Of a stretch of 64,000 nt of DNA, positions 1 through 64,000 are shown piece after piece; the stretch's first letter is position 1; the number at the start of each line of letters is the position of its first letter. The stretch is taken from positions 227,036 through 291,035 of the forward strand of contig BDDD01000978.1 of the NCBI GenBank assembly GCA_001972305.1, in the 5' to 3' direction. The stretch is from Cephalotus follicularis (Eukaryota; Streptophyta; Magnoliopsida; Oxalidales; Cephalotaceae). The position numbers and the translations under genes are program-made. The notes under the pieces were generated by a model, which did no database searches, was not told where the DNA came from, and worked only from the letters and a program-made list of their open reading frames with translations.

Positions 1-672
1 TTTTAATTGTCTGATACAAATCCAGTCGGCTGGATTTGGACGGCAGTCAGCTGGTTTGATGGCGCGTATATTTGAATATAGTCGTTGGGAGTGGGCAGTC
101 GGCTGGATTCTGTAGGCAGTCGACTGATGCCCTGCTTCAGTCGGTTGTTGAGGCTAATTTGGAAGTTACAAAACCTACTGTATGAATTTGCACAATTGAA
201 GGCAGTCGGCTGGACCCCTGTGGCAGTCGACTGGAACCCCTGGCAGTCGACTGGTCCCCTGCTACAGTCGGCTGGATTGGGTGTGAAATGTTACAGAAGC
301 TTCTGCCTGATTTGTACCCCATGGAAGTCGACTAATGCCCTGTGGCAGTCGACTGGAATTGCCTGGCCGTCGACTGGACCCCTGTGTCAGTCAACTGGTG
401 TGCTGTTTCTGCAGATTCTGGGTTTAGGTTGAAGATGCAGTCGACTACATGACTTTGGAAGTCGACTCCTAGCCTTGGCAGTCGACTGGATTGCCCTCCA
501 GTCGGCTGGAATTGCCTGTACCTGCATAAACATCCTTGGCACAACTTTGGACACAAGATTAAGTGAGTATATGCATTTATAATTTAAAGAATTATGCATA
601 CAAGTAATTTATGTTTGTTAATCATCAAAATAACTCATGGTAAACAATTAATCGGGGTGGCAAAGGCCAACA
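1..672 (-). mobile_element. Copia (SIRE-like?) LTR start, fragment
   Basis: Read on the minus strand from position 672 leftwards, the sequence opens with TGTTGGCC and soon contains TTTTGATGATTAACAAAC, the kind of LTR opening I associate with SIRE/Maximus copia elements. It then runs into a dense CAGTCGACTG array and leaves the window at base 1. No coding sequence is visible. The clade is a recollection of LTR style, not a protein match, so the class is tentative. The right border at 672 is inferred only from the TG-type terminus and from the change of repeat dialect just beyond it. Confidence 0.4.
20..510. repeat. CAGTCGACTG palindrome array
   Basis: About sixteen copies of CAGTCGACTG or one-base variants (CAGTCGGCTG, CAGTCAGCTG, GAAGTCGACT) lie in 490 bases. 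Spacing is irregular, so this is not a tandem satellite. Most copies are followed by G (CTGG). The core is a perfect 10-base palindrome around TCGA. The same word recurs in the LTRs of G1 (2735-2905) and G3 (25098-25211 and 26099-26177). Confidence 0.9.
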
Positions 673-702
673 AATACCAAGGCAAAACTCATCTGCAGAA
701 GA

Positions 703-1245
703 AGACATCGACCCTTAAGAAATGACATCCACGTCCGTACAGAAAGACATCGATCCCTTTAAAGAAGACATCGACGTCTTTAGTGCAAGATCAAATTACA
801 ATGAAGACATCGTCCTTCCAGTAATGACATCGACGTCCGTACAGAAAGACATCGATCCCTTTCAAGAAGACATCGACGTCTTTAGTAACAGAAGCTATTG
901 TTCAAATTTGCAATTGAAGACATGGATCCCTACATGCAAAGACATCGACGTCAGTACAAAAGACATCGACGCCTTTACATAGACATCGACGCCTTTCTAG
1001 AGCTACCTGCATTTCCCAGAAAAGACATCGACCCCTACAGAAGAAGTCGATGTGATGCTCAAAGTTTCAATACCTGGACATTTCCCAAACATGACATCGA
1101 CGCCTTTAAAAAGACATCAACGTCTTTTTAAAAGGTTTGACCCGGGAAACATGGAACGGCTAGTACGCGCACTTTCAACGGCTATCAACTAACAAAGACG
1201 TCGACGCCTTTACAAAGACATCGACGTCTTTATGTCAGCAGAAGA
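703..1245. repeat. GACATCGACG palindrome array
   Basis: Roughly twenty copies of a word built on AAAGACATCGACGTCTTT or AGACATCGACGCC occur in 540 bases, with irregular spacers. There is also a longer duplication: a block beginning AATGACATC(C/G)ACGTCCG at about 721 and 822 is repeated with few changes. The dialect differs from the array at 20-510 and equals that of the G4 and G7 LTRs. Confidence 0.85.
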
Positions 1246-1325
1246 CAAAATTCAAAGATTGCAACTACACATTTTTAAATCAAAAGCTTCCATGATTTAT
1301 GCAACGGCTACAAATCTTTTCTACC

Positions 1326-1333
1326 TATAAAAG
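1326..1333 (+). promoter_or_regulatory. Candidate TATA box of copia LTR
   Basis: TATAAAAG stands 16 bases after an AACGGCTA word and is followed by a purine-rich, ORF-poor leader. Position and context fit an LTR core promoter. No transcription start can be fixed from sequence alone. Confidence 0.5.
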
Positions 1334-1564
1334 GAAGATTGAAACCTCAGAAGAAGACACTGAACTACATTAATTCAACATCAATTACACAACATCAAAG
1401 AGAGATATCATATTCAAGCAATCTATTGCCAAAAAGCTCAAAGTGCACAATAGTGTTCCAAATAGCTTCTAAGCTTTATCCTTTGAGATTTTCTGAGTGT
1501 TTCATATTGTGAGCTGTATTATTCATATCAACCTATTTGAGAGTTGTATATTGCAACAATGTTT

Positions 1565-1669
1565 ATTTCAATCTCCATGGTCAACGTTCAATGGTAGTTA
1601 CACTGACTGGATGAAGCCACTTGGGAATGTGAGGATGATATCCAACAACGTTACCCACATTTATTCTAG
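1565..1669 (+). pseudogene. Gypsy integrase C-terminal chromodomain tail
   Basis: The plus frame ending at the TAG at 1667 reads DEATWECEDDIQQRYPHLF, nearly the same as the last residues of the G4 and G7 polyproteins (TWEREDDIRERYPHLF). Upstream, from 1577, MVNVQW matches MVKVQW of that domain, with two stop codons before DEATW. Only this tail remains; everything to the left is copia LTR sequence. It is followed by GGACGAAATTCCTTGAAGG and a purine tract, the normal path from chromodomain to 3' LTR in this family, so the LTR at 1716 is in 3' position to this fragment. Confidence 0.75.
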
Positions 1670-2403
1670 TATTGTTTTTAATTTTAAGGACGAAATTCCT
1701 TGAAGGAGTGGTGGATGTAACACCCGGGATTTACGCACGTTGTAATATTTGAATTCCAAATGTAATCTTGTTATTAAATTAATGAGAAAGATGAATTTCT
1801 TGACTAAGGGAACAGTCGACTGGTGTGACGAACCAGCAGACCGGTGGGCTGTTGAGCCACCTGGCAACCACAGCCACAAGGACAACCAACTTTCAGGGAA
1901 GAACAACCAGTTGGATTATGCTCTGTTTTATTTGCATGTGATGAAATCACATGCAACGACTGACAAGGAGGAGAGGTGTGCCATCTGTGCATCATGCAAC
2001 CAATGTAGAGGGAAGAGTGAAAACCTGTGCGCCCTGCAGGTCAAGGGAAAGGAAAAATCAGTCCTGTGAGTGTGTGCATGCAGATATAAGAGGTGTATGG
2101 CATTTAGTGCCATGGAAAAACAGGTTGGAGAAGAGGGAGAGAGAACCACCTACATAAAATGCTCTCCTCTTCACCTCTCTCCCCTAGTGCATGCAATGAA
2201 AGAAAAACCAGTGAGAATTACAGAGAAAAATGGTGAGGAATCTTGAGAGAAAGAGAGAGAGTTTCTCAAATTGTTGAACCAAGATGAGTTGGACGTGACG
2301 GGTTGGAGCTACTGTACTTGGAGTTGAAGCGCCTGGGATCTCAAAATGTCACTGTTGGAACCCAAAGAGGTGGACTTACAGATTCCTAATTTGGAATCAA
2401 AAG

Positions 2404-3835
2404 GTAGGGGAAGTTATGTTGTATTTTGAGCTCAAGATTACTGAATGTTATGTGATCGGTTACCTGTCTGTGTGAGCTGTGACGTTCAGTTGATATGCCA
2501 TGGTTACTGCTGGTTTTTCGTATTCTATGCTTATTGTTGAGAATTATTGAGTTTATGTATATGCATGTTGAGTTTTATCTTGGTATTAAATTGCTGGATA
2601 AGATGCATGCTACTGTTGTGTTCTATGAATTGTGAGGACTTATCAATGGTATTCCACCTTGAGAATATATATGGATGCTTGCAATGATCCGTTTAAGTGA
2701 CTTATATTGGATTGCATGTAACTGGCTTTCCAGAAGAGTCGACTGTTAAAGGAAGATAGCTGACTACTCAACCGAAATAGTCGACTGTTGAAGGATAGCA
2801 GTCGACTGCATGGTGAACAAGTCGACTGGTAGAAGGAACCAGCCGACTACTCATGTACTGATTACCCAGAACAGCCAACTGGTGAAGGATCCAACTGACT
2901 GCCAAGCTGCTGTTTGATTCTCTCTCACTTAAAATGATGCACGATACTCCCTATTTCGCTTAGGATGCATTCGAGCATTTGTATGCATTGCATATGTACT
3001 GTTTATTGCCTGTTTATTGACTTATTATAAGCAGTTTATGATTTCTAGATTGCTATGTTAGCTTAGAAATGCATATGTTAAATTAAAAATGACTATTTCG
3101 AGCACAAAATAGCTATTCGATAATAACATATTTTCAAATAACTGGGAAATTGATTTCCACCCACTGAATCGTTTAAAAAGTATTTTCCACTATTGAAAAT
3201 ACATATTTCAAATGTTTATGACTTTTGAAAACATTGTGAAATGAACTGCCTGTTATTGATCTAACGATCACCACTGTAATATTTACTACACTGTTTACTG
3301 TGACTATTCAGTGTTGCTCTGTGAATTTACTGTGTTTGTGCTTGAGCCACTAGTTGTATGGCGGAGACCGCCAGCGCCGGCTAGTGGTAGGGTTAACCTA
3401 GGAGCCAGGAGTTGGTTGGGTAACTCACTATACTGTACTGTTGTCTTGCTTTGTTGCCTGGAGTAGGGACTGAAGTGGGAGTGTAACGTGGGGCCAGGAG
3501 TTGGCGGCGTTACACATACTGCCTGTTGTGGTCCCTTTGTGGACTTACTGTACTGTTTACTGGTTCTGTTCAGACACTACTGTGCCTGGTTGATGTAGCC
3601 CTGGCCATGCTACTACTGTACTGTTGTTGCATACATATATTTTTTCATATATGTCCCTACTGATATTACACTGTACTGTTAAATTATATATATTTTTGTA
3701 TATATATATAAACTGGTATTTTCTGCTGCACTGCATCATCTACGCATACATTTCATGACATGCATGTAATGTTGATCCCAAACTACCTTTATGACTTAGC
3801 CGAGTGAGGAGAAAGGCTAACTCCCTACTTTACAG
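2404..3835 (+). other. Candidate leader intron inside G1 LTR
   Basis: A donor-like AAAAG|GTAGGGGAAG follows a block (AAGAGGTGGACTT...TTCCTAA) that is also present before the matching donor in G4 and G7. The acceptor side is a pyrimidine-rich CTACTTTACAG|ATTGATG, shared with G4 (GTAACAG|ATTGACGG) and G7. The enclosed 1.4 kb holds the second palindrome array and has no open frame. Splicing is inferred only from consensus and from conservation between families. Confidence 0.35.
2735..2905. repeat. CAGTCGACTG array in G1 LTR
   Basis: About seven copies of AGTCGACTG or decayed forms (AGCCGACTAC, CAGCCAACTGG, CCAACTGACTG) occur about 1.02-1.19 kb from the LTR start. The position matches the second array of G3, G4 and G7. 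Confidence 0.8.
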
Positions 3836-4251
3836 ATTGATGCAGTGGACTGGTTGGACTAGCTTGGACGAAGAACAAGCCTTTATGTTATTGTTGTTGG
3901 CTTTATATTCTTCTGGATTGTAATAAACTGGTTTTGTTTTAAGGACTACTGATGTACCGTAACTTTGGTTTTGTTTAACGATGAGTAATGTATTATGGAT
4001 CACGCTCCCATTTATGGGCTTTTAACTATGACAGACTTTTATTGAGTAGCGTGCAGTATGGGATGCACGTTACGTGTTTTTCGGCTTCTGAGTTTTAATG
4101 CTTCCGCAACTGATATCTTGTTTAAAAGTTTAAATTTTATGGTATTTGCATGAGCTGAATCTTATTGTTAATTGCCTTTACCACTTTTATGTGTTTCTAC
4201 TTGAAACCGGGGCGTGATAGTCGGTTGTTGTCGGGAACGGGTGTGACAATT

Positions 4252-4264
4252 TTTGTATCAGAGC
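4252..4264 (+). other. Primer-binding site of G1
   Basis: TTTGTATCAGAGC lies three bases after the LTR end and resembles the initiator-methionine tRNA complement TGGTATCAGAGC seen in G3, G4, G7 and K4. The first bases are changed (TTTG for TTGG). Confidence 0.6.
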
Positions 4265-4926
4265 TTTTGGTTTTAGATTCTCTAGACTTGTATCGTAAAT
4301 TGTTTTTCAAAAGTGGGTTTAAGTTTTACAAACTCATGCATATCATGCATTGCATCAGTCATGTGTTCGGTAGCATGCCCCGTGGCCAGTGAGATGGGTC
4401 CCGCTGTGGATAGAAATAGTAAGACCTTTTATGGTTACTAGATAGATGGCTCATGTAGAGCTAGAGTAAGATGTAAGGCTAGAGACTTTAAGATCGGAGG
4501 TACTTTAGGTTGTTATCATTGTTTTGGTAGCGGCCGAGTCAGCTGCAATGACATTATCTTCCCTATAGCCCTTTATTTAATCAATATGTCTGAGTCAGAG
4601 TTCTAGCGGGCTATAGCCTAGCTATTCTAAACTTTATGAGTTATCAGCGCATGATGTATGAGATAGAACACCTTAAATGCATTGGACGAACTGCTCTATG
4701 GTTCTTGCATATGTTCTAGGGCAGTATCGTAATGACGAATTGTTGGCAGTGACGAATTGTTCGAAGAGGCTAAGGCTATTATCATAGTACGTTTATGCTT
4801 GAGTACTTAGTGTAACCTTTAGCAGAGTATAGTGAAGGATTTCGCCTATAAGGACTATGTCTGGATGACATCATCTATTATGGACGAATGTTGGCTCTAC
4901 ATAGGTCTTTGTAGACAGGGATTCAA
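4265..4926 (+). pseudogene. G1 decayed gag/protease/RT region
   Basis: This is the expected place for gag to RT, but only one trace is legible: near 4510-4552 a CYHCF...C pattern resembles a broken CCHC zinc knuckle. No frame is open for more than about 75 codons. Large deletions are likely, since a complete gag-protease-RT would need over 2 kb. I see no other gene in this stretch. Confidence 0.4.
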
Positions 4927-5023
4927 ACCTCGAGCAGAGCTGCGTGGAGATGATTAAAGATTACGATTATGTTAACGAATACCCAAGGCAAACGTGATTA
5001 CAGATGCTGTGAGTAAGAAGTTT
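4927..5023 (+). pseudogene. G1 RNase H end, gypsy remnant
   Basis: The plus strand reads EMIKDYDYVNEYP and, after a small indel, KANVITDAVSKK. This matches the end of the gypsy RNase H region in G6 ([27 protein letters not shown]), including the DAL(S)RK-type end that holds the last catalytic Asp. An indel between the two segments breaks the frame. Confidence 0.65.
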
Positions 5024-5309
5024 TCTACTTCTCTGGCTTCTCTTCAGATGAGTTATTCATTTTCTTAGCGGAGTCGGATCATTGCAAGTGATCCTATTAG
5101 CCTTATGCATGGGGACTCTATCGTCTACTCTTTGGGAGAGATCGATATTGCATGACCGGATCAGTGATGCTCGGTGAAAGAATTGTAACCGCACTGACTG
5201 CTCGCTTTGAGACAACGAAATGTTGATGTATGGGGACAAGTTATGTGCATCTTACGATGAAGCCGTCAGACGTAAGTTTTTGTGAAAATCGTAACTCATT
5301 CCTGTGATA

Positions 5310-5480
5310 CAACCTAATAGTGCCAAGTGTGTGATCACTTAAGGGAGCACTTCTGGTAGAACAACATGAAGAGAGAATATCTCAGTTTTGATAACCAGAT
5401 GTTCAACATACCGGTAAATCAATGCAGAGCAACATCAAAATTTCTAAACTATTGCAGCTGCTTCATATTCTCAAGCAGAA
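5310..5480 (+). pseudogene. G1 integrase zinc-finger remnant
   Basis: The stretch reads DHLREHFW*NNMKREYL around 5335-5390, the counterpart of the integrase zinc-binding segment [15 protein letters not shown] in G6. A trace of the following CLTCQRVKAEHQ...GLLQ segment is visible near 5420-5455 with frame changes. It directly follows the RNase H remnant in normal pol order. Confidence 0.5.
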
Positions 5481-6505
5481 GTGTGTGACGATTGTTGTAC
5501 CCTTGTGCTATTGATGCAAATTGTTGTGAGCTGGGCTGTTGCGTGTGCATCTTGATGTGCGCTCATGTGCATTTTGTACAGATGATGTATTCATTTTCCA
5601 CACGAAGAGTTTGTACACATGCTATTGTGTGCACTTCTTACTGCTTGCTTAGCGATTGTGAATCCATAACGAGGTGCTTGCATGAGGTTTGTGGGCGTAT
5701 TTATGTGCACTTTTTTCTGCGTATGCTTGCGTTTTGTATGCATGATGACATGAGTATGTGCACCCTGCCTTCATGGTACCTTGAGCCTGTGCATTCTGTA
5801 TACGATGCTTCGATTGTTTGCTTTGATTATCCACACCAGAAGTTTGTACTTATTCTTGTATCACGCCTATCAATGCAAGCCATTGGTTCTCTCGATGTTT
5901 CCAAATGTTTGGCGTTCACTATTTATTGCCTTGAATTATGGCTCATTCAGATAACCTTCTGCTTTGTGTACGCTGTGTGTTTGAGTGATATTTTGGATGC
6001 GTGGTTGTGCTGACTCCATGTTGATTCATTGATCGATCAATACGAATGCCTCTTAACTCTTGTCTTCGGACATCCTTGCTATTGGTGGATTGCATTGGAG
6101 TTCTTGTGCTGCATACTTGTGAAACAGAATCTCAATGTTCTTCAGAAGAATTTTTCCTTATTCCCTTTTCAAATGTTGCTTGACCATGTAATAGTTCGCA
6201 TGCTTCAAGCATACGTTATTCATTCGACGTGTTGTGGGCTATTAGACTTTTCTCGCACAGTTGGATACGGGATATGAAATGAGCATGGGACTTCGTTCCT
6301 TATTCGCTGTCCAAGCATTTGTCGCTCAACACGTATGATGATCATGTACCTCGTTGACCCCACGAACGTGCCTATTGGCTTGAATCGGTGGCTCATATGG
6401 TTTTTGACGTTATATGGGAGCATGTCGCGATGAACTTCATTATATGACCGACACGGACACCGCTAAAGGACGATACGATATGAGTCATGCTAGAATGACC
6501 TACTC
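5481..6505. other. Unrecognised decayed sequence in G1
   Basis: By position this should be the integrase core and chromodomain, but I cannot match it. The plus strand has a 173-codon frame (5492-6013) that is rich in Cys and His and without any known motif, and a following 82-codon frame. Repeated words such as GTGCA and TGCATG give the frame its odd composition. I regard it as eroded retrotransposon or inserted filler and not as a gene. Confidence 0.35.
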
Positions 6506-6679
6506 AAAGGATACTTTTCTGTGCATTTGACTCATCCATGATCTAGACTATTTTGAGGTGCGATCATTTCAGCACTTATGAGCAGACAATACTCAGTTCT
6601 TTTTGCAATGTGATGTGTGTAAATTTTGGGGACAAAATTTCTTGAAGGATACTTTTCTGTGCATTTGACTCATCCATGA
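6506..6679 (+). repeat. 35-base direct repeat at G1/G2 border
   Basis: A 35-base word beginning AAGGATACTTTTCTGTGC occurs at about 6506-6541 and again at 6645-6679, offset by about 138 bases, with no visible mismatch. Between the copies lies GGGGACAAAATTTCTTGAAGG (6628-6648), the usual sequence just before a gypsy 3' LTR. The second copy takes the place of the polypurine tract, which suggests templated filler DNA at a repair junction. Confidence 0.85.
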
Positions 6680-6730
6680 ATAATATTATTATTGTTATTA
6701 GTATTATTTAAAAAAAAGTGGGGAAACTCG

Positions 6731-6794
6731 GGCGCCTTCTCGAAGGCGCCATACAGAAAACTTAACAGAAAGAGTGACGGGCGCATAGCGCCCG
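6731..6794. repeat. Two perfect GC-rich hairpins
   Basis: GGCGCCTTC at 6731-6739 pairs with GAAGGCGCC at 6742-6750 (9 base pairs, 2-base loop, TCGA at the tip). CGGGCGC at 6778-6784 pairs with GCGCCCG at 6788-6794 (7 base pairs, ATA loop). A weaker GAGC-AAC-GCTC follows near 6842. Comparable hairpins occur in K3 (21973-21991) and K4 (44705-44721, 52401-52417). Confidence 0.85.
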
Positions 6795-8944
6795 TATGAA
6801 GAAAGAGAGGCGCTTAGTGCCAGAAGAGAAAGAAAGGGAGAGCAACGCTCCCATGGCACCGGCCGTTTGTTGGGCATCCCGTGAACCTCCGGCCGATAGA
6901 GAGAAAGAGAGAACACAGTCGACTTCTCCCCGTCTCTCGTCCCCCATCTCCTTCCTTTTACTAGGTGAACTGTGTCGCGTTTCCACCCTTTCCAGCCCCG
7001 GTAATCACACACGGTGGAGCTATTCATAGTCATGGACGTTAGTTCTTCCTCGCTTGGCTGTAGCTCAGGCATTTTTCGGCGATTTAGACGATGTTTGGAT
7101 GACTGAGTTGGCCCAGCGAGTTCGGCAGAGGTTTAGTGGTGGCATTGCTGTTGGGGGCGAGTCACGGCAAGTCGTGAGCACATACGCGTAGATCAGAGCA
7201 GTTGGAGGGCGGTGATGATGTGGCCAGAGTTATGACGAGGCTACCAGAACTTGGTCGAATCTGGCAGAATTCCAGCGATGCAGGATTTCTCCAGGGCAGC
7301 TTGTCTACCTAAATTGTGAGTTTTCCTAACCGTTTCCTGTTAAATTAGTTGACATGGTCATGTGTAGCTAGAGAATTTAAGGTGTTTAAGGATGTTAGAG
7401 CCAGTAATGTTATAGTGAATTTTAATGATAATATGTAATGGTGAAAGCATTGAAATGGGCAGTAGATTGATTATGAGTAGTAATTAGTAAAAAATGAGAG
7501 TTGCATGGGTGTTAAAAGTTGGAATCCTGCTAAGAAATAGAGAGATTAGTTGAGGTATTGTAAGAATTGAGAAGTATGAATATATTGCTAGAATTAAGAG
7601 TGTAAGGCATATGGATTAATACAATCTTTTTTTTGCATAATGCATTTCGACAAGGATAAGTGACATAGATTGTAAATGTGGTTTAACAGGATTACTGATG
7701 TGATGGATCATGAGTTATAAAGTTAGATAATTGAGTAAAGATTAAGATTGAGAGAAAAAATCGAGTAAAAGTGACGTGTGGAGGTATATGACATTTCATA
7801 CATGCTTTGTATGCATCCTATGTGATTAGGCATAGAAAGTGGTATAGATGAGACTTTAATACGATGGCTTTGTAGACGGGGATTCTATATCTGATCCGAA
7901 CCAACGAGTGGGTAGTCTGTGGTTGTGGACGACGGTAAACGTGTGAGTAGAACATCTCCTTCCTTACTTTATTTTATTTGTTCTTGATATTCCTTGATGA
8001 TGGATATTGCTTCTATTGTGATTTTTAAATGCCATATCTTGTCGATTCATATGATTTGTTGATAGCCCATTTGTCGATTCTGACTTGTTGATATGCTATA
8101 TTGTTGATTCCTAAGATTGTTGATAGCCCTTGTGGTTGGTTTCCATCATTGGTTATTCAAAATCCTTTATTGGGCATTCTTGATTGAACTCCTATATTGC
8201 TATGAGAAAGTTTTGATTGTATATTCATTTTGCCTTGCTTTTATCTCTGCTTGGCTCTTGCGAACATATATTGTTTCTGTTGCTACTGTCATATTGTTTA
8301 ACTTCTACGAATATTTATTTTGTTCTATTGCTACTGTTACATTCGTTCTAGCTCCGTATCGTCATGTTTGAGTTTTGTTGTTGGGTATGTGCCCTTTTGT
8401 TGTTCTATTATGAAAGGGCTATTGAGGGCCGTATTTGTTGATTTGTATTGGTTTTCGTATTGTTATACTTGAGCCTTGCTGTTGATACCGTTGAGCAATT
8501 CATTATTCGAGAGTCCTGTTGTTTTCATATGTGCCCTGTTTTCTTGTGATATGTGATCTTGGGTGGGATTTGTGACCCGGTTGTCTTCTATTGTCGTATT
8601 CATTGTTGTGATATATGTGATTCCGAGCGGGTATATGCTCGATGATCTGGGTGACTTGGTCACCTTCTCACACTTGTGATATTGTGACTTGTTATGTTGT
8701 TATACTATGTCATATTCTGATGCTGGTTACCGGCATTATGTATATGTATCATCGGTCAATGGTGAGAGGACGTTCGACGATCAGCTCTCCTTAGCATGCC
8801 CATTGGTCTATGATGGGGTGTTATGTGGGAACTGCCCCTGCGTTCAATACCTAGATCTGTGGCATACTATTATCTATGATGGTATGCTGAGTGTGAGTGC
8901 AGAAGACGCTCCGTCCCTCATCCATTTGACCGTGTTGACTATGT

Positions 8945-9131
8945 GATTCTGATGAGGGCAGATCCATGAAATAACAACGTCCCCTCGTTCGATGTTGTGA
9001 TATATGTGATTCTGATGAGGGCAGATCCTTGTGGTACCCAACATCCCCTCGGTCGAGGTTCAGATATGTGGTTCCGATGGGGGCAGATCCGTGAAATAAC
9101 GACGTCCCCTCGGTCGAGGTTCATATATGTA
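8945..9131. repeat. 63-base tandem repeat, three units
   Basis: Units start at 8945, 9008 and 9071 with GATTCTGATGAGGGCAGATC or a variant; each is 63 bases long and the third is slightly short. Each contains CCCCTCG(G/T)TCGA. A weaker relative lies near 8600-8660. It lies in the part of the LTR where the related LTRs carry different minisatellites (15191-15345 and 42083-42303). Confidence 0.9.
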
Positions 9132-10561
9132 TATTATTGTTGCAGCGGCTGTATTATGACGCCATGTGATTTGGGGGCAGGTATGAGACAGTGATATGAT
9201 TGGTACTAGCAACCTCTTATATTTATATGTTTTCCTAGGCACATATTACATTCTTGATATTGATATTTTCATGATCGTATGTTTAAGCTTTGATATCCAG
9301 ATACTTGATACAATTGTGACTCTCATGTATTTGATTGCTGTCTTGAGTATGATATTTGTTCAGTGGACTTCTTTGGTGAGTCACTGGTTATTCCATTGGA
9401 GTCGTGCATTGTGCTTTTCATTATTGTTGATCATATCCATAATTCTTGATATTTTATTGTACTTGGGAAGTCCTGAGCTTTGAGTTCGTTCAACGGAACT
9501 TTTATCGTTGACTTCCGAGTTTCATTTATGGAGTTTTGTTAATGTCTATGGTCATAATTGTGGAATTTGTGATTTGAGATGATCTTGTCATCCTTTTGGA
9601 TCTCTTTTGTGGAACTTGATATCATTGAGAATTTTGATGCCCTTATTGATCTTGCTATTCTGTGTTGATTTTGATATCCTCTTAGATCTTGATATTCCCT
9701 TGTGGATCTGGATATCCTTATCGATTTTATTCATATTGTAGTTCTTGTATATATCGTTGATCTCGTTGCATTCAGGCATCTCGATAAAGTTTTGGAGCTT
9801 GCTAATCTTTTAGAATTTGTGTACTTTTTGTGAATCGTGTTTCTTTTATGGATCCTGGTTAAGATTATTGATTTTGATTTCATTTCTTGCCGTGGATTTA
9901 CCTTGTTTTCTACCTTGAGCTTATATTGTTTCTCCTTTTATTCGATATATAGTTATGGGAGATGTATTCTTTTGTTTCTACTCACTTAGTCATTTGGACT
10001 AACCCTCTCCTTTTTCTTTCCCCCTTCCAGATAGAGACAGGATGATTGCTAGGTCTGTTTTAGTAGATGATGGACCACGGAGGCAGGGCATACTACCAGG
10101 ATTTCAACACATGCATATTATCACGACATGAACATTTAAATTATGCATTTTTATATAAATGTTTTCTTTATGGTTTTGCTATTGAAGGTCCGAGTCCTAT
10201 ATATTTGCTTTGCATGCTTTGATAAAATGGTTGAGGCTGAGCCAAACCCATGCACGTTATTAGTTTAAATTGTGGTTTTTCTGAGGGTTGAGCCCATTAA
10301 AAATCAACAGATTCCTCCTTCGGGAGTGTAGATATAAACTGTGTTTTTCTTTACAAGGGGCATAGTCTGATAAACAGATACCACATGCCCGCTTTTTGTA
10401 AAATTTTAAGAGTTAGAAAAATTTTCAAGGTTTTAAGAAAAGTTCAAGTTTAAAGTGAGTTTTATTAAAACCATGTGCTGACTTCCGAAAGCAAGTTGTC
10501 ATGTGGAATGTCATATACGTTCTCGGTAGGATGTCAGTTGTTGTCGGGATCGAGTGTGACA

Positions 10562-11003
10562 ATACCGAGGTTGGAGGATGTTCCAGTCGTTTGTGAATAT
10601 CCAGATGTATTCCCATATGAGTTGACATCCTTAACTCCATAGAGGGATACGGAGTTTGTGATTGATGTGCTTCTAGAGACGAAACCGATCTCGAGAGCTC
10701 CTTATCCTATGGCTCCTCCCGAGCTAAAGAGTTAAAGGTTCAATTACAAGAGTTGCTTGATACAAGTTTCATCCGATCGAGCGTTTCACCTTGGGGTGCA
10801 CCTATATTGTTTGTAAAGAAGAACGACGGATCCCTCCGGATATGTATTGATTACCAGCAACTAAATAGGAGACCTATCAAGAATAAGTACCCCTTGCCGC
10901 ACATTGATGAACTGTTTGATCAATTGAAAGGTACTCCAGTTTTCTCTAAGTTGGAACATCAACAGCTAAGGGTTAGAGATAAAAATATTCCAAGGATAAT
11001 TTA
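10562..11003 (+). pseudogene. Gypsy RT N-terminal part, out of order
   Basis: The plus strand encodes VPVVCEYPDVFPYELTSL, then [15 protein letters not shown], and after a frameshift [14 protein letters not shown] and [16 protein letters not shown]. These are the protease-RT linker and the fingers of a Ty3/gypsy RT. A stop follows SLTP, and the segment after FSKL lacks the DLRSGY part of FSKLDLRSGYHQLR. It ends at a stop near 11001, before the YxDD palm. It abuts the LTR end at 10561 with no gag or primer-binding site between, and gag follows it instead of preceding it, so it is a rearranged piece. Confidence 0.8.
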
Positions 11004-11310
11004 GAGGTTCGTAGAGAAGGGGAAGAGGGCATGGCTCTTGACATAGGCACCAGAGGAGGATGGAAACTCTGGGAGGTCACTCTAGACTTGCAAGTAGAGG
11101 TAGTCAAATTTCCTTTGACCCGTGCGTGCATTGCCAGCACACAAATAATGCATCTGATGACTATTAGTGGAAGGGTGGCAAGTGTATGGTTTGTGGAGCT
11201 TCGAATCATATGGTTAGAGAGTGTCCACATGAACGGTATGGTTCTGAGAGTCAGCAAGGATAGGGTATGGGTCAATCTCAAGGAGATTTTCATCAAGACC
11301 AGAGTATAGG
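11004..11310 (+). pseudogene. Gypsy gag C-terminus with zinc knuckle
   Basis: One frame contains CMVCGASNHMVREC at 11183-11224, a perfect CX2CX4HX4C nucleocapsid knuckle, preceded by a Cys-His stretch (PCVHCQHTNN...WKGGK) and followed by a Gln/Gly-rich tail (SQQG*GMGQSQGDFHQDQ). The knuckle binds genomic RNA during packaging. The gag N-terminal domain is missing, and in-frame stops interrupt the segment. Confidence 0.75.
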
Positions 11311-11459
11311 TTATAAACTAAGCCGTCATTTTGGATAGCTGTACCAGGACCACCTTTGTGCTAGTTCACCTTCTCATGTGAGAAGAGATTGAGGTAAACG
11401 ATCTATGGGATTGATGCCTCCAGAAGAGTAGAGTTGTGCTAGGGACCAAAGGACTGCAG

Positions 11460-11570
11460 AAGGATCTGTTTTAGTATTTGGAGGTATTATTCTTATCTCT
11501 TTAAAAATAGTACGGACTCTTATGGATCCGAGTGCACTCTATTCATGCATTGCCTTATAATTCATATGTC
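11460..11570 (+). pseudogene. Gypsy aspartic protease remnant
   Basis: The frame reads TLMDPSALYSCIAL where G3 has VLIDPGATHSFIA and G4 has [13 protein letters not shown]. The catalytic Asp is kept but the following Gly is Ser. The flanks are decayed. It sits after the gag knuckle in the normal order. Confidence 0.6.
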
Positions 11571-11749
11571 ATGCTGATGTGAAACCCAAACCTTTATGAA
11601 ATGTTATGTAAGTTAACACCACAATAGAAGAATCTATTCCTCCCAAATGGGTGTGTGAGTCGTGCACTATAAAGATAGCCGACCCTATATGATGGCAACC
11701 CTCTTAGTGTTACCAAAGGATGAGTTGGAAGTGATTTCAGAGATTGATC

Positions 11750-12200
11750 CATACAGATATGTATTGTTATCGGTAGCCTCCAAGTCACGATATGGACTTT
11801 ATGAGTAGATCGTAATGTTGTTTGGGGTGACCAATGCCCTACTGCATTCGTGAACGATACGGATAGGGTGTGTAATCCATATCTTGACCAGATCATTGTG
11901 ATCTCCTTCGATGATCTGTTAGTGCATTCCAAGCCTATGGAATGCTATGGGAAGTGGTTGCGCTGAGCATGGCAGGTCTTGCGAGATCGTCGATGGTATG
12001 CCAAATTCAGCAAATATGAATTTTGGTTATCGGAGGTAGTTTTCCTCGGTGACATTGTCTCTAGTGCCGGTTCATTTGTGGACCTAACAAGGATAGAAGC
12101 AGAGAAGGATTGGAAATGGCCAACCAACGTGACTGAGATCCGTAGTTTCTTAGGCTTAGCAGGCTATACCGCCGCCTTCTCGAAGGAATCTCACTGATTG
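11750..12200 (+). pseudogene. Gypsy RT palm and connection, remnant
   Basis: Legible segments are YGLYE*IVMLFGVTNA, PYLDQIIVISFDDLLVHSK (the catalytic F(I)DD box, here FDD) and, from 11979, [12 protein letters not shown] and [17 protein letters not shown] text. They match the palm and thumb of G4 and G6 in order. Several indels and stops separate them. With the RT start at 10562-11003 displaced to the other side of gag, this copy lacks its own fingers domain. Confidence 0.75.
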
Positions 12201-12749
12201 CTACACTTTGAGATAATCAACATAGAAACGACAGTGGTTGTATGGGATGACAGTAATCAAGGAAACAGTTTGAATTGTGTTTTGAGGTTGTATGGGGAAG
12301 TGAGCGCCTATATCTGACAGAAATTTGGAACCTCACGAGTAAGTTGTTCCACTCATGACCTAGAATTTGCAGCGTTAGCCCGTGCGCTATGCAAATGGAG
12401 ACATTGTCTATATTGTACGGAGTTTAATGATGATAATTGATAAGATTCCAAAGCAGAGTTTGTATCCTTTAAAATAAATGGCTGAAGAATGAGCTGTAGT
12501 TACAGGCCTATCACTCCAATTTCTCAGTACATCAAGCGATTAGCAAGATTTACCAGGATCCGAAGCCAAATTTGGTGGAATGACATGAAGAGGGAGTAGG
12601 CGTAGTTGCCTACAGGCTTGACTTACCATTAGCCCATGGGATCGACACCTACCATGTAAAGTAGGGTACATGCCATGAATTAGAGTAGCACGGCGAAAGC
12701 ATGACAGATTTGATTGCAGTTAGGGTGAACGTCTGCCGTTAGCATAATT
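12201..12749 (+). pseudogene. Gypsy RNase H and integrase N-terminal remnant
   Basis: RNase H text RNLEPHE, then after a frameshift THDLEFAALARALCKWRHCLY (12310-12425), matches [21 protein letters not shown] of G7. Near 12540-12600 YQDPKP and WWNDMKRE match the integrase zinc-binding region. The DDE core is not legible; about 900 bases of integrase must be deleted before the chromodomain. Confidence 0.6.
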
Positions 12750-13022
12750 CCCAGTGGAAGATCATGTATTGCATAATGTGTTCGTGTCTCGATGCTCAGG
12801 AAATATTATCCAGATCCTTCTCACGTGCTACAATTTGAGCCATTAGGGCTAAGGATGGATATGAACTGCGAACAAAGGTCCATCCAGACCATCGACAACC
12901 GAATTAAGCAGCTGCAAAGCAAGACCATCCCATTCGTAAGGGTAATATGGCAACATCATGGACTTGAAGATGCCACTTGGGAGTGTGAGGATGACACGAA
13001 AGCTTTGTACCCTCACATGTAA
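12750..13022 (+). pseudogene. Gypsy integrase C-terminus with chromodomain
   Basis: A 76-codon open stretch from 12792 reads MLRKYYPDPSHVLQFEPLG and ends DATWECEDDTKALYPHM before a stop at 13020. It matches the GPY/F-to-chromodomain end of G3, G4 and G7 (MLRKYVPDPSHILSYDP; TWEREDDIRERYPHLF). In chromoviruses this domain directs integration to chromatin marks. It is followed by GAGACGAGATTTCTCTAAGG and a purine tract, then the LTR at 13069. Confidence 0.8.
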
Positions 13023-14334
13023 TAACCATAGGGAATCTCGAGACGAGATTTCTCTAAGGAGGGGAGATTGTGACACCCCATGTAACGTAAGAAAAAAAAA
13101 GAAATAGTAAAATCAGGTCGCATTGCGCCTTAGTATGAAAAGGAAGAGACGGGGGCATAAAGCACCCGCGCCTGAGAAGTCAGAGACAGAGAGAGAGATA
13201 CGAGGGCTCCAGAGAAGACGCTGGACGAGGTGCCTGTGATCGGAAAGAGGGAGAGACGGCAAGCTCCACTGCACGGTAAGCCTCTTTTATTTTCTTCTCT
13301 TTTCTTCTTTTCTCCCAGCGCGTTACCGTCTATGTTGCTCGCTGCAACCACTGGTATCATCACGCGTGGGGCCTCTCTTCGCCTAGAAGGTGGGCTACAC
13401 CCATTTTGATGTTAGTTTTGTTGTTTTTCGATCAAAATCGGCTGGATTCTAGGCATTGAGTCAACTCAATTGTGTTGACTCGCTGCCATCTATGACTGGT
13501 GTTTGACACCGAGTCACGGTGAGTTTCGATCGCCAATAAGCAGATCCAAGGTTTTCGAGGACGGTTATGGTGAGACCGGAGCTTGTGCGACCTGGCCAGA
13601 GCTCCAGCGATGTGTACCAGCACCGATTCTTGGAGAGTCTCGGGCAGAGACGCATAGAACCAAAGGTTTTATGGCGCTTTTGTGAAGTGACCAGAGTTGT
13701 TGAAGTCTGACGAGTAAACTCAATGAGTTAGACTCACTGCAGACCGTGATAGCGTATTCTGCGGTGAGTCTCTAATGGTAATGTGCAGATCATCTAGTTT
13801 GACGGCTGTTTATGGCATGGTCGGAGCTCTGATGTGTTGACCGGAATCTAGCCAGAGCTCCGGTGGTCACAGTGTTTGATTCCTGTTTGTAGAGTGTAAC
13901 TAAAACGTATTGTATATGCTGTGTGAAGAAAGTGGCCAAGGATAGGAGGTTTCCGAGCTCAATTATTAACATGTATGTTATACTATTTTGCTTGCATTCA
14001 TGAATTTTGAACGGATTGTATGGACTGATATGACAGTTAATTGCTGATTGTGTGCTAAATGGATTGTTACGGTTATGCATGATTGATGATTTCATGGCTT
14101 AAGGAACTGTGTACTGGTATAACGGACTGAACGGAGAAATGAGAGAAGTTGGAAAATTGGGACTCCTTACCCAATTCTTCCTTCTCTCAATTAGAGGGAT
14201 ATAAAATGGATTTCAATGGTCTAAAACTAGTTTTGAGTTTCAATTTATGTTTGGAGATTATATCTTCCTATGAACCGAATTGTAAACTGATTTGAAATGG
14301 ATTTTAAATTGATTTGTCCAACTATTGACGAAGT

Positions 14335-14525
14335 GCAATTGCTGCCACAACTATCGACGCCTTACTGTTAATAGTCGATGCTTTGGGGTTGATCAGTCGA
14401 CGCTTTGTGTTGATTAGTCGACACTTATGCACAATAGATCGACGCTTATGCATTACAAATGGCTATAAGTCATCGCTTAGGGCACAATGCCTTAACCGTC
14501 GACGCCTAATACAAAGTAGTCGACG
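14335..14525. repeat. GTCGACGC/ATCGACGC array in G2 LTR
   Basis: About nine copies of ATCGACGC, GTCGACGC or GTCGATGC, each followed by T(T) or C(C), occur in 190 bases with irregular spacers. The relative G5 has the same array at 41205-41410, so it predates their split. Confidence 0.85.
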
Positions 14526-15190
14526 CCTAATGCCCTGTTTCGGCCAAACCTTACTGTTTTACATGATTTTCAATCCCAAACAGTTTTATCTTCAAATGGA
14601 TTCCTTAGGAAGCCTCCCTAAGGCCTTGTAGTCTATGGAAATCCTTATTTCACACTTTTAATCTCTAAAATTTACTTTCAAGTAAATCTTTAAAGAAAGC
14701 TCAATAAAAGGGTTTTATAAACATTCAAAGGGTTTTACATAAATGGATTTTAAAAATGGTTAGGATACTTCCATTGGGACATCTGGACATGGAAAGCCTA
14801 GCTGGACTTCCTCTCTATTGTTTTATGGATTTCAAAAATGGTTAGGATAGTTCCATTGGGACATCTAGATGCGGATATTCCAGTTGGACTTCCTTTCTAT
14901 TCTTTTATAAACTTCAATACGGACCAACCAAATGATGATGGAAACGGTTACGAAAAAAGATTACGGAAAACGGTTATCAAATGTTATGATAAACTATTTT
15001 GATGGATGTGGATCTTACTTGATCCTTTTTATTAGGTCCTATCATATCTACGGTAATACGGTTACGTGCTACAGGTATTATACGGTTGCGAATGATGATT
15101 GTTATTGGTTGAGACCTAATGAGATAACGCATTCATAATCTTCATTTCTGTCATGGAGGTTATGAATGTTAGACCACAGCATACAAAGGA

Positions 15191-15345
15191 AACGGTATCG
15201 GCTGGGACCATTATGGACAAGCCGTACTCTAACGGTATCGGCTGGGACCATTGTGGACAAGCAAAACGGTATTGGCTGCGACCATTGTGGACAAGCCAAA
15301 CGGTATGGGCTGGGACCATAGAGGACAAGCCCTACGGTATGCACG
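15191..15345. repeat. 34-40 base minisatellite in G2 LTR
   Basis: Units begin AACGGTATCGGCTGGGACCA at 15191, 15231, 15265 and 15299, with a partial fifth near 15332; unit lengths are 40, 34, 34 and about 34. Each ends in GGACAAGC. The homologous site of G5 carries a wholly different minisatellite (42083-42303). Confidence 0.9.
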
Positions 15346-15616
15346 GTGTGGTCATTGTTATCTCGATACCACGCCGCTACAACCCAAGGGCGAGATGTGT
15401 AGGCTATGGTTGTACTATCTCGAGTCGGAGGGACATGACAGTACACACACATTACAGATTATTGTCCCCATGGATGGTTATGATTACTGATTGTTTTATT
15501 AGTGTCTGGAGGCCTATGGCCTTTGATGTGATTAGGACTAGCCAAGTATACCCCGCTTAGGGACTGTTGGTATATCGAAGCAGTCCGTAATTGACATTCA
15601 TGCATATAGCATGCCA

Positions 15617-15618
<2 letters not shown>

Positions 15619-15648
<30 letters not shown>
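15619..15648. repeat. (TA)n microsatellite
   Basis: Fifteen or so TA dinucleotides follow GCCATGCA. Two copies of a 28-base unit ending GCATTACATGGCAT follow directly. In G5 the matching site holds a 55-base tandem repeat. Confidence 0.95.
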
Positions 15649-15886
15649 CTGTTATAATGTTGCATTACATGGCATACTGTTATACTATCGCATTACATGG
15701 CATTTCGTATACCCAACTCGAATATATGTCGCTGACGCATTTCATTGTAATGGAATGGGTCAGGGCCAGGTGATGGACTGCAGTGAGGTAGAATGAGACG
15801 AACGGGTTTCTATAGCAAATTTTTCTAGGAATATTCTATATGGTTTTTCTTCTGGTCATGTATATGGATTGTGCTTGTACAAATTG

Positions 15887-15894
15887 TATAAAAG
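15887..15894 (+). promoter_or_regulatory. Candidate TATA box of G2 LTR
   Basis: GTATAAAAGGGACC lies about 490 bases before the LTR end. G5 keeps the same phrase (TATATAAAAGGGACC, 43011) about 510 bases before its end, so the element is conserved between copies that differ a lot elsewhere. Confidence 0.55.
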
Positions 15895-16380
15895 GGACCT
15901 TATGTTTAAAACTGAACTATACGGAGTCATAAGGCTTGTTATGTGTTAGAGACAATCTACAGATGAAGTAGAGATATGTTTTATTCAGCTATCAACCTGC
16001 CGGCTTGTGGCAGTGCTTAAGATATATGTGTGTTGATGTATTGGATATAGATGGGTTCATTATTTGAGGTATTAGAATGTGTATTTTTGGATTTCCTCCT
16101 ACGAGTGTACGGGCTGCTGAGGGCTGAGCCCAACATATAAATTGTGTTTTCTTTACAGAGGGCATAGGTCCAATAAACGGATACTGCCTGCCTGATTTCG
16201 TAAAATTATAAGAGTTAGAATATACATTCAAATTCATTATTCAGCTGATGTTATATGATTGTTTAGACTTTTAAATTTATAGCACTTTTGGAGTATGATT
16301 TATATGAGATTGTATAGATTGAAGGGATGGTGTTCACGTGTCAGGTCGTGGGGGTTTTCCCCTCGGTTCGGGGCATGACA

Positions 16381-17540
16381 CGAACTGTCCATTTGTGGAC
16401 TAAAGCAAGCATCACACAGCTAGAATCTACGTTTTGATGAAGCAGTCAAAGACTTTGACTTCATTAAAAATATAGATAAGCCTTGTGTTTATTCAAAGCA
16501 AGAGGGGCCTAATATCACTTTCTTAGTGTTGTACGTGGATGACAGCCTACTCATTGGGAATGATGTAGGAATGTTGCAAACCATGAAAGAATGGCTGGCT
16601 AAGAACTTTTCCATGAAAGATTTTGGAGAAGCCACCTATATATTGGGTATTAGGATCTTCAGGGATAGATCCAATAAGTTGCAGGGGCTTTCCCAAAGCC
16701 TTTACATCAACAAGGTGCTGAAAAGATTTAGCATGGAGAATTCCAAAAGAGGCCTATTACAAATAGGTCAAGGAATTCAACTTTCTCGAAAGATGTCTCT
16801 AGAGACATCTGAAGAGAGAGTACGCATGAGTTGGATACCTTATGCTTCAGTAGTAGGGTCGATCGTGCATGCCATGTTATGTACTAGGCATGATGTCACG
16901 CATGCCTTGGGAATGACAAGCCATTTTAAGTCTGATCCTAGTAAGAAGCACTGGCAAGAGGTCAAGGGAATCCTGAAGTTCCTTAGGATGACTCAGGATA
17001 TCTTCTTGTTCTATGGAAAGGATAGTTAGTGGAAAATGGAGGGGTATAGACACTCCAGTTTTGATAGTGATCCTGATGATCACAACTCAGTCTCTGGATA
17101 TGTTTTTGTGCTGAATTGAGGGGCTGTGAGCTGGCTTAGCTCAAAGCAAGAGACAATAGCGGATTCCACAACAGAATTTGAGTACATAGCAGCCTCAAAT
17201 GCAACCAATGAGAGTGTATGGATGCGCAAGTTCATCACTGAACTCAGAGTTGTTCCTACCATTAGCAGTCCACTTGTAATATACTGTGACAATAATGGGG
17301 TTGTAGCACAAGCCAAGGAACCACGATCTCATCAGCGATCCAAACACATCGAGCGGTGCTATCATTTGATTCGAAAAATTATTGGTACGGGAGATATGCA
17401 GCTTGAGACAGTCTCCTAAGAGCAGAACACAGTAGATCCACTAACAAAGGCAATAGGCAAAAAGGCTTTGGAGCATCATCGTGGGATGATGGGCTTAGGC
17501 TATAGGAGTGCATGGCTTGAGGGTCAAGTGGGAGATTATT
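16381..17540 (+). pseudogene. K1 copia reverse transcriptase-RNase H
   Basis: The Ty1/copia RT is entered in the middle (GLKQAS, RFDEAVKDFDF), then continues with LYVDDSLLIGND (catalytic YVDD at about 16533), DFGEATYILGIRI and SQSLYINKVLKRFSM. RNase H follows: DPDDHNSVSGYVFVLN, VSWLSSKQETIADSTTEFEY, VIYCDNNG and KHIERCYHLIR. Stops interrupt it at 17027, after VFVLN (17117-17119) and after LETVS (17417). It ends GQVGDY at the LTR. Gag, protease, integrase and the RT start are missing on the left, where the G2 LTR abuts; the left half of K1 is not found elsewhere in the window. Confidence 0.9.
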
Positions 17541-19721
17541 AGATAGGGTGACATGACAAGGCATTTGATGGGCTTATGTATCGGACCTATTTATGTAAAT
17601 AAACAGTCTTTTTCCATATATGTGACATGTGCTGATTTTTTTTATGTTTATTATGGCAATATCACTTGTGTTTTATCTCAAAATTGAAGTATTTTAAATT
17701 ACCCTACTTACACTTGTGATGCCTTGACATAAGGTTGGATGCCAAGCATTGAGGCCGTGTGATTGGCTACCTTATTCCTTATGTTGAATTAGTTCCAAGT
17801 CATAGGTTCACTTTGTGTGCATTAGTGAACCGGATAGACTTGCCCGTATGTTGCCTACTTTTGGAAATTGGAGGATGGATTCTTTCACTACCATCTGTGT
17901 TGTGACGCTACGACAAATACAGGGTGCGCGCTGGGAGCGTGTACACTGAACAGGACCCGTGTAGGATACACTATTTGGATAGTCGTTATTCTCGTGTCAA
18001 TAGTGATTCCTACTTGTTGCGGTTGTGTATAAGTGCAAGTCACTTAGATAGTTCGTGAACTCGTCTGATCCTTAGACCTGAGTGACTGCTCTATATTGTA
18101 TGGAGAAAGTTATGCTTTGATCTCCACCTTACCCAGTTCTTATGCGGGACTGGCAATCGGGTGGTGTTTGGGTATGATCGAATCTATACGAATATAAGCG
18201 AGTACGCAATATGGGGTTGTCACACCTGAGCGAAGGTGATCGACCCTATTATGGTCTGATTGTACTTTGGACTTATAAAATCCTTGGGCCAAGGACGAGG
18301 TGGACTGGAAATTAGATTTCTGGAAAGTCTACCTAAGGTCCTAGTAATTAATCAGATATTTTAGCCACTGAGGTAAAATTAGGGTTGACACGCACCCTTA
18401 CCTTATACCTCAGCGGGGCCAAGTATGACGAGGGATTATAGTACACGTGAATCGACCACTTAAAAAGTCTCGTATTATGCGGTGTGTAATAAATTATAAG
18501 AAAACTATTTAGATTAATTTTTCATCAGGATAATATTGGATAATAGTCTGAAAGCATTTTAAATGAGTATGGGGCTGTTTAGAATGGCTTAACCGAACCC
18601 TATGGGGTATTTTGGTAATTTATGAACACCACCGATTTTAACCGAGATTTCAAAGTGTCTCTTTCCGATAATGATTTCTTCATAAATACGTTGGGCATAA
18701 TTAGTCTTTGTGGCAATTATAAAATCAAATTTTGGTTAGGTGGATTTTGCGAATTGTGTCATCCTTAAATGGTGACACATTTGCTTGATCTTATTTAATT
18801 ATTCTTCAAAGGGATATGTGGCATTACTAAGATGAGTAGGACTCATTTAAGTTATTGTTGGATGTTTCCTTTGAGAAGTGAAATGTGTCATACAAAGAAT
18901 GAGTTGGACTCATTTTTGACACGTGTAAAGCCGAACATGTTGTGGAAGGCATTGATGCTTAGCCTGTCTAAGCGTCAACGCCTTTGAAGAAAGTGTCGAC
19001 ACTTGGTGCCTTAACTTGGGCACACTACATGGGAACGCGACGTGGGTCCGTTCTTCTCCCACTCCCAGTAAATTTTCCTTCTCAGAGAGAAAAGAGGGAG
19101 CACATTGGGAGTGGGAAGAGGTTTCCTTAGAGGAAGCGTCGTGATGGTGCACAATTTGTGGGCACTAGTTTGTGCAACTTTGTGCGCTACCTGTTGGCAT
19201 AAAAACAGAGGGTGAAATTGCTGGTGTGTAAGCATCCAATACTTGAGCAACCCCTTCGATGATTTGTTCACCAAGCTTGGAGCTAACCTAGGGTGGATTG
19301 TTATTGACAACCCTTGTCAATTACAAAGTTCCCTTTGTGAGCATAGATAGGAAACATAGAGTCTTGCAGAACAGAGACGGTTTTATGGAAAAACAGTTGC
19401 TGGCGTTTGGAACCCGGTGCTTGTCACAGCAGAATTTTGACTTGGAGGAGAAACTAAAAGTTGGAAGTATCAATGTGAGTCTACCCACGCTTGTATCGGC
19501 AAAGACGTTGGAGCCATCACCATTCGGTATGTCTCCTATTTTGCCTCTGTGTTGTCATGTTTATATCACATAAGCATGTATGGGTGATATGAATTCAATT
19601 ACGTAATTGATGTAGTGTTCCTTGTGACCTGTATTCCTTGAATTGGACCTGTTTTAGTGGTGTTAAAGGTTGCTTCCACTGCCATGTTTAAACTAGAAAA
19701 TTTTTGTTTGTACCTTTAACA
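17537..19721 (+). mobile_element. K1 copia 3' LTR
   Basis: The LTR starts TATTAGATAG after AAGTGGGAGAT (polypurine tract) and ends CTTTAACA, consistent with copia TGTTAG...CTAACA ends after a G-to-A change, 2,185 bases. It contains a block starting near TTCCAAGTCATAGGTTCAC that recurs in K2, K3 and both K4 LTRs, and a few GTCAACGCC/GTCGACAC words at 18960-19010. A reversed copy begins at 21318 (see K3). It carries no gene. Confidence 0.75.
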
Positions 19722-21317
19722 CCCTTTGGTCCGAGTTCCTTTTTTGGGGATAGTTTACCATTCTCAACAGTGTGACCATCAATCCACTAGGTGGCTAGCT
19801 GTTCTTGTACTTGTATTCTGCTCTTTATATATACATTCTTATTCCTTTTATGTTACTTTGTGCAAATTACTTCTTTATACTTGCATTATATATGTGTTTC
19901 ATCTTCTAATTGAAGCAATATATTTATTTACTATAAATCGGTTACACATATGGTGCCCTATCACATCAAGGGTTGGATGTCAGGCCTGAGGCTATAAGAA
20001 TGATTCCCTTATTCCTGGTGACTAAATCGTTCCAAGTCGTAGGTTCACTTTGATGGGCATTAGTGAACCGGTTAGACTTGCCGGGTTATGCCTGCTCCCG
20101 TGGGTTGAGGATGGAATATCTCATTACCTCTGTGAGGAACACTAGGGCTAATACGAGGTGTGTGCTGGGAGCACGTACAATGAACTCGACCCACCATAGG
20201 AACACTACTTGGATAGTCGCATATCTCATATCAGTAGTAATTCCTATCTTTTGCGGCAATGTACAGTCATTGGGTGCCTAGTAGGACCTAAGAGGACTTG
20301 TGTGTTCCTCAGACTTGAGCACCTGCTCTGCATTATGTAGAGACTGTCTGGCTTTAATCTCCGCCCTACTCAGTTCTCTCCCGGGACTTGAAAATGGGTG
20401 GTCTTTGGACCTTGCGAGATTTACATGAATGTGAGAAAGTGCGCAACAAGGAATCGTCACACCCAATGTGAGGGTTAACGGCTCTATACTATATGTATTC
20501 ATTATGGACTGGAAATACCTGGTCGAGTTCCGGCGGATTGGAAACTAGGTTTTTGCGAAAGTCTGCCAATAGTCGTAATGAGTTTGCGGATTTATAGTCA
20601 GCATAGCAAAACTAGGATTGACACATATCTTTACCCTAGGTTGCGATAGGAGTCAAGGATGATGAAGGACAAAGTACACGAAAACTGACAACAAGAAAAT
20701 GTACCGGTGAAATCGGAGACGGACGTTAAATGTGGAAATTAATTTCCACGCTCGAAAAATATTAGATATTATTCTTGAGCCATTTTAATAGTCCGAGAAG
20801 TATTTAAAATGACTTTACCGGGCCCTTGGGGAATTCTGGTAAATTATCATCGTTACCGTATTTTAATTTGGACTTTCGGGTCCCGCCGGATTATCAATAT
20901 ATTGACATGTGCAGGACAAGTGTCACTTGGTGAAAGAATGGCTTCTTGGAGAATCTACTTGATTTGAATATTAAGTGAGTGGGACACTTGTCACCACCAT
21001 ATGGTGAAGACTTGGAATCACCAACACCTAGTATTCAAATTAAGGTGAAAGTGTGTCTTGGAAGCTAACTTAAGTGAAGACAAACAACTAGTCTTCCATT
21101 CTTGCAATGACTTGGCCGAATTTTAAAGACATAGAAGAAGAAATTTTCTCTAAGGTATTGAAGAATTTCTTTTATCTTCTCCCACACTTTCAGTCTTGCA
21201 CCTTCCCTTGGTGTTTGTAGGTGGTGCTATCCTTTACATCAAAGTATAGCATTACCTTCCTTGACCCTAGTGATGGGAATGGGAAAACATACCTGGAGCC
21301 GAATTCAGACCAAAGGG
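19722..21317 (+). mobile_element. K2 copia LTR fragment between inverted arms
   Basis: The block from about 19975 (GGTTGGATGTCAGGCCTGAG) through 20580 aligns by eye with the LTRs of K1 and K4 (TTCCAAGTCGTAGGTTCAC; TTGAACTCGACCCACCATAGG-like text), so it is a third subfamily of the same copia LTR. It has no identified coding region or primer-binding site. It is bordered by CCCTTTGGTCCGAGTTC (19722-19738) and its reverse complement form GAATTCAGACCAAAGGG (21301-21317), which extend the K1/K3 inverted repeat inwards. Confidence 0.6.
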
Positions 21318-22086
21318 TGTTAGAAGTGCAAACAAAAATTTTAATATAAACAAGGCAATGGAAAACAAACTTTCACACGAACAAACAGGTCCAATTCAGC
21401 AGGGATAGCTGGTCACAAGGATCACCACATCATAAGCATAATTGAATTGGCATCACCCATACATGCAATGGTGATACACTAACAAGGCCACATAGAGAGA
21501 GACAAGGAGTTCATACAATTCGATGATGGCTCCTTTGTCTTTGCTGCTTCAACCTTGCGAAGACTCCCTCTATGTACTCCTCCAAGTTGAACTCCTACAG
21601 CTCCAGGCAGCAATGGAACATACCGAAAAATAGCCCTCTGTTTCCACTCTCTCTCTCACAATACTCACCAAGAGAAGATTGGGATTGACTAAGATTGTCA
21701 ATAACAATCCACCCTGGGTTAGCTACAAACTTGATGGACTAGTCAGAGAAGGGATTTTGCAGAGAACTTTCCCAACAGTTTTTACAAAAACGTTGAAGTC
21801 TCACACCACTGCAATCTCTTTCCCCTCTTTATTTCAGCCGATTTCTCTCTTTCACAATTGCACCCACTCCAAGATCACTGTCCTTCCTTTTAGGAAAAAA
21901 CGATTCCATGATCCAGTCGTGCTTCCATCCACAATCCAAGAGGTGAAGCATGCTAGTAATGGGAGACAGAACGGGCGCATTTTGTGCGCCCACGTAAGGA
22001 ACCGATGTTACCGCTCTAAGCGTCGACGCTTTTCCAAAAATGTTGTCGCTTAGACGAGCTAAGCGTCGACGCCTTTCCAACATCCT

Positions 22087-22850
22087 TGAAGTTTTGATTT
22101 GTTCTTTAATTTTCTGCCTTCACATGCACTTTTTCTGTTTGATTAAAATCCACAAACATCTTGACGGTGAGTATGAAAGTTGCTGAATAAATTGTCTTTA
22201 AAGCAATCAATGGAGTCTACTCATACGGTTTGTCACGCCGAACACACTCCGTATACACCTTGCATGTCTACTCATACAATTTGCCGCTGCTGCTGTAGTC
22301 CGTATAGACATAGCATAACTACTCATACGATTTATCATCACAGTCACACTCCGTAGCGACCTAGCAACCGTTGGTTATCAAGGTTTGATCATTAAAGTAA
22401 GTGAATTATTCAATATAATGTATGTGAGTTTCTATACCCTAAAACCGACTTTGATTTGCATACTTAATTCCCTTTAATTTATTGCTTTGATAATTCATAG
22501 TTTCATATGTTACAAATTTGTTAGTTTTCAATCTAGTGCTTAACCGTTGACGCTTTCCTTGATAGCGTAACATTTGTTTAGTGTACGTCAACGCCTTAAG
22601 TCGACACTTTCCTTGTTTTTTTTCTTATAATCGTCAACGCCTTGACAAAGCATCGTGTTTTCCTGCCTATTTTAATTAGTTTAGTTTATTTTGTTTACGA
22701 GTAGATTTTGATAATAATCCTCGGTTTTGCATACTATGCTTAGGCTAAATAGATTAAAATTAATTTAACTTGATTTCCTGTAGCGTTCGACCCGTTACTG
22801 CACAACCGTGCACTTGCGGTATAAACTTTAAAACATTCAAAACATGTTAA
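22087..22850 (+). mobile_element. J: Athila/Tat-like LTR fragment or solo LTR
   Basis: Near its right end the text TTTCCTGTAGCGTTCGACCC and then CTTGCGGTATAAA has the form I associate with the last bases of Athila/Tat gypsy LTRs, which lead to a TGGCGCC-type primer site; none follows here, so a solo LTR or truncated piece is likely. It interrupts the copia LTR K3. It contains a 51-base tandem repeat and GTTGACGC, GTCAACGCC and GTCGACAC words at 22550-22650. Borders are approximate. Confidence 0.4.
22217..22369. repeat. 51-base tandem repeat, three units
   Basis: CTACTCATACGGTTTGTCAC, CTACTCATACAATTTGCCGC and CTACTCATACGATTTATCAT start at 22217, 22268 and 22319, exactly 51 bases apart. Each unit has a later ACTCCGTA or AGTCCGTA. 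Units have diverged strongly between these anchors. Confidence 0.9.
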
Positions 22851-25097
22851 CAGAAAATGTGCCCATGATACCAAACGTTCACCCCATTACTCTGAAGAGA
22901 GAAAATCGCTATGATTGGGAGAGAGAAAACGTGCACATGTCATGCGTCCGGTTAGGGCACCCATGATATGCACTAAGCGTCGACGCTTTGACATGCTTTA
23001 GCTTTAATGATTTCTCCAAAAGGCGTCGACGCATAAACCAGGTTGGCATATACATATGTCAATAATGAGTCAAACTCATTCTGTATTCAACACATGTTCA
23101 CTTTTCCAAGAAATTAACCACTACATCATATAAATAGGTTCTATCCATTCAAGTGATATTGCATATCCCCTCGAATATTAATTAAATAAGATTAAGCAAA
23201 TGTGTCACCACACGTTGCAAAATCCACCTTACAAATATTTGATTTATGAATGTCATCAAGACTTAAATATGTCCAACATATTTATGAAAAAATCAATATC
23301 GGGCAATGACCCTTTAAAAACTCGGTTAGAATCGGTGGTCTTCTAGAATTACCGAAATACCCCTAGGAGTCCCAGACCTATTTAAATGCTCCTAAAATAA
23401 TATCCAATATTGTCCAGTTGGAAAAAAATTAATCCAATTAATTTTCTCATAAATTATTGCACACCGCCACAACGCGAGACTTTTGAAGCCGTCGGTCCGC
23501 GTGTACTATAATCCGTTGTCATACTTGGCCGTGATTGAGGTCTCGGGTAAGGATACGTGTCAACGCGAGATAACACCTCAATGGCTAAAATATCTTATTA
23601 TTACTAGGACCTTTGGTAGACTCTCCGGAAATCTAATTTCCAGCCCACCTCAACCTTGGCCAAGGTTTTCATATATCCAAAGTACAATCAGATTATAATA
23701 GGACCGATCACCTTCGCTCAGGTGTGACAATACCATATTGCGCACTCGCTTATATTCATACTGTCACACCCCGCCTTTTAGTTCCATTAGAGACAAGCAT
23801 ATATGGTGATATCAGAAATAAAATATAATCCAGCATTCGCATTCAACAATTCAAATAATATAAGCGGAAGCATTCATATTTGGATTATAAAACAAAAGTC
23901 ATCCGCACGCAGCCATACTACGTGCATGTACAATCCGACAATAATCCTTTTACATGAGGATAGTACAACAATCACACGGAGTGTGAACCATTCAATACAA
24001 ATACAGTACATCATCATAAAATAACAACCTTAGGATAGAAAGAAGCTCCCCAAAAGCTTCATCAGCACCCTCCAACATCTTCGCTTAATCTGAAATTGTA
24101 GGGGTTAGCCGTTGTCCTCACTTGGCTAAGTAAGAAGACAATGCATGTTAAAGAATATATAAATGCAACATGTATGACATTTTATATTAAAATAACATTT
24201 GAGTATTCCAATATATAAGCAACCATGTCAAGTGGCCATAGACAATACAATGCAAGAATACCGCACAAGGGTACAATCAATTCATACTGTGGTTTGGGTG
24301 TCACATGTCGTTAACTCCTAGAACCAACTGTGCACCACCTAACTATCACCCTACACTCCGAAGATGATAGATAAGGTAACATGTACTACCGGCATTACCG
24401 GGCAGTTTAACAATAAGATCTACATTGCAGATAGTTTGGGTGTGTACTCTAGCCAACTCATGGCACATAGGACCACCTCTGTTAGCCAGTGACATCTGCC
24501 ATCACTCGACTAATCGGCAATAACATAGACAATCAATTCAGTAATAATATTACATATATATATAATATGCAATATAGTATTTGTTTTCTTTTAGAAACAT
24601 ATAACAATTCAGTGATCATACATCTCTTTAAGAGGAAAACGATATCAATACAATAGTGGTTCCCAGTTGGAGAACAAAACAGGAGGTACCTCCCATAGGA
24701 GGAGAACAGTAAATCATTGGCAATGAGTTTTCATTTTGAAACTTTTAGTTAAAACCATATTCGTACTTAAAGCACTTAGTTGGTTTAATCATTGAAAATA
24801 AGTGATAGTAGTGTTAAAGAATACTTAAACAGTATATACGAATTATGACAGTAGTATATACAGTAAACAGCGAAGCACAATAGTAGTGAACAAGCAATTC
24901 GAGGAATCTAGTAAGGTAATTAGTATACCATAGTCATTCATGTGCAACTCTCACACGGAGTACATACTTGTTTAGCTTCTGAAATGTAATTGTATATAAG
25001 GCCAGGATTGATTGCTCTAATCATCCATATGGAGGCCAAGTTAATTACATTTAAATTGAGGCCCAAACAGGACCTATATCAGAATTTTAACCCAGGA

Positions 25098-25211
25098 CAG
25101 TCGACTGCTCTCAAGAACAGTCGGCTATTTTGATTGAGTAGTCGACTGTTTTCCCTTAACAGTCGACTGGATAGATTGAGTAGTCGACTGCCATGAAGAA
25201 CAGTCGACTGC
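25098..25211. repeat. CAGTCGACTG array 2 in G3 LTR
   Basis: Six copies of CAGTCGACTG or AGTAGTCGACTG lie in 114 bases, five with the perfect core. They stand about 1.14-1.25 kb from the LTR start on the minus strand. Confidence 0.92.
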
Positions 25212-26098
25212 TTTGCCCAGAAAATGCAGGCAGGTGCAGGTTATGCATTTTAATGTCCAAATACAAACCCAATAACACATGCAATCAAACAGAAAATTAA
25301 GCATACGTGATATGCATAATATATCTTCCAAATATGTCATTACCCCTACCTTAAACGCTATCACGAGATCAATTGGGATTGATCTCTCTCATTGAGTTTC
25401 CAAGGCCTTTTCACTAACAAATCTTCCAATATCCAGTAATTACTTATCTTTGCATGTTACAGAAGATGTATATATGTATAGTCAGTATACACATACCTAG
25501 AGACAACTACAACAACAACTATAATCGCATCACAGGCTTATCAACAATTCCTTAACTCCACTTTCACATTTAACCACTTCCATTACAATTTCTGTCTCCA
25601 ATTTTTAGCTTATTACTGGTGATCATGTTTAATCAGTGGTTATAGGACGAATGTGATACTATTTAACTATAACCTTAATACTATCAGAACTTTGAGCTTA
25701 CCAGGAAATCCAAGCTTCAAGTCCTCCTTTGCACTCTAAGCCATCAACATGCATCCACTTGCCAACAGCTACTGTCCAGAGTTTCCTTCTCTCTCAAGTG
25801 TTTTCAACATTCACACTCTAATCTAACAGCTGATATAAAGGCTTAGGAGCTTTAGAATTCGCCAGATTCTCATTAACTCAGCCTTCTCTTTTCTCTCTCT
25901 CACATGTTCACTCCTCTCTCATTTTTCTATCTTTTTCTCACTACTCTGCTGTGATTGCAGGTTGCAGGTCTGCAGAGTACATGCAAGGCACTCCTTTTGC
26001 ATGTGATGGCAGCTGCTGGCTTCGCATAACACCTTTCCATCATGCCTTGCTTCTGCCCTGTCTCATACGAATGCACAGACACCTATTATGTACCATTC

Positions 26099-26177
26099 CA
26101 GTCGACTGACTTTAGCAGGCAGTCGACTGTCACCCCACGCATCAGGCAGTCGACTGTTTCCCTGTGACAGTCGACTG
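26099..26177. repeat. CAGTCGACTG array 1 in G3 LTR
   Basis: Four perfect CAGTCGACTG copies occur in 79 bases, 172-250 bases from the LTR start on the minus strand. Spacers are unrelated to each other. Confidence 0.92.
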
Positions 26178-26390
26178 TTTGAGCTGATTTTTTAGGGTTC
26201 CTTATGTTTGTTTTACCAATTTGTATTTCAACCAACCCAAGCATTCACTAATCACAATTACTATGATAATTGGACATATAATATCAATTAGAATGTATAC
26301 TTTATTTAAAATTGGAGCAATATACATTAATTGAATTGCGGTTATTACATTCCCCCATCCTTAAAGAAAATTCGTCCTCGAATTTAGCCC

Positions 26391-27700
26391 TTACATTCCA
26401 AACAAGTGGAAAAATGTCTCCATCATTTCGTCCTCACGCTCCCACGTAGCTTCCTCCGCTCCATGAAAACACCACATCACTTTTACCATAGGAATGGTCT
26501 TGTTCCTTAGAACCTTTTCCATTCGATCCACTATCCTCATCGGTCTTTCTTCATAAGACAGTCTAGGACTGATGAATCCAGGGTCGTAGCTCAATATGTG
26601 AGATGGGTCAGGAACATATTTTCGTAGCATGGAAACATGAAATACGTTATGCACATCCGACATGCTAGGCGGTAGTGCAATCTGATATGCTACATCCCCC
26701 ACTCTTTCCAGTATTTCATACGGCCCAATATACCTCGGTGCCAACTTCCCTTTCAGGCCAAAACGGTGTATCCCTTTCGAAGGCGAGATCTTCAAGAAAA
26801 CATGATCCCCCTTCTCAAATTCTAGCTTCCTTCTCTTGCTATCGGCGTAACTCTTCTGCCGACTTTGTGCAGCTAGTAGCCTCTTCTTGATTATTTCCAC
26901 TTTATCAGTGGTCTCTTGTACCAAGTCTGGTCCCAACACTTGTCTCTCACCTACTTCATCCCAGCAAATAGGTGATCTGCACTTCCTTCCATACAAAGCT
27001 TCATAGGGAGCCATTCCAATGCTGGTCTGAAAACTGTTGTTGTAGGAGAACTCAATCAGTGCCAGATGATCCTCCCAACCCCCAGCAAAATCAATCATGC
27101 AAGCCCATAACATATCCTCCAGAGTCTGAATAGTATGCTTGGACTTCCCGTCCGTCTGTGGGTGGAATGCAGTGCTAAAGTTCAAGGTTGATCCCATCGT
27201 TGTTTGGAACTTCTTCCAAAACCTTGAAGTAAATCTAGCATCTCGGTCGCAGACAATACTGACCAGCACCCCATGCAATCTCACTATCTCCCGTATATAC
27301 AATCGAGCAAGATTCTCGATAGAATACGTCATGTTCATCGGAAGGAAGTGAGCAGACTTAGTAAGTCTGTCCACTACTACCCACACTGCCTCATGCTGAT
27401 TCCGTGACCTCGGTAATCCTGACACGAAGTCCATGGTCACATGCTCCCATTTCCATTCAACCACTGGTAACGATTGTAGCAGTCCCGCAGGTTTCTGATG
27501 CTCAGCCTTCACTCTCTGACAGGTCAAACATCTTACTACGTATTCGACAATCTCTCTTTTCATACTGCTCCACCAGTAGTTCTTTCTCAGGTCGTGCCAC
27601 GTCTTGGAACTTCTCGGGTGAACACTGTATTTGGATTTGTGAGCTTGTTGCAGTAGTTCATTCTTGATGTTCTCGTCATCCGGAACACATATCCTCCCTC
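26391..27700 (-). pseudogene. G3 integrase with chromodomain
   Basis: A 390-codon open stretch covers the integrase from MKREIVEYVVRCLTC (Cys pair of the HHCC zinc site) through the DDE core: Asp in TMDFVSGLPRS, Asp in SIVCDRDARF and Glu in the QTDGKSKHTIQ region, where the usual QSERT Glu is changed to Lys (KSKHT). The GPY/F module (YIGPYEILERVG) and the chromodomain end EEATWEREDEMMETFFHLF follow. The His pair upstream lies beyond a frame break. Integrase would join cDNA to the chromosome; the altered catalytic Glu suggests that this copy is dead even though its frame is long. Confidence 0.85.
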
Positions 27701-27706
27701 AGAACC

Positions 27707-28467
27707 TCAATATGCCATCAGTATGAATGGAGAACTCAGAATCAGTGTCCAGGTTCTCACGAATACTCCACAACTCAGAATCACTATACTGAGCGTCTTA
27801 ATACGCTCCAGAAGTTCCGGTTGTGCTCTCAGACTTGCCACTATAACTCCACGGGAAACCATGAACGGATTCCATCTCTGAAATTCCTCCAATAGCTTCC
27901 ACTGTGAAACCGTTGCTCCAGCAATCATTGCCTTGCGACTCAGCGCATCAGGTATTGAATGTTTCAGTTGTAGTCATTAAAGAATCCCACCCATCGCCTC
28001 TGTCTCATGTTGAGCTCCTTCTGGGAGAACAAATATTTCAAACTATTATGGCCAGTAAAGAACTCAAATTGAGCACCATAGAGGTAGTGCCTCCATTTCT
28101 GCAAAGCAAACACTATGGTTGCCAACTCAAGATCGTGTACGGGATAATTTTCCTTGTACGACTTTAACTTCCTTGATGCGTATGCAATCACTCTACCATG
28201 TTGCATAAGAACGCATCCCAATCCCTTCCCAGAAGCATCAGTATAGACGAGTATCAGAAATTCGTAATGCCCATATCTGGTTCGAAATGTGGTCTTCTCC
28301 ACATCACCTTCTCTGATCCTCAACTGATGATAGCCTGTTCTTAGGTCAAGTTTGGAGAATACAGTTGAGCATTGCGATTGGTCAAACAACTCCTCAATAT
28401 GTGGCAGAGGATACTTGTTCTTCACCGTTACTTGATTTAGCAGCCTGTAGTCGATGCATAGCCACAT
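27707..28467 (-). pseudogene. G3 RT-RNase H with RT active site deleted
   Basis: On the minus strand the RT fingers ([41 protein letters not shown]) pass directly into RNase H ([40 protein letters not shown]) in the same frame. Compared with G4, about 178 codons are missing at 28248-28256, including the whole palm with the FIDD catalytic box and the thumb. RNase H also has FTG for FTD at its third catalytic Asp and loses the [11 protein letters not shown] segment in a small deletion near 27960. A further fragment continues to 27707. Confidence 0.85.
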
Positions 28468-29290
28468 CGATCCATCCTTATTTTTCCCAAACAGAACCGG
28501 TGCTCTCCACGGTGATACACTCGGTCTGATAAAGCCCTTATCAAGGTAATTCTTGTAATTGAACCTTCAACTCCTTTAGTTCGGTAGGAGCCATTCGTTA
28601 CGGTGCTCTGGATATAGGAGCAGTTCCAGGCAACAGCTCAATACTGAACTCTATATCCCTATCCGGTGGCAATGAAGTAAGTTCATCTGGAAATACATCA
28701 GGAAATTCACATACAACAGGCACTTGTTCAATACTGGGCGTACCTTTTGTATGATTAATCACATACGCCAAATAGCCTTCGTATCCTTGCTTGATATACT
28801 TCTGTGCTCGAGTATATGAAATGATCAGAGCAGAAACATTCTTCTCTCCGATAAACTTACACTCAGTCCCATATTGAAGGTAAAAGGTCATCATCTTGTT
28901 ATAGCAATCAACACAAGCATGATGAGCATACAGCCAATCCATTCCCAAGATTACATCAAACTCCCGGATAAGTAATACTATCAAGTCAGCAGATAACTGA
29001 ATCCCAGCTACCATGATCTCACAATCTTTCATAACAGTATCAGATAGAAGACAAGTACCCGCAGGAGTACTCACCTCCAATACATAAGGTAGTCTAGAAG
29101 TAATACCATGCAAATTACGAGCAAATTCAGATGCAATGAATGAATGCGTCGCACCAGGGTCAATCAATACATGAGCTAGTATGCCAGATATATAAATAGT
29201 ACCCCCCACAACAGTAGTAGATTCTGGCACATCGTCTTTAGATAAGGTGTAGACCCTACCTTTCACTATCCCTTCCCGGTATCCTTCCGC
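28468..29290 (-). pseudogene. G3 aspartic protease and RT linker
   Basis: The frame from 29266 reads KGRVYTLS...GGTIYISGILAHVLIDPGATHSFIASEF (protease active site DPG, usual family form DTG/DSG), DLIVLLIREFDVILGMDWLY (second half with flap region), and [20 protein letters not shown] followed by PGTAPISRAP. Then a stop interrupts (RAP*RMAPTEL), followed by a frameshift before [13 protein letters not shown]. The protease would cut the gag-pol polyprotein. Its start is out of frame with gag. Confidence 0.85.
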
Positions 29291-30429
29291 GTTTGAGCAG
29301 CCGCAACACTACCACTTGCACCCGTACTTCCCTGTTGTTCGCATGCTTGATCCCTCATTATTGGGCAATTCTTCAGCATGTGATCTTGTGAACCACACCT
29401 TAAGCACTTTCCCATCTTCTTCCAGCATTCAGTCTCATCATGATTCTGACGACCGCAAAAAGCACATCCACCTGTATTCTGTTGACTGTTTCGGCTAGGT
29501 GTCCTTGATTGTGAGTTTCTGCGTCGAGAACCTCCTTGACCTCTATTATCAGACTTTGTTGACTTAGCAGGATTATTACTTCCCTATCCCTGTGACTGTG
29601 CGGCCCTCAGTTGATTAGTACAAGACCGCTCTGCTCTCCTTTCATTCGCATCTGCCTCCAGAATCATCGCCCTCTCAGCAACGTCTACAAAAGAGGTCAG
29701 CTGCAACACCAACAGTTTAGATCTGATGCCAGGTCAAAGGCCTTTTAGGAACCTTTGGATCATCCGTGATTCACCCACCACAAGATAAGGTATGTGTCTT
29801 GCTAGCTCCATAAATCTTGTCTGGTACTGAGCTACCGTCATGTCTCCTTGATGTAACTCTATCAGTTCTGTCTCCCTCCGGTCACGCTCTATCTGTGGCA
29901 CATAAGCCTCAAGAAACTCAGACTGAAATCTGTTCCAAGTCCTGTGAAGTCCCCGAGATTCCCATTTTACTTCAGTCCTTTCCCACCAATAAGTAGCCTC
30001 GCCCCATAAGCGGTATACAGCACAGTTGAGTTTCTGCTCATCGGTACACTCCGGGGCAGCAAATATCTTCTCCAAGTCCTTAATCCATTGCTCGGCCACA
30101 GTAGCATTCAGCTCACCATTGAATGTCGGAGGATTCTGTCTCATGAACCGCTCCAGATCTCGGCCAAATCCACCGGTATGACAAGCTTCAGGAGCCTGAT
30201 GATAGGCCTGGTTAGCCTCGTACATTTGCCGAATATGTTCCATGTTTGCTGCATTAGCTTGCATCTGTTGTTGAAAGAGGTCAGCCATGTGGTCAAAGTG
30301 ACTCCTCTCATCTTGCACTGGGGGAACGTTCACTCCTTCATTCACTGTTGGGTCATTTCCAGGTACTGGCGGTACATTGCCTCCTTCATCAGCTCTATGC
30401 CTTCCTCTTCTGCCTCTTCCTAGGTCCAT
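29291..30429 (-). pseudogene. G3 gag (capsid-nucleocapsid)
   Basis: I take the ATG at 30429 (MDLGRGRRGR) as start because G7 begins its gag with a similar Arg-rich MDRRRMRGRAR. The capsid core shows LERFMRQNPPTFNG, VAEQWIKDLEKIF, YRLWGEATYWW and FLEAYVPQIERDRRE. A CGA-to-TGA change stops it after FLKGL (29734). After this lie two CCHC knuckles at about 29470-29365 (CAFCGRQNHDETEC and CLRCGSQDHMLKNC), out of reach of the frame. Gag would form the particle and bind the RNA. Confidence 0.88.
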
Positions 30430-30517
30430 TCGGTTTCCTATACGGAATGATAGAATCATTAGGAAAGAGCTCACTTAATTTCCGAGAAACTTATCCCAGC
30501 TAGCATATATGGAATAT

Positions 30518-30530
30518 GCTCTGATACCAT
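30518..30530 (-). other. Primer-binding site of G3
   Basis: On the minus strand it reads ATGGTATCAGAGC, complementary to the 3' end of initiator-Met tRNA, three bases inside the 5' LTR end. Confidence 0.88.
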
Positions 30531-30533
30531 GCT

Positions 30534-31782
30534 TGTCACACCTCGCCTTTCAGTTCCATTAGAGACAAGCATATATGGTGATATCAGAAATAAAATATAA
30601 TCCAGCATTCTCATTCAACAATTCAAATCATATAAGCGGAAGCATTCATATCCAGATTATAAAACAAAAGTCATCCGCACCCAGCCCATACTACGTGCAT
30701 GTACAATCCGACAATAATACTTTTACATAAGGATAGTACAACAATAACATGGAGTGTGAACCGTTCAATAGAAATACAGTACATCATCATAAAATAAGTA
30801 CCTTAAGATAGAAAGAAGCTCCCCAAAAGCTTCAGCAGCACCCTCCAACGTCTTCGCTTAATCTGAAATTGCAGGGGTTAGCCGTTGTCCTCACTTGGCT
30901 AAGTAGGAAGATAATGCATGTTAAAGAATATATAAATGCAACATGTATGACATTTTATATTAAAATAACATTTGAGTATTCCAATATATAAGCAACCATG
31001 CCAAGTGGCCATAGACAATACAATGCAAGAATACCGCACAAGGGTACAACCAATTCATACTGTGGTTTGGGTGTCACATGTCGCTAACTCCTAGCACCAA
31101 CTGTGCACCACCTAACTATCACCCTACACTCCAAAGATGATAGATAAGGTAACATGTACTACCGGAATTACCGGGCAGTTTAACAATAAGATCTGCATTG
31201 CAGACAGTTTGGGTGTGTACTCTAGCCAACTCATGGCACATAGGACCACCTCCGTTAGCCAGTGACATCTTCCATCACTCTACTAATCGGCAATAACATA
31301 GACAATCAATTCAATCAATTCAGTAATAATATTACATATATATATAATATGCAATATAGTATTTGTTTTCTTTTAGAAACAAATAACAATTCAGTGATCG
31401 TACATCTCTTTAAGAGGAAAATGATATCAATACAATAGTGGTTCCCAGTTGGAGAACAAAACAGGAGGTACCTCCCATAGGAGGAGAACAGTAAATCATT
31501 GGCAATGAGTTTTCATTTTGAAACTTTTAGTTAAAACCATATTCGTACTTAAAGCTCTTAGTTGGTTTAATCATTGAACATAAGTGATAGTAGTGTTGAA
31601 GAACACTTAGACAGTATATACGAATTATGACAGTAGTATATACAGCAAACAGTGAAGCACAATAGAAGTGAACAAGCAATTCGAGGAATCTAGTAAGGTA
31701 ATTAGTATACCATAGTCATTCATGTGCAACTCTCATACGGAGTACATACTTGTTTAGTTTCTGAAATGCAATTGTATATAAG
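30534..31782 (-). mobile_element. G3 5' LTR, cut by G4
   Basis: It begins TGTCACACCTCG and follows the 3' LTR closely for 1,249 bases, up to ATTGTATATAAG, where G4 starts. The missing outer part (matching 24995-26349, including both palindrome arrays) should have been moved to the right of G4 but is not found; the right side of G4 is itself truncated. Confidence 0.88.
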
Positions 31783-31951
31783 TGTAACGCCCGGTATTTT
31801 CCTGAATGTAATATTTCAATTTATGATGTAATCTTAAACTTGAATAAATGAGAATGTTGAGATTTTGAACTCAAAAGATGCTTACAAACCCTAGTTATGG
31901 TTTTGGAAATGGAATGTGCATGTCAAAACTTAAACGACGCTGTTTTGGGAT

Positions 31952-32106
31952 AAAGACATCGACGTCATCGGAAAGACGTCGACACCTATGGGAACCGAGG
32001 TACACGTGAATGCATGGGCATGCACGTCGACATTGAGGGAAGGCATCGACACCTTCTTACAAAAAGGGAAAGGACATCGACGTCTAAGGAAAGACGTCGA
32101 TGCCTT
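31952..32106. repeat. ATCGACGTC array 1 in G4 LTR
   Basis: About seven copies of AAGACATCGACGTC, AAGACGTCGATGCC or CATCGACACC occur in 155 bases, 169-323 bases from the LTR start. The same array is at 39565-39716 in the 3' LTR. Confidence 0.88.
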
Positions 32107-32626
32107 TGTAAAGAACGTCTGTCACGTTTTTTCACTGACAGAGTAACATGCAATGGGATCTTTCGGGGCTTTACCAGACGCCTTTACAGGTGCATTATGA
32201 CGTGTTGATCATGCTGGTGTGTTTCCAGGAATGCCCAAAACATGCCCCTCACATGGAACATGCAAGGAACATACCATCCTCACATGCAACCTGCAAAAGA
32301 AAGAAGGGAAGAAAACAAAAGAAAAGTGCAGAATCTGGAAAGAGGTAGAGGGCACGAGAATGCCCATTAAATGTAAGGAGAAGGATGTTGGGGGGGAGCC
32401 ACCTGCATAGGAACAACCCTTCCCACTTCTCTCTCTCATTTTAAAACACCAAAGGAAAAAGTGGAAAGAAAACAGTTAGTGTGAAAGCCACCATTGTTGA
32501 GTTTTCTTGGAGCTAGAGATTGAAGCTCGTGGGTAGCAGTTGCTGAGAGGATCTTGGAGCTGCTGGTGGCCAGAACTTGGGAACTCAAAGAGGTGGACTT
32601 TCCAGTTCCTAACTTAGAACAATAAG

Positions 32627-34294
32627 GTAGGGGAAAGTGATAGATTTATACATGCATTTTGGGTTTTAAGTTAATGAATAACATGATGAATAGCATGTTA
32701 ATGGTTGAATTGTGATTCTGGACTTGTTGTGGTGTTACTGTGATACACTGAGTTAATCATGCATGTACGATTACATGAATATGTGAGTTGGTTGTGTAAA
32801 GGATGGATTTGATAATGGCTTGGTGTGTTAAAACTGTGGAAAAAGACATTCTGGGTTGTAAAGACATCGACGACTATGTAAAGACGTCGATGCCTTCGTG
32901 TGAAAACGTGAAAAACATCGATGTTTAAGGATAGACATCGACGCCTTTTCTGATCTTTATATAACTGTAAGGTTATGCCTTCGTGTTGCATGCGAAAGAC
33001 AACGATGTCTTTTGATAGACATCGACGCCTTTTCTGGGGATTACAGGACAGTAGTGTTTACTGTTGTTGGTAAACCGCCCTTGGAATTACATGTTTTATG
33101 CATGAAATGATGTTCTGGTTATAATCCTGTTAACCAGTAGCATACCTTACACGTTGAGAGAGTGAGATTCGTTTACATGAAGGATTAAAAGGCCGGATTC
33201 TACCCTCCAGAATGAAGACTCGCGCACTGATACTCTCTGGTATCATAAAGACATCGATGTCTTTGTAAAGACATCGACGTCTTTGGTCCAAAAACGCCTG
33301 GGAATATTTGTACATGGGATCGACGCCTTAGTATAAAGACATCGACGCCTTAGGGATAGACATCGATGCCTTTTCCCCTGATCAGTAGAATTTCTCCCGA
33401 ATGGAACCCGCTAGACCCGAAACGACTCTAGGAACGAACCTAGATGCATTCTGAGCATATGTTGCATTTTAACTGTGATTTGCATTATGGTTGCTTTCTA
33501 AAAGTGTTAACCATTTTGAAAAGCCTGTATGATTATAATAATCATTTTGTACAAAAATATATATTTGTCAACATATGAATTTATATATTTTCGAAATGAT
33601 TGGGGAAGTATTTCCAATGATGGAGAAATGTTTTAAAGGGTTGATTATGAAACCAAATGTATTGTGCAAAAATGTATATTTGTCAACATATGAATATATT
33701 TTCAAAATGATTGGGGAAGTATTTCCAATGACAGAGAAATGTATTGTTCTAAGTTTTATAACTTATTACAACTTGTGAACGGAATAATATATTTTAAACA
33801 AATATATATTGATCAAGTAATTATATGTTATTGCTTGACTTGTACTGTGCAATGCTTGTGCCTGTTGATTATTAACCACTGTGCTAATAACTTGTTGATT
33901 ACTTAGCCACTGTGCTAGTAACTTGCTGTTGGTTTAGCCGCCGTGCTAAACAACTTACGGAGGACTTACTCCAAACCCGTTCGCAAATGGGGATGGAGTA
34001 AGAGTGCATGACATTGGGGCCAGGAGGTTGCGACGGTCATGACGATTGGTTTGTCTGGTTCCTTTTGGGACATATTTACTGCTTGCGTTGATATAACTTA
34101 TGAGTTATACTTGTACTGTGAACATGCATATATTTTTATATGTACATACGGAGATAAAATTGCTGTGAAAATTACATGTCATACTGCATCATACTGCATT
34201 CATTCATGATACTCATTATCATATGACTCGAACTGTAATTATGGGTTTATTCACGTAGTCGAGTGAGGACAAGGGCTAACCCCTTCTGTAACAG
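32627..34294 (+). other. Candidate leader intron inside G4 LTR
   Basis: Donor-like AATAAG|GTAGGGG and acceptor-like CCTTCTGTAACAG|ATTG enclose 1.67 kb with the second palindrome array and no open frame. The same two borders are found in G1 and G7. If spliced, the mRNA would lose most of the LTR leader before the gag start. No RNA evidence is available here. Confidence 0.35.
32860..33374. repeat. ATCGACGTC array 2 in G4 LTR
   Basis: About a dozen copies of AAGACATCGACG/ATGT(C/T) words lie in three groups (32860-32950, 33000-33035, 33246-33374). AAAGACATCGATGTCTTT at 33247-33264 is a perfect 18-base palindrome and is followed at once by a near-perfect second copy. Confidence 0.9.
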
Positions 34295-34677
34295 ATTGAC
34301 GGAGTGGATATGATATGGAGCATGCGTGGAGACTTAAAGAGAAGACTTGTTATCTCTCTTATTTATGTATTTGGGTTATGGAACATTGATCATGTTGTTC
34401 GGATTTTATAACAAAGGATATTTTTTTATCTCGTACTGTATTATTTCACGCTCCGTTTTGGGCGATCGACATTTATGTTTGGGTTATTTATAAACTTGTT
34501 GGGCATCACGTAGTATGGGATGCGTGATGCGTATTTAAAGTCGGCTCATTTATGTTGTTGCTTCCGCTATCGATGGTTTTTATTTATTGGTTATTTTGCA
34601 TGAGCTGGATTGTTTTATGTTGATTGCCTTACCATTTATTTGTTGCCTTGTCATGGAAAAATGGGGGCATGACAACG

Positions 34678-34689
34678 TGGTATCAGAGC
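34678..34689 (+). other. Primer-binding site of G4
   Basis: TGGTATCAGAGC lies three bases after the LTR end; it is complementary to initiator-Met tRNA. Confidence 0.9.
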
Positions 34690-34785
34690 ATATTCCATAT
34701 ATGCTTAGCTAGGATACTTTCCTTGGCAATGAATAAATTGTTTTCCTAAAGTCATGACTAACCATCACCCTTCTTATAGGAACAA

Positions 34786-37700
34786 AGGGACCGAAGGAGA
34801 ACGCGTGGAAGGGCTAGGGCCGCTGGAGCCAATGCCTCTGAGGGAATGAATATACCGCAAGGAGTGAATGTTCCTCAAGATGATAGAGACCTGATGACCC
34901 GGATTGCAGACTACTTCCAGCAACAGATGGCCTTTAATATGGCCAATGTGGAGGAGATGCCCCAGTACTACGCGCAAGCTCAACCGCAACATAGAGCTCC
35001 CGATCACTGCTCGGGAGAGGATGGTAGTCAGTTCGGAAGGGACATCGAGAGGTTTATGAGAAAGAATCCACCTAGATTCCGGGGAGAACTTGATGCTACA
35101 ATTGCTGAGAGATGGCTTCAAGACTTGGAGAAGATTTTTGCAGTGATGGACTGCACCGATACTCAGAAGCTGAAATTTGCCGTATACCGTCTATGGGGAG
35201 AGGCCACTCACTGGTGGGAGAAGGTCAAAGCGAAGTGGGAGTCAGTTTTACTCGATGCTACATGGGAGAGATTCCAAACAGAGTTCCTCGATTCCTATGT
35301 ACCCTGGATTGAGCAAGAGCGGAGGGAAACAGAACTTCTGGAGTTACGACAAGGGGAGATGACTGTGACCGAGTACTAGGCCAGGTTTATGGAGCTATCC
35401 AGACATTCACCATATCTGGTAGCTGATGATGTGAAAAAGATACGTAGGTTTTTGAAGGGTTTGCGACCGGACCTTCGGTCGAGGATTAGGGCTATGGAGA
35501 TGGGTACTTTTTCGGAGGTCACTCAAAAGGCGAGACTGCTGGAGAGCATATCTAGTGAGGACCGAGCAGAGAGGGCCCGGGCACAACAAATTAAACAGAA
35601 CCCGAAAAGACCAGCTTCATCGAAATGGCAAGGGAGTGGTTCTCCGACTAAATCCTCGAAGAACAGATCTGGACAGACTGCCACACTGGGGACTCCTTGT
35701 CAGGGGAGTAATGCGGGAACTGGAGCTTGTTATCACTGTGGTCGGAAGGGCCACTTGCAGAAGGATTGTTGGAGGATGAACGGGCTATGTTTGAGTTATG
35801 AGGAATCTGGCCATTCAATGAAAGATTGCCCGAAAAGTCAGGCTACAGCACCTACCGTACAAACTAGCAGCAGCGGGGCAACAGCGGGGCCTTCACAGCG
35901 AAGGGTCACCGGCAAGGGCATTGCAAAAGGTAGAGTTTTTACCCTTTCACAGATAGAGGTTTCGGAGTCTACCTCGGTAGTTAGAGGTACACTGTATATT
36001 TATGGTTTTGCTGCTAGAGTATTGATGGACCCTGGAGCATCACATTCTTTCATTTCATCACAGTTTGCATCATGTTTAGATGTAACACCTGACTGTATGC
36101 CATATACCTTGGATGTGAGCACACCTGTCAGAGTTTCCATGTATACAAACACTGTATATAGGGCTTGTGAGATGTCTATGGCAGGCATTTCCTTGTACGC
36201 GGACTTGATAGTATTACCTATCCGCGAGTTTGAGATTATTTTGGGGATGGATTGGCTATCAGCACATCATACTTACATGGACTGCTACAGCAAGACGGTT
36301 GATTTTCGTCTGCCCGATGGTACTACTTTCCAGTTCAAGGGAGACAAGGGGTTTTCTACACCAATTATATCCTTCATCCGTGCGTCGAGGTATCTCGAGA
36401 AAGGATGTGAAGGGTATCTTGCTTATGTGATTGATTGGAGGAAGGAGAAAGGTTTGAGCCTGGAGGAGATCCCAGTAGCGTTTGAATTTCCAGATGTATT
36501 TTCGGATGACTTGGGATCTTTACCACTGAGAAGAAATATGGAGTTTGTTATCGATCTTACACCAGGTACAACTCCTATTTCGAAAGCACCATACAGAATG
36601 GCTCCTGTAGAATTGAGAGAGCTAAAATTACAGTTACAAGATCTGATCGATAAGTGTTTCATTCGACCCAGTGTTTCGCCGTGGGGTGCACCTGTACTGT
36701 TTGTCAAGAAGAAAGATGGGTCAATGAGACTTTGCATCGACTACAGAATGTTGAACAAAGCAACTATCAAGAACAAGTATCCTTTACCTCACATCGAAGA
36801 TTTGTTCGACCAGTTGCAAGGAGCGAGAGTGTTCTCGAAGCTTGATCTGAAAACAGGATATCACCAGTTGAGGGTGAGGGAAGGAGATATTGAGAAAACT
36901 GCCTTCCGGACAAGATACGGTCACTATGAGTTCCTGGTGATGACTTTTGGTGTTACCAATGTACCGACTGCGTTCATGTCATTGATGAACGATGTGTTCT
37001 GACCGTACTTGGACTAGTTCGTCGTTGTGTTTATTGACGACGTACTTGTATACTTAAGAAGTGAGGAAGAGCATGCTTGCCACCTGAGGTTGGCTCTACA
37101 AATTCTCCGAGAGCATCAGCTGTATGCCAAATTCAGTAAGTGCGAATTTTGGCTTGACCATGTGATCTTTCTTGGTCATATTGTATCTGGAGAAGGTTTG
37201 GCGGTGGATCCGTCAAAGACAAAGGTGGTACGAGATTGGCCACAGCCGAGGAATGTGAAGGAGGTACGCAGTTTTCTTGGCTTGGTGGGGTATTACAGAA
37301 GATTTATCCAGAATTTCTAGAGAATAGCTGAGCCTTTGACAAGACTGACCCAGAAGAAGACTTTGTTTGTCTGGGATGATGATTGCGAAGCTAGTTTCTG
37401 TGAATTGAAGGATCAGTTGGTTTCCGCTCCTATCTTGGCATTACCTGAGGGTAATAAGGGCTTTGCAGTCTATAGTGATGCATCGGGTAAGGGCTTGGGC
37501 TGCGTGCTAATGCAACGAGGAAGGGTGATTGCTTATGCTTCTAGGAAACTGAAGCCGTATGAAGAAAACTACCCGACTCATGACCTTGAAATTGCAACTA
37601 TTATCTTTGCCCTTCAGAAGTGGAGACACTATCTTTATGGGGCGCAGTTTGAGATCTTTACCGATCATAAAAGTTTAAGGTACCTGTTCTGCCAGGACAC

Positions 37701-39348
37701 GCTGAACATGAGACAGCGCAGGTGGGTAGAGTTCTTTAATGATTATGACTGCAGTATCCGAAACCACCCAGGGAAAGCGAATGTAGTCGCTTATGCCTTG
37801 AGCCGCAAGGCTATGGTTGCTAGTACAATGATGTCGCAATGGAATATGTTAGAAGACTTCCAAGAGTGGTCTCCGTTCAATCAATCACCGGGGATCTTTC
37901 TAGCCGACATGCGGGTAGAACCAGTGTTACTGCGTCACATCAAAGATGCACAATCGCATGATCCTGAACTGCAGCGGATTCGAGAGAATCTGAATTCAGA
38001 GTCTGATTTTAGAGTACATGAAGATGGTATTATGAGATATCGGGGACGTGTATGTCTTCCGAATGAACCGAGAGTGAAGGATGAGCTACTCCGCGGGGCT
38101 CATAAATCCCTGTACAGTATTCATCCTGGTAGCACCAAGATGTACCAAGATATGAAGAAGACTTACTGGTGGCCCGACATGAAACGCGAGATTGCAGAAT
38201 ATGTAGCAAAGTGTTTGACTTGCCCGAGGGTCAAGGCCGAGCACCAGAGACCTACGGGACTGTTACAGTCATTACCAATGGCAGAATGGAAGTGGGAACA
38301 CATCACGATGGACTTTGTTTCTGGGTTTCCCCTGACTAGGCATCGACATAATTCCGTGTGGGTTATTGTTGATAGACTCACCAAATCAGCACACTTCTTG
38401 CCCATACATGTCACTGATTCTGCGAGCAAGTTGCATCAGTTATATGTGAAAGAGATTGTGAGACTGCACGATGTTCCGGTGAGCATCGTTTGTGATAGGG
38501 ATTCGATTTCCACTTCCAACTTCTGGAAGAGATTCTAGACAGCCTTCGGAACAAGATTGAATCTCAGTACTGCTTTCCACCATCAGACAGACGGACAGTC
38601 AGAGCGTACCATCCAAACCTTAGAGGATATGCTTCGGGCTTGTGTGATCGATTTTGGTGGAACCTGGGAAGACGATATCCCTCTGATAGAGTTTTCTTAT
38701 AACAACAGCTATCACTCGAGTATTGGTATGGCTCCATACGAAGCACTGTACGGGAGAAAATGTAGGTCACCCGTTTGTTGGGATGAGGTTGAGGAACGAC
38801 CATTGCTCGGGTCGGATTTGGTGGAGGAGACTTCAGAGAAAGTCAAGTTCATCAAAGAGAAGCTGCTAGCAGCGCAGAGTCAGCAAAAGAGCTATGCTAA
38901 CAATGTGAAGCGAAGGCCTTTAACCTTCAATGTTGGGGATCACGTGTTTTTGAAGGTATCTCCGTGGAAAGGAGTGCAAAGATTCTGGAAAAAGGGCAAG
39001 CTAGTGCCACGCTATATTGGTCCTTTTGAGATTCTGGAGAGGGTTGGGGAGGTAGCATATCAGCTAGCCTTGCCTCCTGCATTGTCGAGTGTGCACGATG
39101 TCTTTCATGTATCGATGCTACGAGGTTATATCCGAGACCCATCACATGTCCTGGATTATGACTCGGTTACGGTGAGGGATGACCTTTCCTGCAAGGAGTC
39201 ACCTGTGAGAATCTTGGATTGGAAGACACAAGTGTTGAGGAACCGGTCCATTCCGATGGTAAAGGTTCTGTGGCAATTTCATCGGCCGGATGAAGTGACT
39301 TGGGAACGTGAGGATGACATCCGAGAACGTTACCCACACTTGTTCTAG
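34786..39348 (+). pseudogene. G4 gag-pol polyprotein, single frame with stops
   Basis: One reading frame of about 1,520 codons spans the whole element without a frameshift. The start codon is AGG where G7 has ATG. Gag core: about residues 85-225; zinc knuckle [14 protein letters not shown] at about 315-328, with a second knuckle that has lost a Cys ([14 protein letters not shown]). Protease DPGASHSF at about 415; RT from about 600, FIDD box near 37030; RNase H with YSDAS, HDLE and TDHKSL but Asp-to-Tyr in VVAYALSRK; integrase with CLTC, SGFP, CDRD and QSERT; chromodomain end TWEREDDIRERYPHLF. Premature stops are at 35377, 37000, 37015, 37318 and 38536; against G7 four are C-to-T (three CAG to TAG, one CGA to TGA). 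It is clearly a dead copy, probably fairly young. Confidence 0.92.
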
Positions 39349-39380
39349 TATTGTGTTAATTTCGAGGACGAAATTTCTTG

Positions 39381-39393
39381 AAGGAGGGGTGAA
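39381..39393 (+). other. Polypurine tract of G4
   Basis: AAGGAGGGGTGAA directly precedes the 3' LTR and follows GGACGAAATTTCTTG; it is the expected primer for plus-strand synthesis. Confidence 0.8.
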
Positions 39394-40897
39394 TGTAATG
39401 CCCGGTATTTTCCTGAATGTAATATTTCGATTTATGATGTAATCTTAAACTCTAATAAATGAGAATGTTGAGATTTTAAACTCAAAAGATGCTTACAAAC
39501 CCTAGTTATTGTTTTGGAAATGGAATGGGCATGTCAAAACTTAAACGGCGCTGTTTTGGGATAGAGACATCAACGTCTTTGGAAAGACGTCGACGCCTAT
39601 GGGAACCGAGGTACACGTGAATGCATGGGCATGCACGTCGACATTGAGGGAAGGCATCGACACCTTCTTACAAAAAGGGAAAAGACATCGACGTCTAAGG
39701 AAAGACGTCGATGCCTTTGTAAAGAACGTCTGTCACGTTTTTTCACTGACAGAGTAACATGCAATGGGATCTTTGGGGGCTTTACCAGACGCCTTTACAA
39801 GTGAATTGTGACGTGTTGATCATGCTGGTGTGTTGCCAGGAATGCCCAAAACATGCCCCGCACATGGAACATGCAAGGAACATACCATCCTCACATGCAA
39901 CCTGCAAAAGAAAGAAGGGAAGAAAACAAAAGAAAAGTGTAGAATCTGGAAAGAGGGAGAGGGCATGAGAGTGCCCATTAAATGTAAGGAGAAGGATGTT
40001 GGGGGGGAGCCACCTGCATAGGAACAATCCTCCCCACTTCTCTCTCTCATTTTAAAACACAAAAGAAAACAGTGAGTGTGAGAGCCACCATTGTTGAGTT
40101 TGCTTGGAGCTAGAGATTGGAGCTCGTGGGTAGCAGTTACTGAGAGGATCTTGGAGGTGCTGGTAGCCAGAACTTGGGAACTCAAAGAGGTGGTCTTTCC
40201 AGTTCGTAACTTGGAACAATAAGGTAGGGGAAAGTGATAGATTTATACATGCATTTTGGGTTTTAAGTTAATGAATAACATGATGAATAGCATGTTAATG
40301 GTTGAATTGTGATTCTGGACTTGTTGTGGTGTTACTGTGATACACTGAGTTAATCATGCATGTACGATTACATGAATATGTGAGTTGGTTGTGTAAAGGA
40401 TGGATTTGATAATGGCTTGGTGTGTTAAAACTGTGGAAAAAGACGTTCTGGGTTGTAAAGACATCGACGTCTATGTAAAGACGTCGATGCCTTCAGGTGA
40501 AAACGTGAAAAACATCGATGTTTAAGGATAGACATCGACGCCTTTTCTGGGCTTTATATAACTGTAAGGTTATGCCTTCGTGTTGCATGCGAAAGACATC
40601 GATGTCTTTTGATAGACATCGACGCCTTTTTTGGGGATTACAGAACAGTAGTGTTTACTATTGTTGGTAAACCTCCCTTGGAGTTACATGTTTTATGCAT
40701 GAAATGATGTTCTGGTTATAATCCTGTTAACCAGTAGCATACCTTACACGTTGAGAGAGTGATATTCTTTTACATGAAGGATTAAAAGGCCGGATTCTAC
40801 CCTCCAGAATCAAGACTCGCGTACTGATACTCTCTGGTATCATAAAGACATCGATGTCTTTGTAAAGACATCGACGTCTTTGGTCCAAAAACGCCTG
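39394..40897 (+). mobile_element. G4 3' LTR, truncated
   Basis: It begins TGTAATGCCCGG and matches the 5' LTR up to CCAAAAACGCCTGG, then breaks off at 40897. About 1.39 kb of its end is missing. A leader block and donor-like GTAGGG (40224) and both arrays are kept (39565-39716 and 40455-40880). The next base begins an unrelated LTR (G5). Confidence 0.88.
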
Positions 40898-41204
40898 GAT
40901 GATAAGAGGTAGGTTATACTATTGCTTGCATTACATTCATGCATTCTAAATGATTATTTGGATTGATATGTGTACGAATTGTACTTGTATGGATGCATGA
41001 TTGTATATATATATACAAGTATACGAATGGATATGCATATTGCATATGACATATGATATAAGGGTTCGATATTGAATTAAGAGGAGATGAGTTCTTGCCA
41101 TCTCTCAATTCACGGGCTATGGGATGAATCTTAAAAAGGGCTTTGAATTGTTTTGGACATAGTTCCATTGGTTTACAAACTCTTTCACAAACTGCATTTG
41201 CTAC

Positions 41205-41410
41205 AAAAACCGTCGACGCTTTATGCTTTCAAAACCAAACCCGTCGACGCTTTCATGTCTTAAACTAAGTAGTCGATGTTTTATACTTATGCTTTCTAAA
41301 CTTGTCGACGCTCTTATGAGTTAAACCAAACAGTCGACGCCTTATGCTTTAAAACAAACCATTGACGTTTTATACTTGTGCTTTTTAAAAGTGTTAACGC
41401 CCGGGCTAAG
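41205..41410. repeat. GTCGACGCTT array in G5
   Basis: About eight copies of (C/T)GTCGACGCTTTATG-like words, some decayed (ATTGACGTTTTATAC, GTTAACGCCCGGG), occur at a spacing of 30-40 bases. The array corresponds to 14335-14525 of G2, but the flanking words differ, so the two arrays have evolved apart. Confidence 0.85.
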
Positions 41411-42082
41411 CATCAACTCTTAGTGCCCTATTCAGCCCAAACACACCGTTTTACATGGTTTTCCATCCAAAATGGTTGTATCTTCAACCGGATTCCATAG
41501 AAAGCCCCCCTAAGGCTATGTAACATATGGAAATCCTTCTATATCACATTTGATTTCTAAATCGATGTTCAAAGTGAAGTTTTAAGGAAAGTACTCAATA
41601 AAAGAGTTTTACGCAAATGGTTTCTAAATGGTTTTCAAAATGGTCAGGATAGTTCCATTGGGGATATCGAGATGCGGATATCTTATTTGGACTTCCTCTC
41701 CATTGTTTTATGGATTTTAGAATGCTCAGGTACTTCCATTGGGACATCTGGGCGCGGATACTCCCATTTGGACTCCCTTTCCATTCATTATAACATCGAT
41801 AGGGACCAACCAAATGATATATTAAAAATTGATTACAAAATGGATTATTGACACAAAAATGGCCATTGGATATGAAGAATGACATATGATTAAGAAATGA
41901 TCTTTGTATGATTTGACGGATGTGGATCCTATGAGATCCTTTACAAAGTGGTCCTTATTATTTAAAAACATATATGATTTTGGGTCACAACTACGGGATG
42001 GATTATTGGTTGTATTGTATGAGACTAACGAGATAACCCGTTCCTGACATTCATTTCCGCCATGAATGTCAGGAACGATAGA

Positions 42083-42303
42083 CCATATACATTGCGTGGA
42101 CCCCATATATTGGGTGGACCCATATACATTGCACGGACCCCACACATGGGTGGACCCATATACATTGCGCGGGCCCCACACATTGGGTGGACCCATATAC
42201 ATTGCGCGGACCCCACACATGGGTGGACCCATATACATTGTGCGGACCCCACACATTGGGTGGACCCATATACGTTACGCGAACCCAACACATGGGTGGA
42301 CCC
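42083..42303. repeat. 36/37-base minisatellite with 73-base dimer order
   Basis: Six units start with CCATATACATTGC at 42083, 42120, 42156, 42193, 42229 and 42266. Units alternate 37 and 36 bases because CACATTGGGTGG alternates with CACATGGGTGG, giving a 73-base dimer repeated three times. Several overlapping open frames with Gly-Pro-Tyr repeats result from this and are not genes. Confidence 0.95.
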
Positions 42304-42570
42304 CTACAAATCAAGAAGAAAATGACGTGGTCAGTGTTATCTCATTCCTCACACCTCCACGACACCAAAAGTGCGTCGAGGGTGGGATGGACCCTATGGA
42401 CTGATTGTCCCTATGATTGATATGGATTGTTATATGGATTGACTGCAGGCCTATGGCTTTTATGTGATTAGGACCAGCCCAGTATACCACTGCTTAGGGA
42501 TAGTTGGTATACTGACGTCGTCCGCAATTGTCATTTGTGCACACGACATACCATACATATATAATATACC

Positions 42571-42800
42571 ATTGCACGCATATCTCCATTATGCTGATGC
42601 ACTACATGACATACATTGATATACTATTGCACGCATATCACCATTATACTGATGCACTACATGACATACATTGATATACTATTGCACGCATATCACCATT
42701 ATACTGATGCACTACATGACATACATTGATATACTGTTGCACATATATCTCCATTATGCTGATGCACTACATGACATACATTGATATATATTGTTACACG
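42571..42800. repeat. 55-base tandem repeat, four units
   Basis: Units starting (A/G)TTGCAC(G/A)CATATC at 42571, 42626, 42681 and 42736 are exactly 55 bases apart, with a decayed fifth near 42790. In G2 the same site has a (TA)n run and a 28-base duplication. Confidence 0.92.
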
Positions 42801-43522
42801 CATATAACTATTATACTATTTCATGCATAGCATAGTATACCTACATGACATTATGTCGCTGACCCATTTCCACTGTGTTCGGAATGGGTCAGGCCCAGGC
42901 ACAGGTGATGGATTGCAACAAGGTAAGCTGAGAATGACAGGTTTTCTATAACAGCTTTTGTTAGCCAATTGTATATGGAGTTGCTTGTATTTGGATTTGC
43001 TTATAAGAGTTATATAAAAGGGACCTCATGTTTATGATTAAAATGTATTGAAAAATAAGGCTTGTTATGTATAAGGATTGTGAAAAGGAACCCTATGTAT
43101 TTGAGACAAATATAAAGATGTTATAGTTATGTTTTATTCAGCTATTGACCTGCCGACATGTGGCAGTGCTTATGATATGGGTGTTGATGTAAAAGATATA
43201 GACATGACCCCCTATTGTGATAAACTGCTGATTCCTCCTTCGGGAGTGTTGAGATATAAAATGTGTTTTCCTTTACAGGGGGTTTAGTCCTATAAACGAA
43301 TACTTCATGCCAAAATTTCGGGAGATTTTAAGAGTTAGTTTTTATTTGATTTGATTATTCCGCTGATGTTATTTAATGATTCTTCCGCTTATATGACTTT
43401 GGTTTAAAGTTTTAGATTTATAGCACTTTTTGGAGTATGATTACATATGATTGAATGACTGAAGAGAATTAATATCACGCGTCGGGTCATGGGGGTTTAC
43501 TCTCGCGGTTCGGGGCGCGACA

Positions 43523-45705
43523 CTTTCTTAGGGCAATTGTTGAACTACAAAGACTTGCCGTATTATGCTTGCTCCCGGGTTTAGTGGAGGATGGACAATC
43601 TCATTACCATTTGGATTTATCCTAAAGCATAGTGTGGGGTTTGTGCTAAGGAGCATGAGACTGAACAGACCCACCATAGGAAACCTATTTGGAAAGTCAT
43701 ACCTATGTCAATAGGATTCCTATAGTCTCGGTAGTGTATAGTTTATGGTGTCTAGTAAACCATTCGTGGAGCTACGTTGTATCATTAGACCTAAGCGACT
43801 GGCATGCATTGTGTTGTAACTGCTTGGCTTTGATTTCCGCCTTCCCCAGCACTAGCCATGTGCTAGCAAAAGGGTTGTCTTTGGGCCTTGTGGGAGCTTC
43901 ATTGAGATGTATGGGCGAGTTCACAATAAGGGATCGTCACACCCGTATGCAGGGTGATCGGCTCTATATTATTTATGCCCGTTGAGATTCATAAAACCCT
44001 GATCAGGTATAGGTAGACTAGAAAGGGGGTTTCCAGGGATTTTTGCCGAAAGTCTCGATGCGTACGTAAATTTATAGTTATCGCGACTTTACCTAGGGAT
44101 GACATTATTTCGAACCCTGGGTTGCGGTTGGAGCCAAGTATGACGTAGGATACATGACATATATGTCGATGACTGGATAAAGTATTGGTTTACTGGATGT
44201 CGACTTATAGACGTAGTTTATTCTACGGATCCGGGCGGTGATGGGATTCAAACCGGGGCTGTTTTAATAGTCGGGGACTACTGGGATAGTCGTACCAGAA
44301 CTCATGGGATGTTTTGAGAAATTTATAGTCGTACCGGATTCAAACCGGGCTTTTGGGTCCCACCTGATTATTGGAAAAGTGATGCATGCTACACACATGC
44401 TAGCTTGGCGGGAAATCTAGTTTTTAAGCTACAATATATTAATTTGATTGTAGTGATTTTTATTTATTTATTTACCACCGTATTGTCAAATTGATATATT
44501 AAGAGACACCACAGTGGGAGTATGTTGTTACATACATTGTGTGGGGTGCACATAATTCAAACAGGGAGAGACAAAAGAAATGTTTGTGAGCATTTAATTT
44601 ATTAAAAGGAAGAAAGAGATAAAATACAATTTTGACTTGGTCAAAATTCAACACACACGGGTACAACCCGTGTTTGGCGCGCCTGGTATGCGAAAAGGCG
44701 AGAGAGATGCGTTGTGCATCTGGCGACGCGTTCTGGCCGTTGATGTCGATGCCGTTGGTGTCGGTGGCCAGGGAAAGAGGCCGGCTCTCATCCACGGTAA
44801 GCCTCTCTCCCTTTCTCTCCCATTTTTCTCTTCTCTCTCTCCCTGGTTTTGCCCGATGCATTTTCACATCTCCCACTATCGGCGTCTCTTCCGTCGTCGA
44901 CAGTCACCGTGGGTGGAGCAAACCTTTGGCTCTACCTACCTTGGCCTTATATTAGGCATTTCCCGGCGTTGTTTCACCGGGATTGTGGGCACAGAGTCGA
45001 CCCTGTTGACTCAGTGTGCTTTGCGCCGTGACTCGATATTCCACGCTGATTCACGGCGAGTCTTGCATTGGGATGCGTTGGTCGTGCTTTGTAGGTGCCG
45101 GCTGTGGTGGTACGGTGTCGCGGCGATCGTGTTTTCGCAAGGTGGGTTGACTCGCCGCCTTCTGTTCACCACATTCCAGGCCGAGTCTTGGCCACCAGTG
45201 GCTTTGTTGGGTGCTTATCATCCACATATGTCGTCGCCGGTCCATGGCGCGTCATCCGAGTCGCACTGAGTCCGAACTCAGTGGGTCACCTCCACTGTTC
45301 ACCGTCGTCCGGGACGCTTCTCGCACTGTCTCCACCAGAAATGTGCTGAACAGTATTTTCTGAGTTTGTTGGTGTCTTGGTTGAAGTTTTCGTGGACTGG
45401 CCGGAAACCCACAGTGGAGCCGGTAACCGGCAGTTGCTTCCGCAAGCGCGTAGCGGCAAAGTGATAGAGCCGCCAACGTTGGTATGATTTCTTTTTATAT
45501 GTTTCCGCTGTGTTTATGTTGTGAAAAGTGGATGTATGCTTGTTTACGTTAGTTCGTTTGAATATTAAACGGAGTTCCTAGGCGCATAGATTTTGGTAGT
45601 AATGTGTACCTAGAGTTACGAGTCTTGGTGTTTTTGAAAAATTAAAATTATACACACTTGCATCCTAGACCCAAAATCGACCGGGACCCCTCCCGGGTTC
45701 CAACA
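43523..45705 (+). mobile_element. K4 copia 5' LTR, left end missing
   Basis: It follows 51203-53419 closely and ends GGGTTCCAACA just before a primer-binding site. The first ~0.36 kb (matching 50844-51202) is absent because G5 abuts. It has a leader-like segment with CATCCACG|GTAAGCC near 44800, GC hairpins near 44705, and many GAGTC/GACTC words (for example ACTGAGTCCGAACTCAGT near 45267). Open frames of up to 210 codons here are shared with the other LTR but have no recognisable domain. Confidence 0.85.
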
Positions 45706-45707
45706 AG

Positions 45708-45720
45708 TGGTATCAGAGCG
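45708..45720 (+). other. Primer-binding site of K4
   Basis: TGGTATCAGAGCG stands two bases after the LTR end and is complementary to initiator-Met tRNA. Confidence 0.88.
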
Positions 45721-48169
45721 ATCCGTTTTAATATCAATTGGACTACGATTTTGATTTTTAGTGACTATTTTGGAATGATTAAAGTAGCTGAGATTCTAAT
45801 TTAATTCCCTTCCTATTATTGTTTTATAAAATTAAGTTTTTCTTAAACCGAGGGAAACTAGATTTTAAATAATTTAGTTGGAGTTTTATTGGAATATCGG
45901 CAATTTTGGGATTATTTCGATTGGTCATCGGAAATTGAAATTGCTTGTGTTTATTTATTTCTATTATGGATATATATTTAAATGTCTTATACATGATGGT
46001 AGGCAATGGGATTGAAACTAGCGTTCGGTTTCATTTGTGGATGGTTTAAATTGCTTTATTATCGTGTATTTTATTTGGTCTGTAATATGGTTGCCTGCGA
46101 GCACCATTTTTCCTCTTTGTGTAATTCTCTCTCTCCCTCCATTTGTATTCTATTCTTTTTTTAAAATGTATTTTGTAAATTTCATTTTTGTAAAGAAAAG
46201 AAGGGAAGAATCGCAAAGGAGCTTGAAGAGGGAGATCAAGGAAAATGCAAGACCAAGTGAATGCAATGTTTGCATGGTGCATTTTGGAATAAAGTGGTTT
46301 TGAATAGTGCACTTAGGAGACTGAGCGATCACATACCCTCGTGTGATCGCTCATAGATTTAATCCCTAGCCAGACCATTTTTATTTCTATGTGGATCATA
46401 GGATGCATGAGATGGATGTTTACTTTTTGCAAACAATCCAAACGCGTCAAGCATAATAAGCCGTTCCAAATGGATTGGAAGATTAAAATTTGTTTAATAA
46501 ACGGCTTTGGTAATTTAAAATTTGATGAGACTTCAAATTCCTCCAAAATTGTAAATAATAAGTCCATAAGGTGTTGGACACAAGGGTGTCCCGTCATTGG
46601 CCTTCCACGCCTTCGTTTACTAGTATGGATATATTAGGGATAGCGCTGCCATAGCAGAGGTCCTCCGTATGACCATTTCGACTAAATATCAGTACTGGGG
46701 TAGTACTGAAAGGAAGTAGCCATGTTTTGGTACAGATGGCACGCACACGAGCGGGTATCAAAATGAGTCTATTTCTTTGAGGGTAGTGGGTCTGACTTAT
46801 ACCGACTTCATCCTATTGGCAGCGCCAAAGCGTTGGATTGTATGGGTCGTGAGGCTGAACTTGTATCGGATCTTGCATTTCAAGGGCGAGGCCCTAATGC
46901 AAATTGATGCTAAATGCCTACCTATTTGGTATTATGGTTTGTCTAGCCATAGCAGAGACCATGATATTGCGAGGTAGATTCCGATCCCCACTAGGAAGCA
47001 AGTGCTTCCCAAATTCCACATGGAGGTGTGGGATACGATTAGAATCGTGGGAGGAGCCATAATTACTAAAGACCAAGAGTTATGGTAATAACATAAAATC
47101 GAATGATCTGCTAAATTACTTTCTTGTTTCTTCTAATAGGTTGTTAGATAACATATTCTATATACTCAAATGGCAGACAACACCTTTATTTGGCATGTTT
47201 TATATTTTCTTAAGCTACATAATTCACGTTTTTTTTAATGGTTGTGCATTGTACTCACGAGCATGAGAGTTGCTCATGTTATGACTGAGATAACCCCACA
47301 TTAGAGTTCAATGCATCTGACCATCCCAAGGCCGGGTGACTAAGTGGTGGGACGACGATCATAGACCTCAATACATGGCGAGTGTTGCCTTGATGCCAAA
47401 CTGGCAAACGCTATGTAACCTTATGTGCTGTGTTGATACAACTTGAAACGTTGTTTGGCACACAGTCGTGGACTGATAGTTTTGGACTAGTCTAGATCAA
47501 AACAATTTGTGATACCTATTCCTTCTTCTAGAACAACCTGAAGGAGAGGTGGATCGAGAGGATCCAGTTCCAAAGGGCAAGGAGCCCATAAGGAAGAAAG
47601 AAAAGGAACCACTTCACGTGGTTTGGGGATACAATTCGTTAAAGGATTAAATAGCTTATTAAGGAGATATCTTGCTTCTGTGTGGGAATTCAGGATACTA
47701 GAAGAGAAATTGCGAACAATTTCTTGCTTCCATTGCAGATGGTGCCTCGGGGTAGGTACCATCATATTTTCATATTCCACTTACCTTACAATGTAAGTTC
47801 AATTTGGGTTGTATACTCAATTTGTGAGACTAACATTTGTAACTTTTTGCAGGATGCTACGAGGAGCTAGGCAGCTGGGAGTTGAGGATGCAATGGACCT
47901 ATGACATGAAGATCGAGGATCTACTTTTATATGTTGTAGGATATTTTGATTTGTATATATATGTAAAGCAATGTGGCTTTTGTATATAGACTTAACCTTT
48001 GTAAACATTGTAAAGAACTTTTGTTCTAAACTTTGATTAGCATATCCAATGTATATTTTGTAAAACCGAGAGCTTTTTGTTTATTACAAATGGATAGTGG
48101 CTATTATTTTCTGGTTATGTATCAGTTGGTACTGATTAACTAGATAATGGGTTTTAAGTCTTAAATACT
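45721..48169 (+). other. K4 internal region, gag part unrecognised
   Basis: Copia gag and protease should lie here, but no zinc knuckle or protease motif is legible and no frame exceeds about 97 codons. Sequence from 46590 to 47500 has a different texture from the LTRs. At 47735-47855 a short segment has splice-like borders: CTTCCATTGCAG|ATGG, CAAT|GTAAGTTC and CTTTTTGCAG|GATG, so a captured host exon or another inserted element is possible. I do not recognise any protein in it. Confidence 0.4.
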
Positions 48170-48940
48170 AATCAAACAATAGCACCAACTACTGAGCAAG
48201 GAATTAATAATAAAAGACTATGAGAGAAATATTATATAAATCCTTCAAAATCTTTTGCATTATAGATTAGGTCATTCTAGCGAGGCTAGATAAACACGTT
48301 TGGTTAAGGATGGACTTTTGGACATCTAGGATGGGGAGTCCCTTCCAACGTGTACATCATGTTTATTGGTGTAATGACCAAATCTTCTTTTCTCCAAGAC
48401 TGGAGATAAGAAAGTGGACATATTGTCATATATCCACACTGACATTTGTGGCATAATGTCAGACAATGCACGTGAAGGTTTTCACTAATTCATTACCTTC
48501 ATACTGTGATTCGTCACTGTTTCGGTAAGCGTTTCGGGTGAAACACAAATCTGAATCTTTTGAAAGAGTCAAGAGATTTATATATGAAGTAGAACTGCAA
48601 ACGGGTAAACCCATTAAAGCATTATGCTCTGATCGGGAAAGAGAATACCTGTCTGCAGAATTCTTGGGTTATCTAAAAGATAACGAAATTCTCTCTCAAT
48701 GGATCCTTTTTGGAACACCATACTGTGATGATGTTTCCAAACGGAGGAAATTGACATTCGTGAATATGTCAAATCCATTATGTCTTTTATTCATTGTCTT
48801 ATCTCCTCCTGGGATTATGCGTTGCAGCGGCAGCGCAGATTCTAATCCAGATTCCTATGAAATGCGTCCCCTACATATCTTTCAAGATATTAAATAGGAG
48901 GAAACCCAGCCTAAAGCAAGAGGGTTAATGGTTGTCCAGC
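48170..48940 (+). pseudogene. K4 copia integrase remnant
   Basis: Pre-integrase text (a LGH-type segment near 48265) leads to an integrase core: FERVKRFIYEVELQTGKPIK and ALCSDREREYLSAEF with the Asp of the DDE triad (48565-48665), then QWILFGTP and, after frame changes, SPPG..ALQTAAQILIQIPMK-like text. Stops and shifts occur throughout. It is typical Ty1/copia order, with integrase ahead of RT. Confidence 0.75.
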
Positions 48941-50200
48941 TTTTGTAAGAAGGTGAAAACCTTCTAAGCTGGAGGCACGAGCGGATCGTTGCCGGTTTTG
49001 TGGGATGTCCTAAGAAGTGCTTAGGATTTCATTTCAACCATCCTAGCGAACAAATGGTATTTGTTTTGCGTACTACAAAATTCCTCAAAAGGGGAATACC
49101 TGTTTACAAGAAGCAGTGGGAGTAAGGTCTAACTAAGTGAGTTACTACCAGGTGAAAGCCCATAGGACGATGAGGAATTAGAGATGGAACCCTCTAAAGA
49201 AAAGATTTGGGAAAGGATCGCAACCTGAGAAGGGATCTAAGTAAGGCACTCCTCGTGAGAGGAGATCAGACAAGATTGCAACAACGTCTGAGAAATATGG
49301 TTTTCTTGCAAAAGGCACTGATAAATCTAAAGTCATCGATGCTGACGAGCCTGTCAGCTACAAAGGAAACAGTGAAGAGCACTGATTTCTAGGCATGGCT
49401 GGGAGTCATGAAATCCGAAATGGATACCATATACGTCAACCGAGTATGGAACTTGGTTAATGCTCCCATAGGCGGGTTGCCCAATGGTTGCATATATATC
49501 TTCAAGAGGAAGATAGGCGTTAATGGAAAAGGTTAAAACCTTTAAATCGTAATGATTAAGTCCATTCGGATAATGCTTGTAATTTCCACTCGTTATGGAA
49601 ATAACAAATGGCAAAATGATGTCAAGATAACCTTGAAAAAGGATGATCTTAAAGAGGACGTCTTAATGTCCCAAACCCAAGGGGTTTACATCCAAGGAAC
49701 ATTAGCACTGAGTGTGTGCTAACTACTAAGGTTTGTGTATGATCTTATACAAGCATCCCATAGCTGAAACATCTGTTTTTGATTTTATCAAAAATGATGT
49801 TATGCCTTATGTCTACCGGAAATAGGATATCCCATATATCACTTTCTTGGTAATATACATAGATAATATTCTACACATTGGTAATGTTGTAGGTGTGTTA
49901 TAGTACAATTAACCAACAACTTCTCTAAAAGGATTTCGGAGAGACTTCCTACGTTTTGAGAATGAAGATCTTAAGAGTAGATCAAGTAGGTTGTTCAGAC
50001 TTTCCCAAAGCCAGTACATCAGCAGGATACTGATATAGTATGGACTTCTGAATTCCACGATTGGCTTACTGCCAATTACCCAAGGAATTCATCTTTCCAA
50101 GAGGATGTTGAAGGAGACGTCAGAGGAAAGTGTTGCATGAGTAGACTACCTTAAGCTTCGGCTATAGGCTGCATCATGCAATATCATACTTAGTACTAGG
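48941..50200 (+). pseudogene. K4 copia reverse transcriptase remnant
   Basis: After a linker with CLGFHF-like and EYLFTRSSGSK text (48990-49130), the RT starts at about 49385: AWLGVMKSEMDTIYVNRVWN, IFKRKIGVNGKG, LMSQTQGFTSKEH-like text (49660-49700), FDFIKNDVMPYVYRK and ITFLVIYIDNILHIGN, where the catalytic YVDD is YIDN. Then SQSQYISRILI..YGLLN and ITQGIHLSKRMLKETSEES follow. These match K1 RT line by line. Many stops are present. Confidence 0.8.
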
Positions 50201-50843
50201 CCTAACATCGTACAAGCCTAAGGGTCTACCTAGTCGATTATCGGTCCAATCCCTGTGAGAGGCACTGGGAATTGTCAAAGAGATCTGAGAGTGACTCAGG
50301 GTTTCTTATTGACATCTAGAGAAGATAGTGAATTGAATAAGAGTTATGTTGACTCTGATTTCAACTGTGATCTAGATGATCATGACATCGTATAAGGATA
50401 TGTGATTGTCCTGAACGAAGGTGTTGTGTGAGTTGGAGGAGTCTACAACAGTGGGATACTATTGACTCAACCATGCAATAAGAGTATGTTATAACCTATG
50501 ATGCCAAAAAGTTACTGTTTGGAAGCGGAAGTTCATTGTGGAACTTCTTGTAGTTCCATCTATCATTCGTCCAGTTGTGTTGAGTGACGACGATAGGGAG
50601 CCTTTGCACAAGCTATGGAACCCAGTCTCATTACCGCTCTAAACTTAAGCAACGGTAGCATTATATTATATGATTCATGAGATCGTATATAGAGGAAACA
50701 TTATCCTAGAGAGATTTGCAACGTGAGAAAATTTTGGCAGACCCACTAACCAATGCCATGAGCATTAGTAGTACTGAAGCGATAGTGGAAGTGCGATTGG
50801 TTTAGGCTAAAGGTCTTCGTTGCTTGAGGGCCAAGTGGGAGAT
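50201..50843 (+). pseudogene. K4 copia RNase H remnant
   Basis: DSDFNCDLDDHDIV and GYVIVLNEGVV (50355-50430) match K1 RNase H (DPDDHNSVSGYVFVLN). Later text includes KILADPLTNAM and ends in GCLRAKWEII at the LTR border (K1: EGQVGDY). The frame changes several times. AAGTGGGAGAT (50833-50843) is the polypurine tract. Confidence 0.7.
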
Positions 50844-53419
50844 TATTAGAGTAGGGGTGTCCCTGCATGCCACGAGGTGGTTCTGCAAAAATATATATGT
50901 ATGTATGAGATGCACTCCTCAGCTAGAGATATCTCTTTAAGCCGCTGAGTAGCTGCATGTGTGTATATTACATTATCTATTTATACAATCTGAATTCCTT
51001 TTCGAGTTTTATCGTGTATATTCAATCACAGTGGAAAGCCGCTATATGTATATCCCAAACCATTCTAAATGGATCGGGTGATCACCATGTCATCCGAGTA
51101 CACATATAGGGACCTGTCGTACCAGGGGTTGGATCTCATGCCTGAGAGGTTATGAGAATAAGATCCTTACTCCCTTCTGACAGAACGTTCTAAGTCATAG
51201 GTTCACTTTCTTAAGGAAATTGTTGAACCGCAAAGACTTGCCGCATGATGCTTGCTCCTGGGTTTAGTGGTGGATGGACTATCTCATTACCATTTGGATT
51301 TATCCTAAACCATAATGTGGGGTTCATGCTAAGGTGCATGAGACCTAACAGACCCACCATAGGAAACCTATTTGGAAAGTCATACCTATGTCAATAGGAT
51401 TCCTATAGTCTCGGTAGTGTATAGTCTATGGTGACTAGTAGACCATTCATAGAGCTACGTTGTATCGTTAGACCTGAGCGGCTGGCATGCATTTGTTGTA
51501 ACTGCTTGGCTTTGATTTCTGCCTTCCCCAGCACTAGCCACGTGCTGGCAAAAGGGTTGTCTTTGGGCCTTGTGGGAGCTTCATTGAGATGTATGGGCGA
51601 GTTCGCAATAAGGGATTATCACACCCATATGCAGGGTGATCGGCTCTATATTATTTATGTCCGTTGAGATTCATAAAACCTTGATCAGGTATAGGCAGAC
51701 TGGAAACGGGGTTTCCGGGGATGTTTGCCGAAAGTCTCGATGGGTACGTAAATTTATAGTTATCGCGACTTTACCTAGGTATGACATTATTTTGAACCCT
51801 GGGTTGCGGTTGGAGCCAAGGATGACGTAGGATACATGACACATATGTCGATGACTGGATAAAGTACTGGTTTACTGGATATAGACTTATAGACGTAGTT
51901 TATTCTACGGATCCGGGCGGTGATGGGATTCACACCGGGGCTGTTTTAATAGTCGGGGACTATTGGGATAGTCGTATCAGAACTCATGGGATGTTCTGAG
52001 AAATTTATAGTCGTACCGGATTCAAACCGGGCTTTTGGGTCCCACCTGATTATTGAAAAAGTGATGCATGCTACACACATGCTAGCTTGACGGGAAATCT
52101 AGTTTTTAAGGTATTATATATTAATTTGATATTAGCGGTTTTTAATTATTTATTTACCACCGTATTGTCAAATTGATATATTAAGAGACACCACTGTGGG
52201 AGTATGTTGTTACATACATTGTGCGGGGTGCACATAATTCAAACTGAGAGAGACAAAATAAATGTTTGTGAGCATTTTTTTTAAGACTTTTAATTTACTA
52301 AAAGGAAGAAAGCGATAAAATACAATTTTGACTTGGTCAAAATTCAACACACACGGGTACAACCCGTCTTTGGCGCGCCTGGTACGCCAAAAGGGGAGAG
52401 AGACGCGTTATGCGTCTGGCGACTCGTTCCGGCCGATGATGTCAACGCCGTTGGTGTCGGTGGCCGGGGAAAGAGGCCGGCTCTCATCCACGGTAAGCCT
52501 CTCTCCCTTTCTCTCCCGTTTTTCTCTTCTCTCTCTCCCTGGTTTGGCCCGATGCGTTTTCGCATCTCCCACTGTCCGCGTCTCTTCCATCGCCGACAGT
52601 CACCGTGGGTGGAGCCAACCTTTGGCTCCACCTACCTTGGCCTTAGATTAGGCATTTCCTGGCGTTGTTTCACCGGGATTATGGGTACAGAGTCAACCCT
52701 GTCGACTCAGTGCACTTTGCGCCGTGACTCGGCGTTCCGCACCGATTCACGGCGAGTCTTGCGTTGGGGTGTGTTTGCCGTGCTTTGTAGGTACCGGCTG
52801 TGGCTGTGCGGTGTCGCGGCAATTATGTTTTCGCCGGGCGGGTTGACTCGCCGCCTTCTGTTCACCACATTCCAGGCTGAGTCTCGCCGAGTCACGGCCA
52901 CTAGTGGCTTTGTTGGGTGGTTATCATCCACATATGTCATCGCCGGTCCAATGCGCGTCGTCCGAGTCGCACTGAGTCCGAACTCAGTGAGTCACCACCA
53001 CTATTCACCGCCGTCCGGGGCGCTTCTCACCTTGTCTCCACCAGAAACGTGCTGAGCAGTTTTTTCCGAGTCTGTTGGTGTCTTGGTTGAAGTTTTCGTG
53101 CACTGGCCGGAAACCGGGAGTGGAACAGGTAACAGGCAGTTGCTTCCGCAAGCGCGTAGCGGCAAAGTGATGGATCCGCCAATGTTGGTATGATTTCTTT
53201 TTATATGTTTCCGTTGTGTTTATGTTGTGAAAAGTGGATGTATGCTTGTGTACATTAGTTCATTTGAATATTAAACGGAGATCCTAGGCGCGTAGATTTT
53301 GGTTGTAAGATGTCAGTGTGTACCTAGACTTGCGAGTCTTGGTGTTTTTGAAAAATTAAAATTATACACACTTGTATCCTAGACCCAAAATCTACCGGGA
53401 CCCCTCCCGGGTTCTAACA
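50844..53419 (+). mobile_element. K4 copia 3' LTR, complete
   Basis: It starts TATTAGAGTAGG after the polypurine tract and ends GGGTTCTAACA, 2,576 bases. Its terminus TA instead of TG suggests a G-to-A change, as in K1. Compared with the 5' LTR many differences are transitions at CG. Immediately after 53419 an open gypsy RT frame begins (G6), so the right insertion border is exact. The frame of 240 codons at 52333-53055 is a counterpart of the one in the 5' LTR and I do not call it a gene. Confidence 0.88.
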
Positions 53420-55929
53420 TGGATATCATCAATTACGGGTAAAAGATGAAGATGTGCCTAAGACTGCTTTCCATACACGGTATGGGCATTATGGGTTTCT
53501 GGTGATGCCGTTTGGGCTTACGAATGCACTGGCAGTCTTCATGGACCAAATGAATTGGGTATTTCATGAGTTTTTCGATCGGTTTGTGATTGTGTTCATC
53601 GATGATATCCTTGTGCATTCGAAGTCGGAGGAGGAACATGAAGATCAACTTCGTATAGTGCTTGGTATTCTGAGGAAGAATCAGCTATATGCAAAGTTTT
53701 CAAAATGTGAGTTCTGGTTGGAGCAAGTGGGGTTCTTAGGCCACGTGGTTACATCGAAAGGTATTAGTGTTGATCCTGCTAAGGTTGAGGTTATTACTAA
53801 TTGGCTGAGACCTACTACAGTATCGGAGGTCAGGAGCTTTTTGGGTTTGGCTGGTTACTATAGGCGGTTCGTGGAAGGCTTTTCCTCTATAGCCTTGCCA
53901 CTTACTCAGCTTATGAGGAAGGGAGCTAAGTTTGTATGGAATGATGAAATGGAGGGAAGCTTTGTGAAATTGAAGAATGGTCTTGTGTCTGCACCGATTC
54001 TTTGTTTGCCTTCTGGGTCGGGTGGATACCAGAGTTATAGTGATGCTTCTAAAAAGGGATTAGGTTGTGTTCTGATACAGCATGGTCATGTGATAGCATA
54101 TGCTTCAAGACAGTTGAAGCCTTATCAAGTAAACTACCCTACTCATGATCTTGAGTTGGCAGGAGTTGTGTTTGCTTTGAAGATACGGAGACACTACTTG
54201 TACGAAGAAACTTGTGACGTCTTTACCGATCATAAAAGTCTCAAGTACATTTTCACGCAAAAAGAGTTAAACATGCGTCAGAGGCGGTGGTCGGAGATTT
54301 TGAAGGATTACGATTTGAATATTCAGTACCACCCTGGTAAAGCAAACGTGATAGTTGATGCTCTTAGTAGGAAGAGTTCTGGGAGTGTGGCGGCTTTGGT
54401 TACTCAGTCGCAATTGATAGCAGATATGGAGCGGTTGGATTTGAACCTGTTCGTTCGGGGTTCGAATGGGTATATGGCTGGCATGAGTATGGATCCTACT
54501 CTTATATCTCGAATTAAGGCAGCTCAGAGTGATGACGGTGAGCTTTGGGCCTTAGTTCAGAATGTTGAAAAGGGTAAACAGTCAGAGTTTCGAGTGGATG
54601 AGCATTGCATGATATGGTTGGGTAGTCGGTTGTGTGTTCCGACCGATTCTACTTTGAGAGAGGCTGTTCTATCTAAGGCTCACAGTTCTCCATTTTTTAT
54701 ACATCTGGGTTCTATGAAAATGTATAGAGACTTAAAGAGAAATTTTTGGTGGAACGGAATGAAGAGGGATGTAGCGGAGTTCGTTGGGAAGTGTTTGGTC
54801 TATCAGCAGGTCAAGATCGAACACCAGCATGCTAATGGTTTGTTACAGCCCTTGGAGGTTCCAGTATGGAAATGGGAGAATATTGCGATGGGTTCTATTA
54901 CAGGTTTGCCGAGAACTTTCTGGAGGAACGATGCTATTTGGGTTGTAGTGGATCGGTTGACCAAATCAGCTCATTTCTTGGCAATCCGAGAGGATTTCTC
55001 TGTGGACCGCTTGGCGGAGGTTTTCCAGGGGGAGATTGTGAGACTTCATGGGACTCCTGTGTCTATTGTTTCGGATAGGGATCCCCGTTTCACTTCATGG
55101 TTTTGGAAGGGATTTCAGAAAGCATGGGGTACGAGGCTCAATTTCAGTACAGCTTTCCATCCACAGACAGATGGGCAATCTGAGAGGACCATCCAGACTT
55201 TAGAGGATATGTTGAGGTCTTGTGCTTTGGAGTTGACTGGTAACTGGGACGAGTATCTGAGCTTGGTGGAGTTTGCCTACAACAACAGTTGGCATGCTAG
55301 TATTCGTATGGCTCCGTTTGAAGCTCTTTATGGGAAGAAATGTCGAGCTCCAACGTGTTGGGATTAGGTCAGGGAAAGAGTTATCGAGGGACCCGAGCTA
55401 GTGCAAATCACTACTGAAAAAGTGGCAATAGCAAGGGAGAGATTGAAGTCAGCTCAATCTCGATAGAAAAGTTATACAGACAGACATTGGAGGGACTTGG
55501 AGTTCAAAGTAGGTGAACATGTGTTCTTAAAAGTTTCACCTTGGAAAGGAGTCAGACGATTTGGTTTGAAAGGGAAGGTTGAGTCCTCGGTACGTAGGAC
55601 CATTTGAAGTTCTGGAAAAGGTTGGAGCGGTTGCTTATCGGTTAGCTTTGCCTCCGCAGTTGGCACATGTCCATAATGTGTTCCATGTGTCCTTGTTGAG
55701 GGGTTATCAGTATCATCCTCTGCACGTGGTCCACTATCCCATGGACAGCATTCGAGAGGATTTATCTTATGATGAGGAGGCTGAGGCTATTTTGGATTGA
55801 CAGGAGCAGGTTACGCGTAGCAAGACCGTTCCTTTTGTGAAAGTTTTGTGGAGGAACCATCCCGAACGTGAAGCTACTTGGGAGTTGGAGGAGCACATTC
55901 GGGAGCAATACCCTGGTTTGTTTGTTTAA
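53420..55929 (+). pseudogene. G6 gypsy RT-RNase H-integrase-chromodomain
   Basis: The frame enters in the RT at [17 protein letters not shown], cut by K4, and stays open to 55364 (about 650 codons). Motifs: [16 protein letters not shown] near 53600; RNase [29 protein letters not shown] and VDALSRK (all four acidic residues present); integrase zinc site ([19 protein letters not shown] with the second Cys changed to Tyr), core GSITGLP (first Asp changed; usual MDF), [10 protein letters not shown] and QSERTIQ. After GAG-to-TAG (55365) and CAG-to-TAG (55464) stops, a one-base insertion near 55578 and a CGA-to-TGA stop (55798), the chromodomain ends TWELEEHIREQYPGLFV. Gag, protease and RT fingers lie off to the left and are not found. 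It is a different Tekay/Del-like subfamily from G4 and G7. Confidence 0.9.
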
Positions 55930-55982
55930 GGTATGAGTATGTTTATGATTTCGGGACGAAATCCTTTTTAAGGGGGGCTGGA

Positions 55983-56236
55983 TGTAATGCCCTGTTTGTT
56001 CGTGTGCATATTTTCGGACTTTTATCTGTTTTGCTAAGTAGGCTGTCTACTTTATGTCGGTTTATATGCATTGGGCTGACTGATACCATCCTTGGTTATG
56101 AGTATGTTAGTATGTATATGTAGGTAGGGTTTGTTTTATTCTATTATAATCTCTTTTCAAATCAAATTTTAATTTTATTTTAAACTTTTTATAAATAAAA
56201 CCCGTTTTATTTAAACTTCCTTTTTCTCTTTCTCAT
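55983..56236 (+). mobile_element. G6 3' LTR start, cut by G7
   Basis: TGTAATGCCCTGTTTG begins after a purine tract (AAGGGGGGCTGGA, 55970-55982) and GGGACGAAATCC. After 254 bases it is interrupted at 56237 by G7. No palindrome array is visible in this short piece. Confidence 0.8.
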
Positions 56237-57454
56237 TGTCACGCCCCCGTTTCCACAACAAGACAACACATAAAGTGGTAAGGCAATCAACACAAGATAA
56301 TCCAGCTCATGCGATAAAACGGATAAATAAAAACCTTCAGTAGCGGAAGCCATAACATAAATGAGCCGAATATGAGCACGCATCACGCATCCCATACTAC
56401 GTGATGCCCACAAGGTTATAAATAACTCAACATAACTATCGGTCGCCCAAAACGGAGCGTGAAATAATACAGTACGAGATAACAAAATATCCTTTGTTAC
56501 AAAATCCGAATAACATGATAAATGTTCAATAACCAAATACATAAATAAGAGAGATAACAAGTCTTCTCTTTAAGTCCCCATGCATGCTCCATATCATGTC
56601 CACTCCATCAATCTGTTACAGTAGGGGTTAGCCTTTGTCCTCACTCGGCTAAGTGAATAAACCCATAAATACAGTTCGAGTCATATGATAATGAGTATCA
56701 TGAATGAATGCATTATGATGAGCCATGACATGTAATTTTCACAATAAGTATACCTCTGTATATACATATAAAAATATATGCATGCTCACAGTACAAGTAT
56801 AACTCATAAGTTATATCAACACAAGCAGTAAATATGTTCCCAAAAAGGAACCAGACAAGCCAATCGTCATGACCGTCGCCACCTCCTGGCCCCAACGTCG
56901 TGCACTCTTACTCCATCCCCGTTTACGAACAGTTTTGGAGCAAGTCCTCTGTAAGTTGTTTAGCACGGTAGCTAAACCAACAGCAAGTTACTAACACAGT
57001 GGCTAAGTAATCAACAAGTTATTAGCATGGTGACTAATAATCAACAAGTTATTAGCACGGCGGCTAATAATCAACAAGCACAAGCATTTCACAGTACAAG
57101 TCAAGCAATTACATATAATTACTTGATCAAATATATTTGTTTAAAATATATTATTCCGTTCACAAGTTGTAATAAGTTATAAACTTAAAACAATACATTT
57201 CTCTCTCTTTGGAAATACTTCCCCAATTATTTCAAAAATATATAAATTCATAGTTTGACAAATGTACATTTCCGTACAAAATGATAATCATAATCATACA
57301 AGCTTTTCAAAATGGTTAACACTTTTAGAAAGCAACCATAATGAAAATCATAGTAACAATGCAAACATATGCTCAGAACGCATCTAGGTTCGTTCCTAGA
57401 GTCGTTTTGGGTCTAGCGGGTCCCATTCGAGTAAAATTCTACTGATCAGGGGAA

Positions 57455-57810
57455 AAGATGTCGATGTCTATCCCTAAGGCATCGACGTCTTTATCATACC
57501 AGAGAGTATCAATACGCGAGTCTTGATTCTGGAGGGTAGAATCCGACCTATTAATCCCTCATATAAACAAATCTCACTCTCACAACGTGTAAGGTATACT
57601 ACTGGTTAACAGGAACATAACCAGAACATCAATACGAAACCAAACAGGTGATCCCAAGTGGCTAAATGGCCATCTGAAATGAACATTACAGTTCTACGAT
57701 TTCCCAGAAAAGGCGTCGATGTTAATCAAAAGACATCGATGTCTTTCACATTTTCACACGAAGGCATCGACGTCTTCACATAGACGTCGATGTCTTCACA
57801 ACCCAAAACG
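57455..57810. repeat. ATCGACGTC array 2 in G7 LTR
   Basis: About eight copies in two groups (57455-57495 and 57712-57810), such as AAGACATCGATGTCTTT at 57730. They stand 1.06-1.42 kb from the LTR start. The segment is shorter than in G4; one group present in G4 near 33247 is partly lost. Confidence 0.85.
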
Positions 57811-58549
57811 TCTTTTCCATAGTTTTAACACACCAAGCCATTATCAAATCCATCCTTTACACAACAGATTCACGTATTCATGTAATCGTACATGCATGAT
57901 TAACTCAGTGTATCACAGTAACACTACAACAAGTCCAGAATCACAATTCAATCATTAACATGAAATTCACCATGTTATTCATTAACTTAGAACCCAAAAT
58001 GCATGTATAAATCCATCACGTTCCCCTACCTTATTGTTCCAAGTTAGGAACTGGAAAGTCCACCTCTTTGAGTTCCCAAGTTCTGGCTACCAGCAGCCCC
58101 AAGATCCCCTTAGCAACTGCTACCCGCAAGCTCCAATCTCTAGCTCCAAGAAAACTCAACAATGGTGGCTCTCACTCCCACTGTTTTCTTTCCTCTCTTT
58201 TTTCTGGTGTTTTAAAACGAGAGAGAGAAGTGGGGAGGGTTGTTCTTATGCAGATGGCTCCCCCCCAACATCCTTCTCCTTACATTTAATGGGTACACTC
58301 ATGTTCTCTCCCACTTTCCAGATTTCTGCATTTTCTTTTGTTTTCTTTAACCTTCTTTCTTTTGCAGATTTCATGTGAGGATGGTACGTTCCTTGCATGT
58401 TCCATGTGAGGGGCATGTTTTGAGCGTTCCTGGCAACACACCGGCATGACCAACACATTGCAATGCACATGTTAAAGCGTCTGTAAAGCCCCCAAAGACC
58501 CCCCACTGCATGTTACTCTGTCAGTGAAAAACATGACAGACGTTCTTTA

Positions 58550-58710
58550 CAAAGGCGTCGACGTCTTTCCTTAGGCGTCGATGTCTTTTTCCTTTTGAAA
58601 GAAGGTGTCGATGCCTTCTCTCAATGTCGACGTGCATGCCCATGCATTCACGTGTACCTCAATCCCCATAGGCGTCAATGTCTTTCCAATGACGTCGATG
58701 TCTTTGTCCC
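58550..58710. repeat. ATCGACGTC array 1 in G7 LTR
   Basis: About eight copies of AAAGGCGTCGACGTCTTT, GGCGTCGATGTCTTT and relatives lie 164-324 bases from the LTR start on the minus strand, the same interval as array 1 of G4 (169-323). Confidence 0.88.
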
Positions 58711-58919
58711 AAAACAGAGCCGTTTAAGTTTTGACATACACATTCCATTTCCAAAACCATAACTAGGGTTTGTAAGCATATTTTCAGTTCAAAAACTCAA
58801 CATCCTCGTTAATCCAAGTTTAAGATTACATCATAAATCGAAATATTACATTCAGGAAAATACCGGGCGTTACATCCACCCCTCCTTCAAGAAATTTCGT
58901 CCCCGAAATTTACACAGTA

Positions 58920-61900
58920 CTAGAACAAGTGTGGGTAACGTTCTCGGATGTCATCCTCACGTTCCCAAGTCGCTTCATCCGGCCGATGAAATTGCCACTG
59001 AACCTTTACCATCGGAATGGACTGGTTCCTCAACACTTGTGTCTTCCCATCCAAGATTCTTACGGGTGACTCCTCGCAGGAAAGGTCGTCCCTCACTGTA
59101 ACCGAGTCATAATCCAGGACATGTGATGGGTCTCGGATATAACCTCGTAGCATCGATACATGAAAGACATCATGTACACTCGACAAGGTAGGATGCAAGC
59201 CTAGTTGATATGCTACCTCCCCATCCCTTTCCATAATCTCAAAAGGACCAACATAGCGTGGCGCTAGCTTGCCCTTTTTCCCGAATCTTTGCACTCCTTT
59301 CCACGGAGATACCTTCAAAAACACGTGATCCCCAACATTGAAGGTTAAACGCCTTCTCTTCACACTGTCAACGTAGCTCTTTTGGCGACTCTGCGCTGCT
59401 AGTAACTTCTTTTTGATGAACTTGACTTTCTCTGAAGTCTCCTCCACTAAATCCGACCCAAGCAGTGGTCGTTCACCAACCTCGTCCCAACAGACAGGTG
59501 ACCTACACTTTCCCCCATACAGTGCCTCGTATGGAGCCATACCAATACTCGAGTGATAGCTATTGTTATAAGAAAACTCTATCAGAGGGATATGGTCCTC
59601 CCAAGTCCCACCAACATCGATCACACAAGCTCGAAGCATATCCTCCAAGGTTTGAATGGTACGCTCCGACTGTCCGTCTGTCTGAGGGTCGAAAGCAGTA
59701 CTGAGATTCAATCTTGTTCCGAAGGTTGTCTGGAATCTTTTCCAGAAGTTGGAAGTGAAGATCGAATCCCTATCACAAACGATGCTCACCAGAACACCGT
59801 GCAGTCTCACAATCTCTTTCACATATAACCGAGCCAACTTGCTCGCAGAATCAGCGACATGTGTGGGCAAGAAGTGTGCTGATTTGGTGAGTCTATCAAC
59901 AATAACCCACACGGCATTATGACGATGCCTAGTCACTGGAAACCCAGAAACAAAGTCCATCGTAATATGTTCCCATTTCCATTCTGCCATTGGTAATGAC
60001 TGTAACAGTCCCGCAGGTCTCTGGTGCTCGGCCTTGACCCTCTGGCAAGTCAAACACTTCGCGACATATTCAGCAATCTCGCGCTTCATGCCGGGCCACC
60101 AGTAAGTCTTCTTCATATCTTGGTACATCTTGGTACTACCAGGATGAATACTGTACAGGGATTTATGAGCCCCGTGGAGAAGCTCATCCTTCACTCTCGG
60201 TTCATTCGGAAGACATACACGTCCCCGATATCTCATAATACCATCTTCATGTACTCTAAAATCAGACTCCGAATCCAGATTTTCTCAAATTCGCTGCAAT
60301 TCAGGATCATGCGGTTGTGCATCCTTGATGTGATGCAGCAACACTGGTTCTATTCGCATGTCGGCTAGAAAGATCCCCGGTGACTGATTGAATGGAGACC
60401 ATTCCTGGAAGTCTTCCAACATCTTCCATTGTGACACCATTGTACTAGCAACCACAGCCTTGCGGCTCAAGGCATCAGCGACTACGTTCGCTTTCCCCGG
60501 GTGGTACTGGATACTGCAGTCATAATCATTAAAGAACTCTACCACCTGCGCTGTCTCATGTTCAGCGTGTCCTGGCAGAACAGGTACCTCAGACTCTTAT
60601 GATCGGTGTAGATCTCAAACTGTGCCCCGTAAAGATAGTGTCTCCACTTCTTAAGGGCGAAGATAATAGCTGCAAGTTCAAGGTCATGAGTCGGGTAGTT
60701 TTCTTCGTACGACTTCAGCTTCCTAGAAGCATAAGCAATCACCTTTCCTCATTGCATCAGTACGCAACCCAAGCCCTTACCTGATGCATCACTATAGACT
60801 GCAAAGCCCTCATTACCCTCGGGTAATGCCAAGATAGGAGCGGAAACCAACCGATCCTTCAATTCACGGAAACTAGCTTCGCAATCATCATCCCAGACAA
60901 ACAAAGGCTTCTTCTGGGTCAGTCTTGTCAAAGGCTCAGCTATTCTCGAGAAATTCTTGATAAACCTTCTATAATACCTCGCCAAGCCAAGAAAACTGCG
61001 TACCTCCGTTACATTCCTTGGCTGTGGCCAATCTCGTACCACCTCTGTCTTTGACGGATCCACCGCCAAACCCTCTCCAGATACTATGTGACCAAGAAAG
61101 ATCACACGGTCAAGCCAAAATTCACACTTACTGAATTTGGCATACAACTGGTGCTCTCGGAGAATCTGTAGAGCCAACCTCAGGTGGAAAGCATGCTCTT
61201 CCTCACTCCTTGAGTATACAAGTACGTCGTCAATAAACACAATGACGAACTGGTCCAAGTACGGTCGGAACACATCGTTCATCAATGACATGAACGCAGC
61301 CGGTGCATTGGTAACACCAAAAGGCATAACCAGGAACTCATAGTCACCGTATCTTGTTTGGAAGGCAGTTTTCTCAATATCTCCTTCCCTCACCCTCAAC
61401 TGGTGAAATCCTGTTCTCAGATCAAGCTTCGAGCACACTCTCGCTCCTTGCTACTGGTCGAACAAATCTTTGATGTGGGGTAAAGGATACTTGTTCTTGA
61501 TAGTTGCTTTGTTCAACATTCTGTAGTCGATGCAGAGCCTCATCAACCCATCTTTCTTCTTGACAAACAGTACAGGTGCACCCCACGGTGAAACACTGGG
61601 TCGAATGATACCCTTATCGATCAGATCCTGTAACTGTAGTTTTAGCTCTCTCAATTCTGCAGGAGCCATCCTGTATGGTGCTTTCGAAATAGGAGCTGTA
61701 CCTGGTATAAGATCGATAACAAACTCCATATTTCTTCTCGGGGGTAAAGATCCCAAGTCATCCGGAAATACATCTGGAAATTCACACACAGCAGGGATCT
61801 CCTTCAAGCTCAAACCTTTCTCCTTCCCCCGATCGATCACATAAGCAAGATACCCTTCACATCCTTTCTCGAGATACCTCGACGCACGGACGAAGGATAT

Positions 61901-63434
61901 AATCGGTGTAGAAAACCCCTTGTCTCCCTCGAACTGGAAAGTAGTACCATCGGGCAGACGAAAATCAACCGTCTTGCTGTAGCAGTACATGTAAGCATGA
62001 TGTGCTGATAGCCAATTCATCCCCAAAATAATATCAAAATCGCGGATAGGTAATACTATCAAGTCTGCGTACAAGGAAATGCCAGCCATAGACATCTCAC
62101 AACCCCTATATACAGTGTTTGTATACATGGAAACTCCGACAGGTGTGCTCACATCCAAGGTATGTGGCATACAGTCAAGTATCATATCTAACATGATGCA
62201 AAATGTGATGAAATGAAAGAATGCGATGCTACAGGGTCCATCAATACTCTAGCAGCAAAACCATAAATATACAGTGTACCTCCAACTACCGAGGTAGACT
62301 CCGAAACCTCTGTATGTGAAAGGGTAAAAACTCTACCTTTCGCAATGCCCTTGCCGGTGTCCCTTCGCTGTGAAGGCCCCGCTGCGGCCCAGCTGCTGCT
62401 AGCTGGTTCGGTAGGTGCTGTAGTCTAATTCTTTGGGCAATCTTTCAACGCCTCAAACATAGCCCGTTCATCCTCGAACAATCTTTCTGTAAGTGGCCCT
62501 TCTTACCACAGTGATAACAAGCTCCGGTTCCCGCATTACTCCCTTGACTAGGAGTCCTCAGTGTGGCAGTCTGCCCAGATCTGTTCTTTGATGACTTATT
62601 CGGAGAACCACTGCTTTGCCATCTCGAAGAAGCTGGTCTTGTCGGGTTCTGTTTAATTTATTGTACCCGGGCCCTCTCTGCTCGATCCTCACTAGATATG
62701 CTCTCCAGCAGCCTCGCCTTTTGAGCGACCTCTGAAAAGGTACCCAGCTCCATAGCCCTAATCATCGACCGAAGGTCCGGTCGGAAACCGTTCAAAAACC
62801 TCCGTATCTTTTTCACATCATCAGCTACCAGATATGGTGAATGTCTGGATAACTCCATAAACCTGGCCTGGTACTCGGCCACAGACATCTCCCCTTGCCG
62901 TAACTCAAGAATCTCTGTCTCTCTTCGTTCTTGCTCCATCCGAGGTACATAGCAATCGAGGAACTCTGTTTGGAATCTCTCCCATGTAGCATCGAGTCCA
63001 ACAGACTCCCATTTCACTTTGACGATCTCCCACCAGTGAGTGGCCTCTCCCCATAGACGGTACACGGTAAATTTCAACTTCTGATTATCGGTACAGTCCA
63101 TCACTGCAAAAATCTTCTCCAAGTCTTGAAGCCATCTTTCAGCAATCGTGGCATCAAGTTATCTAGGTGGATTTTGTCTCATAAACCTCTCGATGTCCCT
63201 TCCAAACTGACTACCATCCTCTCCTGGGCAGTGATCGGGAGCACTATGTTGCGGTTGAGCTTGCGCGTAGTACTGGCGCATCTCCTCCGCATTGGCCATA
63301 TTAAAGGCCATCTGTTGCTAGAAGTAGTCCGCAATCCGGGTCATCGGGTCTCTATCATCTTGAGGAACATTCACTCCTTCAGGGGCATTGGCTCCAGCGG
63401 CCCTAGCCCTACCACGCATTCTCCTTCGGTCCAT
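58920..63434 (-). pseudogene. G7 gag-pol polyprotein, decayed
   Basis: The minus-strand ATG at 63434 begins an Arg-rich gag (MDRRRMRGRAR). The order is gag core, one intact zinc knuckle ([18 protein letters not shown], near 62500), protease with DPV for DPG, RT with [15 protein letters not shown] near 61240, RNase H, integrase ([29 protein letters not shown]) and a chromodomain ending EREDDIRERYPHLF. Breaks: TAG at 63320; TAA at 63161 after a 9-base deletion; TAA at 62660; loss of the second zinc knuckle by a net 19-base deletion near 62445; TAG at 61450; TGA at 60751; one-base deletion near 60545 in a G run; TGA at 60287. At least two frame changes occur, so it is more damaged than G4 although closely related. 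The integrase part (58920-60236) is a clean 438-codon frame. Confidence 0.92.
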
Positions 63435-63530
63435 TTGTTCCTATAAGAAGGACGACGGTTAGTCACGATGTTAGGAAAACAATTTATTGATTGCCAACGA
63501 AAATATCCTAGCTAAGCATATATGGAATAT

Positions 63531-63542
63531 GCTCTGATACCA
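63531..63542 (-). other. Primer-binding site of G7
   Basis: On the minus strand TGGTATCAGAGC is three bases from the LTR end, as in G4. Confidence 0.9.
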
Positions 63543-63545
63543 CTT

Positions 63546-64000
63546 TGTCACGCCCCCGTTTCCGCAACAAGACAACACATAAAGTGGTAAGGCAATCAAT
63601 ACAAGATAATCCAGCTCATGCGATAAAACGGATAAATAAAAACCTTCAGTAGCGGAAGCCATAACATAAATGAGCCGAATATGAACCGCATCACGCATCC
63701 CATACTACGTGATGCCCACAAGGTTATAAATAACTCAACATAACGGTCGATCGTCCAAAACGGAGAGTGAAATAATACAGTACGAGATAACAAAATATCC
63801 TTTGTTACAAAATCCGAATAACATGATAAATGTTCAATAACCGAATACATAAATAAGAGAGATAACAAGTCTTCTCTTTAAGTCCCCATGCATGCTCCAT
63901 ATCATGTCCACTCCATCAATCTGTTACAGTAATGGTTAGCCTTTGTCCTCACTCGGCTAAGTGAATAAACCCATAAATACAGTTCGAGTCATATGATAAT
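63546..64000 (-). mobile_element. G7 5' LTR, runs off the window
   Basis: It begins TGTCACGCCCCC and follows 56237-56690 closely to the window end (a few differences in 455 bases by eye). The rest of the LTR lies beyond base 64000. Confidence 0.9.

Follow-up and report, generated by a model that had tools for sequence, protein, structure and literature searches.

Why LTR retrotransposons of unrelated families in Cephalotus follicularis carry dense arrays of short palindromes with TCGA at their centre is the question raised by the stretch of 64,000 nucleotides analysed here (the window). An initial sequence-only reading had offered three answers, namely one host factor family or RNA dimer/packaging hairpins driving convergent gain of these words, or their spread by template switching between elements. 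We analysed the window together with a second sample of 200 kb from the same genome (contig C1), 40 kb from two more contigs and genome-wide word counts.

Abundance and extent of the palindrome arrays

The window contains 28 perfect TCGA-centred palindromes of at least 10 bp, compared with 2.9 ± 1.8 in 20 dinucleotide shuffles, confirming the proposed excess over shuffled sequence. Among 16 palindromic cores scanned in the window, only ATAT and TATA were likewise far over expectation, both representing microsatellites. C1 yielded 90 TCGA-centred perfect palindromes, 60 of them CAGTCGACTG, and the further 40 kb yielded 22, of which 18 were CAGTCGACTG. In the whole genome CAGTCGACTG occurs 197,377 times versus 939 for the reversed word, and the dialect words AAAGACATCGATGTCTTT and AAGCGTCGACGCTT occur 9,899 and 18,108 times versus 8 and 15, respectively. 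For CAGAGCTCTG, which keeps the CAG/CTG arms around an AGCT core, the count was 1,111 versus 120 for its reverse. The arrays are real, and larger in extent than first noted. The preference for LTRs over internal regions was borne out as well, with 93 paired TCGA in 54.5 kb of LTR versus 23 in 67.9 kb of internal DNA. TCGA as such was alike in the two compartments (225 and 252, respectively), and 6 of 16 elements have no TCGA pairs 20/21 bp apart in their LTRs.

Three dialects of the word were distinguished: CAG-TCGA-CTG (dialect 1), AAAGAC-RTCGAY-GTCTTT (dialect 2) and AAGNG-TCGA-CGCTT (dialect 3). The units are centred on TCGA as originally described, but most are imperfect rather than perfect palindromes; no perfect palindrome of at least 10 bp lies at 703-1245, 14335-14525, 22550-22650 or 41205-41410, and a scan at 22542-22642 returned two imperfect units. 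The list first given had omitted the arrays at 26099-26178, 31952-32107, 39563-39718, 40457-40881 and 58551-58705. A search of the window with ARAGORN (bacterial code) gave no match. The arrays and LTR parts of the window are as follows.

1..674, minus strand: LTR portion from a Sirevirus-like element (C1:157624 family; 82.9% identity over 696 aligned bp to C1:157623-158316), with a dialect-1 array of 11 sites at 23-508
673..1313, plus strand: fragment of another LTR of copia type (C1:102703 family; 85% to C1:103208-103714), with a dialect-2 array at 743-1231 of 12 words, mostly pairs 20-21 bp apart
2734..2849: dialect-1 array, a perfect 12-bp palindrome at 2798-2809 with variants 21 and 41 bp off
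14335..14525: imperfect dialect-3 words in an array whose gaps are 21, 22, 21, 21, 60, 21
18970..19004: two dialect-3 words, 21 bp apart
22018..23034: dialect-3 words, perfect at 22018, 22063, 22975 and 23023, imperfect at 22542 and 22629
23762..26352, minus strand: 3' LTR of E1, a gypsy element of group A assigned by its domains; the LTR is 2.59 kb long, its 5' end set by homology to C1 LTRs; LTR pair 95.4% with 30534-31782 over 23762-25000; dialect-1 arrays at 26099-26178 (sense offset 175-254) and 25098-25210 (1142-1255)
31783..34674, plus strand: 5' LTR of E2, a group B gypsy element, its end placed from a primer site at 34678; LTR pair 95.6% over 31783-33301; dialect-2 arrays at 31952-32107 and 32860-33373
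39394..40898, plus strand: aligned portion of the E2 3' LTR, holding dialect-2 arrays at 39563-39718 and 40457-40881
41208..41421: imperfect dialect-3 words in an array with gaps of three turns (31, 29, 32 and 29)
56236..58874, minus strand: LTR from another gypsy element of group B, the third in the window; dialect-2 arrays at 57454-57797 and 58551-58705

E2 apparently sits inserted in the 5' LTR of E1.

Elements carrying the arrays

Ty1/copia elements bearing hallmarks of Sireviruses and three groups of Ty3/gypsy elements carry the arrays in their LTRs, for the most part in the 5' half. Palindrome clusters were present in the LTRs of all three copia elements compared with Sireviruses (C1_4376, C1_157624 and C1_102703). 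These elements show the Sirevirus trait of multiple polypurine tract (PPT) copies near the 3' LTR (4, 5 and 4, respectively), mostly of the AGGGGGAG type with a few shortened, within the last 0.55-1.1 kb before the 3' LTR. Past the terminal tract all three have the AT/TG attachment site, as AGGGGGAG-AT-TGTTG. Compared with the Sirevirus 5' junction CA/ATTGG-TATCAGAGC, C1_4376 has CA-GTTGG-TATCAGAGA and C1_102703 has CA-AGTGC-TATCAGAGA; no junction of this type was seen in C1_157624. The Sirevirus RM core CGG-CCG is absent from the three elements, the core here being RYCGAC. The gag of the C1_102703 family matches PF14223, and the scanned ORFs of the three copies gave no reverse transcriptase match. 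In both copia elements having a Transposase_32 ORF, an internal array lies ahead of it.

The gypsy elements (E1, E2, C1_65432, C1_184062 and C1_168030) follow the domain order Retrotrans_gag, RVP_2, RVT_1, RNase H and H2C2 integrase, although not all domains were detected in each copy. They are putative chromoviruses: at the integrase end, a possible chromodomain showed as one weak PF00385 match below cut-off (E 2.4e-4), at window 58923-60284 only.

In the C1_4376 LTR, the array sites span 176-520 and a mid-LTR TATA follows at 563, 43 bp past the array; in C1_106035 the TATA lies at 659, about 90 bp past the array. Both LTRs have a second TATA-like word close to the LTR end, and the C1_157624 LTR has none past its array. 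In the gypsy LTRs, TATA-like words lie about 180 bp or more past the last array, inside an array, or are absent. These positions bear on the proposal that the palindromes act in the element RNA, as hairpins or as dimer/packaging signals. The words are indeed self-complementary and, by inspection, CAG/CTG arms could give a 3-bp stem with a UCGA loop. However, arrays upstream of the mid-LTR TATA, as in C1_4376 and C1_106035, would fall outside the 5' leader of any transcript started from that box. Moreover, single sense-strand variants keeping (U-G) and losing (C-A) the outer pair were equally frequent in ten arrays (6 versus 6), and the 10.3-bp phase reported below is a property of the DNA helix. 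We therefore disfavour an action in RNA and regard it as very improbable.

Spacing and helical phase

The arrays had been described as irregular, a description that the spacing contradicts. Using tolerated CAG words and neighbouring gaps of up to 130 bp, with both LTRs of a pair counted, 81 of the 132 gaps were 19-22 bp and none was shorter, the sites lying mostly 20-21 bp apart. Gaps of 27-28 bp, out of phase, accounted for 8 of the 132, and three-turn gaps of 29-32 bp occur in dialect-2 and dialect-3 arrays. At a period of 10.30 bp the mean cosine over 19 equally weighted arrays was 0.597, compared with 0.072 ± 0.037 (maximum 0.186 of 300) for a control in which sites were jittered (up to 5 bp); only arrays offering three or more pair distances entered the mean, and these statistics overstate the phase, as related families do not give independent arrays and the choice of arrays was guided by word runs. 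Without gaps of 23 bp or less the phase was 0.494, versus 0.056 ± 0.036 for the jittered sites. Among periods of 4-26 bp the best was 10.3 bp (10.25-10.30), followed by 7 bp (0.354); in an earlier estimate 10.3 bp was nearly tied with 7.1 bp, equal array weights making 10.3 bp the best. Dialect 2 alone, represented by two arrays, gave 0.405, below its jitter maximum of 0.408. In the whole genome, TCGA-TCGA pairs numbered 228,596 at lag 21, 10,953 at lag 26 and 41,066 at lag 31; AGCT control pairs were also raised at lag 21 (53,403 versus 24,169 and 29,461).

A conserved RYCGAC core

More conserved than the palindrome itself are the RYCGAC core and the spacing. Around 205 TCGA palindromes of at least 8 bp, CG was found at 0.196 of the places ±20/21 bp away, versus 0.024 at half-turn offsets. 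These phased CG sites read GTCGAC, GCCGAC, ATCGAC or ACCGAC (together RYCGAC) at 142 of 161, a count in which anchor pairs enter twice, and RYCGAC was found at 29 of 34 phased CG sites in the further 40 kb. The variant with T4 changed to C (GCCGAC) has 177,392 genome sites and that with T4 changed to A has 3,752, a 47-fold preference for C over A. Dialect 3 lacks the C form; there the C/t rule fails (GCGCCGACGC, 0 occurrences in 264 kb) and the commonest variant is the CpG-decay word GCGTTGACGC (11, versus 16 exact words).

The core also bears on a chromatin reading, in which phased CG words would fix nucleosomes or serve a methyl-CpG reader, not a transcription factor. The best period of 10.25-10.30 bp is close to the nucleosomal repeat and is in keeping with such a role. 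It requires, however, neither RYCGAC at most phased sites nor the strong preference for C over A at one base, and we consider it improbable.

Sharing between superfamilies

The arms had been taken to be family specific; they are not specific to a superfamily, two dialects being found in copia and gypsy LTRs alike; the distribution of dialects does not track protein similarity. The spacers, thought to be without similarity, are indeed near chance, except that CAGGG is common to copia and gypsy spacers (8 of 46, versus 0.5 in shuffled sequence). Spacer likeness was 0.352 within one array and 0.279 between arrays, versus 0.253 by chance. As for template switching, large blocks were not seen: in BLAST searches of the E1 and E2 LTRs against the 200 kb of C1, copia matches lay only inside arrays and covered 36-52 bp, so that large-block transfer between superfamilies was rejected. 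Single units of about 21 bp may have been exchanged, in view of the CAGGG spacers.

The spacers also bear on neutral drift, in which a functionless minisatellite of about 21 bp would have spread among LTRs by recombination. In its favour, spacers within one array are somewhat alike, CAGGG crosses the superfamilies and CpG decay is visible in dialect-3 words. Against this, the words are retained while the spacers decay toward chance between arrays, and arrays of dialects 2 and 3 have three-turn gaps. In addition, the decay word CAGTTGACTG (21,361 sites, versus 4,173 for its control) is eight times rarer than CAGCCGACTG (177,392). We consider drift unlikely.

Putative platforms for a host factor

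Among the branches first proposed, one host factor family fits best, given the RYCGAC core, the helix phasing and the prevalence of arrays in 5' LTR halves. We consider it reasonably probable, on sequence grounds, that the arrays are DNA-level binding platforms or enhancers for a family of host transcription factors driving the elements. The core sites, with their short dialect-specific arms and mostly two turns apart, would present the same face of the DNA, mostly in U3, where one transcription factor of the host, or several closely paralogous ones, may bind, probably cooperatively, and drive transcription of the element. The second array upstream of the internal ORF in two Sirevirus-like elements would then drive that ORF, and exploitation of a common factor may be why elements of different superfamilies retain or acquire the same word. 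If confirmed, this would mean one control input common to unrelated elements and hundreds of thousands of ready-made regulatory sites across a plant genome. The factor can be searched for directly, given a defined core, a rule for the spacing and the three dialects found across two superfamilies.

The resemblance of the core to (G/a)(C/t)CGAC makes factors of the DREB/CBF type (AP2/ERF) tentative candidates. Monomeric binding to an asymmetric site is the rule for AP2/ERF factors, so that the palindromic arms and the dialects are left unexplained by this candidate. The motif (G/a)(C/t)CGAC is that of barley HvCBF1, as cited in PMC3602543, and in maize an enrichment of DREB/CBF sites is described for TE families linked to genes that respond to cold, heat and salt (PMC4287451). 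The DREB/CBF (CRT/DRE) sites of stress-linked plant TEs resemble the present words in their core, A/GCCGAC or (G/a)(C/t)CGAC, and in their occurrence in TE families of several superfamilies including gypsy and copia, but phased palindromic arrays are not described in the portions of PMC4287451 and PMC3602543 covered here. A CAGGTCGAC-type search turned up no useful literature on CBF and GTCGAC.

Alternatively, the words could serve anti-silencing: an element-encoded, VANC-like protein would bind them and remove silent marks, unrelated elements would profit, and the Transposase_32 ORF after the internal array could encode it. The Arabidopsis VANDAL elements, whose VANC proteins provide the model, are DNA transposons. 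VANC targets are likewise short, diverging, family-specific words in tandem repeats of non-coding TE DNA, with family dialects and with occurrence in an unrelated element (PMC5735166, PMC10398659), namely VANC6 motifs in AT9TSD1 (PMC5735166). Unlike here, the binding protein is known, and 'palindrom' and 'spacing' are absent from the main text of PMC5735166. In C1_157624 the sole ORF of at least 150 aa is a Transposase_32 ORF, 23 bp behind an array, and the element gave no gag or pol match; 297 homologues of the ORF were found, and among the matches listed 120 of 120 were from Cephalotus. An ORF of C1_4376 gave weak leucine-zipper matches below the curated cut-offs. However, a Pfam scan of three Transposase_32 homologues returned PF20167 alone, a PDB profile search gave nothing significant (best E 0.068) and the structural model was unusable (mean pLDDT 39). 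With no DNA-binding domain in these searches, Transposase_32 is not favoured as the factor and is a positional candidate only for an array-binding protein. As the array core moreover resembles a known host motif, we judge anti-silencing to be unlikely.

The platform reading could be extended to one helix-phased RYCGAC code with two-turn spacing, used by Ty1/copia and Ty3/gypsy elements alike within one genome, its copies numbering hundreds of thousands. Dialects would switch independently of descent, and a common trans-acting factor, host- or element-encoded and perhaps the Transposase_32 product, would license LTR transcription, the elements competing for or borrowing each other's factor. This extension is speculative and, taken as a whole, somewhat unlikely.

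Relation to described systems

The first reading could name no described system with such arrays, which is incorrect for the copia half: this half is already known in kind from the palindromic RM boxes of Sireviruses (PMC2829016). Bousios et al. 2010 describe palindromic boxes, 8-32 in number, that lie for the most part in the upper LTR half (PMC2829016). The boxes lie upstream of the TATA box, as in two of the copia LTRs here, with more upstream of the envelope gene, and TCGA centres are also present in the RM of Vitis (CGGTCGACCG) and of Tnd-1 (ACAATCGATTGT) (PMC2829016). In contrast to the RYCGAC core found here, the RM core is CGG-CCG save in Tnd-1, and the sections of PMC2829016 covered give no spacing rule, whereas the Cephalotus words are helix-phased and common to gypsy LTRs. 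That study compared Ty1/copia elements only, called RM absent from classic copia elements and could not name a factor for the Sirevirus palindromes (PMC2829016).

Among titles and abstract starts, with few subscription-journal papers covered, we found no report of palindrome arrays common to copia and gypsy LTRs, nor, in the literature so covered, of helix phasing of such LTR palindromes. The exact palindrome word alongside palindromic, retrotransposon and LTR likewise gave no match in a literature with few subscription journals. ONSEN, a single copia family, carries a motif other than RYCGAC. Its heat-response elements resemble the present arrays as host stress-factor sites in an LTR retrotransposon (PMC8725346).

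TCGA-centred palindromes across the genome and within LTRs

The window contains 28 TCGA-centred palindromes, compared with 2.9 ± 1.8 in shuffles (n=20), and we counted a further 90 in 200 kb of another contig of the same genome (C1) and 22 in 40 kb drawn from two further contigs. The pattern noted in the sequence-only reading is real, recurring in two more genome samples. The host is probably Cephalotus follicularis: among the 120 matches listed, out of 1,036, to a C1 gag ORF, all those with a readable organism name come from this species, and a C1 ORF matches CFOL_v3_00005 with 100% identity across 65% of its length. Whole-genome word counts (1.577 Gb, reversed word as control) yielded 197,377 versus 939 for the dialect-1 word CAGTCGACTG, 18,108 versus 15 for AAGCGTCGACGCTT, 9,899 versus 8 for AAAGACATCGATGTCTTT, and 1,111 versus 120 for CAGAGCTCTG, which has the arms of CAGTCGACTG around a different core; these numbers are swollen by TE-family copy number and measure abundance, not independent events.

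Comparing LTR (54,523 bp) with internal DNA (67,871 bp) of 16 elements, LTR enrichment was obtained for TCGA in 20/21-bp pairs (93 versus 23), with TCGA overall being similar (225 versus 252). The 23 internal paired sites comprised 11 in two Sirevirus internal arrays, eight in C1:173616–173862 within C1_168030, perhaps a nested piece, and four elsewhere. Such pairs were present in at least one LTR of 10/16 elements and absent from the LTRs of the other six, including C1_155063 despite its dialect-3 words.

Array-carrying copia and gypsy elements

Elements considered, those of C1 named by start position. Gypsy groups are defined by protein identity, not by a tree; arms before TCGA are CAG (dialect 1), AAAGAC (dialect 2, core RTCGAY) and AAGNG (dialect 3).
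Gypsy group A: E1 (window), C1_65432, C1_184062; dialect 1; 81–91% within group
Gypsy group B: E2 (window), window 56236, C1_155063; dialects 2 and 3; 82–92% within group
Gypsy group C: C1_168030 (dialect 1) and window 53418 (without assigned LTR); 82–85%
Copia C1_4376: PF14223 gag; Transposase_32 ORF, match below cut-off
Copia C1_157624: Transposase_32 ORF only; family includes window 1–674
Copia C1_102703: PF14223 gag; family includes window 673–1313

All three copia elements have several PPT copies and a Sirevirus-type AT/TG attachment site, criteria taken from PMC2829016. In C1_4376 and C1_157624 a second array (C1:7490–7674 and C1:159089–159160) lies upstream of the Transposase_32 ORF (at 8148 and 159183, respectively), a placement like that of the RM boxes, palindromic repeats of Sirevirus LTRs that are also found upstream of ENV. 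The copia part of the observation has a known precedent. The Transposase_32 (PF20167) ORF of C1_157624 (L024:9183–9998) is retained in an element without detected gag or pol and has 297 homologous proteins, all from Cephalotus among the 120 listed. At C1:102356–107343, a dialect-2 Sirevirus-like element (102703–107186) apparently sits within a dialect-1 array, pieces of which flank it (102356–102681 and 107199–107343).

For gypsy group A, the first array begins at sense offset 153–175 in all three members, and C1_65432 and C1_184062 each have it in their 5′ and 3′ LTRs alike. It is therefore part of the gypsy LTR, not a stray insertion. Protein identities of 56–83% between A and B (59–75% in 13/15 comparisons) and of 48–68% between A and C (mostly 52–62%) place B closer to A, yet dialect 1 is found in A and C and other dialects in B. 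One LTR each of C1:65432–73991 and C1:184062–192643 lacks the segment (about 0.68 and 1.27 kb) bearing the second array in its partner. E2 apparently sits within the 5′ LTR of E1 at window 31783, the E1 LTR alignment ending at the E2 start. Both E1 LTRs hold a GTAC-centred palindrome, GGAGGTACCTCC (window 24682–24693 and 31464–31475).

Outside the arrays, E1 and E2 LTRs had no similarity to the copia elements of C1 at E 1e-6. The dissimilarity of array spacers described earlier held largely but not entirely. Spacer identity was 0.352 inside arrays and 0.279 across arrays (chance 0.253); the mean best match between copia (24) and gypsy (22) spacers was 6.875 versus 6.366 ± 0.147 when shuffled, reached by 0/300, and CAGGG occurred in 8/46 of these spacers versus 0.5 in shuffles. 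These results demonstrate neither block transfer nor convergence in a pure form; the words may be common to both superfamilies via exchange of units, or as part of a composite site.

Spacing and helical phase

Among 132 neighbouring gaps of ≤130 bp between tolerated CAG words, a tally including both LTRs of each pair, 81 were 19–22 bp and none was below 19 bp, the next classes being 41–42 bp (15), 27–28 bp (8) and 49–52 bp (8), plus others. TCGA autocorrelation over 264 kb (window and C1) gave 15, 43, 61 and 17 for lags 19, 20, 21 and 22 (expected 3.2). Across 19 hand-picked, equally weighted arrays, of which we kept only those offering three or more pair distances, the best period was 10.30 bp, with a mean cosine of 0.597 versus 0.072 ± 0.037 for jittered sites, and the phase held without gaps ≤23 bp (0.494 versus 0.056 ± 0.036). 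Dialects 1 (0.704, 7 arrays) and 3 (0.494, 8 arrays) exceeded 300/300 jitters (maxima 0.319 and 0.364), whereas dialect 2 (0.405, 2 arrays) fell marginally below its jitter maximum of 0.408. Genome-wide, TCGA–TCGA pairs numbered 228,596, 10,953 and 41,066 at lags 21, 26 and 31, the last including repeated families, versus 53,403, 24,169 and 29,461 for AGCT–AGCT controls, in which lag 21 is elevated too. In one repeated lag-31 family the two halves belong to dialect 3 (TCGACGCTTATG) and dialect 2 (ACATCGA); they are separated by three turns, and the spacer between them is conserved.

Core and word variants

Inspecting positions 20 or 21 bp from all TCGA palindromes ≥8 bp (n=205), we found CG at a frequency of 0.196 (161 sites) versus 0.024 at half-turn offsets. 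RYCGAC accounted for 29/34 phased CG sites in the 40-kb sample and for 142/161 here (GTCGAC 96, GCCGAC 28, ATCGAC 15, ACCGAC 3), where the design itself contributes some of the GTCGAC sites because the anchors are TCGA words, often partners of one another; it does not account for the lack of other NNCGAC words.

In 264 kb, CAGTCGACTG has 74 copies. Just two of the 15 words that differ from it by a single change are frequent, CAGCCGACTG (54) and TAGTCGACTG (25); each of the others has 0–3 copies, with two for CAGTTGACTG, the CpG-decay product of CAGTCGACTG. Genome-wide, CAGCCGACTG has 177,392 sites, CAGACGACTG 3,752 (1,011 reversed) and CAGTTGACTG, containing TTGAC, a W-box-like core, 21,361 (4,173 reversed). 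The C/t rule, that is C or T before CGAC, is not obeyed by the dialect-3 spectrum in the same 264 kb: GCGTCGACGC has 16 copies, its CpG-decay form GCGTTGACGC 11, GCATCGACGC 7, three further neighbours 5–6 each and GCGCCGACGC none.

Candidate function and promoter context

The sequence-only reading had also proposed RNA hairpins, with the palindromes acting in element RNA. We do not favour this, as single variants in sense orientation kept or lost the outer pair equally (6 versus 6, ten arrays). Phase, core and position instead point to protein binding to DNA upstream of promoters. The RYCGAC set is identical to the barley HvCBF1 motif (G/a)(C/t)CGAC, as cited in PMC3602543, making DREB/CBF a candidate factor by motif; DREB/CBF sites occur in stress-linked maize TEs according to PMC4287451. 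Our best reading, which we hold to be somewhat likely, is that a host transcription factor would act on DNA-level arrays, a function that we infer and in which the dialect-3 departure from the C/t rule slightly lowers our confidence. The strongest rival, by analogy, would be a system like VANC, the anti-silencing proteins of Arabidopsis VANDAL elements, since VANC6 motifs are found in an unrelated element too (PMC5735166). We found no description of arrays common to copia and gypsy LTRs, or of their helical phasing, in the portions of the literature searched.

TATA-like words lie mid-LTR in C1_4376 (43 bp past the last site) and C1_106035 (about 90 bp), each with another match near the LTR end, and none follows the array in the C1_157624 LTR. 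In gypsy LTRs they lie about 180 bp or more past the last array, or inside it in E2 (1175), and are absent from the C1_168030 LTR. The two Sirevirus-like LTR families C1_4376 and C1_106035, otherwise unlike, share GCCGAACCACTATAAATT in sense orientation near the LTR end (offsets 949 and 1015, respectively).
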